Both the position numbers and the translations under genes were made by a program. Positions 1-64,000 of a stretch of DNA of 64,000 nt are shown here, piece by piece. The DNA is from Camarhynchus parvulus. Lineage: Eukaryota; Chordata; Aves; Passeriformes; Thraupidae. The DNA is taken from positions 29,152 to 93,151 of the forward strand of contig NW_022148864.1 in NCBI RefSeq assembly GCF_901933205.1. The letters run 5' to 3'. Each line of letters starts with the position of its first letter. Position 1 is the first letter of the stretch. The notes beneath the pieces were generated by a model. The model searched no databases. It was not told the origin of the DNA and saw only the letters and a program-made list of their open reading frames with translations.

Positions 1-1393
1 AAAATCAGCCAAAGTCACCCAAAAATCACCAAAAATGCCCCCAAAATCAGCAAAAATCATCCCAAAATCAGCAAAAATCATCCCAAAATTCACCAAAAAT
101 ACCCCAAAATCAGCAAAAATCACCCAGAAATCACCAAAAAATCACCCAAAAATCAGCAAAAATCACCCAAAAATCACCCAAAAATCACCCAAAATACCCC
201 AAAATTACACCAAAATCAGTAAAAATCATCTCAAAATCACCAAAACCACCCCCAAATCAGCCAAAATCATCAAAAATACCCCCAAATCAGGAAAAATCAC
301 CCAAAATTCACCAAAAATAGCCCAAAGTCAGCCAAAATCATCAAAAATACCCTAAACTTACACCAAAATCAGCAGAAATCATCCCAAAATAACCCAAAAT
401 TCACCAAAACCACCCCAAAATCAGCCAAAATCATCAAAAATCATCCCTAAATCAGCAAAAATCACCCCAAAATCACCAAAAATACCCCCAAATTACACCA
501 AAATCAGCAAAAATCATCGCAAAATTCAACAAAAATACCCCAAAGTCAGCTAAAATATCCCAAAATCAGCAAAAATCACCCCCAAATCACCAAAACCAGC
601 ACAAAGTCAGAAAAAAATCGCCCCCAAATCAGCCCAAATCAGCCAGAACATCCAAAACCCCCCAGTCACCCCAAACCAGCCCAAATCATTAAAAATCAGC
701 CCAAAATCAGCCTCAAAATGACCCCAAATCAACCGAAATGCCCCAAAGAAACTCAAAATCACTCAAATCACCCAAATGTGTCCCAAAATTGTCCCCAAAT
801 TTCCCTAAATCAGCCCAAAAGCAGCCCCAAAATCACCCCAAATTGCCTCAAAATTGTCCCAAAATGCCCCAAAATCACCCAAATAAATTAAAAATCGCCC
901 AAAATCAACCCAAATTGTCCCAAAATTTCTTTAGATCAGCCCAAAATCAGCCCAAAAATCACCTGAATGAATTAAAAATCAGCCAAAATCACCCCAAATT
1001 GCCCCAAAAACCCAAAATTTCTTTAGATCAGCCCAAAATCACCCCAAAAATCACCAAAATCACCCCCAAAATCACCCAAAATTGCTCCAAATATTCCCAA
1101 AATTGCCCCAAATTCTCCAAAATGCCCCAAAATCACCCAAAATGCCCCAAATAAATTGAAAATCACCCCAAATCGCCCCAAATTGCCCCAAAATTTCTTT
1201 TTAGATCAGCCCCAAAATCAGCCCCAAATCACCAAAATCACCCCAAAAATCACCCAAAATGGCCCCAAAATCACCCCAAATGCCCCCAAATATTCCCAAA
1301 ATCGCCCCCAAATCACCCAAAATTCTCCAAAATGCCCCCAAATCACCCCAAATGCCCCCAAATCACCCCCACTTTAACCAAACTGGCCCGAAA
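1..1393. repeat. C/A-rich minisatellite (AAAATCACCC family)
   Basis: Degenerate tandem units such as CCAAAAATCACCC and CCAAAATCAGC, about 10 to 15 bp long, fill this stretch. From about 740 onward the units change to CAAATTGCCCC and AAATGCCCC. No exon is visible. On the minus strand this lies downstream of the Ig2-like exon of the nephrin/NEPH-family gene, so it is probably an intron of that gene. Confidence 0.9.
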
Positions 1394-1410
1394 TGGCCCC
1401 AAATCCTCAC

Positions 1411-1529
1411 CGAGGCGCAGCTCCAGGGTGGGGGCGGGGCGAGCGTCGTGGGCGTGGCAGCGCACGTGAACCTCGGCCCCGCCCAGCAGCGGGAGCTCCG
1501 CCCCCTCGAGCAGCTCCAGCGCGGGGGTG
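1411..1529 (-). CDS. NPHS1: Nephrin/NEPH-family gene, Ig2-like exon
   Basis: Read on the minus strand, this 119-nt exon runs from a CAG acceptor (1532-1530) to a GTGAGG donor (from 1410). It encodes 39 residues including ELPLLGGAEVHVRC and HAHDARPAPTLELRL. The first half of an immunoglobulin domain is visible: a B-strand V-x-C followed by DARPAP. Human nephrin has DAKPAP at the matching place in Ig2 and also lacks the usual tryptophan, which favours NPHS1. KIRREL2 (DARPTP, then a WF pair) is the alternative. These proteins are podocyte slit-diaphragm adhesion receptors. The incoming phase is 2, whereas the upstream exon at 3241-3357 leaves phase 1, so a 1-nt discrepancy or another acceptor remains. 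The gene symbol is a best guess. Confidence 0.5.
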
Positions 1530-1533
1530 CTGG

Positions 1534-2400
1534 GAGGGACTGGGGGGGGTTGGGAGGGACTGGTTTGTACTGGTTTGTACTGGGAGGGACTGGTTTGTAC
1601 TGGTTTGTACTGGGAGGGACTGGTTTGTACTGGTTTGTATTGGTTTGTACTGGTTTGTGCTGGTTTGTACTGGTTTGTGCTGGTTTGTACTGGTTTGTAC
1701 TGGTTTGTGCTGGTTTGTGCTGGTTTGTACTGGTTTGTGCTGGTTTGTGCTGGTTTGTGCTGAGAGGGACTGGTTTGTGCTGGTTTGTACTGGTTTGTAC
1801 TGGTTTGTACTGGTTTGTACTGGTTTGTGCTGGTTTGTACTGGTTTGTACTGGTTTGTGCTGGTTTGTGCTGGTTTGTGCTGGTTTGTGCTGGTTTGTGC
1901 TGGTTTGTGCTGGTTTGTACTGGTTTGTGCTGGTTTGCACTGGGATGACTGGTTTGTGCTGGTTTGTGCTGGTTTGTGCTGGTTTGTACTGGTTTGTGCT
2001 GGTTTGTGCTGGTTTGTACTGGTTTGTACTGGTTTGTGCTGGTTTGTACTGGTTTGTACTGGTTTGTGCTGGTTTGTACTGGTTTGTACTGGTTTGTGCT
2101 GGTTTGTGCTGGTTTGCACTGGGTTGGACTGGTTTGTGCTGGTTTGTGCTGGTTTGTGCTGGTTTGTGCTGGTTTGTACTGGTTTGTATTGGTTTGTGCT
2201 GGTTTGTGCTGGTTTGTACTGGTTTGTACTGGTTTGTACTGGTTTGTGCTGGTTTGTGATGTTTTGGTCCTGGTTTAAGGTTAGGGGTTACCGTGATGGA
2301 CTGGGATGGACTGGGAGGGGATTGGGAGGGACTGGGAGGGAAACTGGGGGTTACTGGTTTATACTGGTTTATACTGGGAGGGACTGGAGCAGCTTTGCGC
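1534..2400 (+). repeat. ACTGG minisatellite, plus orientation
   Basis: About 70 copies of a 12-bp unit TGGTTTGTGCTGG/TGGTTTGTACTGG are nearly uninterrupted. From about 2290 they change to GGGATGGACTGGGAGGG units. The same family fills 60390-63660 inside KMT2B. The array lies in the intron between the two Ig exons of the minus-strand gene. Confidence 0.95.
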
Positions 2401-2419
2401 GGGTTTTGGGGGGATCCCC

Positions 2420-3240
2420 TCCGCCTCTCCCAGTTTGTCCCAGTCACTCCCAGTTCCCTCCCAGTAACCCCGGACCCTAAACCAGTAATGGAAAACCCCA
2501 AACCAGTATAAACCAGTAACCCTCCGTCCCCTCCCAATCCCATCCCAGTCCATCCCAGTCCATCCCAGTCCATCCCAGTCCATCCCAGTCCCTCCCAGTC
2601 CCATCCCAGTCCCTCCCAGTTCACTCACTGGTATCCTACAGGGAACAGGCGCCCCTCCCAGTACAAACCAGTACAAACCAGTTCCCTCCCAGTCGCTCCC
2701 AGTATATCCCAGTCACTCCCTGGTATCCCACTGGGAAGAGCCGTTCCTCCCAGTATAACCAGTATAAACCAGTCCCTCCCAGTATAAACCAGTCCCCTCC
2801 CAGTTCTCTCACAGTTCCCTCCCAGTTTGATCCCACTCCTTTTAGTCCCTCCCAGTTTGTCCCAGTTTGATCCCAGTCCCTCCCAGTCCATCCCAGTATA
2901 ACCCAGTCCATTCCAGTTCCCTCCCAGTCCCTCCCAGTTTGTCCCAGTTTATCCCAGTCAATCCCAGTCCCTCCCAGTTCAATCCCAATCCCCTCCCAGT
3001 CCATCCCAGTTCCCTCCCAGTTTGTCCCAGTCCATCCCAGTTTGATCCCAGTTTGTCCCAGTTCCCTCCCAGTCCCTCCCAGTCCATCCCAGTTCCCTCC
3101 CAGTCCCTCCCAGTTTGATCCCAGTCCCTCCCAGTCCCTCCCAGTTTGTCCCAGTTTGTCCCAGTTTGTCCCAGTTTGTCCCAGTTTGTCCCAGTTTGAC
3201 CCCAGTTTGTCCCAGTTTGTCCCAGTTTGTCCCAGTTTAC
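2420..3240 (-). repeat. CCCAGT minisatellite, inverted, with KMT2B-like donor echoes
   Basis: The same ACTGG family continues with its strand flipped (CCCAGTCCCTCCCAGTTTGT). Two units, at about 2622-2680 and 2712-2772, are minus-strand copies of the KMT2B FYRN exon end. They read EGRLFPVGYQ or a close variant, and at 2622-2680 this is followed by GTGAGTGAACTGGG. The best plus-strand match is 61477-61530. The array ends directly at the donor of the Ig1-like exon. Confidence 0.9.
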
Positions 3241-3357
3241 CCAGCACGCTGAGCTGCGCCGGTCGGGACGCTCGGGTCTCGTTCCCCTCCCCCGCCTGGC
3301 AGGTGAAGACCTCGTCGTCCTCCAGGGTCACGGGGCGGATCCGCAGGTGGTGCTCAC
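3241..3357 (-). CDS. NPHS1: Nephrin/NEPH-family gene, Ig1-like exon
   Basis: This minus-strand exon of 117 nt runs from a GGCCAG acceptor to a GTAAAC donor. It is phase 1 in and phase 1 out, the usual pattern for Ig-domain exons. It encodes GEHHLRIRPVTLEDDEVFTC followed by QAGEGNETRASRPAQLSVL. This is the end of an I-set Ig domain, with the L-x-D-D-x-x-x-x-C F-strand and an A-x-L-x-V-L G-strand. Human nephrin Ig1 (GEFHLHI, then DLSDDAEYECQVG) and KIRREL2 Ig1 (HIRPVELEDE, then SRPAQLHVL) both match; the second is closer for this exon. The family is clear and the paralogue is not. An NXT glycosylation site (NET) is present. The V-strand side of the domain lies in an upstream exon that I cannot find. 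Confidence 0.6.
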
Positions 3358-3870
3358 CTGGCCACGCCCACGTCAGGCCACGCCCACTCTGGCCACGCCC
3401 ACTCGGTGTAACGGCCCCGAATGGGGCAAAAATGGGCCCGAAATCAACCCCAAAATGGAGGGGGAATCGCTCCAAAATTGACAAAATCGCCCCAAAATTA
3501 ACCCCAAAATTAACTGCCCAAAATGAGCTGCCCAAAATTGCCCAGAATAATCCCCAAACCACCTGAAAATTAACTCAAAAATCAGCCCAAAATCAACGCA
3601 AAATCAATCGAAAATTGTCCAAAATCAACCCCAAAATCAACCCCAAAATCGACTTCAAAATGACCCCAAAATTGCCCCAAATCACCTCAAAATGAGCCCA
3701 AAATCAGCCCCAATATTGTCCCAAAATTGCCCCAAATCACCTCAAAATCATCCCAAAATAACCCTCAAGTCAACCCCAATATTGCCCCCAAATTAACCCC
3801 AAAATTAACCCCAAAATGACCCAAAAATCCCCCAAATCCCCCCAAAATTCCCCCCCAAATTTCCCAATAT
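3358..3870. repeat. Short GGCCACGCCC stretch, then AAAATCACCCC repeats
   Basis: Three GCCACGCCCAC units (3361-3400) lie just upstream of the Ig1-like exon on the minus strand. They are followed by degenerate CCCAAAATTAACCCC units. No coding sequence is recognised. Confidence 0.8.
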
Positions 3871-3879
3871 CTCCCCGAA

Positions 3880-4840
3880 ATCAGCCACGCCCCTTTCCCC
3901 ACCTCCCTTTAGCCACGCCCCATTTGTGACTCCAGCACTTTAGCCACGCCCCTTTCACCACGCCCATTCGTGACCCCACCCTTAAACCCGCAGTTGGCCA
4001 CGCCCACTCGTGACCACACCCTTTAATCGAGCCTCTTTAGCCACGCCCATTTGAGACTTTACTCTTTAGCCACGCCCATTTTGTGGCCACACCCCTTTAA
4101 CCCCACCCTATTTAGCCACACCCCATTGTGGCCACACCCTTTAACCACCCCCTTTAGCCACGCCCACTTCTCCCCTGATTTGTGGCCCCTTTGCCCCCCT
4201 TTAGCAACACCCAACATTCAGTCACCGGCCACACCCCTTGTAACCGTGCCCCGCCATCCTCTTTACCACCCCAACCTTATACCCCCCCCCCATTGGCCAC
4301 GCCCTTTGTGACTGCCAATCTGTAGCCCCACCCTTTAGCCCTCCCACCCATGTTAGCCCCAGCCCTTTGGCCACACCCCCTAAGGCCCCACCCTATTTAA
4401 CCACGCCCCCCCATTGTGGCCACACCCTTTAACCACGCCCCCTTTAGCCACGCCCACTTCTCCCCTGATTTGTGGCCATGCCCCTTTAGCCACACCCGCT
4501 TGTGGCCACACCCCTTTAACCCTGCCCCTTTAACCACGCCCCTTTGTGTCCCCACCCCATTTAGCCACGCCCCTTTGTGATCTGCCAATGTAGCCCCACC
4601 CCTTTAGCCCTGCCCATTTGTTATCCCCAGCCCCTTTGGCCACGCCCCTCTATGGTCCCAATTTCGTTAACCACGCCCCTTCTGTGGCCACACCCCTTTA
4701 ACAAATTCTTTAGCTCCACCCCCTCTTTTCCTCTTTAGCCACGCCCTCTTTAGCCCCACCCCAATTGTTGTCTTTAGCCACGCCCCTTTAGCCCCGCCCA
4801 CTGAGCCCCGCCCTTTCATGTCCCCACCCCATTTACCCAC
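3880..4840. repeat. TTTAGCCACGCCCC minisatellite
   Basis: Degenerate units of roughly 18 to 30 bp are built on TTTAGCCACGCCCC and TGTGGCCACACCCC. The core CCACGCCC is a KLF/SP-type CACCC/GC box, so the array offers dozens of such sites. No exon is visible. Confidence 0.9.
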
Positions 4841-6560
4841 CGCCCCACATTCGCCAAAGTCTCAAAATTCCCCTCAAAACCCGAGGGTGGCCCGAAAGGG
4901 GGTTTCCCCAAACCCCCCCAGAACCCCTCAGCCCCCCCCACTTCCCCGGCCAGGCCCCCCAAATCCCCCCAAATTCCCCAAATCCCCCCAGAATCCCACT
5001 CCAGGACCCCCAAATTCCCCCCAAAGGGCGGGGCCAAGGGGGCGGAGCCCCCACTACCGGAAAGGATCCCTTTGGGACCCCTAAATTTGACCCCCAATCC
5101 CCCTGGGGTGACCCCCCCCAAATCCGACCCCCAAACCCCCAAATCCCGCCGGGACCCCCAAACCCCCCAAATGTCCGCCCAAACTCCCTGGACCCCCAAA
5201 ACTCCCCAACAATTTCAGGAGCCCCCAAATTCCCCCAAATTCCCCCAAATTCCCCCCTAAAAATCCCTAAAAACTCCCCCAGGACCCCCAAAATCTTGCC
5301 CAAATTCCCCCAAATTCCTTCAGGAGCCCCCAAATCCCCCAAATTTTCCCTCAGCTCCCTCAGGACCCCCAAAATCCCCTCCCCCCAATTCCTTGCGGGA
5401 CCCCCAAATTCCCCCAAATTTCCCCAAAATTCCCCCGAGTCCCCCAAACCCCCAAATTCCCCCCAATTCTTTGCGGACCCCCAAATTTCCCCCAACATCC
5501 CCCAAAATCCCCTCAAATCCCCCCAAATTCCCTCGGGACCTCCCCAAATCCCCCAAATTCCCCCATCCCCTCAGGACCCCCAAACTCCCCAAATGGTTCG
5601 GGACCCCCTAAAACACCTCCCGACCCCCCAAAACCCACCCAGGACCCCCCAAATTCCCCTCGAATTCCTTCAGGACCCCCGAAAATCCCCCCAAACCCCC
5701 AAAACTGCCCCCGCTGAGCCCCAAAATCTTCTTGGGACCCCCCAAATCCCCCTCGGAACCCCCAAATTCCTTCAAAACTCCCTCCAGGACCCCCCAAAAA
5801 CTCCCCCAAATCCTCCCCAAGTTCTCTCAGGACCCCCCAAATCGCCCCTAAATTCGGTTTGGGACCCCTAAAATCCCCCTCGGGACCCCCAAATTCCTCC
5901 AGGACCCCCCAAGATCCCCCCAAATCCCCCCAAATTCCTCCAGGACACCCCAAATCCCCTTAAAAACCCCCACCAGGACCCCCAAAACTCCCCCCAATTC
6001 CTTCAGGACCCCCCAAATCCTCCCCAAATCGCTTCAGAACCCCCAAAATCCCCCCCAAATGGTTTGGGACCCCCCAAACCCCTAAAACACCTCCAGACCC
6101 CCCCAAAACCCACCCAGGACCCCCCAAATTCCCCTCGAATTCCTTCAGGATCCCCCCAAAATCCCCCAAATTCCCCCAAAATCCCCCTAAAAACGCCACC
6201 AGGACCCCCAAACCCTTCCAAATTCACTCAGGACCCCCCAAAATCCCCCAAATTCCATCAGGACCCCCAAAATCCTCCCCAAAATGGTTTGGGACCCCCT
6301 GAAATCCCCTCGGGACCCCCAAATTCCCCCCAAATCTCCCCAAATTCTCTTGGGACCCCCTCAAAATTCCCCCAAATTCACTCAGGACCCCCCAAAATCC
6401 CCCCAAATTCCATCAGGACCCCCGAAAATCCTCCCCAAAATGGTTTGGGACCCCCTGAAATCCTCACGGGACCCCCAAATCTCCCCAAATTCTCTTGGGA
6501 CCCCCAAAATTCCCCCAAATCCCACTCGGGACCCCCCAAATCCCCCCAAAATCCCCCCCA
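4841..6560. repeat. GGGACCCCCAAATTCCCCC minisatellite
   Basis: Tandem units combine AGGACCCCCAAATTCC with short CCCCAAAT repeats. A non-repetitive GC-rich patch at about 5020-5070 includes an ETS-like ACCGGAAAGG; I cannot assign it to a gene. Long frames open on both strands are a property of the unit. Confidence 0.9.
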
Positions 6561-6577
6561 GCCCCTCCCCCACTCAC

Positions 6578-6598
6578 CCAGCCCAGCCCCTCCCCCAT
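6578..6598 (-). CDS. Possible minus-strand first coding exon (weak)
   Basis: On the minus strand an ATG in a good context (GCGGCGATGG) opens seven codons, MGEGLGW. These run into a consensus donor, TGG|GTGAGTG. The site sits in a GC-rich, CpG-rich patch (6600-6810) with one ATTGG box at 6721-6725, as expected for a promoter. It could be the first exon of the nephrin/NEPH-family gene, but seven residues cannot show this and no signal peptide is visible. Confidence 0.25.
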
Positions 6599-6599
6599 C

Positions 6600-6810
6600 G
6601 CCGCTCGCGCCCCGCGGCCTTTGGGGGGGGGAGGGGCCCCGGGACCCCTATTTGGGGAGGAGGGGGCGGGGCTTGAGGCCACGCCCCCTTGCCTTGGCCA
6701 CGCCCCCTGGCCGCGCTCCCATTGGCGGAGCCGGGCGCGGGAATTTGGGGAATGCGGGGGAGGGGCGGGGCCGGGGGGGGGGAGGGGGAGGGGCGGGAAC
6801 CCCCCCACGG
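6600..6810. promoter_or_regulatory. GC-rich CpG-island-like patch
   Basis: This non-repetitive stretch is rich in CG dinucleotides, GGGGCGGGGC boxes and CCACGCCCCC. It has one CCAAT box in ATTGG orientation (6721-6725). It could be a minus-strand promoter for the possible exon at 6578-6598. Confidence 0.45.
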
Positions 6811-8236
6811 AATTCCCCAAAATGCCCCAAAAGCCCCAAAAATGCCCCAAAAATGCCTCAAATTGCACCAAAAATGCCCCAAAATGCCCCAAAATCGCCC
6901 CAAAATCGCCTCAAATGTCCCAAAAATGCCCCAAAATGTCCCAAAATGCCCCAAAAATGTCCCAAAAAGCACCAAAAATGTCCCAAAATCGCTTCAAATG
7001 TCCCAAAATCGTCTCAAAATGCACCAAAAATGCCCCAAAATTGCCCTAAAAATGCCCAAAAAATGCCCCAAAAAGCCCCAAAAATGCCCCAAAATTGCAC
7101 CAAAAATGCGCCAAAATTGCACCAAAAATGCGCCAAAATTGCACTAAAAATAAAATTGCACCAAAAATGCACCAAAAATGCCCCAAAATCGTTTCAAATG
7201 TCCCAAAATCGCCTCAAATTGCACCAAAAATGCCCCAAATTTGCAAAAAATGCCCCAAAAATGCCCCCAATTTCCTCACATTGCACAAAAATGCCCCCAA
7301 AAGCCCCAAAAATGCCCCAAAATCGCCTCAAATTCCCCAAAATCGCCTCAAAATGCACCAAAAATGCCCCAAAATTGCACAAAATGCCCCAAAAATGCCC
7401 CAAAACCCCCCAAAATGCCCCAAAATCGCCTCAAAATGCACCAAAAATGCCCCAAAATTCCCTAAATTCACCCCAAATTTCTCAAATTTCACCCCAAACT
7501 CCCCGGAAATGCTTCAAACTTCCCCGAAATTCCCCCAAAACTCTCCAAAATGCCCCAAAATTCCCCAAAATTGCCCCAAAAAATCACCGACATTCCACAG
7601 AATTGCCCCAAATTCCCCCAAAATTCACCAGAAATTCCCCAAAATTCACCCCAAATCCCCCAAAAATGGTCTGGGAACCCCAAAATCCCCCAAATTCTCC
7701 AAATTTCTCCCAAAATTTTGACCAAAATTCACCTGGAATTGACTCAAAAAGGAGCTGGGACCCAAATTCAGCCAAAATTCCCCCAAAATTCCCGAAAATG
7801 TTCCCAAAATTCACTCCAAATTACCCAAATTCCCCAAAATTCACCTGAAATTTCCCAAATTCCCCCAAAATTCCTCAAAATTTCACAAAATTCCCCCAAA
7901 TTTCTGAAAATGCTCCCAAAATTCAGCCAAAATTCCCCAAATTCCCCCAAATTCCTCAAAATTCACCCCAAATTGCCCCAAATTCACCTGAAATGCCCCA
8001 AATTCCCCAAAATTGACCCCAAATCCCCAAAATTCCTCCAAATTTACCTGAAATTCCCCCAAATTCGCCCCAAAATCGCACAAAATTCCCCCAAATCCCC
8101 CAAATTTCACCCAAAATTTCCACCCAAATTCACCTGGAATTGACCCAAAAAGGAGCTGGGACCCAAATTCAGCCAAAATTCCCCCAAATTCCCTCAAATG
8201 TTCCCAAAATTCACCCAAAATTCCCCAAATTCCCAA
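6811..8236. repeat. AAAATGCCCC and AAATTCCCC minisatellites
   Basis: Two related arrays lie end to end. Units of CCCCAAAAATGC with TCGCCTCAAA run to about 7460, then CCCAAAATTCCC units continue. One segment of about 60 bp (CACCTGGAATTGACTCAAAA) occurs near 7730 and again near 8130, which shows a longer higher-order duplication. No gene is seen. Confidence 0.9.
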
Positions 8237-8239
8237 GGA

Positions 8240-8867
8240 AATTCCCCACTAACAAAGCCACGCCCATTTCACGGTGACCACGCCCACAAACCCGACTTGA
8301 CCACGCCCATTCTGCTCCGAGATCCCCTCCGGCCTGAGCCGCGCCTTCTCCGCGCTCTGATTGGTTATTCACGTCTTGGCCACGCCCCCTTCTTTACCTC
8401 CGCCTTATCGGCGTTGTGATTGGTTCGTTTCCCACCCTGCTTTTCTCCCATTGGATCCGGTTCAGAGTAGCCCCGCCCTCTTTTAGACCCCTCCCCTCGC
8501 CTTTTCTGATTGGTCCCTATTTTGCCTAACTCAGCCCCCCCCATAGCTCCGATTGGTTCTCGTCCTCTGAAACCGTTTCTTATTGGTTCCGGTTGCTCTT
8601 AGCCCCTCCTTTTCTTTCATCCCGCCCACCTCGCGCTCCGATTGGCCCCGTTTCCTTTTAACCCCGCCCACCGCGCCTTCTCATTGGCTCCGCTTCCTCT
8701 TCACTCCTCCCCTCCTTTCTCCATCTCCCGCCTCTACATGCCCGCCCCTCCCTCCCTCCCATTGGCCACTCATCTCTTAACCCCTCCCACCTTTCTCTCC
8801 TATTGGCTCCTTCCCTCCCTACCCCTTCTCCCATTGGCTCCGCCCAAGGCCCCGCCCCCGGCCCAAG
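8240..8867 (+). promoter_or_regulatory. KMT2B: KMT2B promoter with eleven CCAAT boxes
   Basis: This stretch ends at the KMT2B start codon. ATTGG (inverted CCAAT, the NF-Y site) occurs at 8360, 8419, 8450, 8509, 8552, 8582, 8641, 8683, 8761, 8802 and 8833. GC boxes (CCCCGCCC, CCCGCCCACC) lie between them. No TATA box is convincing. The layout looks like a degenerate tandem array of CCAAT-plus-GC-box modules and fits a TATA-less CpG-island promoter. Confidence 0.75.
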
Positions 8868-9088
8868 ATGGCGGCGGGCCCCGCCGCCGCCGCCGCCCGC
8901 GGCCGCTTCCCCGCCCGGCCCCCGCCGTGGCCTCGGGTCCCTCCGGGCCCTGCCCGAGCCCGGACCCCGCTGGGCGGCCCCGAGGGCCCGGCCCGGCCCG
9001 ACCCCGCGCTCCGGGCGCTCGTGGCCCTGGGCCGCGGCCTCCGCGCCTGCGGGCGCTGCTCGGGGAGCGCCCCGGGCCCGACCGGCCG
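8868..9088 (+). CDS. KMT2B: KMT2B exon 1 (N-terminus, menin-binding motif)
   Basis: The ATG lies in a strong context (CCCAAGATGGCGGC). The exon encodes about 73 residues starting MAAGPAAAAARGRFPARP. ARGRFPARP at residues 10-18 matches the menin-binding motif of MLL1 and MLL2. A second block, PALRALVALGRGLRACGR, aligns with the human KMT2B stretch that has ALLRLLGLRRGLRRLRRL. KMT2B is the nuclear H3K4 methyltransferase of the MLL2 COMPASS complex (menin, WDR5, RBBP5, ASH2L). The likely donor is GGCCG|GTGAGG at 9089. That donor leaves phase 2, while exon 2 reads correctly only from phase 0. A small unseen exon, another donor or an indel is therefore needed. The exon is extremely GC-rich. Confidence 0.8.
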
Positions 9089-11096
9089 GTGAGGGCGAGC
9101 GGCGGCGGGAACGTCCTGAGGGGAAAGTGCGGGAATTGGGGCGGACCGAGGGGATCTGGGGGGTCCTGAGGGTTTTTGGGGGAATTTTGAGGGGGATTGG
9201 GGAGTTCTGAGGGGATTTGAGGGGTTCTGAGGGGATCTGGGGGGTCCGGAGGGGATTTGGGGGAATTTTGAGGGGATTTGGGGGGGGTCCTGAGGGGATT
9301 TGAGGGGAATTTGGGGGGTCTTGGGTGGTTTTTGGGGGGGGAATTTGGTGGATTTGAGGAGGTTTTGGGGTGCTTTGGGAGAATGTGGTGTTTCCTGAGG
9401 GGATCTGGGGGGAATTCGGGGGGTCCTGAGGGAGTGAGGGGGGGATTGAGTGATCCTGAGGGGATCTGGGGGGTCCTGAGGGGGATTTGGGGGAATTTTG
9501 AGGGGGATTTGGGGAAACCGAGCGGATTTGGGGGTCCTGAGGGGGATTTGGGGGAATTTTGAGGGGGATTTGGGGAAACCGAGGGATTTGGGGGTCTGAG
9601 GGGATTTGGGGGGATTTTGAGGGGGAATTGGGAAACCGGGGGATTTGGGGGGATTTCGGGGGGGGGGTCTGAGGGTCCTGGGGAATTGAGGTGATCTCAT
9701 GTTCCTGAGGGGATTTGGGGAGGAATTGGAGTGATTTTTGAGGGGATTTTGGGGGATCTTGAGGGGATTTGGGGGCAATTGGGAGGTTCTGAGGGGATTT
9801 TGGGGAATTTTGGGCGGATTTGGGGGGTCCTGAGGGGATTTGGAGGGAATTTTGGGGGTCCTGAGGGGGGTGAGAGAGGATTTTGGGGGTTCTGAGGAGA
9901 TTTAGGGGAATTTTGGGTGGATTTGGGGGATGCTGAGGGGATCTGGGGGGTCCTGAGGGGGATTTGGGGAGAGGGGATTTGAGGGGATTTAGGGGAAACT
10001 GGGGAGGGTCCTGAGGGGATTTGGGGGGAATTGAGGCGCTCTGAGGTTCCTGAGGGGGATTTGGGGAGGAATTTGAGTGATTCTGAGGGGATTTGAGTGA
10101 TTCTGAGGGGATTTTGGGGAATTTTGGGCGGATTTGGGGGATTCTGAGGGGATTTGGGGGGAATTCAGGGGGGTCCTGAGGGGATTTGGGGAGAATTTTG
10201 AGGGGTCCTGAGGGGATGAGAGAGGATTTTGGGGGATTCTGTGGGATTTGGGGGGTCCTCGGGGGATTTGGGGGGGAATTAGGAGATTCTGAGGAGATTT
10301 AGGGGAATTTTGGGTGGATTTCGGGAATTCTGAGGGGATTTGGGGGCTTCTGAGGGGATTTGGGGGAATTTTTGGGGCGTTCTGAGAGGATTTGGGGAGT
10401 TTTGGGGCAGTCTGGGGGTCCTGAGGGGATTTTTGGGGTCCTGGGTGATTTCTGGGGGAGAATTTGGGGTTTTCGGGGGGTTTTGAGGAGGTTTTGGGGT
10501 GCTTTGGGAGAATTTGGTGCTTCCTGAGGGGATTTGGGGCGGTTTGGGGGTTCCTGAGGGGATTTGGGGGGAATTTTGGGGGGTTCTGAGGTAAATTTGG
10601 CGATTTTGAGGTAAATTTGGATTCTGAGGTAAATTTGTGGTGATTTTGAGGTAAATTTGGTGACTTTGAGGGCGATTTGGGTGATTTTGAGGCATTTTCA
10701 GGGCATTTTTGGGGATTCTGAGGGGTCTGAAGGGTCCTGAGAGGTTTTGGAGCCGATTTGGGGAGATTTTGGGGGGATTTGAGGTTGTTTTGGGAAATCT
10801 TGGGGATTCTGAGGGGATTTGGGAGACCCTGAGGGATCTGAAGGATCCTGTGGGATTCTGGGGCAGATTTTGGGGGATTTAAAAGGAATTTGGGGAAATT
10901 CTGAGGGGATTTTGAGGGATCTGAGGGGTCTGAAGGGTCCTGAGGGGTTTTGGGGCAAATTTTGGGGGTTTTGGGGCAGGAATTTGGGTTTTTTTGGGCG
11001 GATTTTGGGGTTTTTAGTGTGAAAAGGGGGCGTGGCTACAGGGAAAGGGGCGTGGCTTTGTGGGCGTGGCTGAGTCTGACCCCGCCCCTTCCGCAG
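9089..11096. repeat. Intron 1: GGGGATTTGGGG minisatellite
   Basis: G-rich degenerate units (CTGAGGGGATTTGGGGGG, GGAATTTTGGGG) run on the plus strand, with hundreds of GGGG runs that could form G-quadruplexes. The last 80 bases (11020-11096) are a non-repeat acceptor region with GGGCGTGGCT units. I see no exon within it, although exon 1/2 phasing leaves room for a small one. Confidence 0.9.
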
Positions 11097-11163
11097 GAGG
11101 AGTTCCGGGGGTTCCTCCCCGAGGAGCTGGAGATGCCCCTCCCCCCACGGCGCTCCCGCAGAG
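11097..11163 (+). CDS. KMT2B: KMT2B exon 2
   Basis: The acceptor is CCTTCCGCAG and the donor GTCAGTG; the exon is 67 nt and phase 0 to 1. It encodes EEFRGFLPEELEMPLPPRRS followed by RR. The human counterpart reads EEEFQGFHSDED, then a serine/arginine stretch. The single leftover G joins the GT at the start of exon 3 to make glycine, so the exon 2/3 junction is consistent. Confidence 0.75.
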
Positions 11164-13407
11164 GTCAGTGACCCCGAAATCCCTCAAAATCACCCCAAAA
11201 ATACCCCAAATCACCCAAAATACCCCAAAAATACCCCAAATCACCCAAAAATACCCCAAAATCACCCCAAAAATGCACCCAAATTACCCCAAATCACCCA
11301 AAATCACCCCAAAAATACCCCAAAATCACCCCAAAAGTACCCAAAATTACCCAAAATAACCCCAAAAATACCCCAAATCACCCCAAAAATACCCCAAAAT
11401 TACCCCAAAATTGCCTAAAATCACCCAAAGTCACCCCAAAAATGCACCCAAATTACCCCAAATCCCCCAAAATCACCCCCAAAAATACCCCAAAATTACC
11501 CCAAAATACCCCAAATCACCCCAAAATCACCCCAAAAATACCCCAAAAATACCCGAAATCACCCAAAATAACCCCAAAATCTCCCCAAAATCCCCCAAAT
11601 CCCCCCAAAATCACTAAAATCACCCCAAAATCACCCCAAAAATACCCCAAAACTGCCCAAAATCTCCCCAAAATCACCCCAAATCACTCAAAATTCCCTA
11701 GAATCACCCCAAAATCCCCCAAAATCCGCCAAAATCTCCCCAAATCACCCCAAAACTGCCCAAAATCCCCCAAAATTTCCTAATATCAGCCCGAAATTGC
11801 CTTAAATCGCTGTAAATCCAGCAGATTTACCAAAACCCCTCAAAATCACCTCAGAGTGACCCCAGATCACCCGAAAATCCCCCAAAATCTCCAAAATCAC
11901 CCCCAAATCACCCCTAATCACCCAAAACCTCTCAAAATCACCCCAAAATCACCCTAAATTACCCCAATTCCCCCAAATCCCCCCAAAATCCCCCCAAAAT
12001 TACCCAAAATCACCCTAAATTACCCAAATTCCTCCAAATCACCCCAAAATCACCCAAAAGAGACCAAAGTTGCATTAAAACCGCCCCAAATCACCCCAAA
12101 ATTGCCTTGAATTGCTCTAAACCCCCCAAATTTAGCCAAAATCTCTCAAAATCGTCCCCAAAATCACCACAAAACTGCCCCAAATCACCCCAAAATCACC
12201 CAAAGTTCCCTAAAATCACCCCAAAAAGACCCCAAGTATCCCAAAATCACCCCAAAATCACCCAAATCACCCCCAAAATACCCCAAAATACTCCAAATCC
12301 CCCAAATCCCCCAAAAATCACTAAAATCACCCCAAAATCACCCCAAAAATACCCCAAACCTGCCCAAAATCTCCCCAAAATCACCCCCAATCTCCCAAAA
12401 TTCCCTAGAATCACCCCAAAACCCCCAAAATCCGCCAAAATCTCCCCAAAAATCCTCCCCAAATCACCCCAAAATCACCCAAAATTCCCTAAAATTACTG
12501 CACAATCGCCCCAAAACTGCCCCAAATCCCCCGGATCACCCCAAAATGACCCAAAATTGAGCAAAATTACATGAAAATCACCCCAAATCCCCCAAAATTC
12601 CCCCAAATCTCCTAAATCACCCTAAAATCACCTTAAAATTACCCCAAAATCCCTGAAATCACCCCCAAATGGCCCTAAATTCCCCAAAATCACCCCAAAG
12701 TCACCCAAAACCCCCAAAATCACCCCAAACCTGCCCCAAATCACCCTAAAATCCCCCAAAATCCCCCCAAAAATCCCCAAAATTCTTCCAGGAGCCCCCA
12801 AAATCCCCCGATTTCCTCCCAAATCTCCCCAAAAATCCCTAAAATTCTCCCAGGACTCCTCAAAATCTCCCAAATCCCCCCAAAATCCCTCTAAAAATCC
12901 CCCCAAATCTCCCCGAAAATGCCCCAAATTCCCCCGAAATTCCCCCCAAATTCCCCAAAATTCTTCCAGGATTCCCCAAAATCCCCGAAATCTCCCAAAA
13001 TCCCCCAAAATCCCCCCAAATTCCCCCCAAAATCCTCCCAAACTTCCCTTAAATTCTTCCAGGATTCCCCAAAATCTCCTAAATCCCCCCAAAATCCCCC
13101 AGGGAGACACTTGGGACGCCCCAATGTCTTTTGGGATCCCCCAAATTCCCCCCAAATCCTCCCAAAAATCCCTGAAATTCCCCCAAATCCCCCCAAAATC
13201 CCTCTGAAAATCCCCAAAATTCTTCCAGGACCCCCCCAAAATCCTCCCAAATCTCCCCAAAATCGCCCCCAAGTCTCCCCAAAATCCCTCAAATTTCCCC
13301 CAAAATCCCCCCTAATCACCCCAGGACCCCCCCATCTCTTTTGGGACCCCCCCAAAATCCCCAAAATTCCCCAAAATCCCCCTGACCCCCTCTCCCCTCC
13401 CCCACAG
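11164..13407. repeat. Intron 2: AAAATCACCCC minisatellite
   Basis: The skew flips to C/A-rich on the plus strand directly after exon 2. Units such as CCCCAAAATCACC and CCCAAAAATACC run to about 12700, then CCCCCAAAATCCC with TTCTTCCAGGA. A segment of about 200 bp near 11640-11790 recurs near 12330-12500, so larger blocks were duplicated. No coding exon was seen. Confidence 0.9.
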
Positions 13408-15615
13408 GTTCCCGGCTCCCCTCTGGCTCCGCCCCCTCCCCGCCCCACGTGGTGGGCGTGGCCTCCTCGCCATCGCCCCGCCCACCCCGCCTCAAGCCCC
13501 GCCCCCGCCTCTGCCTGCTGCGCTTCAGGGGCGGAGTCTGGCGGAGGGGGCGTGGCAGAGGGGGCGGAGCTTCCAGCGCTGACCCCACCCCCCGCGGCAG
13601 AGGGGGCGGGGCCAGGAGCCGCAGCGGCAGTGGGCGGGGCTTGCGGCGGCAGTTCGTGATGCCATTGGTCAGCGCTCGTTCGGCTCGGCCAATCAGGCCC
13701 CCGCGGCGCTTTGCGGACACGCCCACCCCGGAAGTGACCGGCGGGAGCGCCAGGGACGGCCAGGAGCCCCAAAACCCCCCAAAATTCACCCCAAACCCCC
13801 CAAAATTCACCCAAACCCCCCAAAATCGGCACCAAACCCACCAAAATCCACCCGGGACCCCCTTGGGGACAGCCAGGGCCTCCTTGGGGACACTCGGGAC
13901 CCCCTAAAATCCACCTGGGACCCCCTTGGGGACCCCCAAAACTCCCCAAAATCTGCCCAGGACCCCCCAAAATCCACCCGGGACCCCCTTGGGGACATTT
14001 GGGATCCCCTTGGAGACACCCAAGACCCCCCAAAATCTGCCCCAAATTCCCCCAAATCCCCCCAGGACCCCCCAGACCCCCCCGGGACCCCCCAGGGGAC
14101 CCTCGGGACCCTTTGGGGACCCCCAAAGCCGCCCCGCCCCCCCCCGGTGTCCCCTCCCCCCGGCGGGCGCTGCTGAGGGCGGCCACGTTCCGCTGGGGCG
14201 GCGCTGACGTCATCACCGTGGGCGGTGACGTCATCAAGCCGAGCCGGGTGGTGCTTAAGCCCTGCGATGACGTCATCAGGGGGGGCGGCGACGGCGTCAA
14301 GGTCAACTGTGACGTCATCAGAGGGCGCGGCGGCGACGGCGGCGGCAGAACGGCCGGTGACGTCATCAGAGGCGGCGGTGACGTCATCGACCGCGCCGGT
14401 GACGTCATCGCGCCGTCCCACGGAGGCGCTGGATCCGCCTGTGACGTCATCAAACGAGACGGTGACGTCATCAAACCTGCCTGTGATGTCATCAAACCAG
14501 CTCATGATGTCATCAAATCCGCCTGTGACGTCACCGATCCAACCCGTGACGCCATCGGGCAAACCTGTGACGTCATCAAGCAAACGTGTGACGTCATTAA
14601 ACCTGCCGGTGACATCATCAAACCCGCCTGTGACATCACCAATCCAACCCGTGACATCACCGAGCAAACCTGTGACGTCACCAAGCCAACACGTGACGTC
14701 ATCAAACCTGCCTGTGACGTCATCAAGCCATCCTGTGTCGCCATTGGACCAGGCTGTGATGTCATTGCCGCTGTCTCTGACGTCACCGACCCCACCTGTG
14801 ACGTCATCAGAGCCGCTGACATCATCAAAGGGACCGATGACGTCACCAATGGCGCCGATGACGTCACAGAGTACAGCGGTGACGTCATCGAGGGCGTGGC
14901 CGCCGCCCAGGACAGCGCCGACGCGACTGGGGAGGGCGATGACGTCATGGAGCCCGGCGATGACGTCACTGGGGGCGTGTCCCGGACCGCAGGAGGCCCC
15001 GCCCCCTTTGGGAGCCCAGGGCTGACCTTTGACCCCCCAGTGACCTTTGACCCCGGGGTGCCCCTGCGGTTGCTGCAGGTGACCTTGGCTGAGCCCGCTG
15101 TGACCTTTGACCCCGCGCTGACCCCGGCAGGCCCCGCCCCTTTCCGGCCCCGCCCCCTCCTGCTGCGCGCCCCCCTCTTCACCCCAAGCCCCGCCCACCT
15201 CCGCATCTACCAATCCCTGAGCTCCCCGCCGGCCATGAACCACGCCCTCCAACTTCCGGTGCAAGCCACGCCCACTTCCCCTGCCACACAGCAACAACCA
15301 GCCCAAGCCCCGCCCACTTCTGCCACAACGACGACACAACTTCCGGCCCAAGCCCCGCCCACTTCCGGCTCGGACCACCTCACCCTCCGCCCGCTGGGCG
15401 GTGCTGTGGGCGGGGCCGGAAGTGACGTCATCGAAACCGGAAGTGGCGGCGGGGAGGGCGGGGCTGGGCCAGGGGAGGCCGGGGCGGGGCCTGATGACGT
15501 CATGAAGGGCAACGATGACGTCATGGAGGCGAGCGATGACGTCACGGGGCGTGTCTTCGACCTGCTGAGCCGCGCCCGGCAGCAGCTCGGGAGGATCGAC
15601 CGCGGGCTGAGCCGG
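13408..15615 (+). CDS. KMT2B: KMT2B exon 3 (large N-terminal exon)
   Basis: The acceptor CCCCACAG is followed by a phase-1 start. Recognisable blocks occur in human order. LRRQFVMPLVSARSARP (from 13641) matches human IRQFIMPVVSARS. RRALLRAATFRW (14161-14196) matches human RRSILREPTFRW. LLLRAPLFTPSPAHLRIY (about 15155-15213) and FDLLSRARQQLGRIDRGLSR (ending 15615) match the end of the human exon. A GTCAGG donor follows. The first block is in one frame and the later blocks in another. The first frame stops at 13907 and the second is open only after 13737, so a frameshift (or a tiny intron) lies in 13738-13907, a homopolymer-rich CCCCCCAAAA repeat. Most of 14205-14970 is a coding repeat of D-V-I-x units not seen in the human protein. 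Confidence 0.75.
14205..14970 (+). repeat. In-frame CRE (TGACGTCA) coding minisatellite
   Basis: The core GTGACGTCATCAAACCTGCC is repeated with a basic 21-bp period that encodes seven-residue units such as DVIKPAC. I count 22 perfect TGACGTCA palindromes here and four more at 15422-15548 in the same exon. At least eight one-base variants (TGATGTCA, TGACATCA, TGACGCCA) also occur. The first gaps between perfect sites are 21, 42, 42, 48, 21, 21, 42 and 21 bp. Every copy keeps the same reading frame. Confidence 0.95.
15023..15112 (+). promoter_or_regulatory. Three DR1-like TGACCTTTGACC motifs in coding DNA
   Basis: TGACCTTTGACC occurs at 15023-15034, 15041-15052 and 15101-15112. Its reverse complement, GGTCAAAGGTCA, is the DR1 half-site pair bound by HNF4 and RXR heterodimers. 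In the KMT2B frame each copy encodes TFDP. A regulatory role is inference; it may simply be a small coding repeat. Confidence 0.4.
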
Positions 15616-18317
15616 GTCAGGGAAATTCGGGAAATTCGGGAAATTCCGGGGAAATTCGGGGGAAATTTTGGGAAATTTTTGGGAAATTTGGGAAATTTTG
15701 GGGAAATGGGGAAATTTTGGGGAAAATTTTTTGGGAAATTTGGGAAAATTTGGAAAATTGGGGAAATTTTGGGAAAATTTTTGGGCAAATTTGGGAAAAT
15801 CTGGGAAATTTTGGGGAAAATTGTGGGAAATTTTTAGGGGAAAATTTGGGGAAATTTGGGAAAATGTTGGGAAATTTTGGAAAATTGGGGAAATTTTGGG
15901 AAATTTGGGAAATTTTGGGGAAATTTTGGGGAAATGGGGAAATTTTGGGACAAATTTTTTGGGAAATTTTGGGACAAATTTGGGGAAATTTTGGGAAAAT
16001 TTTGAGAATTTTGGGAAAATTTGGAAAATTGGGGAAATTTTGGGAAAATTTTGGGAAAACTTTTGGACAAATTTGGGAAAATCTGGGAAATTTTGGGGAA
16101 AATTGTGGGAAATTTTTAGGGGAAAATTTGGGGAAATTTGGGAAATTTTGGACCAAATTTGGGAAAATGTTGGGAAATTTTGGAAAATTGGGGAAATTTT
16201 GGGAAATTTTTGGGAAATTTGGGAAATTTTGGGGAAAATTTGGGAAAATGGGGAAATTTTGGGACAAATTTTTTGGGAAATTTTGGGACAAATTTGGGAA
16301 AATTTTGGGAATTTTGGGAAAATTTGGAAAATTGGGGAAATTTTGGGAAATTTTTGGGAAATTTGGGAAATTTTGGGGAAAATTTGGGAAAATGGGGAAA
16401 TTTTGGGACAAATTTGGGGAAATTTTGGGAAAATTTGGGGAAATTTTGGGAAAATTTTGGGAATTTTGGGAAAATTTGGAAAATTGGGGAAATTTTGGGA
16501 AAATTTTGGGAAAACTTTTGGACAAATTTGGGAAAATCTGGGAAATTTTGGGGAAAATTGTGGGAAATTTTTAGGGGAAAATTTGGGAAAATTTGGGAAA
16601 TTTTGGACCAAATTTGGGAAAATGTTGGGAAATTTTGGAAAATTGGGGAAATTTTGGGAAATTTTTGGGGAAATTTGGGAAATTTTGGGGAAAATTTGGG
16701 GAAATTTTGGGAAAATTTTGGGAATTTTGGGAAAATTTGGAAAATTGGGGAAATTTTGGGAAAATTTTGGGAAAACTTGAAGGACAAATTTGGGAAAATC
16801 TGGGAAATTTTGGGGAAAATTGTGGGAAAATTTTGGGAAATTTTTAGGGGAAATTTGGGAAATTTTGGGAAAATTTGGGGAAATAATTTGGAAAATTTGG
16901 GGAAAATTTTGGGAAAATTTGGGAAAATGTTGGGAAATTTTGGAAAATCGGGGGAATTTTGGGGCAAATTTGGGAAATTTGGGGAAATTGGGGGAATTTT
17001 GGGAATTTTTGGGAAAATTGGGGAAATTTGGGGAAAATTTGGGGGAATTTTGTTAAAATTTGGGAATTTTTGGGAAATGTTGAATTTTGGGGAACCTTGG
17101 GAGATTTTGGGGAATCTTTTTTGGGATTTTGGGGGGAATTTTTGGGAAATTTGAATTTGGGGGAAGAATTTTGGGAATTTGGAGGAATTTTTGGGGAGAT
17201 TTGGGGAATTTTTGGTGGAATTGGGGAAATTTTCTGGGATTTTGGGGGAATTTTTGGGCTTTTTTGGGGGAATTGTTTTGGATTTTAAGGGTTTCTTTAA
17301 AAATTGTGGAAAATTTGGGATTTTTGGGGAGATTTTGGGGGAATTTTGGGGAATTTTTGGGGAATTTTCCGGAGCTTTGGAGGAAAATTTGGGGGAATTT
17401 TGGGGAAGTTTGGGAATTTTTGGAATTTTGGGGAATAATTTTCCGAACTTGGAGGAAATTTTCCCGAGATTTGGGGGATTTTGATGGAATTTTGGGGGAA
17501 TTTTGAGAAAACTTGGGAACTTGGATGGAAATTTTGAATTTGGGGGAATTTTGGGACAATTTTGAGCGGTTTTAGGGGAATTTTTGGGAGAATTTTTTGG
17601 GCAATTTGGGGGATTTTGGGGAATAATTGTTGGGATTTTGGGGAATTTTTTGGGATTTTGAGGATTTTTTTTAAAAAATTGTGGAAAATTTGGGGGAATT
17701 TTTTGGAAATTTGTGCGAATTTGGGTGGAAATTTGGGATTTTGGGGGAATTTTTGGGAATATTTTGGAGCTTTGGAGGAAATTTTGGGGGAGTTTGGGCA
17801 AAATTGGGGAAATTTTGGGGAAAACTTGGGGGAGTTTTGGGGAATTTTGGGGGAATTTGGATTTTGGGGAATAAATTTTTGGGGATTTTGGGGGAATTTG
17901 AAGGAATTTTTTGGGATTTTGAGGATTTTTTTTAAATTGTGGAGAATTCAGGGGAATTTGGGTGGAAATTTGGGATTTTTGGCGATAATTTTTGTGGAAT
18001 TTGGGGAAATTTTTTGGTGGCATTTTGGGAGAAATTCAGGAGATTTTGGTGGAATTTTTTGGAATTTTGGGAGAATTTGGGGGGAATTTCGGGAATTTTG
18101 GAATTTTGGGGAAATTTGGGCAAATTTTAAAGCGATTTTTGAGAATTTTGGGGGAATTTTGGGGCATTTTGGGAGGAATTTGGGGGGAATTTGGAGAGAA
18201 TTTTGGGGGAATTTTGCCCCATTTTGGGGGGAAATTTGGGGGAATTTTTGGAAGATTTTTTGGGGGGGAATTTGGATGGAATTTTGGGGGAATTTTTGGG
18301 TTTTTTGTGTTTTCCAG
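15616..18317. repeat. Intron 3: GGGAAATTTTGGG minisatellite
   Basis: Units of GGGAAATTTTGGG and GGAAAATTTGGGAAAATTGG run with hierarchical copies of several hundred bases; the block near 15834-16070 recurs near 16116-16320 and 16570-16700. From about 17080 the units drift to GGGGAATTTTTGGG. Exon 4 begins without a long unique stretch. Confidence 0.95.
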
Positions 18318-18359
18318 GCGGGGTCAGAGGAGCCCGAGGAGCCCCCGGGAGAGCCCCAG
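18318..18359 (+). CDS. KMT2B: KMT2B exon 4
   Basis: This 42-nt exon lies between GTGTTTTCCAG and GTGAGAATT and keeps phase 0 at both ends. It encodes AGSEEPEEPPGEPQ. The acidic, proline-rich sequence corresponds to the human stretch that ends GPESPVQ just before the GPRIKHVCR block. Assignment rests on position, phase and this weak similarity. Confidence 0.7.
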
Positions 18360-19862
18360 GTGAGAATTGGGGAATTTTGGGGAAATTTGGGGAATTTTGG
18401 GAGAATTTGGGGAAAATTTTGGGAAATTGGGAGAAATTTTGGGGAAATTTTGGGGAACGTTGGGGAATTTTGGGGAATTTGGAATTTTTGGGAATTTTGG
18501 GGAATGTTGGAGGAAATTTTTAGGGAATTCTGGGGAATTTTGAGGGAATGTGTGAATTTTGGAATTTTGGGGAAATTTTGAGGAAATTTTGGGAGAATTT
18601 GTGGAATTTAGAATTTTGGGGAAGGTTTGGGGGAGTCAGGGAATTTTGGGAGAATTTTTTGGGAATTTTTTGGGAATTTTGGGGCATTTTGAGGAAATTT
18701 TGGGTGAATTGGTAGAATTTGGAATTTGGGGAAATTTTTAAGGGAATTTTTGGTAAATTTATGGAATTTGCAATTTCTGGGAATTTTGGAGAAATTGGAG
18801 GGAATTTGGGGACGTTTTGGGTGAATTTATGGAATTTGGAATTTTGGGGAATTTTGGGTGAATTTTGGGGAAAATGTTGGAGAATTTTGAGGGAATTTGG
18901 GGGAAATTTTGAGGAATTTTGGGGGAATTTTAAAGGAATTTGGGGAACTTTGGGAGAATTTGGGGGGAATTTGGGGGCAATTTTGGAATTTTTGGGAATT
19001 TGGGGAGAGTTTTGGGGAAATTTGGGGGGAGTTTTGGGGAAATTTCAGGGAGTTTGGGGGAATTTTGAGGGAATTTGTGGAATTTGGAATTCTGGGCAAA
19101 TTTGGGGATTTTTTTGAGAATTTTTTGAGAATTCTGGGGGAATTTGTGGAGGATTTTTTTTATTTTTGGGAATTTTGGGGAATTTCAGTGGGGATTTTGG
19201 GAATTTTGGCTGGAATGTAATTTTGGGTGGAATTTTGGGAGTTTTGTGTGGAAATTTTGGGGTTTCGGGGCCATTTTTGGGGATGTTTGGGTGAATATTT
19301 TTAGGTTTTAGCTGGAATTTTAATTTTTTTAATGGTTTGGGTGGAATTTTTGGCACCTGGGGTGAATTTTTAGGGGTTTTCAGCGACTTTTGAGGAGTTT
19401 TGGGGGATATTTGGGAGTTTTAGGGTGGAAGTTTTGGGTGGATTTTTGAGGTTTTTTTGGTGGAAATTTGGGGATTTTGGGGTGGAAATTTGGGGATTTT
19501 TGGCTGAATTTTTGGGGAGTTTTGGGTGGGATTTGGGCTCATTTCAGGCTTTGCTGTTTCACAGGAATTTTGGGGATTTTTGGGGTGAATTTTTGGGGAT
19601 TTTGGGTGAATTTTTGAGATTTTTTTGGTTTTTGGGTGAATTTTTGGGGATTTTTGGGTGGAATTTTTGGGGTTTTTTTGGGTGAATTTTTGGGTGAATT
19701 TTGGGGGATTTTGGGTGGGATTTGGGCTCGTTTCAGGCTTTGCTGTTTCACAGAATTTTGGGGATTTTTTTGGGGATTTTTGGGGCTCTGAGGGTTCCCC
19801 TGAGCCCCCAAATTTCCCCAAATTTCCCCAAATTTCCCCAAATTTGCCCCGATCGTTCCCAG
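18360..19862. repeat. Intron 4: GGGAATTTTGGGG minisatellite
   Basis: The unit is GGAATTTTGGGGAATTT, degenerating after 19200 to TTTTTGGGGTGAATTTTTGG. A block with CTCATTTCAGGCTTTGCTG occurs twice (about 19539 and 19733). Skew flips to C-rich at about 19800, just ahead of exon 5. Confidence 0.9.
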
Positions 19863-19929
19863 GGCTCGCCCCGGATCAAGCACGTGTGCAGGAGAGCCCC
19901 TCCCCCCGAGCCCGGCACCGCCCCCGACG
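19863..19929 (+). CDS. KMT2B: KMT2B exon 5 (PRIKHVCR block)
   Basis: The acceptor is GTTCCCAG and the donor GTGAGG; 67 nt, phase 0 to 1. It encodes GSPRIKHVCRRAPPPEPGTA followed by PD. The block PRIKHVCR is identical to human KMT2B and is the strongest anchor between exon 3 and the CXXC exon. Confidence 0.9.
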
Positions 19930-21941
19930 GTGAGGCCCCCAAAATTCACCCCAAAAACCCCAAAATTCACCCCAAAAACCCCAAAATACCCAAAAATCCA
20001 CCCCAAAAACCCCAACATTCACCCCAAAACCTGAAAAATTCACCCCAAAAACCCCAAAATTCACCCCAAAACCCCCAAAACCCCTAAAAATCCACCCCAA
20101 AAATCCCAAAACACCCCAAAAATCCTAAAAATCCACCCCAAAACCCCCAAAACCCCCAAAAATTCACCCCAGAAACCCCAAAATTCACCCCAAAAACCCC
20201 AAAAACCCCTAAAAATTCACCCCAAAAACCCCAAAAATCCACCCCAGAAACCCCAAAATCCACCCCTAAAACCCCCCAAGGCCCCCCAAAATTCACCCTT
20301 AAAATCCCAGAATCCACCCCAAAACCCCAAAATTCCCAAAAATTCCCAAAAATCCAGCCCAAAAATTCACCCCAAAAACCCCAAAATCAGCTTTGGGACC
20401 CCAAAATCCACCCCAAAACCCCAAAATTCCCCCAAAATTCCCAAAAAAAATCCCCAAAGTTCACCCCAAAAACCCCAAAATCAGCTTTGGGACCCCAAAA
20501 TCCACCCCAAAAATTCACCCAAAAACCCCAAAATTCACCCCCAAAACGCCCAAAATTCACCCCAAAATCAGCTTTGAGACCCCAAAAATCCCTCCCAAAA
20601 AGTCTAAAAATTCACCTCAAAATCCACCCCAAAAATCCACTCCTAAAACCCCAAAAACCCCAAAAATTCACCCTTAAAACCCCTGAAAATCCGCCTGTAA
20701 AACCCCAAAAATCCACCCCAAAATCCCAAAAATTCACCCTTAAAACCCCAAAATCAGCTTTGGGACCCCTGAAACTCCCAAAAGCCCAAAAATTGTCCCC
20801 AAAACCCCTCAAAATCCGCTTTGGAAACCCAAAAATCCCCAGATCCACCCCTAGAACCCCAAAAACCCCAAAAATCCTCTTTGGGACCGCAAATTAATCC
20901 CTTAAACGCCAAATTCCCCCTTAAAAACCCCAAAATCCCCGAATTCACCCCAACTTAACTCCTTAAATCCCAAATTAACCCCTTCGACCCCAAAATCCCC
21001 CAAATTCACCCCTGAAACCCCAAATTCACCCCGAAATCTGCAAAATCCCCCAAATTCACCCCAAATTCACCCCAAAATCCCCCAAATTCACCCTAAAAAC
21101 CCCAAACTCCCCCAAATTCACCCCAAATTAACCCCTCAAACCCCAAAATCCCCCAAATTCACCCTAAAAACCCCAAACTCCCCCAAATTCACCCCAAATT
21201 CACCCCTTAAACTCCAAATTCACCCTAAAAAAATCCCAAATTCACCCCAAATTCACCCCCAAAATCCCCCAAATTCCCCCTAAAAACCCCAAAATGCCCC
21301 AAATTCACCCCAAATTCCCCCTAAAAACCCCAAAATGCCCCAAATTCACCCCAAATTCCCCCTAAAAACCCCAAAATGCCCCAAATTCACCCCAAATTCC
21401 AACCCCCAAAAATCCCCCAAATTCCCCCCCAACAACCCCAAACTCCCCCAAATTCCCCCTAAAAACCCCAAACTCCCCCCAAATTCCCCCCAAAAACCCC
21501 AAAATGCCCCCAAATTCACCCCAAAATTCCCCTAAAACCCCCAAAATGCCCCAAATTCACCCCCAAAATCCCCCAAATTCCCCCTAAAAACCCCAAAATG
21601 CCCCAAATTCACCCCAAATGAACCCCTTAAATCCCAAATTCACCCTAAAAACCCCAAAATGCCCCAAATTCACCCTAAAACCCCCAAAATCCCCCCAAAT
21701 TCCCCCTAAAACCCCCAAAATGCCCCAAATTCACCCCAAATTCCCCCTAAAAACCCCAAAATGCCCCAAATTCACCCCAAATTCACCCCAAAATGCCCCA
21801 AATTCCCCTAAAAACCCCAAAATGCCCCAAATTCACCCTAAAAACCCCAAACTCCCCCAAATTCACCCCAAATTCACCCCAAATTTCCCCTAAAAACCCC
21901 AAAATGCCCCAAATTCACCCCAATTTTTTTTCCCTCCGCAG
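19930..21941. repeat. Intron 5: CACCCCAAAAACCCC minisatellite
   Basis: Units of AAAATTCACCCCAAAAACCC run to about 20900. CCCAAATTCACCCC with CCCCTAAAAACCCC follows up to the polypyrimidine acceptor of the CXXC exon. No exon was seen. Confidence 0.9.
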
Positions 21942-22188
21942 CCTCGGAGCCGCCGGGGGGCGCTCGTCCCCAAACGGCCCCGCCCCGGCCCCGCCCCCTG
22001 CGAGCCCCGCCCCCGGGCAGGCCCGCCCCCCGCGCTGCGGGCCCCGCCCCCCGCCCGCCCCCGGGGCCCGCGGGGTCGCGCTGCGGGCGCTGCCGGGGCT
22101 GCAGGCGGGGCCAGGACTGCGGGCACTGCCCCAACTGCCGCGACAAACCCAAATTCGGGGGGCCCAACACCAAAAAACAGTGCTGCGT
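21942..22188 (+). CDS. KMT2B: KMT2B exon 6 (CXXC zinc finger)
   Basis: 247 nt, phase 1 to 2, between TTTTTTTTCCCTCCGCAG and GTGAGTG. About 40 proline- and arginine-rich residues precede the CXXC finger: CGRCRGCRRGQDCGHCPNC, then RDKPKFGGPNTKKQCC. Seven of the eight zinc-binding cysteines are here and the last lies in exon 7. KFGGPNTKKQCC is identical to human. The domain binds unmethylated CpG and targets the methyltransferase to CpG-island promoters. Confidence 0.97.
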
Positions 22189-25100
22189 GTGAGTGCCGCA
22201 GTGGGGGGAAAATGGGGAAAAAATTGGGGAAAAATCGGGGAAAAATTGGGGAAAAATCGGGGGGAAAATGGGGGAGATACGGGGGAAAAATGGGGAAAAA
22301 TTGGGGTAAATATGGTAAAAAAATGGGGAAAAATTAGAATAAATATGGTAAAAAAATGGGAGAAATTTGAGTAAATACCATAAAAAATTCGGGGGAAAAG
22401 GGGAGAAAGTTGGGAAAAAAATTGGGAAGGATCAGGTGAAAACTGGGGAAAGATTGGTGGAAATTTGGGGGAAATATGTGAAAAAATAGAAAAATAGGAA
22501 GAAATGTAGGGTAAATATGGTAAAGAAATGGGGAAAATTGGGAGAAAAATAGGGGAAAATGTGGGGAAAAATTTGGGGAAAATTGGGGAAAAAATTGGGG
22601 AAAATGGGGGAAAAATGGGGGAAAAATTGGGGTAAATATGGTAAAAAAAAGGGAAAAATTGGGGAAAAATCGGGGAAAAAATGGGGAAAAATTGGGGTAA
22701 ATACGGTAAAAAAATGGGGGAAAATTGGAATAATTACGGTAAAAAAATGGGAAACATTGGGGTAAATACAGGAAAAATAGAGGGAAATAGAGGAAAAAAT
22801 TGGGAGGAATTGGGGGAAAGCTTGGAAAAAACTGGGGAAGTATTGGGAGAAAATTGGGAAAAATTTAGGGTAAATACGGTAAAAGATGGGAGAAATTTAG
22901 GGTAATTATGGGGAAAAGTTGGGAAAAAGTGGAGGAAATTTGGACTACATGTGATAAAAAATTGGGCAAAAAATGGGGGAGTTTGAGGGAAATTTGGGAG
23001 AAGTCCGGGGGAAAAAATGGGGAAAAGTTGGGGTAATTACGGTAAAAAAATTGGGGGAAAATTGGAATAACTACAGTAAAAAAACTGGGGAAAGTTAGGG
23101 TAAAAGCATTTAAAAATTGGGGGAAAATGAGGAGAAAGTTGGGAAAAAAATTGGGAAGGATCAGGTGAAAACTGGGGAAAGATTGGTGGAAATTTGGGGA
23201 AAATCTGTGAAAAAATGGGCAAAATAGGGAGAAATTTAGGGTAAATATGGTAAAGAAATGGGGAAAATGTGGGGAAAATTTGGAGAAAAATTGGGGAAAA
23301 ATTTGGGGGGAATTTGGGGTTAGAAATGGGGAATTTGGGCAAAGCTGCAGGAGGTGCTGGGGCTGCAGGGGGATTTGGGGGAAAAATTGGGGGGAAAATG
23401 GGGAAATATGGGGAAAAAATTGGAATAAGTATGGTAAAAATGGGGAAAAATTGGGTAAATTGAGGGAAAAATAAGGGGAAATATAGGAAAAATTGGGAAG
23501 AATTGGGGGAAAGTTTGGGAAAACTTGGGAGAAATATGGTAAAAAATTTGGGGTAAATATGGTAAAAAATGGGAGAAATTTAGGGTAATTATGGTAAAAA
23601 ATGGGGAAAAAGTGGGGGAAATTTGGGCTAAATATGATCAAAAATTGGGAGAAATTGGGGAAAAATTGGGGTAAATATGTTAAAAAAATGGGAAAATTTA
23701 GAGTAAAGGCATTTTAAAATTGGGGGAAAATGAGGAGAAAGTTGGGAAAAAATTGGGAAAGATTGGTGGGAATTTGGGGAAAATATGGGAAAAAATGGGG
23801 GAAATAGGGAAAAAAATTGGGGAAAATTTGGAGAAAAGTTGGGGAAAATACGGTGAAAAATTGGGAGAATTTAGGAGAAAATTGGGGAAAAGAATGGGGG
23901 GAAATTTGGGGTTAGAAACGGGGAATTTGGGCAAAGCAGCAGGAGGTGCTGGGGCTGCAGGGGGATTTGGGGGAAAAATTGGGGGAAAATGGGGGAAAAT
24001 GGGGGAAATATGGGGAAAAATTGGAATAAGTATGGTAAAAAATGGGGAAAAATTGGAGTAAGTATGGTAAAAAAATGGGGAAAATTTGGGTAAATAGAGG
24101 AAAAAGTCAGGGGAAATATAGGAAAAATTGGGAAGGATTAGGGGAAAGTTTGGGAGAAATATGGTAAAAAATTTGGGGTAAATAGGGTAAAAAATGGGAG
24201 AAATTTAGGGTAATTATGGTAAAAATTGGGGAGAAATGAGGGGAATACAGGAAAAAGTGTGGGAAATTTGGGCTAAATATGATCAAAAATTGGGGAGAAA
24301 TGGGGAAAAAATTGGGCAAAAAAATGGGGGAGTTTGAGGGAAATTTGGGAGAAATCCAGGAAAAAATTTGGGGAAAATGTGGAAAAAAATGGGGAAAAGT
24401 TGGGGTAAATACGGTAAAAATTGGGGAAAAATTGGGGTAAATATGGTAGAAAGAATGGGAAAATTTTGGGTAAATACAGGAAAAAGTAAAGGGAAACATA
24501 GGAAATAAATGGGAAGAATTAGGGGAAAGTTTGGGAAAATTTGGGTGAAATACAGTAAAAAATGGGAGAAATTTTGGGTAATTATGGGGGAAAATGGGGA
24601 CAATTTGGGGAAAAATTTGGGGGAAATATGGTGAAAAATTGGGAAAATTTGGGAAAGAAATTGGGGATAGTTGGGAAAAATTGGGAGAAAGTTGGGGGAA
24701 ATTAGGGCAGAAATTGGGGGGAATTTATGGTAAATAGGGCAAAATATTGGGAGAAAATCAGGAAAAGTTTGGGGTAAGTACGGTAAAAAATTGGGAGAAT
24801 TTAGGGAGAAACTGGGGAAAAGTTGGGGGAAAATTGGAAAAATATTGGGAAAAATTTGGGGGAAAATTGGGAAAAATTTGGGGGAAATTGGGGGAAAAGT
24901 GGGGGAAATTTGGTAAAAAATTGGGAAGGAATTGGAGTAAAAAAATTGGGAAAAAATGGGGAAAATGTAGAGAAAAGTTGGGGCAAAAAAGGGAGAAATT
25001 AGAGAAAAAAATTTGGGGTGAATTGTGGGAAACTTGGGAAAAACTTTGGGGAAAATTTGGAGAAAATTTGGGAAAAAAATTGGGGGACATTTGGGGGAAA

Positions 25101-25328
25101 TTTGGGAAAAAAATGTGGAGAAATTTGGGGGGAATTTGGGGAAAATTGGGGGAAATTTGGGAGAAGTTTGGGGGGGATTTGGAGGAAATTTGGACAAAAT
25201 TTTGGGGGGAATTTGAAGGGAATTTGGGAATTTTTTTGGGGAATTTTTTGGGGAATTTCTTGGGGAATTTTTTGGGGAATTTTTTGGGAATTTTTTGGGA
25301 ATTTTTGACTCCTCCCTTCCCCCCCCAG
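22189..25328. repeat. Intron 6: GGGGAAAAATTGGG minisatellite
   Basis: Purine-rich units such as GGGAAAAATTGGGGTAAATA run throughout, with interspersed ATATGGTAAAAAA. A block of about 600 bp containing GCAGGAGGTGCTGGGGCTGC occurs near 23340 and again near 23940, marking a larger duplication. From about 25220 a TTTTTTGGGGAATTT run leads into the acceptor. Confidence 0.95.
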
Positions 25329-25384
25329 GCTCCGACGCTGCGACAAAATCGAGGCTCGAAAACTGGAACGGCTCGGGAGGAGAG
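25329..25384 (+). CDS. KMT2B: KMT2B exon 7 (end of CXXC domain)
   Basis: 56 nt, phase 2 to 1, between CCCCCCCCAG and GTGGGG. Its first base completes the valine of QCCV, then it encodes LRRCDKIEARKLERLGRR. The cysteine is the last zinc ligand of the CXXC finger. CDKIEARK is identical to human. Confidence 0.95.
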
Positions 25385-26400
25385 GTGGGGTAAACTGGGA
25401 TAAACTGGGATGGACTGGGATGGACTGGGAGGGACTGGGAGGAACTGGGAGGGGATTGAGATCAAAATGGCAGGGACTGGTTTATACTGGGATAAACTGG
25501 GACAAGCTGGGAGGGAACTGGGAGAGACTGGGATCGTACTGGGATCAAACTGGGTTGGACTGGGAGGCACTGGGATGGACTGGTTTCTACTGGGGTAAAC
25601 TGGGAGGGGACTGGAGTCATACTGGGAGTTACTGGGAGAGCAGTGGAAGCATGCTGGGATCATACTGGGACCACTGGGAGTTCACTTGGATGTTACTGGG
25701 AGGGACTGGGATGGACTGGGAGGGACTGGGAGGGGATTGGGAGTGGTAAAAAGGGGATTTGGGGTTACTGGTTTGTACTGGGAGGGACTGGGAGGGACTG
25801 GGAGGGGACTGGGATGGACTGGAATGAACTGGGAGTTACTGGGAGGGGACTGGAATTATACTGGGAATTACTGGGAGCACTGGGAGCGACTGGGAGGACA
25901 TTGGGATCATACTGGGATGAACTGGTAGGGACTGGGATGAACTGGGATAAACTGGGAGGGACTGGGAGGGGATTGAGATCAAAATGGGAGGGACTGGGAT
26001 GGACTGGTTTATAGTGGGATAAACTGGGAGGGGCTGGGATGGAACTGGGATCAAAATGGGAGGGACTGGGACAAACTGGGACAAACTGGGAGGGGATTGG
26101 GACAGACTGGGATGAACTGGGAGGGAACTGGGATCTTATTGGGATCACACTGGGATCGAACTGGGAGTTACTGGGATGGACTGGGAGGGATTGAGATGGA
26201 ACTGGGAGGGACTGGGGCAAACTGGGATGGACTGGGAGTTACTGGGAGGGAACTGGAATTATGCTGGGAGTTAGTGGGAGCACTGGGAGTTACTGGGAGG
26301 ACATTGGGGTCATACTGGGAGCACTGGGACCATAGTGGGATCACGTTTTGATTATACTGGGAGTTACTGGGATCAAACTGGGAGGGACTGGAGTCAAATC
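25385..26400 (+). repeat. Intron 7a: ACTGGGA minisatellite
   Basis: Units GGGATGGACTGGGAGGGACT with TACTGGGAGTTACTGGG belong to the same ACTGG family as 1534-3240 and 60390-63660. The array starts seven bases after the donor of exon 7. No KMT2B exon echo was noticed here. Confidence 0.95.
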
Positions 26401-29013
26401 TGGGCGTCCCAAATGTCCCCGAATCCCCTTTGGGACCCCTCCCCCAGCTGTGGCCCCGCCCTCTCCCGCCGTGGCCACGCCCCCTCCCAGATGTGGCACT
26501 GCCCCCTCCCTGGTCTGGCCCCGCCCTCTCCGCCGTGGCCACGCCTCCTCCCAGATGTGGCCACGCCCCCTCCCTGGTCTGGCCCCGCCCCCTCCCAGGT
26601 GTAGCCCCGCCCTTCCCAGGTGTGGCCCCGCCCCCTCCCAGGTGTGGCCCCGCCCCTCCCAGGTCTGGCCCCGCCCCCTCCCAGGTGTAGCCCCGCCCCC
26701 TCCCCCCCGGCCACGTGGGCCCCGCGCGGGGACAGAGGGACAGAGGGACAGGTACGGGGGTGGGGGGGGGGAAGGGATTTGGGCACTTTTGGGGACATTT
26801 GGGGGGTTTGGGGACATTTGGGGGGTGGGCGAGGGGATTTGGGCACATTTGGGGGCATTTTGGGGACATTCCGGGGCGATTTGGGGACGAGTTTTGGCCG
26901 GGGAAGGGGATTTAGGAGAGGTGGGGGAGGGGATTTGGGCACATTTGGGGGGGGAGGGGATTTGGGGACATTTTGGGGGGGATTGGGGACATTTGGGGGT
27001 GGAGGAGGGGATTTGGGGACATTTCCGTGGGATTTGGGGACATCCGGGCACATTTTGGGGAGGATTTAGGGACATTTGGGGTGTGGGGGGAGGGGATTTG
27101 GGCACATTGCCGGCAGATCTGGGGACAATCGAGGGGATTTGGGGACATTTGGGGACATTTTGGGGATGGGTGAGGGGATTTAGGAACATTTGGGGACAGT
27201 AGGGATGGTGGGGGAGGGGATTTGGGGACATTTTTGGGGGATTTGGGCACATCTGGGGGAATTTGGGGACATTTTGGGGACGGGCGAGGGGATTTAGGAA
27301 CATTTGGAGACCGTGGGGAGGGTGGGGGAGGGGATTTGGGGACATTTTTGGGGGATTTTGGGGGATTTGGGGACATTTTGAGGGAATTTGGGGACATTTT
27401 GGGGACGGGCGAGGGGATTTAGGGACATCTTTAGGAAATTTGTGACATTTTTGGGGGGATTTGGGAGCATCTGGGGCCATTTTGGGGTGAAATTTCAGCG
27501 AAGTTGGAAGAATTTCGGGGAATGTTTTTTCATTTTGGTGAATTTTGGGTGAATTTTGGTGAATTTGGGGTGAATTTGGGGAGAATTGGGGACATTTGGG
27601 GAATTTTGGGGCGGGATTTTGGAACATTTTGGGGATTTGGGGTGGATTTTTGGATTTTTGGTGATTTTGGCGAATTTAGGTGGATTTTGGGGAATTTTGG
27701 GTGAATTTTGGTGAATTTTGGGTGAATTTTGGTGGATTTTGTGTCAATTTCTGGTGATTTTTGCTCATTTTGGGTGAATTTTGAGTGGATATTTTGGCTA
27801 ATTTCGGGTTAGTTCTGGGTGATTTTAGTTAATTTTTGTTAATTTTTGTTAATTTTTGTTAATTTTTGTTAATTTTTGTTAATTTTAGTTAATTTTTGTT
27901 AATTTTCGTTACTTTGGGGTTAGCTTGAGGTCAATTTTGGGGGAATTTTTGAGGATTTTAGGGGAATTTTCAGGGATTTTCGTTGAATTTTGAATGAATA
28001 TTTTTGGATTTTGCTTCCTTTTGGTTCCTTTTAATTAATTCCAATTAATTCATTCCCGTTAATTGTTGCTAATTTCGGGCGGTTTTAGGTAATTTCTGTT
28101 GATTTGGAGTTAATTTTAAATGAATTTCGGGTTAATTTGGGGTTAATTTTGAGCGGATATTTTTGGATTTTGGTTCATTTTAATTACCTTTAATTAAACA
28201 TTCATTAATTCTTAATTTCGCGGTAATTTCGGGTTAATTTTGGGTGAATTTCGGGTGAATTTTCGGGGATTTTGGGGGGAATTTTTGGGGATTTTTGCTT
28301 CATTTTGTTGATTTTAGGCGGCTCTTTTAATTTAATTAATTAATTGCCGTTAATTACCGTTAATTACGAGTGGTTTTATTTAAGTTCAGGTGGATTTTCA
28401 GGAATTTCGAGTGAATTTTGCGTGGACTTTTCGGGAATTTCGTTTAATTTGTGTTCATTTTAGTCAACTTTAATTAACTGTAGTTAATTAGTTTCGTTAA
28501 TTATCGTTAATTTGAAATTCATTTCGGGTATTTGTGGTTATTTTCTGTAATTTTCCGGTAATTTCGGCTGAATTTTGGGGGATTTTGGGCAGAATTTTCG
28601 GGGTTTTGGTTCATTTCGCGTGGCTGTTTTAACCATAATTAATTAATGTTGTTAATTAGCGTTAATTTGGGATTAACTTCAGGTGAATTTCAGTGAATTT
28701 TGGTTCGTTTTGGGTGAATTTTGGGTGAATTTTTGAGGATTTCGGGCGGAATTTTCGCGGATTTTGGTTCATTTCACGTGTCTGGTTGAACTGTGGTTAA
28801 TGAATTGTCGCTAATTAGCGTTAATTTCAAATTAATTTCGGGTATTTGTGGTTATTTTCGGTTATTTTGCGGTAATTTCGGGTGAATTTTGGGGGATTTT
28901 GGGTGGAATTTTCGGAATTTTTGGTCCATTTCACGTGTCAGGTTGAACTGCCGTTAATGAATTGTCGTTAATTGTCGTTAATTAGCGTTAATTAGCGTTA
29001 ATTGCCCCCGCAG
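26401..29013. repeat. Intron 7b: GGTGTGGCCCCGCCCC, GGGGATTTGGGGACATT and TTAATTTTTG repeats
   Basis: Three successive arrays are present. 26430-26720 holds CCCCTCCCAGGTGTGGCC units. 26760-27480 holds GGGGATTTGGGGACATTTT. 27480-29000 is AT-rich degenerate GGTGAATTTTGGG with about eight TTAATTTTTG copies at 27830-27915. The last 45 bases are TTAATTAGCG repeats, the reverse complement of the TAATTAACGC repeats at 63800-63955. Confidence 0.9.
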
Positions 29014-29225
29014 GTCGCGGCCCCGCCCCCCGCTGGGACTCGGGCTCCGAGAGCGGCGACAGCGGCGGGGGAGGGGCGGGGCCGGGCGGGGAAATGGGCG
29101 GGGCCAGCGAGGGAGGGGGCGGGGAAATGGGCGGGGACGGAGCCGCCCCTCCCCCCGCGCTGCGGAGAGCGCTGAGGCCCCCCGGCCCGAGAGCCCGGAC
29201 AGACGGACGCGGGCGGACAGCGATG
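29014..29225 (+). CDS. KMT2B: KMT2B exon 8
   Basis: 212 nt, phase 1 to 0, between GCCCCCGCAG and GTGAGAG. It encodes RGPAPRWDSGSESGDSG, a glycine-rich stretch, then ALRRALRPPGPRARTD and GRGRTAM. Human KMT2B has LPWDSDESPEA followed by RKSARRCVKQRP at this place. The glycine-rich middle includes a duplicated GGGGEMGG motif. The last 25 bases (GACAGACGGACGCGGGCGGA) resemble the downstream minisatellite unit. Confidence 0.75.
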
Positions 29226-30930
29226 GTGAGAGGGGGACAGACGGACACTGGGGACATTGGGGGGGACAGACGGACATTGGGGACATTGGGGGGGGGACAG
29301 ATGAGACGGACATTGGGGATACTGGGGGTACAGACGACAGACGGACATTGGGGGGGGACAGACGGACATTGGGGGGGGACAGACGGACACTGGGGACATT
29401 GGGGGAGACAGACGGACAGACGGACATTGGGGGGACAGACGGACACTGGGGACATTGGGGGGGACAGACGGACATTGGGGACATTGGGGGGGACAGACGG
29501 ACATTGGGGGGGACAGACGGACACAGGACAGCGAGGGTGAGAGGGGGACAGACGGACACTGGGGACATTGGGGGGGACAGACGGACACTGGGGACATTGG
29601 GGGAGACAGACGGACAGACGGACATTGGGGGAGACAGACGGACACGGGCGGACAGCGGGGGGAGGGGGGACAGACGGACACTGGGGACATTGGGGACGGT
29701 CGGGGGACAGGACGGACATTGGGGACACTGGGGGGGACAGACGGACAGACGGACATTGGGGGGACAGACGGACATTGGGGACATTGGGGGGGACAGACGG
29801 ACAGACGGACATTGGGGGGACAGACGGACATTGGGGACATTGGGGGGGGACAGACGGACACAGGACAGCTTACGTGAGAGGGGGGACGACGGACACTGGG
29901 GACATTGGGGGGGACAGACGGACATTGGGGACATTGGGGGGACAGACGGACATTGGGGGGAGCGGACAGGACAGCGAGGGTGAGAGGGGGACAGACGGAC
30001 ACTGGGGACATTGGGGGGGACAGACGGACACTGGGGACATTGGGGGAGACAGACGGACAGACGGACATTGGGGGAGACAGACGGACAGACGGACATTGGG
30101 GGAGACAGACGGACACGGGCGGACAGCGACCGTGAGAGGGGGACAGACGGACACTGGGGACATTGGGGACATTGGGGGGGACAGACGGACATTGGGGACA
30201 TTGGGGGGACAGACGGACATTGGGGACATTGGGGGGGACAGACGGACACAGGACAGCGACGGTGAGAGGGGGACAGATGGACACTGGGGACATTGGGGGG
30301 GACAGACGGACAGACGGACATTGGGGGGGACAGACGGACACTGGGGACATTGGGGGGGACAGACGGACATTGGGGACATTGGGGGGGACAGACGGACAGA
30401 CGGACATTGGGGGGACAGACGGACATTGGGGACATTGGGGGGGACAGACGGACATTGGGGACATTGGGGGGGACAGACGGACATTGGGGGGGGACAGACG
30501 GACACTGGGGACATTGGGGGGGACAGACGAACATTGGGGACATTGGGGGGAGACAGACGGACATTGGGGACATTGGGGCAGACAGACGGACAGACGGACA
30601 TTGGGGGGGGACAGACGGACATTGGGGACATTGGGGGGGACAGACGGACACGGGCGGACAGCGACGGTGAGAGGGGGACAGACGGACAGACGGACATTGG
30701 GGACATTTTGGGGGACAGACGGACATTGGGGACATTGGGGACATTGGGGGAGGCAGACGGACATTGGGGACATTTTGGGGGACAGACGGACAGACGGACA
30801 TTGGGGGGGGACAGACGGACATTGGGGGGGACAGACGGACACAGGACAGCGAGGGTGAGAGGGGGACAGACGGACAGACGGACATTGGGGACACTGGGGG
30901 GAGGGGCAGGTGCGGTCGCGCCCGGGTGTG
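29226..30930 (+). repeat. Intron 8: GACAGACGGACATTGGGG minisatellite with donor echoes
   Basis: The unit is GGGACAGACGGACATTGGGG with GACATT. Modules resembling the exon 8 end plus donor (GGACAGCGACGGTGAGAGGG) recur with GT at 29537, 29874, 29980, 30132, 30262, 30667 and 30855. The array therefore contains seven decoy copies of the real donor at 29226. Confidence 0.95.
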
Positions 30931-31018
30931 TCCCCAGGTGTGTCCCCAGGTATGACCCCTCCGTGACCCCTCGGTGACCCCTCGGTGACCCCCGTGTGTC
31001 CCCTCCCCCCCCCCAGAG

Positions 31019-31108
31019 TCGCCCCCCGAGCCTGACCCCGCCCCTTTGCCGAGGCCCCGCCCCCTCCAGCCGCTGCTGCAGCTGCGGGCGCGGAGGAGGC
31101 AGCAACAG
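31019..31108 (+). CDS. KMT2B: KMT2B exon 9
   Basis: 90 nt, phase 0 at both ends when the second AG of the tandem acceptor CCCAG|AG is used; the first AG would break the frame. It encodes SPPEPDPAPLPRPRPLQPLL followed by QLRARRRQQQ. Human KMT2B has PRKPTLQPVLQLKARRRLDK here. The donor is CAG|GTGGGG. Between 30931 and 31018 lie CGGTGACCCCT repeats and a long C-tract. Confidence 0.9.
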
Positions 31109-32254
31109 GTGGGGGAGGGGCGGGAAAACCCGGGGGGGGGGAGGGGCAAAAATGGGGGTGGGGGAGGGGTAGAGTGAGCGGGAGGGGCAATAAAGGGGGA
31201 GGGACAGTAAAAGGGGAGGGGCAAAAACGGGGGGGGGCACAACAGGAGATGGGGCAAAAAGGGGAGGGGTAATAACGGGGGAGGGGCAAAAATGGTGTGG
31301 GGAGGGGCAAACAAGGGTGGGGGAAGGGCAGAATATGGGGGAGGGGCCATAACGGGGGGGGGCAAAAGTGGGGGAGGGGCAATAACGGGAGATGGGGGAG
31401 GGGGCAAAAATGAGGGGGGAGGGGCAAAAATGGGAGGGAGGCAATAACGGGGGAGGGGCAGTAAAGGGGGGAGGGACAATAAAGGGGAGGGGCAATAAAG
31501 GGGGAGGGGCAATAACGGGGGTGGGGTAAAAAATGGGGGAGGGGCAAAAATGGGGGAGGGGCAAAAATGGGGGAGGGGGAATAAAGGAGGGAGGGGCAAT
31601 AATGGGGGAGGGGCAATAACGGGGGGAAGGGCAATTGAGGGGAAAGGGAAAAATGGGGTGTGGGGGAGGAACGGGGAAAATGGGGGGAGGGGCAAAAAGA
31701 GGGGGGGTGGGGGAGGGGTAAAAATGGGGGGAGGGAGAGAATGGGGGTGGGGGAGGGGGAAAAAGAGGGAGGGGAACCCCAAAATTTGGGGTGGGGGAGG
31801 GGCAGAACAGAGGGGGAGGGGTAAAGTGGGGGGTGGGGGAGGGGTAAAAATGGGGAGAGAGGGGCAGAATGGGGGGGGAGGGGTAAATCAAGGGTGGGGG
31901 AGGGGCAAAAAATGGGGGAGGGGTAAAATGGTGGCGGGAGGGGGGGGAAGCCAAAATTTGGGGTGGGGGAGGGGAAAACCAGGGGTGGGGGAGGGGCAAA
32001 AATGTGGGGAGGGGCAAAAAGGAGAGGTAAAGTGGGAGTGGGGGAGGGGAAATTGGGGGTGGGGGAGGGGCAGAATGGGGGAGGGGAAGGGGCAACATGG
32101 GGGGAGGGGAGCCCAAAATTTGGGGCTGGGGGAGGGGAAATTGGAGGTGGGGGAGGAGCCAAAACTTGGGGGGGAGGGGTCAAAATGTGAAGGGGAGGGG
32201 CCAAAATTGGGGTGGGGGAGGGGCGGAGCTCTGACCCCTCCCCCCCCCCCTCAG
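31109..32254. repeat. Intron 9: GGGGAGGGGCAAAAATGGGG minisatellite
   Basis: Strongly purine-rich units (GGGGGAGGGGCAATAACGGG) run on the plus strand and end in a CTCCCCCCCCCCTCAG acceptor. No exon was seen. Confidence 0.95.
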
Positions 32255-32358
32255 GATTGGGGCCCCCCCGGAGCTTTGGGCCCCGCCCAGAACGGGTGGG
32301 GGAGGGGCCGGGCCGGCGACGGGGAGGGGCGGGGACGCGGCTGCGCGTGGACTTCAAG
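32255..32358 (+). CDS. KMT2B: KMT2B exon 10 (contains a frameshift)
   Basis: The acceptor is CCCCCCCCCTCAG and the donor GTGAGG. The 104 nt are not a multiple of three although both neighbours are phase 0. Read from the start it gives DWGPPGALGPAQNGWGRGR, in which NGW aligns with human FPNGWTGKQK. The end is conserved only in another frame, TRLRVDFK, matching human HRVRVDFK. A one-base loss or two-base gain in the G-rich middle (about 32290-32335) explains this. Sequencing error in a G-run is as likely as a real mutation. Confidence 0.75.
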
Positions 32359-35213
32359 GTGAGGCCCCTCCCCCCAAAAATCACCCCAAAAATGGCCCCA
32401 AAATTCCCCCAAATTTCCCCAAAATTCACCCCCAAAATTCCCTCCCCCACCCCAAAAATCACCCGAAAATCACCCCCAAAATGGCCCCAAATTTCCCCCC
32501 AAAATCTCCCCAAAATTCCCCAAAAACGGCCCCAAAATTTCCCCCTCCCCCACCCTGAATATCACCCCAAATTTCCCCAAAAATGGCCCCAAAATTCCCC
32601 TCCCCCACCCCAAAATTCCCCCAAATTTCCCCAAAAATCATCTCAAAAATTCCCCTCCCCCACCCCAAAAATCACCCAAAAATCACCCCAAAAATGACCC
32701 CAAAATTTCCCCTCTCCCACCCCGAATATCACCCCAAAAATCCCCCGAAAATTTCCCCTCCCCCACCCCAAAAAATCAACTCCAAATTCTTAAAATTTTC
32801 CCCTCCCCCACCCCCCAAAATACCCCAAAAAATCCCCCCAAAATGGCCCCAAAATTTCCCCCAAATTTCCCCAAAATTCACCCCAAAATTCCCCTCCCCC
32901 ACCCCAAAAATCACCCGAAAATCACCCCAAAAATGGCCCCAAATTTCCCCAAAAAATGACCCCAAAATTTCCTCTCCCCCACCCCAAAAAATCAACTCCA
33001 AATTATTTAAAACTTCCCTCCCCCCCCCCCCGAAAATCCCCCCAAATCACCCCAAAAATGGCCCCAAAATTCCCCTCCCCCACCCCAAAAATCACCCCAA
33101 ATCACCCCAAAAATGACCCCAAAATTTCCCCTCCCCCACCCCAAAAAATCAACTCCAAATTCTTAAAATTTTCCCTCCCCCCCCCCCCAAAATACCCCAA
33201 AAAATCCCCCCAAAATGGCCCCAAAATTCCTCCAAATTGCCTCAAAATTCCCCAAAAAAGGCCCCAAAATTTCCCCTCCCCCACCCCAAAAAATCAATTC
33301 CAAATTTTTAAAAATTCCTCCTCCCCCCCCCCCCAAATTTATTTCCCCAAAATTCCCCCCAAAATTTCCTTTTCCTCTCCCCAAAATCACCTCCAAATTT
33401 CCCCCCCCCCACCCCAAAAATTCCCCCCAATTTTTCCTTTTTCACCCCAAATTTTGAGATTTTTCCCCCCAAATTTTATGGATTTTCCCCAGATTTTTCG
33501 ATTTTCACCCCTAAATTTTGGGGTTTTTTCCCCAACTTTGCATTTTCCACCCCAAACTTTGAGGTTTTTTCCCCAAATTTTTGATTTTTCACCCCAAATT
33601 TTTGATTTTCCCCTCAAATTTTGTATTTTTTACCCCGGAATTTTGTGGTTTTCTTCCCAAATTTTGAGGTTTTCACCCCAATTTTTTTGGTTTTACGTCC
33701 AAATTTTGAGGATTTTCACCAAATTTTTAGGTTTTCATCCCAAATTTTTCTTTTTTCACCTCAAATTTTATGGTTTTTTCCCCAGATTTTGCATTTTCCA
33801 CCCCAAAGTTTTGAGGTTTTTTCCCAAATTTTGCATTTCTCACCCCAAATTGTTCTTTTTTCACCCCAAATTTTGAGGGTTTTTTCCCCAAATTTTGCAT
33901 TTTTTCCCCAAATTTTGCATTTCTCACCCCAAATTTTGAGGTTTTTTTCCCAAATTTTGCATTTCTCACCCCAAATTTTGCATTTTTCACCTCACATTTT
34001 TCATTTCTCACCCCAAACTTTGCATTTTTTCCCAAATTTTGCTTTTTTTCCCCAAATTTTTCATTTCTCACCCCAAATTTTGAGGTTTTTTCCCAAATTT
34101 TGCATTTTTTTCCCAAATTTTGCATTTCTCACCCCACATTTTTCATTTCCACCCCAAATTTTGAGGTTTTTCCTGCAACTTTTGCATTTTTCACCCCAAA
34201 TTTTGAGGTTTTTCACCCCAAATTTTGCATTTTTCACCCCAAATTTTGCATTTTTTCCCAAATTTTAATTTTTTTTCCCAAATTTTCTATTTTTCACCCC
34301 AAATCTTTCATTTTTCCCCCCAAATGTTGAGGTTTTCTTCCCAAATTTTGCATTTTTTCCCCAACTTTTGCATTTTTTCCCCAATTTTTCATTTCTCACC
34401 CCAAATTTTGAGGGGTTTTTTCCCAAATTGTACCTTTTTTCCCAAATTTTGCATTTCTCACCCCAAATTTTGCATTTTTTACCCCCAATCTTTCATTTTT
34501 CACCCCAAATTTTGAGGTTTTTTTTCCCCCCCAGTTTTGAGGTTTTCCCCCCAGTCTTCGTATTTTCCACCCCAAATTTTATGGATTTTCCCCAAATTTT
34601 TAGATTTTCACCCCAAATTTTGAGGTTTTTTCCCCAAATCTTTCATTTTTCACCCCAAATTTTGCATTTCTCACCCCAAATTTTGAGGGTTTTTTCCCCA
34701 AATTTTGAGGTTTTTCCCAAATTTTTCATTTCTCACCCCAAATTTTGAGGTGTTTTCCCCAAATTTTGTATTTTTTCACCCCAAATTTTGAGGTTTTTAC
34801 CCCAAATCTTTCATTTTTCCCCCCCATATTTTGAGGTTTTCTTCCCAAATTTTGCATTTTTTTCCCAAATTTTTCATTTCTCACCCCAAATTTTGAGGTT
34901 TTTTTTTCCCAAAGTTTTGTATTTTTCCCCCCAAATTTTTGAGGTTTTTTCCGCCCAATTTTTCATTTCTCACCCCAAATTTTGAGGTTTTTTCCCCAAA
35001 TTTTGAAGTTTTTTCCCCAACTTTTGCATTTCTCACCCCAAATTTTGAGGTGTTTTCCCCAACTTTTGCATTTTTCACCTCAAATTTTTCATTTCTCACC
35101 CCAAATTTTGAGGGGTTTTTTTTCCCAAATTTTGAGGTTTTTTTCCCCCAAATTTTACCTTTTTTCCCAAATTTTCCATTTTTCCCCCCAAATTTTACCT
35201 TTTTTTCCCCCAG
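32359..35213. repeat. Intron 10: CCCCAAAAATCACC and CCCCAAATTTTGAGG minisatellites
   Basis: Up to about 33450 the unit is CCCCTCCCCCACCCCAAAAA with AATCACC. From there it is TTTTTCCCCAAATTTTGAGG alternating with TTTTGCATTTCTCACCCC. The array ends directly in the acceptor of exon 11, so its own TTTTTTTCCCCCAG is the polypyrimidine tract. Confidence 0.95.
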
Positions 35214-35327
35214 GAGGACTCGGCCCTGGACAACGTGTGGCTCATGGGCGGGCTCAGCATCCTCTCCTCGGTGCCGGTCTCTGCGCCGCTCGTGTGCCTG
35301 CTCTGCGCCAGCAAAGGCCAACACCAG
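35214..35327 (+). CDS. KMT2B: KMT2B exon 11 (start of PHD1)
   Basis: 114 nt, phase 0 at both ends, with a GTACCC donor. It encodes EDSALDNVWLMGGLSILSSV followed by PVSAPLVCLLCASKGQHQ. Human KMT2B reads DLENVWLMGGLSVLTSVP and MVCLLCASKGLH here. The C-x-x-C pair of CLLC is the first zinc ligand pair of PHD finger 1. Confidence 0.97.
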
Positions 35328-38140
35328 GTACCCAAAACACCCCAAATCCACCCCAAATCCCCCAAAATCCCCAAACCTCAAAAAACCCTGGAATCCCCCA
35401 AAAAAACCCCGCGAAAATCCCAAAATCCGCTGAGTTTTTAGGGATTTTTAAAGATTTTAAATTGATTTTTTACGGATTTTTAATGGATTTTTGGGGGATT
35501 TTGGAGGCATTTTTAGAGGTTTAGGGTTTGAGGATTTTGGGATTGAGGAGCTCCAAATCCACCCAAAAAAATCCCAAATAAACAAAAATCCCCAAAACCG
35601 AACAAAATCCTGGAATCCCCCAAAAAAACCCCGCGAAAATCCCAAAATCCGCTGAGTTTTTAGGGATTTTTGAAGGGTTTAAATCGATTTTTTATGGATT
35701 TTTTATGGATTTTTGAGGGATATTTAAAGGTTTGGGATTGAGGAGCCCCAAAAATCCTGAAAATTCTCCCCAAAAATCCCCAAATCCCCCAGAAAATCCT
35801 AAAATCCCTTAAAAAACCCAATGAAAATTTAAAAATTTGTTGGTTTTTTGAAAGATTTTTTAAAGCGTTGGGGATTTGAGGATTTTGGGATTTAGGGTCC
35901 CAAAAAAGTGGAAAATCCCAAAATTCCCCAAAATTAAAAAAATAAATAATCCCAAAATCCCCAAAAAATCAAAAAATCCTCAAGAAATCCCCATGAAAAT
36001 CCCAAAATTCGCTGGTTTTTCGTGGATTTTTGGGGGATTTTGAGGCATTTTTAGAGGTTTGGGCTTCGTGAATTTTGGGATTGAGGAGCCCCAAATCCAC
36101 CCAAAAAAACCCCAAATTAACAAAAATCCCCAAAACCGAACAAAATCCTGGAATCCCCCCAAAAAAACCCCGCGAAAATCCCAAAACCCGCTGAGTTTTT
36201 AGGGATTTTTGAAGATTTTAAATCGATTTTTTACGGATTTTTTCATGGATTTTTGGGGGATTTTGGAGGCATTTTTAGAGGTTTGGGGTTTGAGAATTTT
36301 GGGATTGAGGAGCCCCAAATCCCCCAAAAAACCCCAAATTAACAAAAATCCCCAAAAAAACCCCACGAAAATCCCCAAATCCGCTGAGTTTTTAGGGATT
36401 TTTGAAGATTTTAAATACGATTTTTTCATGGATTTTTGGGGGATTTTGGTTTTTGAGGTTTATTTGAGTTTTGGAGGAGCCACAACAATTCAAAACCAAA
36501 CCCCCATATTATTTTATTTTTTTTTATTTTAATTTTGGATTTTGAGTTTTTAGATTAGGTTTGAGGATTTTTGGGATTGAGAGCCCCACCCAAAAATCCC
36601 AAATAACAAAAATCCCCAAAAAAATCCTGAATCCCCCAAAACCCCCCAAAAACCCCAAATCCTGTTTTAGATTTTTGAAGGGTTTAAATAGTTTTTAGTT
36701 AATTTTTGAGGGATTTTAGGTTTGATTGAGGAGCCCCAAAAATCCTGAAAATTCTCCCAAAAATCCCCAAATCCAAAAGAAAAATTAAAATCCCTTAAAA
36801 ACCCAATGAAAATTTAAAAATTTGTTGGTTTTTTGAAAGATTTTTTAAGCGTAGCTTTGAGGATTTTGGGATTTAGGGTCCCAAAAAAGTGGAAAATCCC
36901 CAAATTCCCCAAAATTAAAAAAATAAATAATCCCAAAATCCCCAAGAAATCAAAAAATCCTCAAGAAATCCCCATGAAAATCCCAAAATTCGCTGGTTTT
37001 TCGTGGATTTTTGGGGGATTTTGAGGCATTTTAGAGGTTTGGGCATGATTGATCCACCCAAAAATCCCAAATTAACAAAAATCCCAAAACCCAACAAAAT
37101 CCTTAATGAAAATCCCAAAACGATTTTTAGGATTGAAAAAATTTTATATGGATTTGGTTTTAGATTTAGCTTCGTGATTTTGGGATGGGAACCAACCACC
37201 CAAAAAATCCCAAATTAACAAAAACCCAAAACAAAAAATCCGAATCCCCAAAAAAAAATCCCAAACCGCTGAGTTTTTAATTTGAAAAAAATGTTTGGAG
37301 CATTTTAGAGTTTATAGGATTTTGGGATTAGGGCCACCCCAAATAACAAAATCCCCAAAACCGAAAAAATCCTGGAATCCCCCCAAAAAAACCCCGCGAA
37401 AATCCCAAAATCCGCTGAGTTTTTAGGGATTTTTGAAGGGTTTAAATCGATTTTTTATGGATTTTTTATGGATTTTTGAGGGATATTTAAAGGTTTGGGA
37501 TTGAGGAGTCCAAAAATCCTGAAAATTCCCCAAAAAAACCCTGTGCAAATCCCAAAATCCTAAATTTGGGGTTTGAGAGGCCCAAAAATTCAGAAATCCC
37601 AAAAAATCCTTAAAAATTCCACCCAAAAATCTCGAAATCCTCAAAAAAACCCCACCAAAAAATCCCCAAATTCTGTGATTTTTAGGGAATTTTAATGGAT
37701 TTTGAAAGGTTTGGGGTAGGATTTTGGGATTGAGGAACTCCAAAAATTCAGAAATCCCAAAAACTCCAAAACAATCCAGAAATCCCAAAAAAACCCCTCT
37801 GTGAAAATCCTGGGATTCGTTGATTTTTAAGGTATTTTTGATGGATTTTTTTTTTATTTTTTCAGGGAATTTTGAAGATTTACGGTTGGGGATTTTGGGA
37901 TTGAGGGATCCCAAAAATTGAGATATTCTAAAATTCCAAATAACCAAAAAATCCTTAAAAATCCCCCCAAAAAACTCCCAAAATCCCCCCAAAAATCTCC
38001 TCAATAATGTCAAAATTCGCAGAGTTTTTGGGATCTTTTCGGGATTGTTGGGGGGATTTTTTAAAGATTATTTTTGTTGATTTTTTGGGGATTTTTAAAG
38101 ATTTTTTTTAGGATTTTTGGGGGATTTTTTGGGAGATTTT
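35328..38140. repeat. Intron 11a: AAAATCCC / GGGATTTTT complex repeat
   Basis: Larger units of roughly 200 to 300 bp contain CCCAAAATCCGCTGAGTTTT and TGGAATCCCCCAAAAAAACC. At least seven copies are present (for example near 35410, 35645, 36005, 36180, 36375, 36980 and 37400). Each unit has an A/C-rich half followed by a G/T-rich half that is roughly its reverse complement, so it could fold into hairpins. Some copies are internally deleted (36540-37340). Confidence 0.85.
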
Positions 38141-39391
38141 TTGGGATTTTCAGGTCTCACCTGTTGCAGTTCCAGCTGTGCCCACCCGGGGGCGTTTTTC
38201 ATTCATTTTAATTCCATTTTGGGCCTTTTCACTCATTTTTGACGGGATTTTGGGGGGGATTTTTGGAGGTTTTATTTCGAAATTTCGGCATTTTTTGGGG
38301 GGACTTTTTGGGATCTTTTGGGGATTTTTTGGTGATTTTTAGAAAAATTTTTTAGGATTTTTTGGGGGATTTTTTTAGGATCTTTGTTGATTTTTTTTGG
38401 AGGATTTTTGGGGATTTTTGGATCTCACCTGTTGCAGTTCCAGCCGTGCCCACCAGGGGGCGCTTTTCGCTCATTTTGACGCATTTTGGGGCCATTTCGC
38501 TGGTTTTTAATGGGATTTTTTGGGGGACTTTTTTGGGAATTTGGGGATTTTTGGGGTCTCACCTGTGCCCTCACCTGTTGCAGTTCCAGCCGTGCCCAGC
38601 AGGGGGCGTTTCTCGCTCATTTGGGCGCATTTTGGGGCCATTTCGCTCGTTTTTAACGGGATTTTTTGGGGTTTTTGGGGATTTTTGGGGATTTTTTTTT
38701 TTTTGATCTCACCCGTGCCTCTTTCCCACAGCTGGTGCAGTTAGGGGTGCCCACCCGATTTGACGTTTGGGGCCATTGTTTTACGGGATTTTTTTGGGGG
38801 ATTTTTGGGGATTTTTTTGGGAATTTGGGGATTTTTGGGATCTCACCTGTTCCCTCACCTGTTCCCGCAGCTGGTGCTGTGCCAGCCGTGCCCACCAGGG
38901 GTCGCTTTTCACTCATTTTGACGCATTTTGGGGCCATTTCGCTGGTTTTTAACGGGATTTTTTGGGGGTTTTTTTTGGGGATTTTTTTGGGAATTTTTTT
39001 GGGAATTTCGGGATTTTTGGGGTCTCACCTGTGCCCTCACCTGTTGCAGTTCCAGCCGTGCCGAGCAGGGGGTGTTTTTCTCCCATTTTATTCCATTTTG
39101 GGGCCATTTCGCTCGTTTTTAATGGGATTTTTTGGGGTTTTTTTTGGGGATTTTTTGGGGGATTTTTTTGGGAATTTCGGGATTTTTGGGATCTCACCCG
39201 TGCCCTGCCCTGTTCCCACAGCTGGTGCAGTTCCAGCCGTGCCCACCAGGGGTCGCTTTTCACTCATTTTGACGCATTTTGGGGCCATTTCGCTCGTTTT
39301 TAACGGGATTTTTTGGGGGATTTTTTGGGGGATTTTTTTGGGAATTTCGGGGTTTTTGGGATCTCACCTGTTCCCTCGCCTGTTCCCGCAG
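38141..39391 (+). repeat. Intron 11b: tandem echoes of the exon 12 acceptor
   Basis: Seven units of about 140 to 270 bp each carry an acceptor and exon-like start: TGTTCCCGCAG|CTGGTGCTG or TGTTGCAG|TTCCAGCCGTG. Post-AG positions are 38170, 38438, 38584, 38732, 38871, 39050 and 39222. The real exon starts at 39392. The 38871 copy shares its first 15 bases exactly with the real exon. Between them lie CATTTTGGGGCCATTTCGCT and GGGATTTTTTGGGG stretches. Confidence 0.95.
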
Positions 39392-39538
39392 CTGGTGCTG
39401 TGCCAGGTGTGCTGCCAACCCTTCCACAGCTTCTGCCTGGGCGCGGGGGAGGCGCCGGGGCCGGGCCAGGCCGAGGGCTGGAGCTGCCGGCGCTGCCGCA
39501 GCTGCGGCGTCTGCGCCAGGAGGGGGCGCCACAACAAG
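39392..39538 (+). CDS. KMT2B: KMT2B exon 12 (rest of PHD1, start of PHD2)
   Basis: 147 nt, phase 0 at both ends. It encodes LVLCQVCCQPFHSFCLGAGE, then EGWSCRRCRSCGVCARRGRH. This supplies C-x-x-C, H-x-x-x-C and W-x-C-x-x-C of PHD1 and the C-x-x-C that opens PHD2. Human has LVFCQVCCDPFHPFCL and WCCRRCKFCHVCGRKGR. Zinc ligands visible here are intact. PHD1 to PHD3 regulate complex assembly and histone reading in MLL proteins. Confidence 0.97.
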
Positions 39539-40340
39539 GTGGGGAATGCACCTGGGGGGCAAAAAATGCACCTGGGGGGGCCAAAAATGCACCTGGGGGG
39601 GGAGGAAAAATCGCACCTGGGGGCAAAAATGCACCTGGGGGAAAAAGTGGACCTGGGGGGTAAAAAATCACACCTGGGGGGGTAAAAATCACACCTGGAG
39701 GAGTAAAAATGGACCTGGGGGGGTAAAAAGGAACCTGGGGGGGAAAAATCGCACCTGGGGGGGTAAAAATTGCACCTAGGGGGGGAAAAAATCACACCTG
39801 GGGGGGAAAAATTGCACCTGGGGGGTAAAAATGGACCTGGGGGGAAAAATCGCACCTGGGGGAAAAAATGCACCTGGGGGGAAAAAATGCACCTGGGGGG
39901 TAAAAATTGCACCTGGGGGTAAAAAATGCACCTGGGGGTAAAAGACATGCCTGGGGGTAAAAAGCACATGGGGGTAAAATATTGCACCTGGGGAGGAAAA
40001 AATCACACCTGGGGGGAAAATTGCACCTGGGGGGGTAAAAAATGCACCTGGAGGGGTAAAAATGGACCTGGGGGGGGTAAAATGGAACCTCGGAGGGGAA
40101 AAATCACATCTGGGGGGGTAAAAAGGAACCTGGGGGGGCCAAAAATGGACCTGGGGGGGTTAAAAATGCACCTGGGGGGGTAAAAATGCACCTGGGGGGG
40201 GAAAATTGCACCTGGGGGAAAAAATCACACCTGGGGGGAAAAATGCACCTGGGGGGGTAAAAAATGCACCTGGGGGGTAAAAGGAACCTGGGGGGGTAAA
40301 AATGCAGTTCAGGGGTAAAAATGCAGCTGGGGCGTAAAAA
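39539..40340 (+). repeat. Intron 12a: CACCTGGGGGG minisatellite (E-box array)
   Basis: The unit GGGGGTAAAAATGCACCTGG, about 22 bp, begins ten bases after the donor. I count about 25 CACCTG E-boxes, the core bound by ZEB, SNAI and TCF factors. Variant units carry GACCTG or AACCTG. Confidence 0.95.
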
Positions 40341-41658
40341 CGCAATCAAAATCCCCGATTTTTTTAGGGTTAATCCCAAATAATTTCGGGGTTCCCCCCG
40401 ATGGATTTTTTGGGATTTTTGGGGGGATTTTTGGGGGGATTTTTGGGGTGCCCCCCAATGGATTTTTGGGGGGGATTTTGGGGGAATTTTGGGGGGGGTT
40501 TTTGGGGGATTTTCGGGGTTCCATGATGGATTTTTGGGGGATTTTGGGGGGGATATTTGGGTGGATTTTTGGGGTGCCCCGATGGATTTTTGGGGAATTT
40601 GGGGGGGATTTTGGGGGGATTTTGGGGGGATTTTTGGGGTTTCCCCGATGGATTTTTGGGGGGGATATTTGGGTGGATTTTTGGGGTTTCCCCCGATGGA
40701 TTTTTGGGGAAATTTTAGGGGAATTTTTGGGGGGGGCGATTTTTGGGGGAATTTTGGGGGGGATTTGGGGGGGATTTTTGGGGTTTCCCCGATGGATTTT
40801 GGGGGGAATTTTGGGGGATTTTTGGGGGGATTTTTGGGGAGATTTTTTGGGGATATTTGGGTGGAATTTTGGGTGGATTTTTGGTGGGATTTTGGGGGGA
40901 TTTTCCGGGGGATTTTTGGGGGATTTTGGGTGGATTTTTGGTGGGATTTTGAGGTTCCCCGATGGATTTTTGGGGGATTTTTGGGGGGATTTTTGGGGGA
41001 TTTTTGGTGGGATATTTGGGTGGATTTTTGGTGGGATTTTGGGTGGATTTTTGGTGGGATTTTGAGGTTCCCCGATGGATTTTTGGGGGGATTTTTGGGG
41101 GATTTTTGGGGGATTTTTCGGGGGATATTTGGGTGGAATTTTGGGTGGATTTTTGGGGGGATATTTGGGTGGATTTTTGGTTGGATTTTTGGTTGGATTT
41201 TTGGTGGGATTTCGGGGTTCCCCGATGGATTTTTGGGGGGATTTTTGGGGGATTTTGGGGGGGATTTTTGGTGGATTTTTGGTGGGATTTTGGGTGGATT
41301 TTTGGTGGGATTTTGAGGTTCCCCGATCGGATTTTTGGGGGGATTTTTGGGGGATTTTTCGGGGGATTTTGTGGGGGATTTTTGGTGGGATTTTGGGGTT
41401 CCCCGATGGATTTTTGGGGGATTTTGGGGGATTTTTGGGGGGATTTTTGGGGGGTTTTTGGGGGGATTTTGGGGGGGATTTTTGGTGGGATTTTGGGGTT
41501 CCCCGATGGATTTTTGTGGGGATTTTTGGGGGATTTTGGGGGGATTTTTGGGGGATTTTGGGGGGGATATTTGGGTGGATTTTTGGGAGGATTTTGGGGG
41601 GGATTTTTGGTGGGATTTTGGGGTTCCCCGATGGATTTCGGGGGTCTGTGTCCCCCAG
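40341..41658. repeat. Intron 12b: GGTTCCCCGATGGATTTTTG minisatellite
   Basis: Units of GGGGGATTTTTGGGGG are combined with the marker GTTCCCCGATGGATTTTTGG, which recurs about every 60 to 130 bp. The array runs to within about 20 bases of the exon 13 acceptor. Confidence 0.95.
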
Positions 41659-41748
41659 CCCCTCCTCGAGTGCCGCCGCTGCCGCCGCTGTTTCCACCTG
41701 AGCTGCCTCGGCCCCGGCGCCCCGGCCCGCGCCCCGCCCGGGGACTGG
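41659..41748 (+). CDS. KMT2B: KMT2B exon 13 (PHD2)
   Basis: 90 nt, phase 0 at both ends, between TGTCCCCCAG and GTGAGAA. It encodes PLLECRRCRRCFHLSCLGPG followed by APARAPPGDW. Human has LLECERCRHAYHPACLGPSY here. The C-x-x-C, H-x-x-C and terminal W of PHD2 are present. Confidence 0.95.
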
Positions 41749-43115
41749 GTGAGAAACGGGGCGAAAACGCGGGAATTTGGGAAAATCGGGGAAACTCGGG
41801 ATTTGGGGGGTTGGGGGGGGATTTTGGGGGGGTTTTGGGGAAATTTGGGGGATTTTGGGGGGGGTTTGAGGGATTTTTTTGGGGACTTCAGGGGGGGAAT
41901 TTGGGGGTTTTTAGGGGGATTTTGGGCAAATTGGAGATTTGGGGATTTTTTTGAGGAGTTGGAGGGAAATTTGTGGATTTTGGGGGAATTTTTGGGGGGA
42001 TTTTGAGAGATTTTTTGGGGGGATTTTTGGGGGGAATTTGGGGAATTGGGAAAAATTTGGGATTTTGGGGGGATTTTTTGGGATATTTGGGGGTTTGGGG
42101 GGATTTTGGGGAAAATTGGCGAAAATTGGGGATTTTGGGTGAATTTGGGGTCATTTTTGGGAGGTCTCATGGGTGGTTTTGGGGCGGTTTTGGGGCCATT
42201 TTGGGGTTTTTGGGGGGTAATTTTGGGGCGGTTTTTGGGGAAATTTTGGAATGGTTTTTGGGGTAATTTCGGGGAGGTTTTGGGGCTATTTTGGGATAAT
42301 TTTGGGGATATTTTGGGGTTTTTTTTGGGTGGTTTTTGGGGTAATTTTGGGGTGGTTTTTTGGGGTAATTTCAGGGATATTTTGGGGATATTTTGGGGTG
42401 GTTTTTGGGGCAATTTTGGGATAATTTTGGGGATATTTTGGGGTAATTTTGCGGAAATTTTGGGGTGGTTTTTGGGATAATTTTGGGGTTTTTTTGGGGT
42501 GGTTTTTGGGGTAATTTTGGGACAGTTTTTGGGGTGGCTTTTGCGGCTATTTTGGGTGGTTTTGGGATAATTTTGGTGATAATTTTGGGGTAATTTTGGG
42601 GATATTTTGGGGTGGTTTTTGGGGTAATTTTGGGGATATTTTGGGGTGGTTTTTGGTGTAATTTTGGGGTGATTTTTGGGAGGTCTCGCTGCCGATTTTG
42701 GAGTAATTTTGGGGTAATTTTGGGGTGATTTTTGGGGATATTTTGGGGTAATTTTGGGGTGGTTTTTGGGGTAATTTTGGGACGGTTTTTGGGGTGGTTT
42801 TTGGGGTAATTTTGGGGATAATTTTGGGGTAATTTCAGGGATATTTTGGGGTGGTTTTTGGGGTAATTTTGGGATAATTTTGGGGATATTTTGGGGTAAT
42901 TTTGGGGATCTTTTGGGGTGGTTTTTGGAGTGGTTTTGGGGTAATTTCGGGGTGGTTTTGGGGATAATTTTAGGGTAATTTTGGGGTGGTTTTTGGGTGA
43001 TTTTTGGGTGATTTTTGGGAGGTCTCACTGCCGATTTTGGAGTAATTTTGGGGATATTTCGGGGCTATTTTGGGTGAATTTTGGGGTAATTTTGGGCGGT
43101 TTTGGGCTCTCCCAG
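41749..43115. repeat. Intron 13: GGGGTAATTTTGGGG minisatellite
   Basis: GGGGATTTTGGGGGG runs to about 42140, then GGGGTAATTTTGGGGTGGTT. A marker GGGAGGTCTCACTGCCGATT occurs near 42680 and 43016, with a diverged copy near 42162. Confidence 0.95.
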
Positions 43116-43203
43116 GTGTGCTGGGGCTGCCGGAGCTGCGGGACCCCCGAGGGGGGGGAAGGGCGGGACCCCCCCTGCGGGCTCTGCCCCCCCCCCGGGC
43201 CAG
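43116..43203 (+). CDS. KMT2B: KMT2B exon 14 (end of PHD2)
   Basis: 88 nt, phase 0 to 1, between GGGCTCTCCCAG and GTGAGG. It encodes VCWGCRSCGTPEGGEGRDPP followed by CGLCPPPGP. VCWGCRSCG aligns with human WICSACVRCKSCG, and CGLC with SLCPRC. The last cysteine pair of PHD2 is intact. Confidence 0.9.
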
Positions 43204-44178
43204 GTGAGGGGGGAGGGGATTTGGGGGGGGGGTGTCAAATTTGGGGGATTTTGGGGGAATTTGGGGGATTTTGGGTGTATTTTTGGGGATTTTGGGGGAT
43301 TTTGGGAGGATTTTTTGGGATTTTGGGGGGATCCTTAAAGAGCTGGGGGGGATTTCAGGAATTTTAGGGGATTTTTGGGGGGATTTTGTCAAATTTGCGG
43401 GGTTTGGGGGTGGATTTTGGGGGATTTTGGGAGAGGTTTGGGGGGAATTTTGGAAATTTGAGGGGAATTTGGGGGGTTTTTGGCAGAGGATTTGGGGGAT
43501 TTTGGGAGGATTTGGGGTGGATTTTGAGGGGTTTGGGGAAATCGGAGGGGAATTTTGGGGGATTTTGGGAGGAGTTAAAAGCTTTGGGGAGGATTTTTGG
43601 GGTGGAATTTTGGAGATACTGGGGATTTTAGGAGATTTTGGAGGCAATTTTGGGTTAACTTCAGGACTTTTTGGTTGAATTTGGGATTTTTTGGGGTTAA
43701 ACTTGGGATGGTTTTGGTTGAAATTTGGGATTTTTTGGGGATAAATTTTTGGCTAAATTTGAGAATTTGGGGGATTCTTGGGTTAGATGTGGATATTTTT
43801 TTGGTTTAAATTTTGGATTTTTTGGGGGGTAAATTTGGGATGTTATGGGTTTAAATTTGGGATTTTTTGGATTGAATTTATGATGTTTTGGGGTTAAATT
43901 TGGGATTTTTTGGGGGGTAAATTTGGGATATTTGGGTTTGAATTTGAGATTTTTCGTTAAAGTTTGTGATTTTTGGGTTAAATTCGAGAGTTTTGGGGTT
44001 AAATTTGGGACATTTTGGGTTAAATTTGGGACATTTTGGGGTTAAATTTGGGATTTTTTGGGGTTAAATTTGGGACATTTTGGGGTTAAATTTGGGATTT
44101 TTTGGGGTTAAATTTGGGACATTTTGGGGTTAAATTTGGGATTTTTTGGGTCTGACCCCTCCCCCGCTCTGTTCCCAG
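43204..44178. repeat. Intron 14: GGGGATTTTGGG then TTAAATTTGGGAT repeats
   Basis: G-rich units run to 43620, then TTGGGGTTAAATTTGGGAT. I looked here for the human exon that carries PHD3 (tyrosine- and cysteine-rich, with CPICTRCYED) and found nothing like it on either strand. Confidence 0.85.
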
Positions 44179-44265
44179 GGGTGGGGGAGGGGCAGGGCCC
44201 TCCCAGCCCCGCCCAGGCCCAGGAGGGGGGGGAGGGGCCGGAGCCGCCCCCCGGCTGCAGCTGCG
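44179..44265 (+). CDS. KMT2B: KMT2B exon 15 (in the place of PHD3)
   Basis: 87 nt, phase 1 to 1, between CTGTTCCCAG and GTGAGCG. It encodes GVGEGQGPPSPAQAQEGGEG followed by PEPPPGCSCG. Phase agrees with both neighbours, so it is probably a real exon, but the low-complexity sequence has no clear human counterpart. In human, PHD3 lies between the PHD2 end and the LLSSK block. Here only CSCG could be a remnant of its last cysteine pair. Confidence 0.6.
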
Positions 44266-46056
44266 GTGAGCGGGGGAGGGGAACCCCAAACCGGGGGAGG
44301 GGGGGACCCCAAAACTGGGGAGGGGTTGGGAACCCCAGAATCCCTTTGGGAACCCCAAAATTGACACCGGGAACCCCAAAAATCCCTTTGGGAACCCCAA
44401 AATCTTCTCAGGATCCCCAAAAATCCCTTTGGGAACCCCAAAAATCCCTTCGGGAACCCCAAAAGTGACACCGGGAACCCCAAAATTGGGAGGTGGGAAG
44501 CCAAAATTCCCTTCGGGAACCCCAAAATCTTCTCAGGATCCCCAAAAATTGCATCAGGAACCCCAAAATCCCTTTGGGAACCCCAAAAATCACTTCAGGA
44601 ACCCCAGAATTGACACCAGGAACCCCAAAATTGGCGGGGGAAACCCCAAATCCCTTTGGGAACCCCAAAATCCCTTTGGGAACCCCAAAATCGGGCGTTG
44701 GGGTGGGAATCCCAAAATGGGGGTGGGAACCCCAAATCCCTTTGGGAACCCCAAAATTGACGCCGGGAACCCCAAAAATCCCTTTGGGAACCCCAAATTC
44801 ACACCAGGAACCCCAAATCCCTTTGGGAACCCCAAAATTGACACCGGGAACCCCAAAAATCCCTTTGGGAACCCCAAAATTCCCTTCGGGAACCCCAAAA
44901 TCTTCTCAGGATCCCCAAAAATTGCATTAGGAACCCCAAAATCCCTTTGGGAACCCCAAAATCCGTTCAGGAACCCAAAAATTGACACCAGGAACCCCAA
45001 AATCGGGGGTTGGGAACCCCAAATCCCTTTGGGAACCCCAAAATTCCTTTGGGAACCCCAAAATCGGGGGGTGGGAACCCGAAATCTCCAGATCCCCAAA
45101 AATGCACAGGAACCCCAAAATCGCTTGGGAACCCCAAAATGATCCGGCAATTTCCCCAGGACCCCAAATCCTCTCAGACCCAAAATTCATTCTACCCCAA
45201 TAGGGATCTTTTCAGGAATTCCAAAACGGCTCAGGAACCCCAAAATTCACAGCAGGCCCCAAAATCTTCAGGACCCCAAAATTCACAGGACCCCAAAATC
45301 CCTTTGGGAACCCCAAAATCGGGCGTTGGGGTGGGAATCCCAAAATTGGGGGGGTGGGAACCCCAAATCCCTTTGGGAACCCCAAAATTGACACCGGGAA
45401 CCCCAAAAATCCCTTTGGGAACCCCAAATTCACACCAGGAACCCCCAAACCCTTTGGGAAGAAAAACCTTGGAACCCCAAAAATCTTCTCAGGACCCAAA
45501 TTGCATAGAACCCCAAAATCCCTTTAGGAACCCAAAATTACACGGGAACCCCAAAATCGGGGGTTGGGAACCCCGAAATCTTCTCAGGATCCCCAAAAAT
45601 TGCATCAGGAACCCCCAAAATCGCTTTGGGAACCCCAAAATTGATGCCGGGAACTCGAAAATTTCCCCAGGAACCCCCAAATCCTCTCAGGAACCCCAAA
45701 ATTCATTTTGGGAACCCCAAAATTTCCCCAGGGATCTTTACAGGAATTCCAAAATCGACATCAGGAACCCCAAAATTCACAGCAGGAACCCCAAAATCTT
45801 CTCAGGATCCCCCAAAATCGCCCCAGGAACCCCAAAAATCCCCCCAGGAACCACCCCAAAAAAAAATTCCCTTGGGACCCCAAAAATTCTTTTCGGGACC
45901 CCCCAAAATTCTCTCGGGAGCCCCAAAAATTCCCCCCAAAACCCCCAAAGCCTCTTGGGGTTCCCCAAAAACCTTTTCAGGACCCCCAAAAATCCTCCCC
46001 AGGGGAGCTCTGGCCCCGCCCCCTTTTTCTGACCCCGCCCCTTTCCCCTCCCCCAG
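44266..46056. repeat. Intron 15: GGGAACCCCAAAATCCCTTT minisatellite
   Basis: Units of about 22 bp combine GGGAACCCCAAAATCCCTTT with GACACCGGGAACCCC. Several higher-order copies occur (44480-44950 resembles 44880-45150 and 45300-45600). Degenerate and deleted units occur at 45130-45560. The array ends about 60 bases before the acceptor. Confidence 0.95.
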
Positions 46057-46139
46057 GTGTCCCAGGCCCCGCCCTGCAGGAGGTGCTGGGGGCGCTGCTG
46101 AGCTCCGCCCACGGCCCCGCCCTGATTGGCTGCGCACAG
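46057..46139 (+). CDS. KMT2B: KMT2B exon 16 (start of bromodomain-like region)
   Basis: 83 nt, phase 1 to 0, between TTTCCCCTCCCCCAG and GTGAGG. It encodes VPGPALQEVLGALLSSAHGP followed by ALIGCAQ. Human has LRQVLQGLLSSKVVGPLLLCTQ. The exon end at CAQ matches the human CTQ boundary. Confidence 0.92.
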
Positions 46140-47260
46140 GTGAGGGGGCGTGGTCACACCTTGGGGTGGGCGTGGCCACGCCTGAGGGGGTGTGGTTCCA
46201 CATGGGTGGGCGTGGTCACACCTTGGGGTGGGCGTGGCCACACTCGAGGGGGTGTGGTTCCACATGGGTGGGCGTGGCCACACTCGAGGGGGTGTGGTTC
46301 CACATGGGTGGGCGCATTTGCACCTGAGGGGGCGTGGTCACACCTTGGGGTGGGCGTGGTCATGCCTGAGGGGAGGGGCTAAGCACAACTGGGGGTGTGG
46401 TCAGGGCTGGGGTGGGCGTGGCTACGCTTGTGGGTGTGGCCACTGCTCACTGGGCGTGGTCACACAGAAGAGGGCGTGGCCACATCGGAGAGGGCGTGGT
46501 TTACTTGGGAGCGTGGTTATGCCTGGGGTGGGCGTGGTCCAAGCGGTGTGGGCGTGGTCCAATGAGGGAGGGGCGTGGTCACACATGGAGGGAGAGTTGA
46601 GGGGGTGTGGTCACTGCTGTGGTGGGCGGAGTCACACCTTGGGTGGGTGGGGTCACTCTAGAGAGGGGCGTGGTCACAACGGAGAGGACACCTGGGGGGC
46701 GTGGTTACAGTAAAAGTGGGCGTGGCTATATAATGGGGCGGGTGGTGACATCTGCAGTGGGCGTGGCTACAGAGTGGGCGTGGCTACACCTATTGGGCCA
46801 AATTAGGGGGCGTGGTGACACCAAAAATGGGCGTGGTCGCAACCACGGTGGGTGGGGTCACACCCTGAGGGGCGTGGTCAAACCTCGGGGAGGGGCTTAA
46901 TTTAACAAGGGGTGTGGTCATAGCTAGGGTGGGCGTGGCCACACTAAAGAATGGGCGTGGTCTCACCTGGGGTGAGTGTGGTGATATTGAAGGGGCGTGG
47001 CTACACCCGGGTGGGCGTGGTGACACATGGAGTGGGCGTGGCTACACTGCGGTGGGAGTGGCCACAGCTTGGTGGGCGTGGTCACACGTGGACCGGTGAA
47101 ATGACACCTGGAGTGGCGTGGCCAGACGTGGGGTGGGCGGGGCCTCCTGTGCCTCGGAGGCGTGGCCACGCACGGGTTGATGACGTCATACCAAAATGGG
47201 CGTGGCCTCACGTGGCTCAGGGGGGCGTGGTCTCACCTGTCCCCTCCCCCCCCCCCCCAG
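46140..47260. repeat. Intron 16: GGGCGTGGTCACACC minisatellite
   Basis: Units of GGTGGGCGTGGCCACACTCG and GGGGGTGTGGTTCCACATGG fill the intron, giving roughly 50 GGGCGTGG/GGGTGTGG KLF-type motifs. The array stops just before the C-rich acceptor of exon 17. Confidence 0.95.
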
Positions 47261-47350
47261 TGCCCCCCCGGGGGTCCCAAGGCTCACCTGGGCCCCTGCG
47301 ACCTCCGAGCTGTCAATCACCTGCTGGAGGGCGGAGCCTACGCGTCCCTG
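47261..47350 (+). CDS. KMT2B: KMT2B exon 17
   Basis: 90 nt, phase 0 at both ends, preceded by a C-rich tract ending CAG and followed by GTGAGAG. It encodes CPPGGPKAHLGPCDLRAVNH followed by LLEGGAYASL. Human reads CGPDGKQLHPGPCGLQAVSQ and RFEDGHYKSV. Conserved GPC and the bromodomain-like context support the call. Confidence 0.95.
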
Positions 47351-49243
47351 GTGAGAGAATTCCCGCAACGGTCGGGGGGAAAATCCCAAAAACTGGGGAA
47401 AATTCCAGAAATTTTTGGGGGGGGAAAAGGAAAAGAAATTGGGGAAAAAATCACAAAAATTGGGGGTGGGGGAATTATGGAAAAAAAAAATTGGCAAAGG
47501 GAAAAAATGTGGGAAAATTTTGGGGAAAATTTGAGATGAATTTAAGGGGAAAATCCCAAAAATTGGGGAAAACTCCAGAAATTTTGGGGGGGGAAAAGAA
47601 AAATAAATTGGGGAAAAATACAGAAAAATTGGGGGGAGGGGGAAATTATGGAAAAAAAATTGGCAAAGGGAAAAAATGCGGAAAAAATTTGGGGAAAACT
47701 TGAGATGAATTTAAGGGGAAAATCCCAAAAATTGGGAGGGAAATTCCAAAAATATCTGAGGGAAAACTAAAAAAAAATTGGGGAGAATGCGAATAAAATT
47801 GTGAGGGCAAAAAAACCAAAAAGTTCTTAAAAAGCCTCAAAAATTTGAAAGAAAAAATTATTGGAATTTGGAAAAAAAAAATTCCTGGAAAAATTGTGGG
47901 AGAATTTAAAAAAAAGGGGGAAAAATTGGAAAAAAATTTGGAAGGAAAATACCAGAAAAATTTGATGGGAATACCAAAAAAAAGGAAGAAAAATCCTAAA
48001 AAATTCAGGGAAAAACCAAAATAATTGAAAAAAAAATCCTAGAAAATTTGGAGGAAAAAATTTTTGAATTTGGGAGGAAAATCGCAGAAAATTTGGAGGA
48101 AAAATCTGAAAAACTGGGGGGAAAAATCCAGAAGAATTTGAGGGGAATAAAACAAAAACTGGGGCAGAATTGCAAAATCCCCAAAAATTTGGAAAAAAAA
48201 TCCCAAAAATTTAGAAAAAAAAACAACCAAAAAAATTGGGGAAAAAATCCCCAAAAGTTTGGGAAAAAACTAAAAAATTTGGGGAAAAAATCCCCAAAAA
48301 TTTGGGAAAAAACCAAAAACTTTGGGGAAAAATTCCCCCAAAAATTGGGGAAAACCCCAAAAAATTTGGGGAAAAACTCCAAAAAACTTGGGGGAAAAAA
48401 TCCGCAAAAACTTGGGAAAAACCCAAAAACTTTGGGGAAAAAAATGTCAAAAAATTAGGGAAAAACCCAAAAACTTTGGGGAAAAAATCGTCAAAAAATT
48501 AGGGAAAAAACCAAAAAAGAGTTGGGGAAAAAAACCCCAAAAATTTGGGGAAAAAATCCCTAAAAATTTTGGGAAAAAAATCCCAAAAAATTTGGGAAAA
48601 ACCAAAAATTTGGGAAAAAAAATCTCAAAAAATTAGGGAAAAAACAAAAAAAAAGTTGGAGAAAAAATCCCAAAAAATTTGGGGAGAAAATCCCCAGTAA
48701 ATTGGGGAAAAAAATCTCAAAGAATTTGGAAAAAAAAACCAAAAAATTTGGGGGAAAACCCAAAAATTTGGGGAAAAAAATACCCAAAATTTTGGGGAAA
48801 AACCTAAAACTTGGGGAAAAAAATCCCAAAAAGTTTGGGGAAAATCTAAAAAAAAATGGGGAGAGAAATCCCCAAAAATTTGGGAAAAACTGAAAAACTT
48901 TGGGGAAAAAAATTCCCAAAAAATTGGGGAGAAACCAAAAAAATGTGGGGAAAAAAACCTCAAAAAACTTGGGAAAAACCCAAAAAATTTGGGAAAAAAA
49001 TCACAAAATTTGGGAAAAAACCAATACATTTGGGGGAAAAAAATGGCAAAATATTGGGAAAAAGACCCAAAAATTGTGGGAAAAAATTCACAAAATTTTG
49101 AGAAAAAACCAAAAACGTTGGGGAAAAAAATCCCCAAAAATCTGGGGAAAAAAATCCCCAAAATTTGGGAAAAACCCCAAAAATGTTTGGGGGTGGGGTC
49201 CCCCCGAGTTTGGGTCTGGGGTCCCACGGTGCCCCTCCCCCAG
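47351..49243. repeat. Intron 17: GGGGAAAAAATCCCAAAAAT minisatellite
   Basis: Units of about 27 bp (AAAATTTGGGGAAAAAATCC and variants) have alternating A- and G-runs, with larger blocks repeated at 47380 and 47550. The array drifts into the acceptor of exon 18. Confidence 0.95.
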
Positions 49244-49366
49244 CAGGAGTTCGCTCAGGACGTGGCCGCGGTGCTGCTCAGGGGGGGGAGGGGCGGCACA
49301 AGCCCCGCCCCCAGCCCAGGCCCCCGCCGCCCCAGCCTGGACGGAGCCCGGGAGCTCTTCCTGAAG
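49244..49366 (+). CDS. KMT2B: KMT2B exon 18
   Basis: 123 nt, phase 0 at both ends. The acceptor is a NAGNAG pair (CAGCAG), so the first glutamine may be optional. It encodes QEFAQDVAAVLLRGGRGG, a proline-rich linker, then RPSLDGARELFLK. Human KMT2B has SFMEDMVGILMRH, then QMKGLLLK. The linker has diverged into GGRGG and PSPGPRRP. Confidence 0.88.
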
Positions 49367-50386
49367 GTGGGGGAGGGGCAAGAATGGGGGGGAGGGGTTA
49401 AAATGGGGGAGGGGCTTAAAAAGTGGGGGAGGGGCTTGAAAATGAGCAGGGGCAGATATGGTGGAGTGGCCTGAAAATTGGAGGAGGGGCTTAAAATTAG
49501 GGGGGAGGGGTCTAAAATAAGGGGAGGGGCCTAAAATGGGAGAGGGGTTTTAAAATGGGGGGGAGGAGCCTTAAAATAGGGGAGGGGTTTCAAAAGTTGA
49601 GGGCGGGGCTCTAAAATGGAGGGAGGGGCCTAAAATTGGGGAGGGGGAGGGGCTTGAAAATGAGGGGGAGGAGCCTTAAAATAGGGGAGGGGGAGGGACA
49701 AAAGTTGGAGGAGGGGTCTTTAAAATTGTGGGGGAGGGGCTTAAAATGAGGGGGAGGGGTCCCAAAATTGGGGGGAGGGGTCTGAAATAGGGGAGGGGCT
49801 TCAAAATTGGGGTGGGGCTTCAAATCTGGGGGGCTATAAAATTGGGGGCGTGGCCTCAAAATTGGAGGAGGAGCTTTAAAATTGTGGGTGGGGCTTCAAA
49901 TTTGAGGGGTGGAGACGCAAAATTGGGGAGGGGCTTTAAGAAGGGGGAGGGGTTTGTAAAATTGAGGTGGGGCTTAATAATTAGGGAGGAGCTTTGAAAT
50001 TGGGGGAGGAGCTTTAAAATTGGGGGAGGGTTTCAGAATTGAGGGCGTGGCTTCAAAGTCAGGGGCGTGGCCTTGCAATTAGAGGCGGGAGTGAAAAATG
50101 GTGGGTGGGGCTTTAAAATGGGGGCGTGGCCTGAAATATGGGGATGCGGGGCCGCTGAAATTTAGGGGGAGGGGCCTGAAACAAAAGTGGGTGCGGCCTG
50201 AAGAGGGTGGGGAGGGGCCAAAAAATGGGGGAGGGGCTTCAAAGGGGCGGAAGCTCCCCACAGAAAAGGGGGTGGGGGAGGGGATTTTGGGGGTGGGGGA
50301 GGGGATTTTGGGGGGTGGGGGAGGGGTTTTTGGGGTGGGGGCGGGGCCTCAGCCCTCACAGCCGCTCCGCCCCCCCCCCTCCCCAG
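49367..50386. repeat. Intron 18: GGGGAGGGGCTTAAAAT minisatellite
   Basis: Units GGGGGAGGGGCTTAAAATTG run from three bases past the donor to about 50150. They are followed by GGGGGTGGGGGAGGGGATTT and a unique acceptor region. No exon was seen. Confidence 0.95.
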
Positions 50387-50457
50387 CTGATGGGCGGGGC
50401 CTTCCCCTGGTTCGACGCCCGGGACCCCAAAATTTGGAGCCCCCCCGAGAGCCCCAA
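50387..50457 (+). CDS. KMT2B: KMT2B exon 19
   Basis: 71 nt, phase 0 to 2, between CCCCTCCCCAG and GTGAGTG. It encodes LMGGAFPWFDARDPKIWSPP followed by ESP. Human has LLESAFGWFDAHDPKYWRRS. WFDARDPK is a strong anchor. Confidence 0.95.
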
Positions 50458-51202
50458 GTGAGTGCGGGGGGGGGAGGGGGGGGGGAGGGCGGTTCAGGTC
50501 AATTTTGGGGAGTTTGGGGGCCAGGTGGGGGGCTTTTTGGGGGGGTTTTGGGATTCTGGATTTGGGGCACTTGGGGGAGGATTGGGGGTCCCAGGTGATT
50601 TTGGGGGATGGGTGGATTTGGGGGGTCCCAGGTGGATTTTTTGGGGGGTCCCGGGTGGATTTTGGGATTCTGAGAGGATTTTGGGGGGATCCAGGTGCCT
50701 TTGGAGGGGTCCCAGGTGAATTTGGGGGGGATTTTGGGAGTCCCAGGTGGATTTTGGGGGATTTGAGGTGTCCCAGGTGGATTTTGGAGTTTTGGGTGCG
50801 TTCTGGGGGGGTCCCAGGTGGATTTTGGGGTTCTGAGTGGATTTTTGTGGGGGTTCAGGTGGCTTTTGAGGGGTCTCAGGTGGATTTTGGGGTTTTGGGT
50901 GGATTTTGGAGGGTTTTGGGGGGTCCCAGGTGGATTTTGGGGGAGATTTGGGGGGGCCCAGCTGGAATTTGGGGTTCTGGGTGGATTTTGGAGGATTTAG
51001 GAGGTTCCCAGGTGGGTTTTGGGGGGTCCCAGGTGCGTTTGGGGGATCCCAGGTGTGTTTGGGTTGGATTTTGGGGGGTCCCAGGTGAATTGGGGGGGAT
51101 TTGGGGGGTCCCAGGTGGGTTTTGGGGGGTCCCAGGTGGATTTGGGGGAGTTTTGGGGGTCCCAGGTGGATTTTGGGGGTGCTGACCCCTTCCCTCCCCC
51201 AG
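50458..51202 (+). repeat. Intron 19: GGTCCCAGGTGGATTTTGGG minisatellite
   Basis: About 20 units of 25 to 40 bp each carry CCCAGGTGGATTTTGGGGG. CAGGTG, repeated in nearly every unit, is both an E-box and a donor-like string. Confidence 0.95.
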
Positions 51203-51288
51203 CGAGGCCCCGCCCCTCCCCGTGGAGCCGCCCTCCAGTGACCACACCTACGCCAGGTGGCGCCTGGAGCCGGCCCCGCCCCTCTCAG
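51203..51288 (+). CDS. KMT2B: KMT2B exon 20
   Basis: 86 nt, phase 2 to 1, between TTCCCTCCCCCAG and GTGAGT. With the split asparagine codon it encodes EAPPLPVEPPSSDHTYARWR followed by LEPAPPLS. Human has AVLPPSLDHVYAQWRQQEPE. Phases agree on both sides. Confidence 0.94.
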
Positions 51289-51849
51289 GTGAGTTTAGCC
51301 ACGCCCACCCCCGGCCACGCCCCTCTCAGGTGAGTTTAGCCACGCCCACCCCCCGGCCACGCCCCGGCCACGCCCGCACGGATGAGACTTGGCAACCCCA
51401 AAACGCATGGGGAGCCACGCCCACTTTGGAGCAAGGCCACGCCCACTCTGAGTTCATTTGTGCAAGCCACGCCCACTGTGAGCTCATCTGTGCAAGCCAC
51501 GCCCACTCTGAGCTCATGCGCACACCCAGCTAAGCCACGCCCACTCTGAGCTCACCTGAGCAAGCCACGCCCACTCTGAGCTCCTTTGTGCACGCCTGGC
51601 TAAGCCACGCCCACTCTGAGCTCACTTAGACAAGCCACGCCCACTCTGAGCTCCTCTGGGCAAGCCACGCCCACTGTGAGCTCATCTAGGCAAGCCACGC
51701 CCACTCTGAGTTCATCTGGGCAAGCCACGCCCACTCTGAGCTCACCTGACCAAGCCACGCCCACTCTGACCTCACCTGTCCACACCTGAGCTCAGCTGTG
51801 CCCCTGTGGGCGTGGCCCCGCGCTGACCCCGCCCCTTTTCCCCGCCCAG
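51289..51849 (+). repeat. Intron 20: GCCACGCCCACTCTGAGCTC minisatellite
   Basis: About 15 units of 30 bp (AAGCCACGCCCACTCTGAGC with TCATCTGGGC) contain KLF-type CCACGCCC motifs. The first units copy the exon 20 end plus donor: CCCCTCTCAG|GTGAGTTTAG at 51280 is repeated at about 51320. Confidence 0.95.
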
Positions 51850-51953
51850 GTGAGGAGGGGGCGGAGCCAGCGGTGCCACAGGCGGCTGGAGGGGGCGGGG
51901 CCGACGAGCGCCAGTGCACGCTGTGCCTGCAGAGCGGGGACGCACCTGCGCAG
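51850..51953 (+). CDS. KMT2B: KMT2B exon 21 (start of extended PHD)
   Basis: 104 nt, phase 1 to 0, between TTCCCCGCCCAG and GTGAGAC. It encodes GEEGAEPAVPQAAGGGGADE followed by RQCTLCLQSGDAPAQ. Human has PRQCALCLKYGDADSK. The C-x-x-C pair begins the extended PHD (ePHD) finger of MLL proteins. Confidence 0.93.
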
Positions 51954-53028
51954 GTGAGACAGACGGGACGGGGGAGGGGCTCAGGTGAGCACAGGTGAGG
52001 GGGAGGGGCTCGGGTGAGCACAGGTGAGGGGGAGGGGCTCAGGGTGAGCACGGGTGAGGGGGGAGGGGCTCGGGTGAGCACAGGTGAGGTGGTTTGGGGG
52101 TTCAGGTGAGTGCGGAGAGGTGAGGGAGGGGCTCAGGTGAGTGGGACAGGTGAGACACAGGGGACACGTGAAGGGGGAGAGGCTCAGGTGAGCAGGGAGA
52201 CAGGTGAGGGGGTTTGGGGGATTTGGGGCTCAGGTGAGGGGGGACAGGTGTGGGCGGAAGGGGCTTAGGTGAGGGAGGGGCTCAGGTGAGGAGGGAGGGC
52301 CTCAGGTGAGCTGGGACAGGTGAGGGAGGGGCTCAGGTGAGACGTGGGACAGGTGAGGGGGAACAGGTGAGACAGGTGAGGGGCTTGGGGGGATCTGGGA
52401 CACAGGTGAGGGGGGAGGGGCTCAGGTGAGGGGATTTGGGGGCTCAGGTGAGCGGGGCCAGGTGAGAGGATTTGGGCTCAGGTGAGCACAGACAGGTGAG
52501 AGAGGGGCTCAGGTGAGGGAGGGGCTCAGGTGAGGGGATTTGGGGGCTCAGGTGAATTGGGACAGGTGAGAGGATTTGGGCTCAGGTGAGAGATAACACA
52601 GGTGATACACGGGGAGCAGGTGAGAGTGCCCAGGTGAGACAGGTGAGGGGGTTTGGGGGATTTGGGGTTCAGGTGAGTGCGGACAGGTGAGGGAGGGGCT
52701 CAGGTAAGACAGGTGAAGGGGGGAGGGGCTCAGGTGGATGGGGACAGGTGAGGGAGGGGCTCAGGTGAGACACAGGAACAGGTGAGGGGCTTTGGGGTTC
52801 AGGTGAGTGCGGACAGGTGAGGGGGGAGGGGCTCAGGTGAGGGGGAGGGGTTCAGGTGAGGGGATTTGGGGGCTCAGGTGAATCGGGACAGGTGAGAGGA
52901 TTTGGGCTCAGGTGAGCTGGGACAGGTGAGGGAGGGGCACAGGTGAGGGTGTCCAGGTGAGACAGGTGAGGGAGGGGCTCAGGTGAGGGAGGGGCTCAGG
53001 TGAGCTGACACAGGTGAGGGGGTTTGGG
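51954..53028 (+). repeat. Intron 21a: CAGGTGAG donor-consensus array
   Basis: Units such as GGGGCTCAGGTGAGGGGATT begin at the exon 21 donor itself (GCGCAG|GTGAGAC). I count about 48 perfect CAGGTGAG strings in 1.07 kb. Each equals the optimal CAG|GTGAG 5' splice site and contains a CAGGTG E-box. Nothing else is visible here. Confidence 0.97.
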
Positions 53029-53480
53029 ACTCAGGAATTTTGGGGGTTTTGGGGTTTTTAGGGGGGATTTTCTTGGGGGTTTTTGGGGAGGGGTCCCTGC
53101 ACCCGTCCCTAATTTGGGGAGGGGTCCCACAGGACGAGAAGGGATCTTTGAGGAATATTTTGGGGCAAAACCCCAATTTTGGCTCATTCCAGCCCCTTTT
53201 AGTGCCACAAATTCCAGGTTTTTTCATTTTTGTGAGAATTTTCGTGGGGTTTTTTTTGGGGAGGGTCCCTGCACGGCCGTCCCTAATTTGGGATGGGGTC
53301 TCACAGGACAAGGAGGGGTCCCTGGAGAGTATTTTGGGGGAAAACCTCCAATTTTGGCTCATTCCAGCCCCTTTAAGTGCCAGAAATTCAGTTTTTTTCA
53401 TTTTTGGGGGGATTTTCGTGGGGTTTTTTTTGGGGAGGGGTCCCTGCGGCCCATCCCTAATTTGGGGAGGGGTCCCGCAG
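53029..53480 (+). repeat. Intron 21b: two echoes of the exon 22 acceptor
   Basis: A 174-bp unit occurs in tandem and its last copy merges into exon 22. Post-AG positions are 53133 (CCCACAG|GACGAGAAGG), 53307 (CTCACAG|GACAAGGAGG) and the real 53481 (CCCGCAG|GACGAGGGGC). Each is preceded by CCCTAATTTGGG(G/A) and GGGGTC. The echoed exon part is about 12 to 20 bases long. Confidence 0.95.
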
Positions 53481-53618
53481 GACGAGGGGCGCCTGCTGTA
53501 CATGGGGCAGAACGAGTGGACCCACGTGAACTGCGCCCTCTGGTCGGCCGAGGTCTTCGAGGAGGGCGACGGAACTCTCCGGAACGTGCACGCCGCCGTG
53601 GCCAGGGGCCGCCAGATG
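53481..53618 (+). CDS. KMT2B: KMT2B exon 22 (extended PHD)
   Basis: 138 nt, phase 0 at both ends. It encodes DEGRLLYMGQNEWTHVNCAL, then WSAEVFEEGDGTLRNVHAAV and ARGRQM. Human has GRLLYIGQNEWTHVNCAIWS, AEVFEENDGSLKNVHAAVAR and GRQM, the best-conserved stretch in the window. It is the W-x-H-x-x-C part of the ePHD. The human exon that follows (RCELC onward) was not found. Confidence 0.98.
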
Positions 53619-53937
53619 GTGGGGAGGGGTCCCGGGGGGTTTGGGGGTTTTTAGAGGGGGTCTTGGATGGGATTTTGGGTTTTTTAAGGGGGATTTTGGG
53701 TTTTTTTGGGAGGGATTTTGAGGTATTTTTTAGGGTGGTTTTGGGGGACATTTGGGATTTTTGGGGGGTCCTGGAGAGGATTTTGGGAAGGATTTGGGGG
53801 GGGGTCTGGCACATGGTCAGGGGCCGGCAGATGGTGGGGAGGGGTCCCAAGGGGATTTGGGGTCTTTTGGGGGGGTCCTGGAAGGGATTTTGGGGGGATT
53901 TTGGGGGTCTCGGGGGAATTTTTGGGTGGTCCTGAAA
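53619..53937 (+). repeat. Post-exon 22 region with donor echo
   Basis: G-rich repeats contain one near copy of the exon 22 end and donor at 53811-53850: GGTCAGGGGCCGGCAGATG|G against the real GGCCAGGGGCCGCCAGATG|G. Both continue GTGGGGAGGGGTCCC. The copies are 216 bp apart. Confidence 0.9.
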
Positions 53938-55060
53938 GGACACCAGGTCTACCCATGGACTTGTATGGGGATGGGAGACACCAGGTCTACCCATAGACTG
54001 GTATAGGGATGGGAGACACCAGGTCTACCCATAAACTTGTATTGGAACAGGAGACACCAGGTCTACCCATAGACTGCTATTGGAATGGGAGACACCAGGT
54101 CTACCCATAGACTGCTATGGGGATGGGAGACACCAGGTCTACCCATAGACTTGTATTGGGATGGGAGACACCAGGTCTACCCATAGACTTGTATTGGGAT
54201 GGGAGACACCAGGTCTACCCATAGACTTGTATTGGGATGGGAGACACCAGGTCTACCCATAGACTTGTATGGAGATGGGAGACACCAGGTCTACCCATAG
54301 ACTTGTATTGAGACGGGAGACACCAGGTCTACCCATAGACTTGTATTGGAATAGGAGACACCAGGTCTACCCATAGACTTGTATTGGAACAGGAGACACC
54401 AGGTCTACCCATAGCCTGTATTGGGATGGGAGACACCAGGTCTACCCATAGACTTGTATTGGGACAGGAGACACCAGGTCTACCCATAGACTTGTATTGG
54501 AACAGGAGACACCAGGTCTACCCATAAACTGCTATTGGGATGGGAGACACCAGGTCTACCCATAGACTGCTATAGGGATGGGAGACACCAGGTCTACCCA
54601 TAGACTTGTATTGGGACAGGAGACACCAGGTCTACCCATGGACTGTATGGGGATGGGAGACACCAGGTCTACCCATAGACTTGTATTGGGACAGGAGACA
54701 CCAGGTCTACCCATAGACTTGTATTGGGACAGGAGACACCAGGTCTACCCATAGACTTGTATTGGAACAGGAGACACCAGGTCTACCTATGGACTTGTAT
54801 GGGGATGGGAGACACCAGGTCTACCCATAGACTTGTATTGGAACAGGAGACACCAGGTCTACCCATAGACTTGTATTGGAACAGGAGACACCAGGTCTAC
54901 CCATAGACTTCTATAGGGATGGGAGACACCAGGTCTACCCATAGACTTGTATTGGAACAGGAGACACCAGGTCTACCCATAGACTTCTATAGGGATAGGA
55001 GACACCAGGTCTACCCATAGACTTCTATGGGGATGGGAGACACCAGGTCTACCCCTAGCC
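53938..55060. repeat. 38-bp minisatellite (GACACCAGGTCTACCCATAG)
   Basis: About 29 units of 38 bp consist of GACACCAGGTCTACCCATAG followed by ACTTGTATTGGGATGGGA, with alternatives such as CTGCTATGG and TTGGAACAGGA. Units are very similar, which suggests recent homogenisation. No coding match was seen. The region occupies the place where the human RCELC ePHD exon would be expected. Confidence 0.97.
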
Positions 55061-55800
55061 TCAGCGATGGGACCATTTGGGGTCCCCAGGAGCTTGGGTC
55101 CCTATAGGGACAGGAGACACCAGGTCCCCGTCACCCATAGACTTCTATGGGGATGGGAGACACCAGGTCTACCCCCTGCCTCACCCATTGAGACCAATTT
55201 TGGGGGTTCCCCCAGGAGCTTTTGGGGGTTCTCCCGGAACCTTTGGGGTGTTCCTGCCAGGCCAGGGCCGCCTGCTGGCGGGGGACGTGAGTCTGGGGGG
55301 TTCCTGGGGGGGATTTGGGGTGTTGGACGGGTGTTTGGGGGTATTGGGGTGCCTTGCTCAGGGACGAGAGTTCTGCCAGGGGCCGGGAGTTCTGCCCCCT
55401 GCTGGCCGGGGACGTGTTCTGCAGGTTTGGCCGCGTGCTGGGGGGATTTGGGGGGTCCTGGCTGGGATTTGGGGGGTTTGGGGGTGTTTGGGGGGTTGGG
55501 GGCCCTGCTCGGATTTGGGGTTTAGGGTGGTTTGGGGGTTTGCTCTGGGGGTACGTAGAGTTGAGTGGGGTTGGGGGGCCCTGGGGGGATTTGGGAGGTC
55601 CTGGCTGGGATTTGGGGGGTTTGGGGGGTCCTGGCGGGGGTTTGGGGGGTCCTGGCTGGGATTTGGGGTATTTTGTGGGGTTTTGGGGGGTTTCTATGGG
55701 GTTACGTAGAGTTAAAATTGGGGTTGGGGACACCCAGGGGAGATTTAGGGTGGTCCTGAGAGAATTTAGGGGGTCCTGGGGAGGTTTTGGGGTTCCCTTC
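55061..55800 (+). pseudogene. KMT2B: Possible degraded remnant of the exon after exon 22
   Basis: Between the 38-bp array and the next array lie two GC-rich islands. The first, 55249-55287, reads FLPGQGRLLAGD and then GTGAGT. In human this exon ends FCQKHTDLLDGK and its successor starts EIVNPDG. The second, about 55371-55425, has GAGTTCTGCCAGG and CTGCTGGCCGGGGACGTG, again resembling FCQ...LLDGK. The zinc-binding core (RCELC, CCLSSC, FHFMC) is absent. Assignment rests on order, a donor and about five residues, so it is weak. The rest is G-rich repeat. Confidence 0.3.
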
Positions 55801-58800
55801 AGGAGCTGGTGCGGGACGGGGGTTTCTGTAGGATTTTGGGGTTTTTATGGATATTTTGTAGGATTTTGGTGGTTTTGGGGTTGAATTTTGGGTTTTTGCC
55901 TCAGGAGTTGGTGCGGGACGGGGGTTCTGAAGGATTTGGGGTTTTTTTGGGGTGGAATTTTGTGTTTTTGGGGTTCCCTTCAGGAGCTGGTGCGGGACGG
56001 GGGTTCCGTAGGATTTTGGTGGTTTTTTAGGATTTTGGGGTTTTTTTGGGGTTGAATTTTGTGTTTTTGGGGTTCCCTTCAGGAGCTGGTTCGGGATGGG
56101 GGTTCTGTAGGATTTTGGGGGATTTTGTAGGATTTTGGGGGGTTATGGATATTTTGTAGGATTTTGGTGGTTTTGGGGTTGAATTTTGGGTTTTTGCTGC
56201 AGGAGCTGGTGCAGGACGGGGGTTCTGAAGGATTTGGGGTGTTTTTGGGGTGGAATTTTGTGGTTTTGGGGTTCCCTTCAGGAGCTGGTGCGGGACAGGG
56301 TTTCTGTAGGATTTTGGTGGTTTTTTAGGATTTGGGGGTTTTTTTGGGGTTGAATTTTGTGTTTTTGGGATTCCCTTCAGGAGCTGGTTCGGGACGGGGG
56401 TTCTGTAGGATTTTGGGGGATTTTATAGGATTTTGGGGGTTTTATGGATATTTTGTAGGATTTTGGGGGTTTGGGGGTTGAATTTTGGGTTTTTGCTTCA
56501 GGAGCTGGTTCGTGACGGGGGTTTCTGTAGGATTTTGGGGGTTTTATGGATATTTTGTAGGATTTTGGTGGTTTTGGGGTTGAATTTTGGGTTTTTGCTG
56601 CAGGAGCTGGTGCGGGACGGGGTTCTGAAGGATTTGGGGTTTTTTTGGGGTGGAATTTTGTGTTTTTGGGGTTCCCTTCAGGAGCTGGTTCGGGATGTGG
56701 GTTCTGTAGGATTTTGGTGTTTTTTTAGGATTTGGGGGTTTTTGGGGTTGAATTTTGTGTTTTTGGGGTTCCCCTCAGGAGCTGGTGCGGGACAGGGTTT
56801 CTGTAGGATTTTGGTGTTTTTTAGGAGTTTTGGGGTTGAATTTTGTTTTGGGGTTCTTGGGGCTGGTTTGTGGTTGGGATTTTGGTGTTTTTTTGGGTTT
56901 TTGGGGAATTTTTGTGTTTTGGGGTTCCCTTCAGGAGCTGGTGTGGGACGGGGTTTCTGTAGGATTTTGGGGGATTTTGTAGGATTTTGGGGGTTTTGTG
57001 GTTGAATTTTGATGTTTTTGGGGTTGAATTTTGTGGTTTTGGGGTTCCCTTCAGGAGCTGGTGCGGGACGGGGGTTTCTGTCGCATTTTGGGGGTTTTTG
57101 TAGGATTTTGGGGTTTTTTGTAGGATTTTGGGGTTTTTGGGGTTCCTGAGTCAGATTTTGATGGTTTTGGGGCTGAATTTGGTGGTTTTGGGGTAGAATT
57201 TTGATGTTTTTGGGGTTCCCTTTGGGAGCTGGCTCAGGACGGGGGTTTCTGTAGGACTTTGGGGGTTTATGGATATTTTGTAGGATTTTGGGGTTTTTGG
57301 GGTTGAATTTTGGGTTGCTTCAGGAGCTGGTGCGGGGTCTGAAGATTTTGGTGTTTTTTAGATTGGGTTTTGGGGGTTAATTTTGTGTTTTGTGCAGGAG
57401 TTGGGGGGGGGGTTTCTGTAATTGGGGTTTATGGATATTTTGTAGGATTTGGGGTTTTTGGGGTTGAATTTTGGGTTTCTGCTGCAGGAGCTGGTGCAGG
57501 ACGGGAGTTTTTATAGGATTTGGGTTGTTTTGGGGTTGAATTTTGTGTTTTTGGGGTTCCCTTCAGGAGCTGGTGTGGGACAGGGTTTCTGTAGGATTTT
57601 GGTGTTTTTTTAGGATTTGGGGTTTTTTTTGGGGTTGAATTTTGTGTTTTTGGGGTTCCCTTCAGGAGCTGGTGCGGGACGGGGGTTCTGTAGGATTTTG
57701 GTGGTTTTTTATGATTTGGGGGTTTTTTGGGGTTGAATTTTGTGGTTTTGGGGTTCCCTTCAGGACCTGGTGCGGGACGGGGTTTCTGTAGGATTTTGGG
57801 GGATTTTGTAGGACTTTGGGGGTTTTATGGATATTTTGTAGGATTTTGGTGGTTTTGGGGTTGAATTTTGGGTTTTTGCTGCAGGAGCTGGTGCAGGACG
57901 GGGGTTCTGAAGGATTTGGGGTTTTTTTGGGGTGGAATTTTGTGGTTTTGGGGTTCCCCTCAGGAGCTGGTGCAGGATGGGGATTCTGTAGGATTTTGGG
58001 GTTGTTTTGGGGTTGAATTTTGTGTTTTTGGGGTTCCCTCAGGAGCTGGTTCGGGATGGGGATTCTGTAGGATTTTGGTGTTTTTTGGTTTGGGGGTTTT
58101 TGGGGTTGAATTTTGTGTTTTTGGGGTTCCCTTCAGGAGCTGGTGCAGGGACAGGGTTTCTGTAGGATTTTGGTGTTTTTTTAGGATTTGGGGGTTTTTT
58201 TGGGGTTGAATTTTGTGTTTTTGGGGTTCCCTTTGGGAGCTGGTTCGGGATGGGGATTCTGTAGGATTTGGGGTTTTTTTGGGGTTGAATTTTGTGTTTT
58301 TGGGGTTCCCCTCAGGAGCTGGTGCAGGACGGGGGTTCTGTAGGATTTGGGGTTTTTTTGGGGTTGAATTTTGTGGTTTTGGGGTTCCCTTCAGGAGCTG
58401 GTGCGGGACAGGGTTTCTGTAGGATTTTGGTGTTTTTTTAGGATTTGGGGTTTTTTTTGGGGTGGAATTTTGTGTTTTTGGGGTTCCCCTCAGGAGCTGG
58501 TTCGGGATGGGGATTCTGTAGGATTTTGGTGTTTTTTTAGGATTTGGGGGTTTTTTGGGGTTGAATTTTGTGTTTTTGGGGTTCCCCTCAGGAGCTGGTG
58601 CGGGACGGGGGTTTTTATAGGATTTGGGGGTTTTTTTAGGATTTTGGGGTTTTTTTGGGGTTGAATTTTGTGTTTTTGGGGTTCCCTTCAGGAGCTGGTG
58701 CGGGACAGGGTTTCTGTAGGATTTTGGTGTTTTTTTAGGATTTGGGGTTTTTGGGGTTGAATTTTGTGTTTTTGGGGTCCCCTTCAGGAGCTGGTGCGGG

Positions 58801-59650
58801 ATGGGGATTCTGTAGGATTTTGGGGTTTTTTTGGGGTTGAATTTTGTGTTTTTGGGGTTCCCTTCAGGAGCTGGTGCGGGACGGGGTTTCTGTAGCATTT
58901 TGGTGTTTTTTTAGGATTTGGGGTTTTTTTTGGGGTGGAATTTTGTGTTTTTGGGATTCCCTTCAGGAGCTGGTTCGGGACGGGGGTTCTGTAGGATTTT
59001 GGGGGATTTTATAGGATTTTGGGGGTTTTATGGATATTTTGTAGGATTTTGGGGTTTTGGGGGTTGAATTTTGGGTTTTTGCTTCAGGAGCTGGTTCGGG
59101 ACGGGGTTTCTGTAGGATTTTGGGGGTTTTATGGATATTTTGTAGGATTTTGGTGGTTTTGGGGTTGAATTTTGGGTTTTTGCTGCAGGAGCTGGTGCAG
59201 GACGGGGGTTCTGAAGGATTTGGGGTTTTTTGGGGTGGAATTTTGTGTTTTTGGGGTTCCCCTCAGGAGCTGGTGCGGGACGGGGGTTCTGTAGCATTTT
59301 GGTGTTTTAGGATTTGGGGGTTTTGGGGTGGAATTTTGTGTTTTGGGATTCCCTTCAAGAGCTGGTTCGGGCGGGGGTTCTGTAGGATTTTGGGGATTTT
59401 ATAGGATTTTGGGGGTTATGGATATTTTGGGGTGTTTGGGGGGTTGGGGGTGGAATTTTGGGTTGTTTTTCGGGGAATTTGGGGTTTTCGGGTTGGGGTT
59501 TTGGGGGGTTTTGGGGGGGTTTGGGATTTTGTGGGATTTTGGTGGTTTTGGGGGTTGATATTTTGGGTTTTTTTGGGAGGTGGTGCAGGGGGGGTTTGAA
59601 GTTTGGGTTTTTGGGGTGGATTTTGTGTTTTGGGGTTCCCTCAGGGGGGA
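55801..59650 (+). repeat. Acceptor-echo array (CTTCAG|GAGCTGGTGCGGGAC)
   Basis: At least 35 units of about 80 to 120 bp each carry TTGGGGTTCCCTTCAG, then GAGCTGGTGCGGGACGGGG and TTCTGTAGGATTTTGG. The post-AG sequence reads ELVRDGGFCRIL in the best copies (for example 56499 and 55801), compared with human EIVNPDGFDVLR at the start of the next KMT2B exon. None continues into the conserved VYVDFEGI block. I interpret this as amplified copies of the acceptor and first codons, with the rest of the exon not found. Confidence 0.85.
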
Positions 59651-60390
59651 GGGTTGGGGAGTGGGGGCGATTTTGGGGGATTGGGGGGGATCAGCCTTAG
59701 GAAATTCTGGGGGTTGGTGGGTTTGGGATAGGTGTTTGGGGGGGATTTGGGTTGTTTGGGATTTGGGGGGGTCCCGGTTGGGGGATTTTGGGGGTTTTGG
59801 GTTTGGGGTCTGGGGGTTTTGGGGGGATTTTGGGGGGTTTGGGATTTTGGGGGTTTTGGGGAGGTTTTGGGAGGAGGATATTTTGGGGGGATTTTTTGGG
59901 GGGTGGTTTTGGGGGTTTGGGAGTTTTGGGGGATTTTTTGGGGAGGGTTTGGGGGTTTTGGGGTGTTTTTGGGGATGTTGGGAGTTTTGGGGGGTTTTGG
60001 GGGGTTGAGAGTTTTGGGGTTTTGGGGGTTTGGGTTTTTGGGGTTTTGGGGGGATTTGGGTTTTTGGGTTTGGTTTGGGGTTTTGGGGGGTTTGGGGGTT
60101 TTGGGTGGGTTTGGGGTTAGTGGGATTTTTGGGGGAATTTTTGGCTCTTGAGGAGGGAAGTGGGATTTTGGGGGTTTTGGGGATTTGGGAGGGGTGATTT
60201 TGGGGTTTTTGGGGTTTTGGGCGTTTTTGGTTCTTTGGGAGGGTTTCGCAGGGGTGTGGGAGGGGTTTTGGGATTTTGGGTGTTTTGGAGGTCTTTGGGG
60301 GGGGTTGAGAGTTTTTGGGGTGTTTCTGGGAGTTTTGGGGTGTTTGAGGGGGATTTTGGGGTGGATTGGGGTTTGGGGATTTGGGGGGGA
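59651..60390. repeat. GGGGTTTTGGGGG repeats
   Basis: Low-complexity G/T repeat (GGGGGTTTTGGGGGGTTTGG) on the plus strand. No exon was seen. The FYRN-donor array starts beyond it. Confidence 0.9.
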
Positions 60391-61950
60391 TTGGGACGTA
60401 TTGGGATGGTTTGGGACAAGCTGGGAGGGATTGGGATGATTGGGATAAACTGGGAGGAACTGGGAGGGACTGGGATGGACTGGGATAAACTGGGAGGGAC
60501 TGGGAGAGAACTGGGAGGGGACTGGGAGAGAACTGGTTTATACTGGGATGGACTGGGAGGGACTGGGAGGGGACTGGGAGGGGACTGGTTCATACTGGGA
60601 TGGGTGCGAGGGACTGATTTTCTGACAATACTGGGAAAATGGCTCTTCCAAGTGGGGTAAACGAGTGAGGAACTGGGACAAACTGGTGGACTGGGACAAA
60701 CTGGGACAAACTGGGACAAACTGGGATAAACTGGGAGGAACTGGGAGGGACTGGGATGGTTTATACTGGGAGGGACTGGGAGAGAACTGGGAGGGGACTG
60801 GGAGAGAACTGGTTTATACTGGGATGGACTGGGAGGGACTGGGAGGGGACTGGGAGGGGACTGGTTCATACTGGGATGGGCTGGGAGGGACTGGTTTATA
60901 CTGGTTATACTGGGAGGAATGGCTCTTCCCCGTGGGGTACCAGTGAGTGAACTGGGACAAACTGGGACAAACTGGGACAAACTGGGACAAACTGGGAGGG
61001 ACTGGGAGGGACTGGGAGGGACTGGGAGGGACTGGTTTATACTGGGAGGGACTGGGAGAGAACTGGGAGGGGACTGGGAGAGAACTGGTTTATACTGGGA
61101 TGGACTGGGAGGGACTGGGAGGGGACTGGGAGGGGACTGGTTCATACTGGGATGGGCTGGGAGGGACTGGTTTATACTGGTTATACTGGGAGGAATGGCT
61201 CTTCCCCGTGGGGTAACAGTGAGTGAACTGGGATAAACTGGTTTATACTGGGAGGGACTGGGAGGGACTGGGAGAGAACTGGTTTATACTGGGATGGGCT
61301 GGGATGGACTGGGAGAGAACTGGTTTATACTAGGAGAGAACTGGTTTATACTGGGAGGACTGGTTTATACTGGGAGGGACTGGTTTATACTGGTTATACT
61401 GGGAGGAACGGCTCTTCCCAGTGGGATACCAGTGAGTGACTGGGATATACTGGGAGCGACTGGGAGGGAACTGGTTTGTACTGGGAGGGGCGCCTGTTCC
61501 CCGTGGGATACCAGTGAGTGAACTGGGATGGACTGGGAGGGACTGGGATGGACTGGGAGGGACTGGGAGGGACTGGGATGGACTGGGATGGACTGGGAGG
61601 GACTGGGAGGGACTGGGATGGACTGGGAGGGACTGGGAGGGACTGGGATGGACTGGGATGGACTGGGATGGACTGGGAGGACTGGGAGGGACTGGGATGG
61701 ACTGGGATGGACTGGGAGGGACTGGGATGGACTGGGATGGACTGGGATGGACTGGGTTGGACTGGGAGGGACTGGGAGGGACTGGGATGGACTGGGATGG
61801 ACTGGGATGGACTGGTTTGTAGTGGTTTATACTGGGATGGACTGGGAAGGACACCTGTTCCCTATGGGATACCAGTGAGGGACTGGTTTATACTGGTTTA
61901 TACTGGGAAGGGCAGCTGTTCCCAGTGGGATACCAGTGAGGGACTGGTTT
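60391..61950 (+). repeat. ACTGGGAGGG array with FYRN-exon donor echoes
   Basis: Units GGGATGGACTGGGAGGGACT contain seven modules that resemble the end of the KMT2B FYRN exon plus donor, near 60640, 60921, 61195, 61409, 61490, 61850 and 61914. The best (61490) reads EGRLFPVGYQ with CA|GTGAGTG, where human has EGRLFPIGYQ. The modules at 60921-61200 and 60640-60920 lie in 265- to 285-bp higher-order units. The exon's upstream part (SIRIDSLGTLSDLSDC in human) is absent. The real donor cannot be told from the echoes. Confidence 0.9.
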
Positions 61951-63659
61951 ATACTGGTTTATACTGGTTTGCACTGGTTTGCACTGGTTTGTCCAGGTCT
62001 GTACTGGTCCGTAATGGTCTGTACCAGTACCTACTGGTTTATACTGGTTTGTACTGGTTTGTACTGGTTTGTTCTGGTTTGTACTGGCTTATACTGGTTT
62101 GTGCTGGTCCATACGGGTCTGTGCTTGTTTGTACTGGTCCATACTGGTTTGTACTGATGTGTACTGGTTTATACTGGTCTGTACTGGTTTATACCGGTTT
62201 GTACTGGTTTATACTGGTTTGTACTGGTTTATACTGGTTTGTACTGGTTAGGTGCTGGTGGCTGTACTGGAGCGTGCAGGTTTATACTGGTCCGTACTGG
62301 TTTGTACTGGGGTTACTGGTTTGTACTGGATTATACTGGTCTGTACTGGTCCATACTGGTCCATACTGGTCCATACTGGATTATACTGGTTTATACTGGT
62401 CCATACTGGTTTCCGTAGGTGCTGGCGGCTGTACTGGAGCACGCAGGCCCCTGCTGGGTTATACTGGGCTATACTGGGTTATACTGGGCTATACTGGGTT
62501 ATACTGGGTTATACTGGGTTATACTGGTCTGTAGGGCTCTATATCAGTTTCTATCAGGTTATACTGGGTTATACTGGTTTATACTGGTCCATACTGGTCT
62601 GTAGGTGCTGGCGGCTGTACTGGAGCACGCGGGACGTCCCTGCTGGGTTATACTGGGTTATACTGGGTTATACTGGGTTATACTGGGTTATACTGGTTTA
62701 TACTGGTCCATACTGGGTTATACTGGTTTATACTGGTCCATACTGGTTTTAGGTGCTGGCGGCTGTACTGGAGCACGCGGGACGCCCCTGCTGGGCTATA
62801 CTGGGCTATACTGGGTTATACTGGGTTGTACTGGGTTATACTGGGTTATACTGGTCTATAGGGCTCTATATCAGTTTCTATCAGGTTATACTGGGTTATA
62901 CTGGTCCATACTGGTCCATACTGGTCCATACTGGTCCATACTGGTCCATACTGGTTTCCGTAGGTGCTGGCGGCTGTACTGGAGCACGCGGGACGCCCCT
63001 GCTGGGTTATACTGGGTTATACTGGGTTATACTGGTCCATACTGGTTTATACTGGTTTATACTGGTCCATACTGGGTTATACTGGTCCATACTGGTCCAT
63101 ACTGGTTTTAGGTGCTGGCGGCTGTACTGGAGCACGCGGGAGGCCCCTGCTGGGCTATACTGGGTTATACTGGGCTATACTGGGCTATACTGGGTTATAC
63201 TGGGTTATACTGGTCTATAGGGCTCTATATCAGTTTCTATCAGGTTATACTGGGTTATACTGGTCCATACTGGGCTATACTGGGCTATACTGGGTTATAC
63301 TGGGCTATACTGGTCTATAAGGCTCTATATCAGTTTCTATCAGGTTATACTGGGCTATACTGGTCCATACTGGTCCATACTGGTCCATACTGGTCCGTAG
63401 GTGCTGGCGGCTGTACTGGAGCACGCGGGACGCCCCTGCTGGGTTATACTGGGCTATACTGGTCCATACTGGGCTATACTGGGCTATACTGGTCTATAGG
63501 GCTCTATATCAGTTTCTATCAGGTTATACTGGGTTATACTGGTCCATACTGGGTTATACTGGGTTATACTGGTCCATACTGGGTTATACTGGGTTATACT
63601 GGTCCATACTGGGTTATACTGGGCTATACTGGGTTATACTGGTCCATACTGGTCTGTAG
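61951..63659 (+). repeat. TATACTGGTTTATACTGG array with FYRN-exon acceptor echoes
   Basis: Units of TACTGGTTTA, TACTGGGTTA and TACTGGTCCA contain copies of an acceptor plus exon start, TAG|GTGCTGGCGGCTGTACTG, with exon-like starts at 62252, 62419, 62604, 62753, 62964, 63112 and 63401. After the initial G, which completes the split glutamine of GYQ, they read CWRLYWSTRDA; human reads CSRLYWSTVDA. A marker GGCTCTATATCAGTTTCTAT accompanies several units. Confidence 0.92.
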
Positions 63660-63710
63660 GTGCTGGCGGCTGTACTCGGAGCACAACGACCACGCCCACG
63701 GGACCCCCTG
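63660..63710 (+). CDS. KMT2B: KMT2B FYRN-region exon, internally deleted or fused copy
   Basis: This is the last of the eight GTGCTGGCGGCTGTACT modules. It does not continue as STRDA but runs directly into GAGCACAACGACCACGCCCA and CGGGACCCCCTG|GTAACG. It reads CWRLYSEHNDHAHGTP. Human KMT2B has CSRLYW at the start and EENQTIVHSPAP at the end of a much longer FYRN exon. Read literally, about 30 residues of FYRN core are missing. This could be a deleted exon, a fused echo or a repeat-assembly artefact. Confidence 0.45.
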
Positions 63711-64000
63711 GTAACGCTGCCGGATCTGGAACGCTAATTAACGCAATTAACCCGGGGGACCCCTCCCCAAATCCCCCCCGAGCACAACCGGACCATCGCC
63801 CACGGGACCCCCGGTAATTAACGCTAATTAACGCTAATTAACGCTAATTAACCCTGCGACCCCCTCCCCAAATCCCCCCCAGCACAACTGGACCATCGCC
63901 CACGGGACCCCCGGTAATTAACGCTAATTAACGCTAATTAACGCTAATTAACCCTGAGACCCCTCCCCAAATCCCCCCCGAGCACAACCGGACCATCGCC
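63711..64000 (+). repeat. 100-bp units echoing a short KMT2B exon
   Basis: Three units spaced 100 bp apart have CCAAATCCCCCCCGAG and then CACAACCGGACCATCGCCCA with CGGGACCCCCG|GTAATTA. Exon-like starts are 63783, 63883 and 63983; the third is cut by the window end. Each reads HNRTIAHGTP, similar to human ENQTIVHSPAP. The spacers are TAATTAACGC repeats. Confidence 0.85.

Follow-up and report, generated by a model that had tools for sequence, protein, structure and literature searches.

Copies of exon edges with their splice signals in the array-filled introns of KMT2B in Camarhynchus parvulus

The present study asks whether exon edges, together with their splice signals, are copied into the repeats of neighboring introns in a songbird chromatin gene, and by what process such copies could arise. 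The window analyzed, 64,000 nt of Camarhynchus parvulus DNA, is the terminal part of a 93-kb unplaced contig and encodes KMT2B, which is essential in mammals, with a KIRREL-like gene on the opposite strand (Table 1). The original prediction that the introns are built of arrays agreed with a tandem-repeat check: TRF returned 533 overlapping rows all along the window, nearly every KMT2B intron is an array filled with local simple repeats, and ACTGGG-family arrays are present in several introns. Across the contig, 74 of 93 1-kb blocks were strongly periodic, and in 70 of these 74 the period was about 10, 21 or 31 nt, values close to an integral number of turns of the helix.

Both strands were searched, with 8–10 edits tolerated, for ten junction strings of 34–45 nt, each consisting of an exon edge and the adjoining intron edge, and the outcome was compared with that for five first-order Markov resamples of the window that keep its overall rather than local composition. 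None of the ten strings had any match in any resample, which supports the original proposal that exon edges and their splice signals recur in the adjoining introns far more than chance would allow. For seven of the eight edges named originally, exon edge and splice site were indeed copied in the adjacent intron, while the exon 21 donor has to be withdrawn, its only match being itself. Intron 21 is rich in CAGGTGAG (48, versus 7 in the remainder of the window) and its donor has no further match, so that only the splice consensus CAG/GTGAG recurs there. Chance similarity of GC-rich sequence applies to this donor and to several low-complexity edges, but given the empty resamples it was rejected for the other nine edges and is extremely improbable as an explanation of the echoes. 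Echoes of the exon 20 and exon 25 donors are additional to the original list, as is a further one on the following contig.

The copies span the junction and are in direct orientation, with minus-strand matches limited to two for exon 24b and one weak match for the exon 22 donor (26432, 8 edits). Where the exons are present (exons 8, 12, 20, and 22), the exon-proximal copy is the source, and we infer that the proximal splice site is the one actually spliced. The exon 8 donor had 22 matches, comprising the source, seven copies with 1–4 edits (29525–30876), and 14 matches with 7–8 edits, most of which simply correspond to the general unit of the array. The exon 12 acceptor had four copies besides its source (2, 7, 8, and 8 edits), the exon 20 donor one (1 edit; an additional, apparently unrelated match with 8 edits lies at 26665), the exon 22 donor one (3 edits), and the exon 22 acceptor two old copies with 8 and 10 edits of 42. 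There were 37 matches to the acceptor of the next exon, 24a, of which the last (8 edits) is doubtful; when this unit was searched genome-wide, 34/37 matches were on this contig, i.e. it is local. The FYRN donor (exon 24b) had seven matches on the plus strand and its two minus-strand matches at 2.6–2.75 kb, the FYRN acceptor (exon 25) seven, of which the last is fused to the 3′ edge as a hybrid, and the exon 25 donor three, made up of this hybrid (63673) and two complete copies. The exon portion of the echoes was about 15–35 nt by eye, and 25–27 nt for exon 8.

Table 1. Positions in the window of KMT2B and KIRREL-like features; a slash marks the splice junction.
Feature	Position	Strand	Basis or remark
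KIRREL-like Ig-domain exons around intron with non-local copy; approximate limits	1400..3350	-	
Inverted, non-local copy of KMT2B FYRN-donor echo tract, in KIRREL-like gene intron; pairs with 61350-61558 (+)	2573..2804	-	
KMT2B exon 8, from which the donor echoes derive	29014..29225	+	exon model
Intron 8 array with exon-8-donor echoes at 29525, 29647, 29968, 30120, 30250, 30655, 30843	29226..31016	+	
Exon-12-acceptor echoes at 38559, 38855, 39025, 39206	38559..39391	+	junction search
KMT2B exon 12	39392-39538	+	downstream of acceptor echoes
KMT2B exon 20	51203-51288	+	single donor echo just after
Exon-20-donor echo, single (51315)	51289..51350	+	junction search
Intron 21: 48 CAGGTGAG (splice consensus, no exon echo) and exon-22-acceptor echoes at 53106, 53283	51954..53480	+	
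KMT2B exon 22, first half of extended PHD	53481..53618	+	exon model
Exon-22-donor echo	53813..53848	+	junction search
Possible exon-23-donor edge remnants (..LLAGD/gtgagt), body not found	55245..55420	+	by eye, uncertain
Exon-24a-acceptor echo array, CAG/GAGCTGGTGCGGGACGGGG (ELVRDGG..)	55788..59660	+	homologous to VVPENGF exon of KMT2A
FYRN (exon 24b) donor echoes ..LFPVGYQ, GGGATACCA/GTGAGTG	60642..61948	+	phase agrees with KMT2A exon
Exon-25-acceptor echoes, TAG/GTGCTGGCGGCTGTACTGGAGCACGCGG (CWRLYWSTRD)	62407..63696	+	homology to KMT2A CSRVYWSTTD exon
Exon-25-donor echoes (EHNRTIAHGTP/gtaatt); array goes on into contig C1063	63673..64000	+	

A screen using exon letters only (24 nt of exon, score at least 14, 33 edges of intact exons) found an echo in the adjacent intron for 4/33 edges: the exon 8 donor (20), exon 12 acceptor (17), exon 20 donor (17), and exon 22 donor (16). 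Six of the 33, including the exon 20 donor, reached 14–17 in some non-adjacent intron, mostly as G- or C-rich strings, and when the adjacent intron was dinucleotide-shuffled 20 times, a score of 14 was reached for the exon 8 donor only. The same score was attained by 5/126 exon-interior 24-mers, so the contrast between edges and interiors is weak. The paralogue KMT2A, on a larger contig (C24) of the same genome, was free of echoes, with 0/30 edges at echo score (maximum 12), in a control whose introns are short, totalling 10.6 kb, and whose exon limits derive from tblastn.

Known systems resemble these patterns. The multiplication of splice motifs by tandem duplication is shared with intron gain from tandemly duplicated exon sequence that contains AGGT; unlike in that process, copies here lie within existing introns, and no new intron was seen inside modelled exons. 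The closest likeness is to exon stuttering, or sequence stuttering, named and described in chicken dot chromosomes (Hron et al. 2026, PMC12954441), so the original view that no such class of repeat had a name cannot stand; in the literature from 2024 on, both terms were found in this paper only. Its accessible part describes the expansions as strictly local, with intact coding exons, and as also seen in some other birds. Length variation within a species and an ohnolog elsewhere that lacks stuttering are likewise among the published features. In both cases the intron beside an exon carries imperfect, directly repeated tandem copies of the exon's edge and splice site, introns are full of simple repeats, here with a paralogue free of echoes, and the exon parts (here about 15–35 nt) compare with a published 20–187, median 36. 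Direct tandem exon copies at the border are thus found here, although by the published cut-off (at least 42.1 bits) the exon 8 donor is the sole edge passing (proximal 3/5, distal 0/7). Differences are that the bird is not chicken, that KMT2B has no mention in the accessible main text of PMC12954441, and that strict locality does not hold for one echo tract, which lies within a second gene encoded on the opposite strand.

Exon stuttering in KMT2B, through tandem duplication along introns with selection on exons and splice sites, is probably the correct reading of this locus, and would extend the phenomenon to another bird and to a chromatin gene. Tandem duplications would arise throughout introns of the contig, and a duplicated segment spanning a junction would keep the true exon and proximal splice site while placing an extra edge and splice site in the intron. 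Selection would tolerate such an event and reject duplications altering exon or splice sites, so that exon sequence inside introns would be edge sequence. Subsequent duplication, deletion, and conversion could multiply or homogenize a unit, as for exon 24a, or allow decay, as for the exon 22 acceptor. This explanation is drawn from one individual, with one tract non-local and edges little distinguished from interiors. An alternative is that, as originally suggested, arrays were seeded at exon-intron junctions in skewed DNA; the event specific to the junction could be break repair, a stalled fork, or an R-loop. Several edges of one gene are echoed, and GC skew of the sense strand is positive in the 2-kb windows where most echo-bearing introns lie, but that strand is not G-rich in the exon 20 intron (GCCACGCCC units) or the exon 25 donor array (TAATTAACGC units). 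Moreover, nearly all introns are arrays, yet 29/33 intact-exon edges have no echo by exon letters. Simulation of unbiased tandem duplication with selection gave echoes at 0.28–0.70 of edges (six arbitrary settings, 40 introns and 80 edges each), exceeding the 4/33 observed, so junction seeding is not needed and appears unlikely; edge bias would be accounted for by selection instead.

The bodies of KMT2B exons 23–25 were not found in the assembly by genome search, which a badly broken copy could escape, so these exons are known from homology alone and the strongest arrays have no visible source exon. Fourteen matches were obtained, four on C24 belonging to KMT2A, one each on contigs C2 and C29, and eight weaker; none looks like KMT2B, and all were rejected as its bodies. 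Contigs C2 and C29 also carry FYRN and FYRC matches and are taken to be other KMT2 members. In KMT2A, the edges and phases of exons 24b and 25 are the same as in the KMT2B echoes. Absence of these bodies is probably an assembly fault, and stuttering introns can disrupt both assemblies and gene models, as here, where the exons for FYRN and for the latter half of the extended PHD were not found. Each of the 17 modelled KMT2B exons is open in some frame. It could be that the echoes themselves are partly artefacts of long-read consensus in repeats, consistent with the missing bodies, a contig terminus inside an array, some stretches that look deletion-rich by eye, an exon 25 5′/3′ hybrid apparently joined at GGAGCAC, and two phase steps among modelled exons (E8/E9 and E9/E10), for which a downstream exon 8 echo serving as donor was weighed by eye as a conceivable remedy. 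This is quite improbable, however, in that the copies differ mutually by substitutions and unit arrangement, exons 10 to 22 join in one open frame throughout, and one such intron, in PHF8, was verified in raw reads according to the accessible part of PMC12954441.

The non-local tract in the KIRREL-like intron is 209 bp long, carries two KMT2B exon-edge echoes, and lies inverted 58 kb away with 205/209 aligned bases identical (98%); its presence in introns of both genes means that echoes are not strictly local. It shares with dispersed minisatellites the ACTGGG motif, which has 289 matches, many on small contigs, but unlike those the echo-bearing tract matches the KIRREL-intron copy at 272 bits and its best off-contig match at 108 bits (40 of 328 candidates scored). 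Because arrays of this family sit in several introns, recombination could carry an echo elsewhere, and we infer that ectopic conversion brought this one into the KIRREL-like intron. Possibly, though this is tentative, stuttering introns of small bird chromosomes form one recombining network exporting exon edges to other genes, with units born near whole helix turns (about 10, 21, or 31 nt), in which case the duplication step would be constrained by helix or nucleosome geometry. Near-helical unit length has no mention in the accessible part of PMC12954441, and literature searches near the topic returned no paper on it in bird arrays. New here are the non-local copy and the near-helical units, offering two mechanistic handles, an exon-derived marker traceable between genes and the unit length itself. 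It is very improbable that copies were retained for a splicing role, as decoy acceptors or donors or as ratchet points (CAG/GTGAG): exact AG/GAGCTGG is retained in 31/37 exon 24a matches and intron 21 is rich in CAGGTGAG, but the signal is lost in some copies, one in the KIRREL-like intron reading CAGGGAG.

Repeated intronic copies of exon edges with their splice sites (echoes) in KMT2B are a case of exon stuttering, since exactly such echoes have been described in chicken in the portions of Hron et al. 2026 (PMC12954441) drawn on here; the original prediction knew of no named class for such repeats. According to those portions, chicken exon stuttering involves 236 introns in 115 genes, with 190 on dot chromosomes; the source lies at the exon border in >90% of cases, the exon parts measure 20–187 nt (median 36) in 1–44 copies, and length variation among birds is extensive. 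Repeat expansions were also noted in certain other birds; the causes put forward are replication stress, G-quadruplexes or meiotic conversion. Two features of the KMT2B case have no counterpart in those portions: a non-local tract and repeat units of about 10, 21 and 31 nt.

The window occupies 29152–93151 of contig C1223 and ends with it (93,151 bp), in an assembly of 1.05 Gb and 1343 contigs (C2 152 Mb, C16 70.7 Mb, C30 19.7 Mb, C24 7.7 Mb). KMT2B on the + strand was recognized by a Pfam CXXC domain (PF02008, 1.2e-13) and PHD fingers (PF00628) in two stretches, and was modelled as 17 exons with AG/GT edges which join into one open frame over E5–E8 and another over E10–E22. Modelled E9 (31017–31108) is one step out of phase with both E8 (29225) and E10 (32255), which points to a flaw in the model of E9 or of the exons beside it; a missed small exon, different splice sites or indels may be the cause. 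Neither Pfam nor a tblastn probe found a third PHD finger (43204–44178, between E14 and E15), which may have been lost in the lineage or be absent from the assembly. For the Ig exons on the - strand at the window start, KIRREL1 was the best of 31 solved relatives (4e-5, matching across both exons), followed by DCC (1e-4).

Ten junction strings of 34–45 nt were searched with 8–10 edits allowed, and none of the ten matched in five first-order Markov resamples of the window. Seven of the eight edges originally named as echoed have matches, the exception being the exon 21 donor.

Exon edges of KMT2B by junction-string search, and edges read in the window for exons without located bodies (slash, exon–intron border)
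Edge	Matches	Edge in window	Relation to KMT2A exon
E8 donor	7 close copies + source; 14 more at 7–8 edits, mostly general array unit		
E12 acceptor	4		
E20 donor	1		
E21 donor	0		
E22 acceptor	2, old		
E22 donor	1		
E24a acceptor	37	GAGCTGGTGCGGGACGGGG (ELVRDG)	matches in order and phase
E24b donor	7 + 2 on other strand	..LFPVGYQ as GGGATACCA/GTGAGTG	matches in order and phase
E25 acceptor	7	G/TGCTGGCGGCTGTACTGGAGCACGCGGGAC (CWRLYWSTRD)	matches in order and phase
E25 donor	3 including hybrid	GAGCACAACCGGACCATCGCCCACGGGACCCCCG/GTAATT (EHNRTIAHGTP)	matches in order and phase

At the exon 21 donor, what recurs is the 5' splice consensus CAGGTGAG: intron 21 (51954–53480; 1.5 kb) contains 48 copies, against 7 elsewhere in the window, and these could be read simultaneously as acceptor (CAG) and donor (GTGAG). 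The evidence is thinner by exon letters alone than by junction strings: 4 of 33 intact-exon edges score at least 14 of 24 in the adjoining intron, 6 of 33 do so in non-adjacent introns (mostly low-complexity strings), and 5 of 126 exon-interior 24-mers reach 14. In 20 dinucleotide shuffles per adjacent intron, 14 was attained for the E8 donor only. At the published screen's cut-off only the E8 donor passes, with three proximal hits of 42.1–46.1 bits, 0/7 distal hits, and ten mononucleotide shuffles at or below 30.2 bits. The interior of exon 5 scores 15–16 of 24, with a possible old intron-5 copy near 23350 and 23950 (placed by eye), which may be due to chance.

The most copied edges are those of exons without located bodies. 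No body of E23 or of the three FYRN-region exons E24a, E24b and E25 was found in the window, or as KMT2B elsewhere in the assembly, and at 63653–63715 both E25 edges are fused, apparently at a common GGAGCAC. These bodies may be absent through real deletion. Coding sequence resumes on the next contig, C1063 (8 kb), which begins within the window-end array (99% identity over ~100 bp) and continues with KMT2B-like IQQLDGADDG.. (judged by eye), and several stretches appear by eye deletion-rich relative to adjoining repeat units (36460–37340, 45080–45560, 57300–57480, 59300–60640), perhaps through poor consensus; because of this resumption and stretches such as that at ~59.3–60.6 kb, we take the missing bodies as assembly loss. 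A FYRC match on contig C485, to the same profile part as KMT2A's, is probably KMT2B's. C1063 (1354–4900) also carries a further donor echo, GGCCAG/gtcagtg, which occurs 10 times; the first of these is regarded as the actual KMT2B exon, and the last has a different sequence context.

The paralogue KMT2A lies on contig C24, where 12 exon rows cover the stretch between the PHD region and FYRN; nine of them match the probe at 83–100%, and the remaining three run over introns. None of the 30 KMT2A edges is echoed (best score 12; 10.6 kb of intron, exon limits from tblastn). Its FYRN region comprises three exons: VVPENGFEV..MMIG; GSMTIDCLG..LFPIGYQ, ending ..GGCTATCA/GTGAGT; and a third running from G/TGCTCCAGGGTGTACTGGAGC to EHDDNRTIAHSPVPLTG/gtaatc.

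The E24a unit is local, with 34 of 37 genome matches on C1223 and the other three near 58 bits. The E24b tract (61350–61558, +) has an inverted partner within an intron of the KIRREL-like gene (2804–2573, -), with 205 of 209 aligned bases identical (98%) and three gaps, which holds both KMT2B echo versions in the same order. A genome search with this tract gave at least 289 matches; among the 40 of 328 candidates that were scored, the KIRREL-like copy reached 272 bits versus 108 for the best off-contig match. At 16 further loci of the ACTGGG repeat motif (L025–L040, one on C1223) the nearest sequence to either echo was 9–12 edits away in 29–31 letters, equal to unrelated samples. The sense strand is the G-rich strand in both genes. 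The KIRREL-like copy may be an assembly fault; the simplest reading is ectopic conversion among arrays of one motif family, and since the exon originates in KMT2B, such transfer would have run from KMT2B to the KIRREL-like gene.

Nearly all introns in the window are arrays, yet few edges are echoed. When tandem duplication and deletion events were simulated at randomly chosen positions, and only those leaving exons and splice edges intact were retained, 0.28–0.70 of edges became echoed (six settings, 40 introns each), the settings being arbitrary and the result demonstrating sufficiency only. The special seeding at junctions originally proposed is thus not required; the exon–intron junction would be the innermost site at which duplication does no harm. 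In line with the duplication model, the source copy adjoins the exon for E8, E12, E20 and E22.

Length-weighted autocorrelation of the window arrays peaks at 10, 21, 31, 42, 52, 62, 72–73, 82, 93, 103, 114 and 124 nt. When all of C1223 is divided into 93 blocks of 1 kb, 74 show strong periodicity, 70 of these with a main lag of 9–12, 19–23 or 30–33, the blocks not being independent as many have common C4A4T-like or ACTGGG motifs. Five samples from other small contigs, chosen for ACTGGG arrays, had 10 of 25 blocks strongly periodic, 9 of which fit the same lags; none of 44 blocks from ten loci on larger contigs was strongly periodic. Repeat units near 10, 21 and 31 nt approximate whole helical turns across arrays differing in sequence, with exceptions on C1063 (17 nt), in intron 8 (29), intron 9 (17), the array near 54 kb (38) and the E24a array (99).
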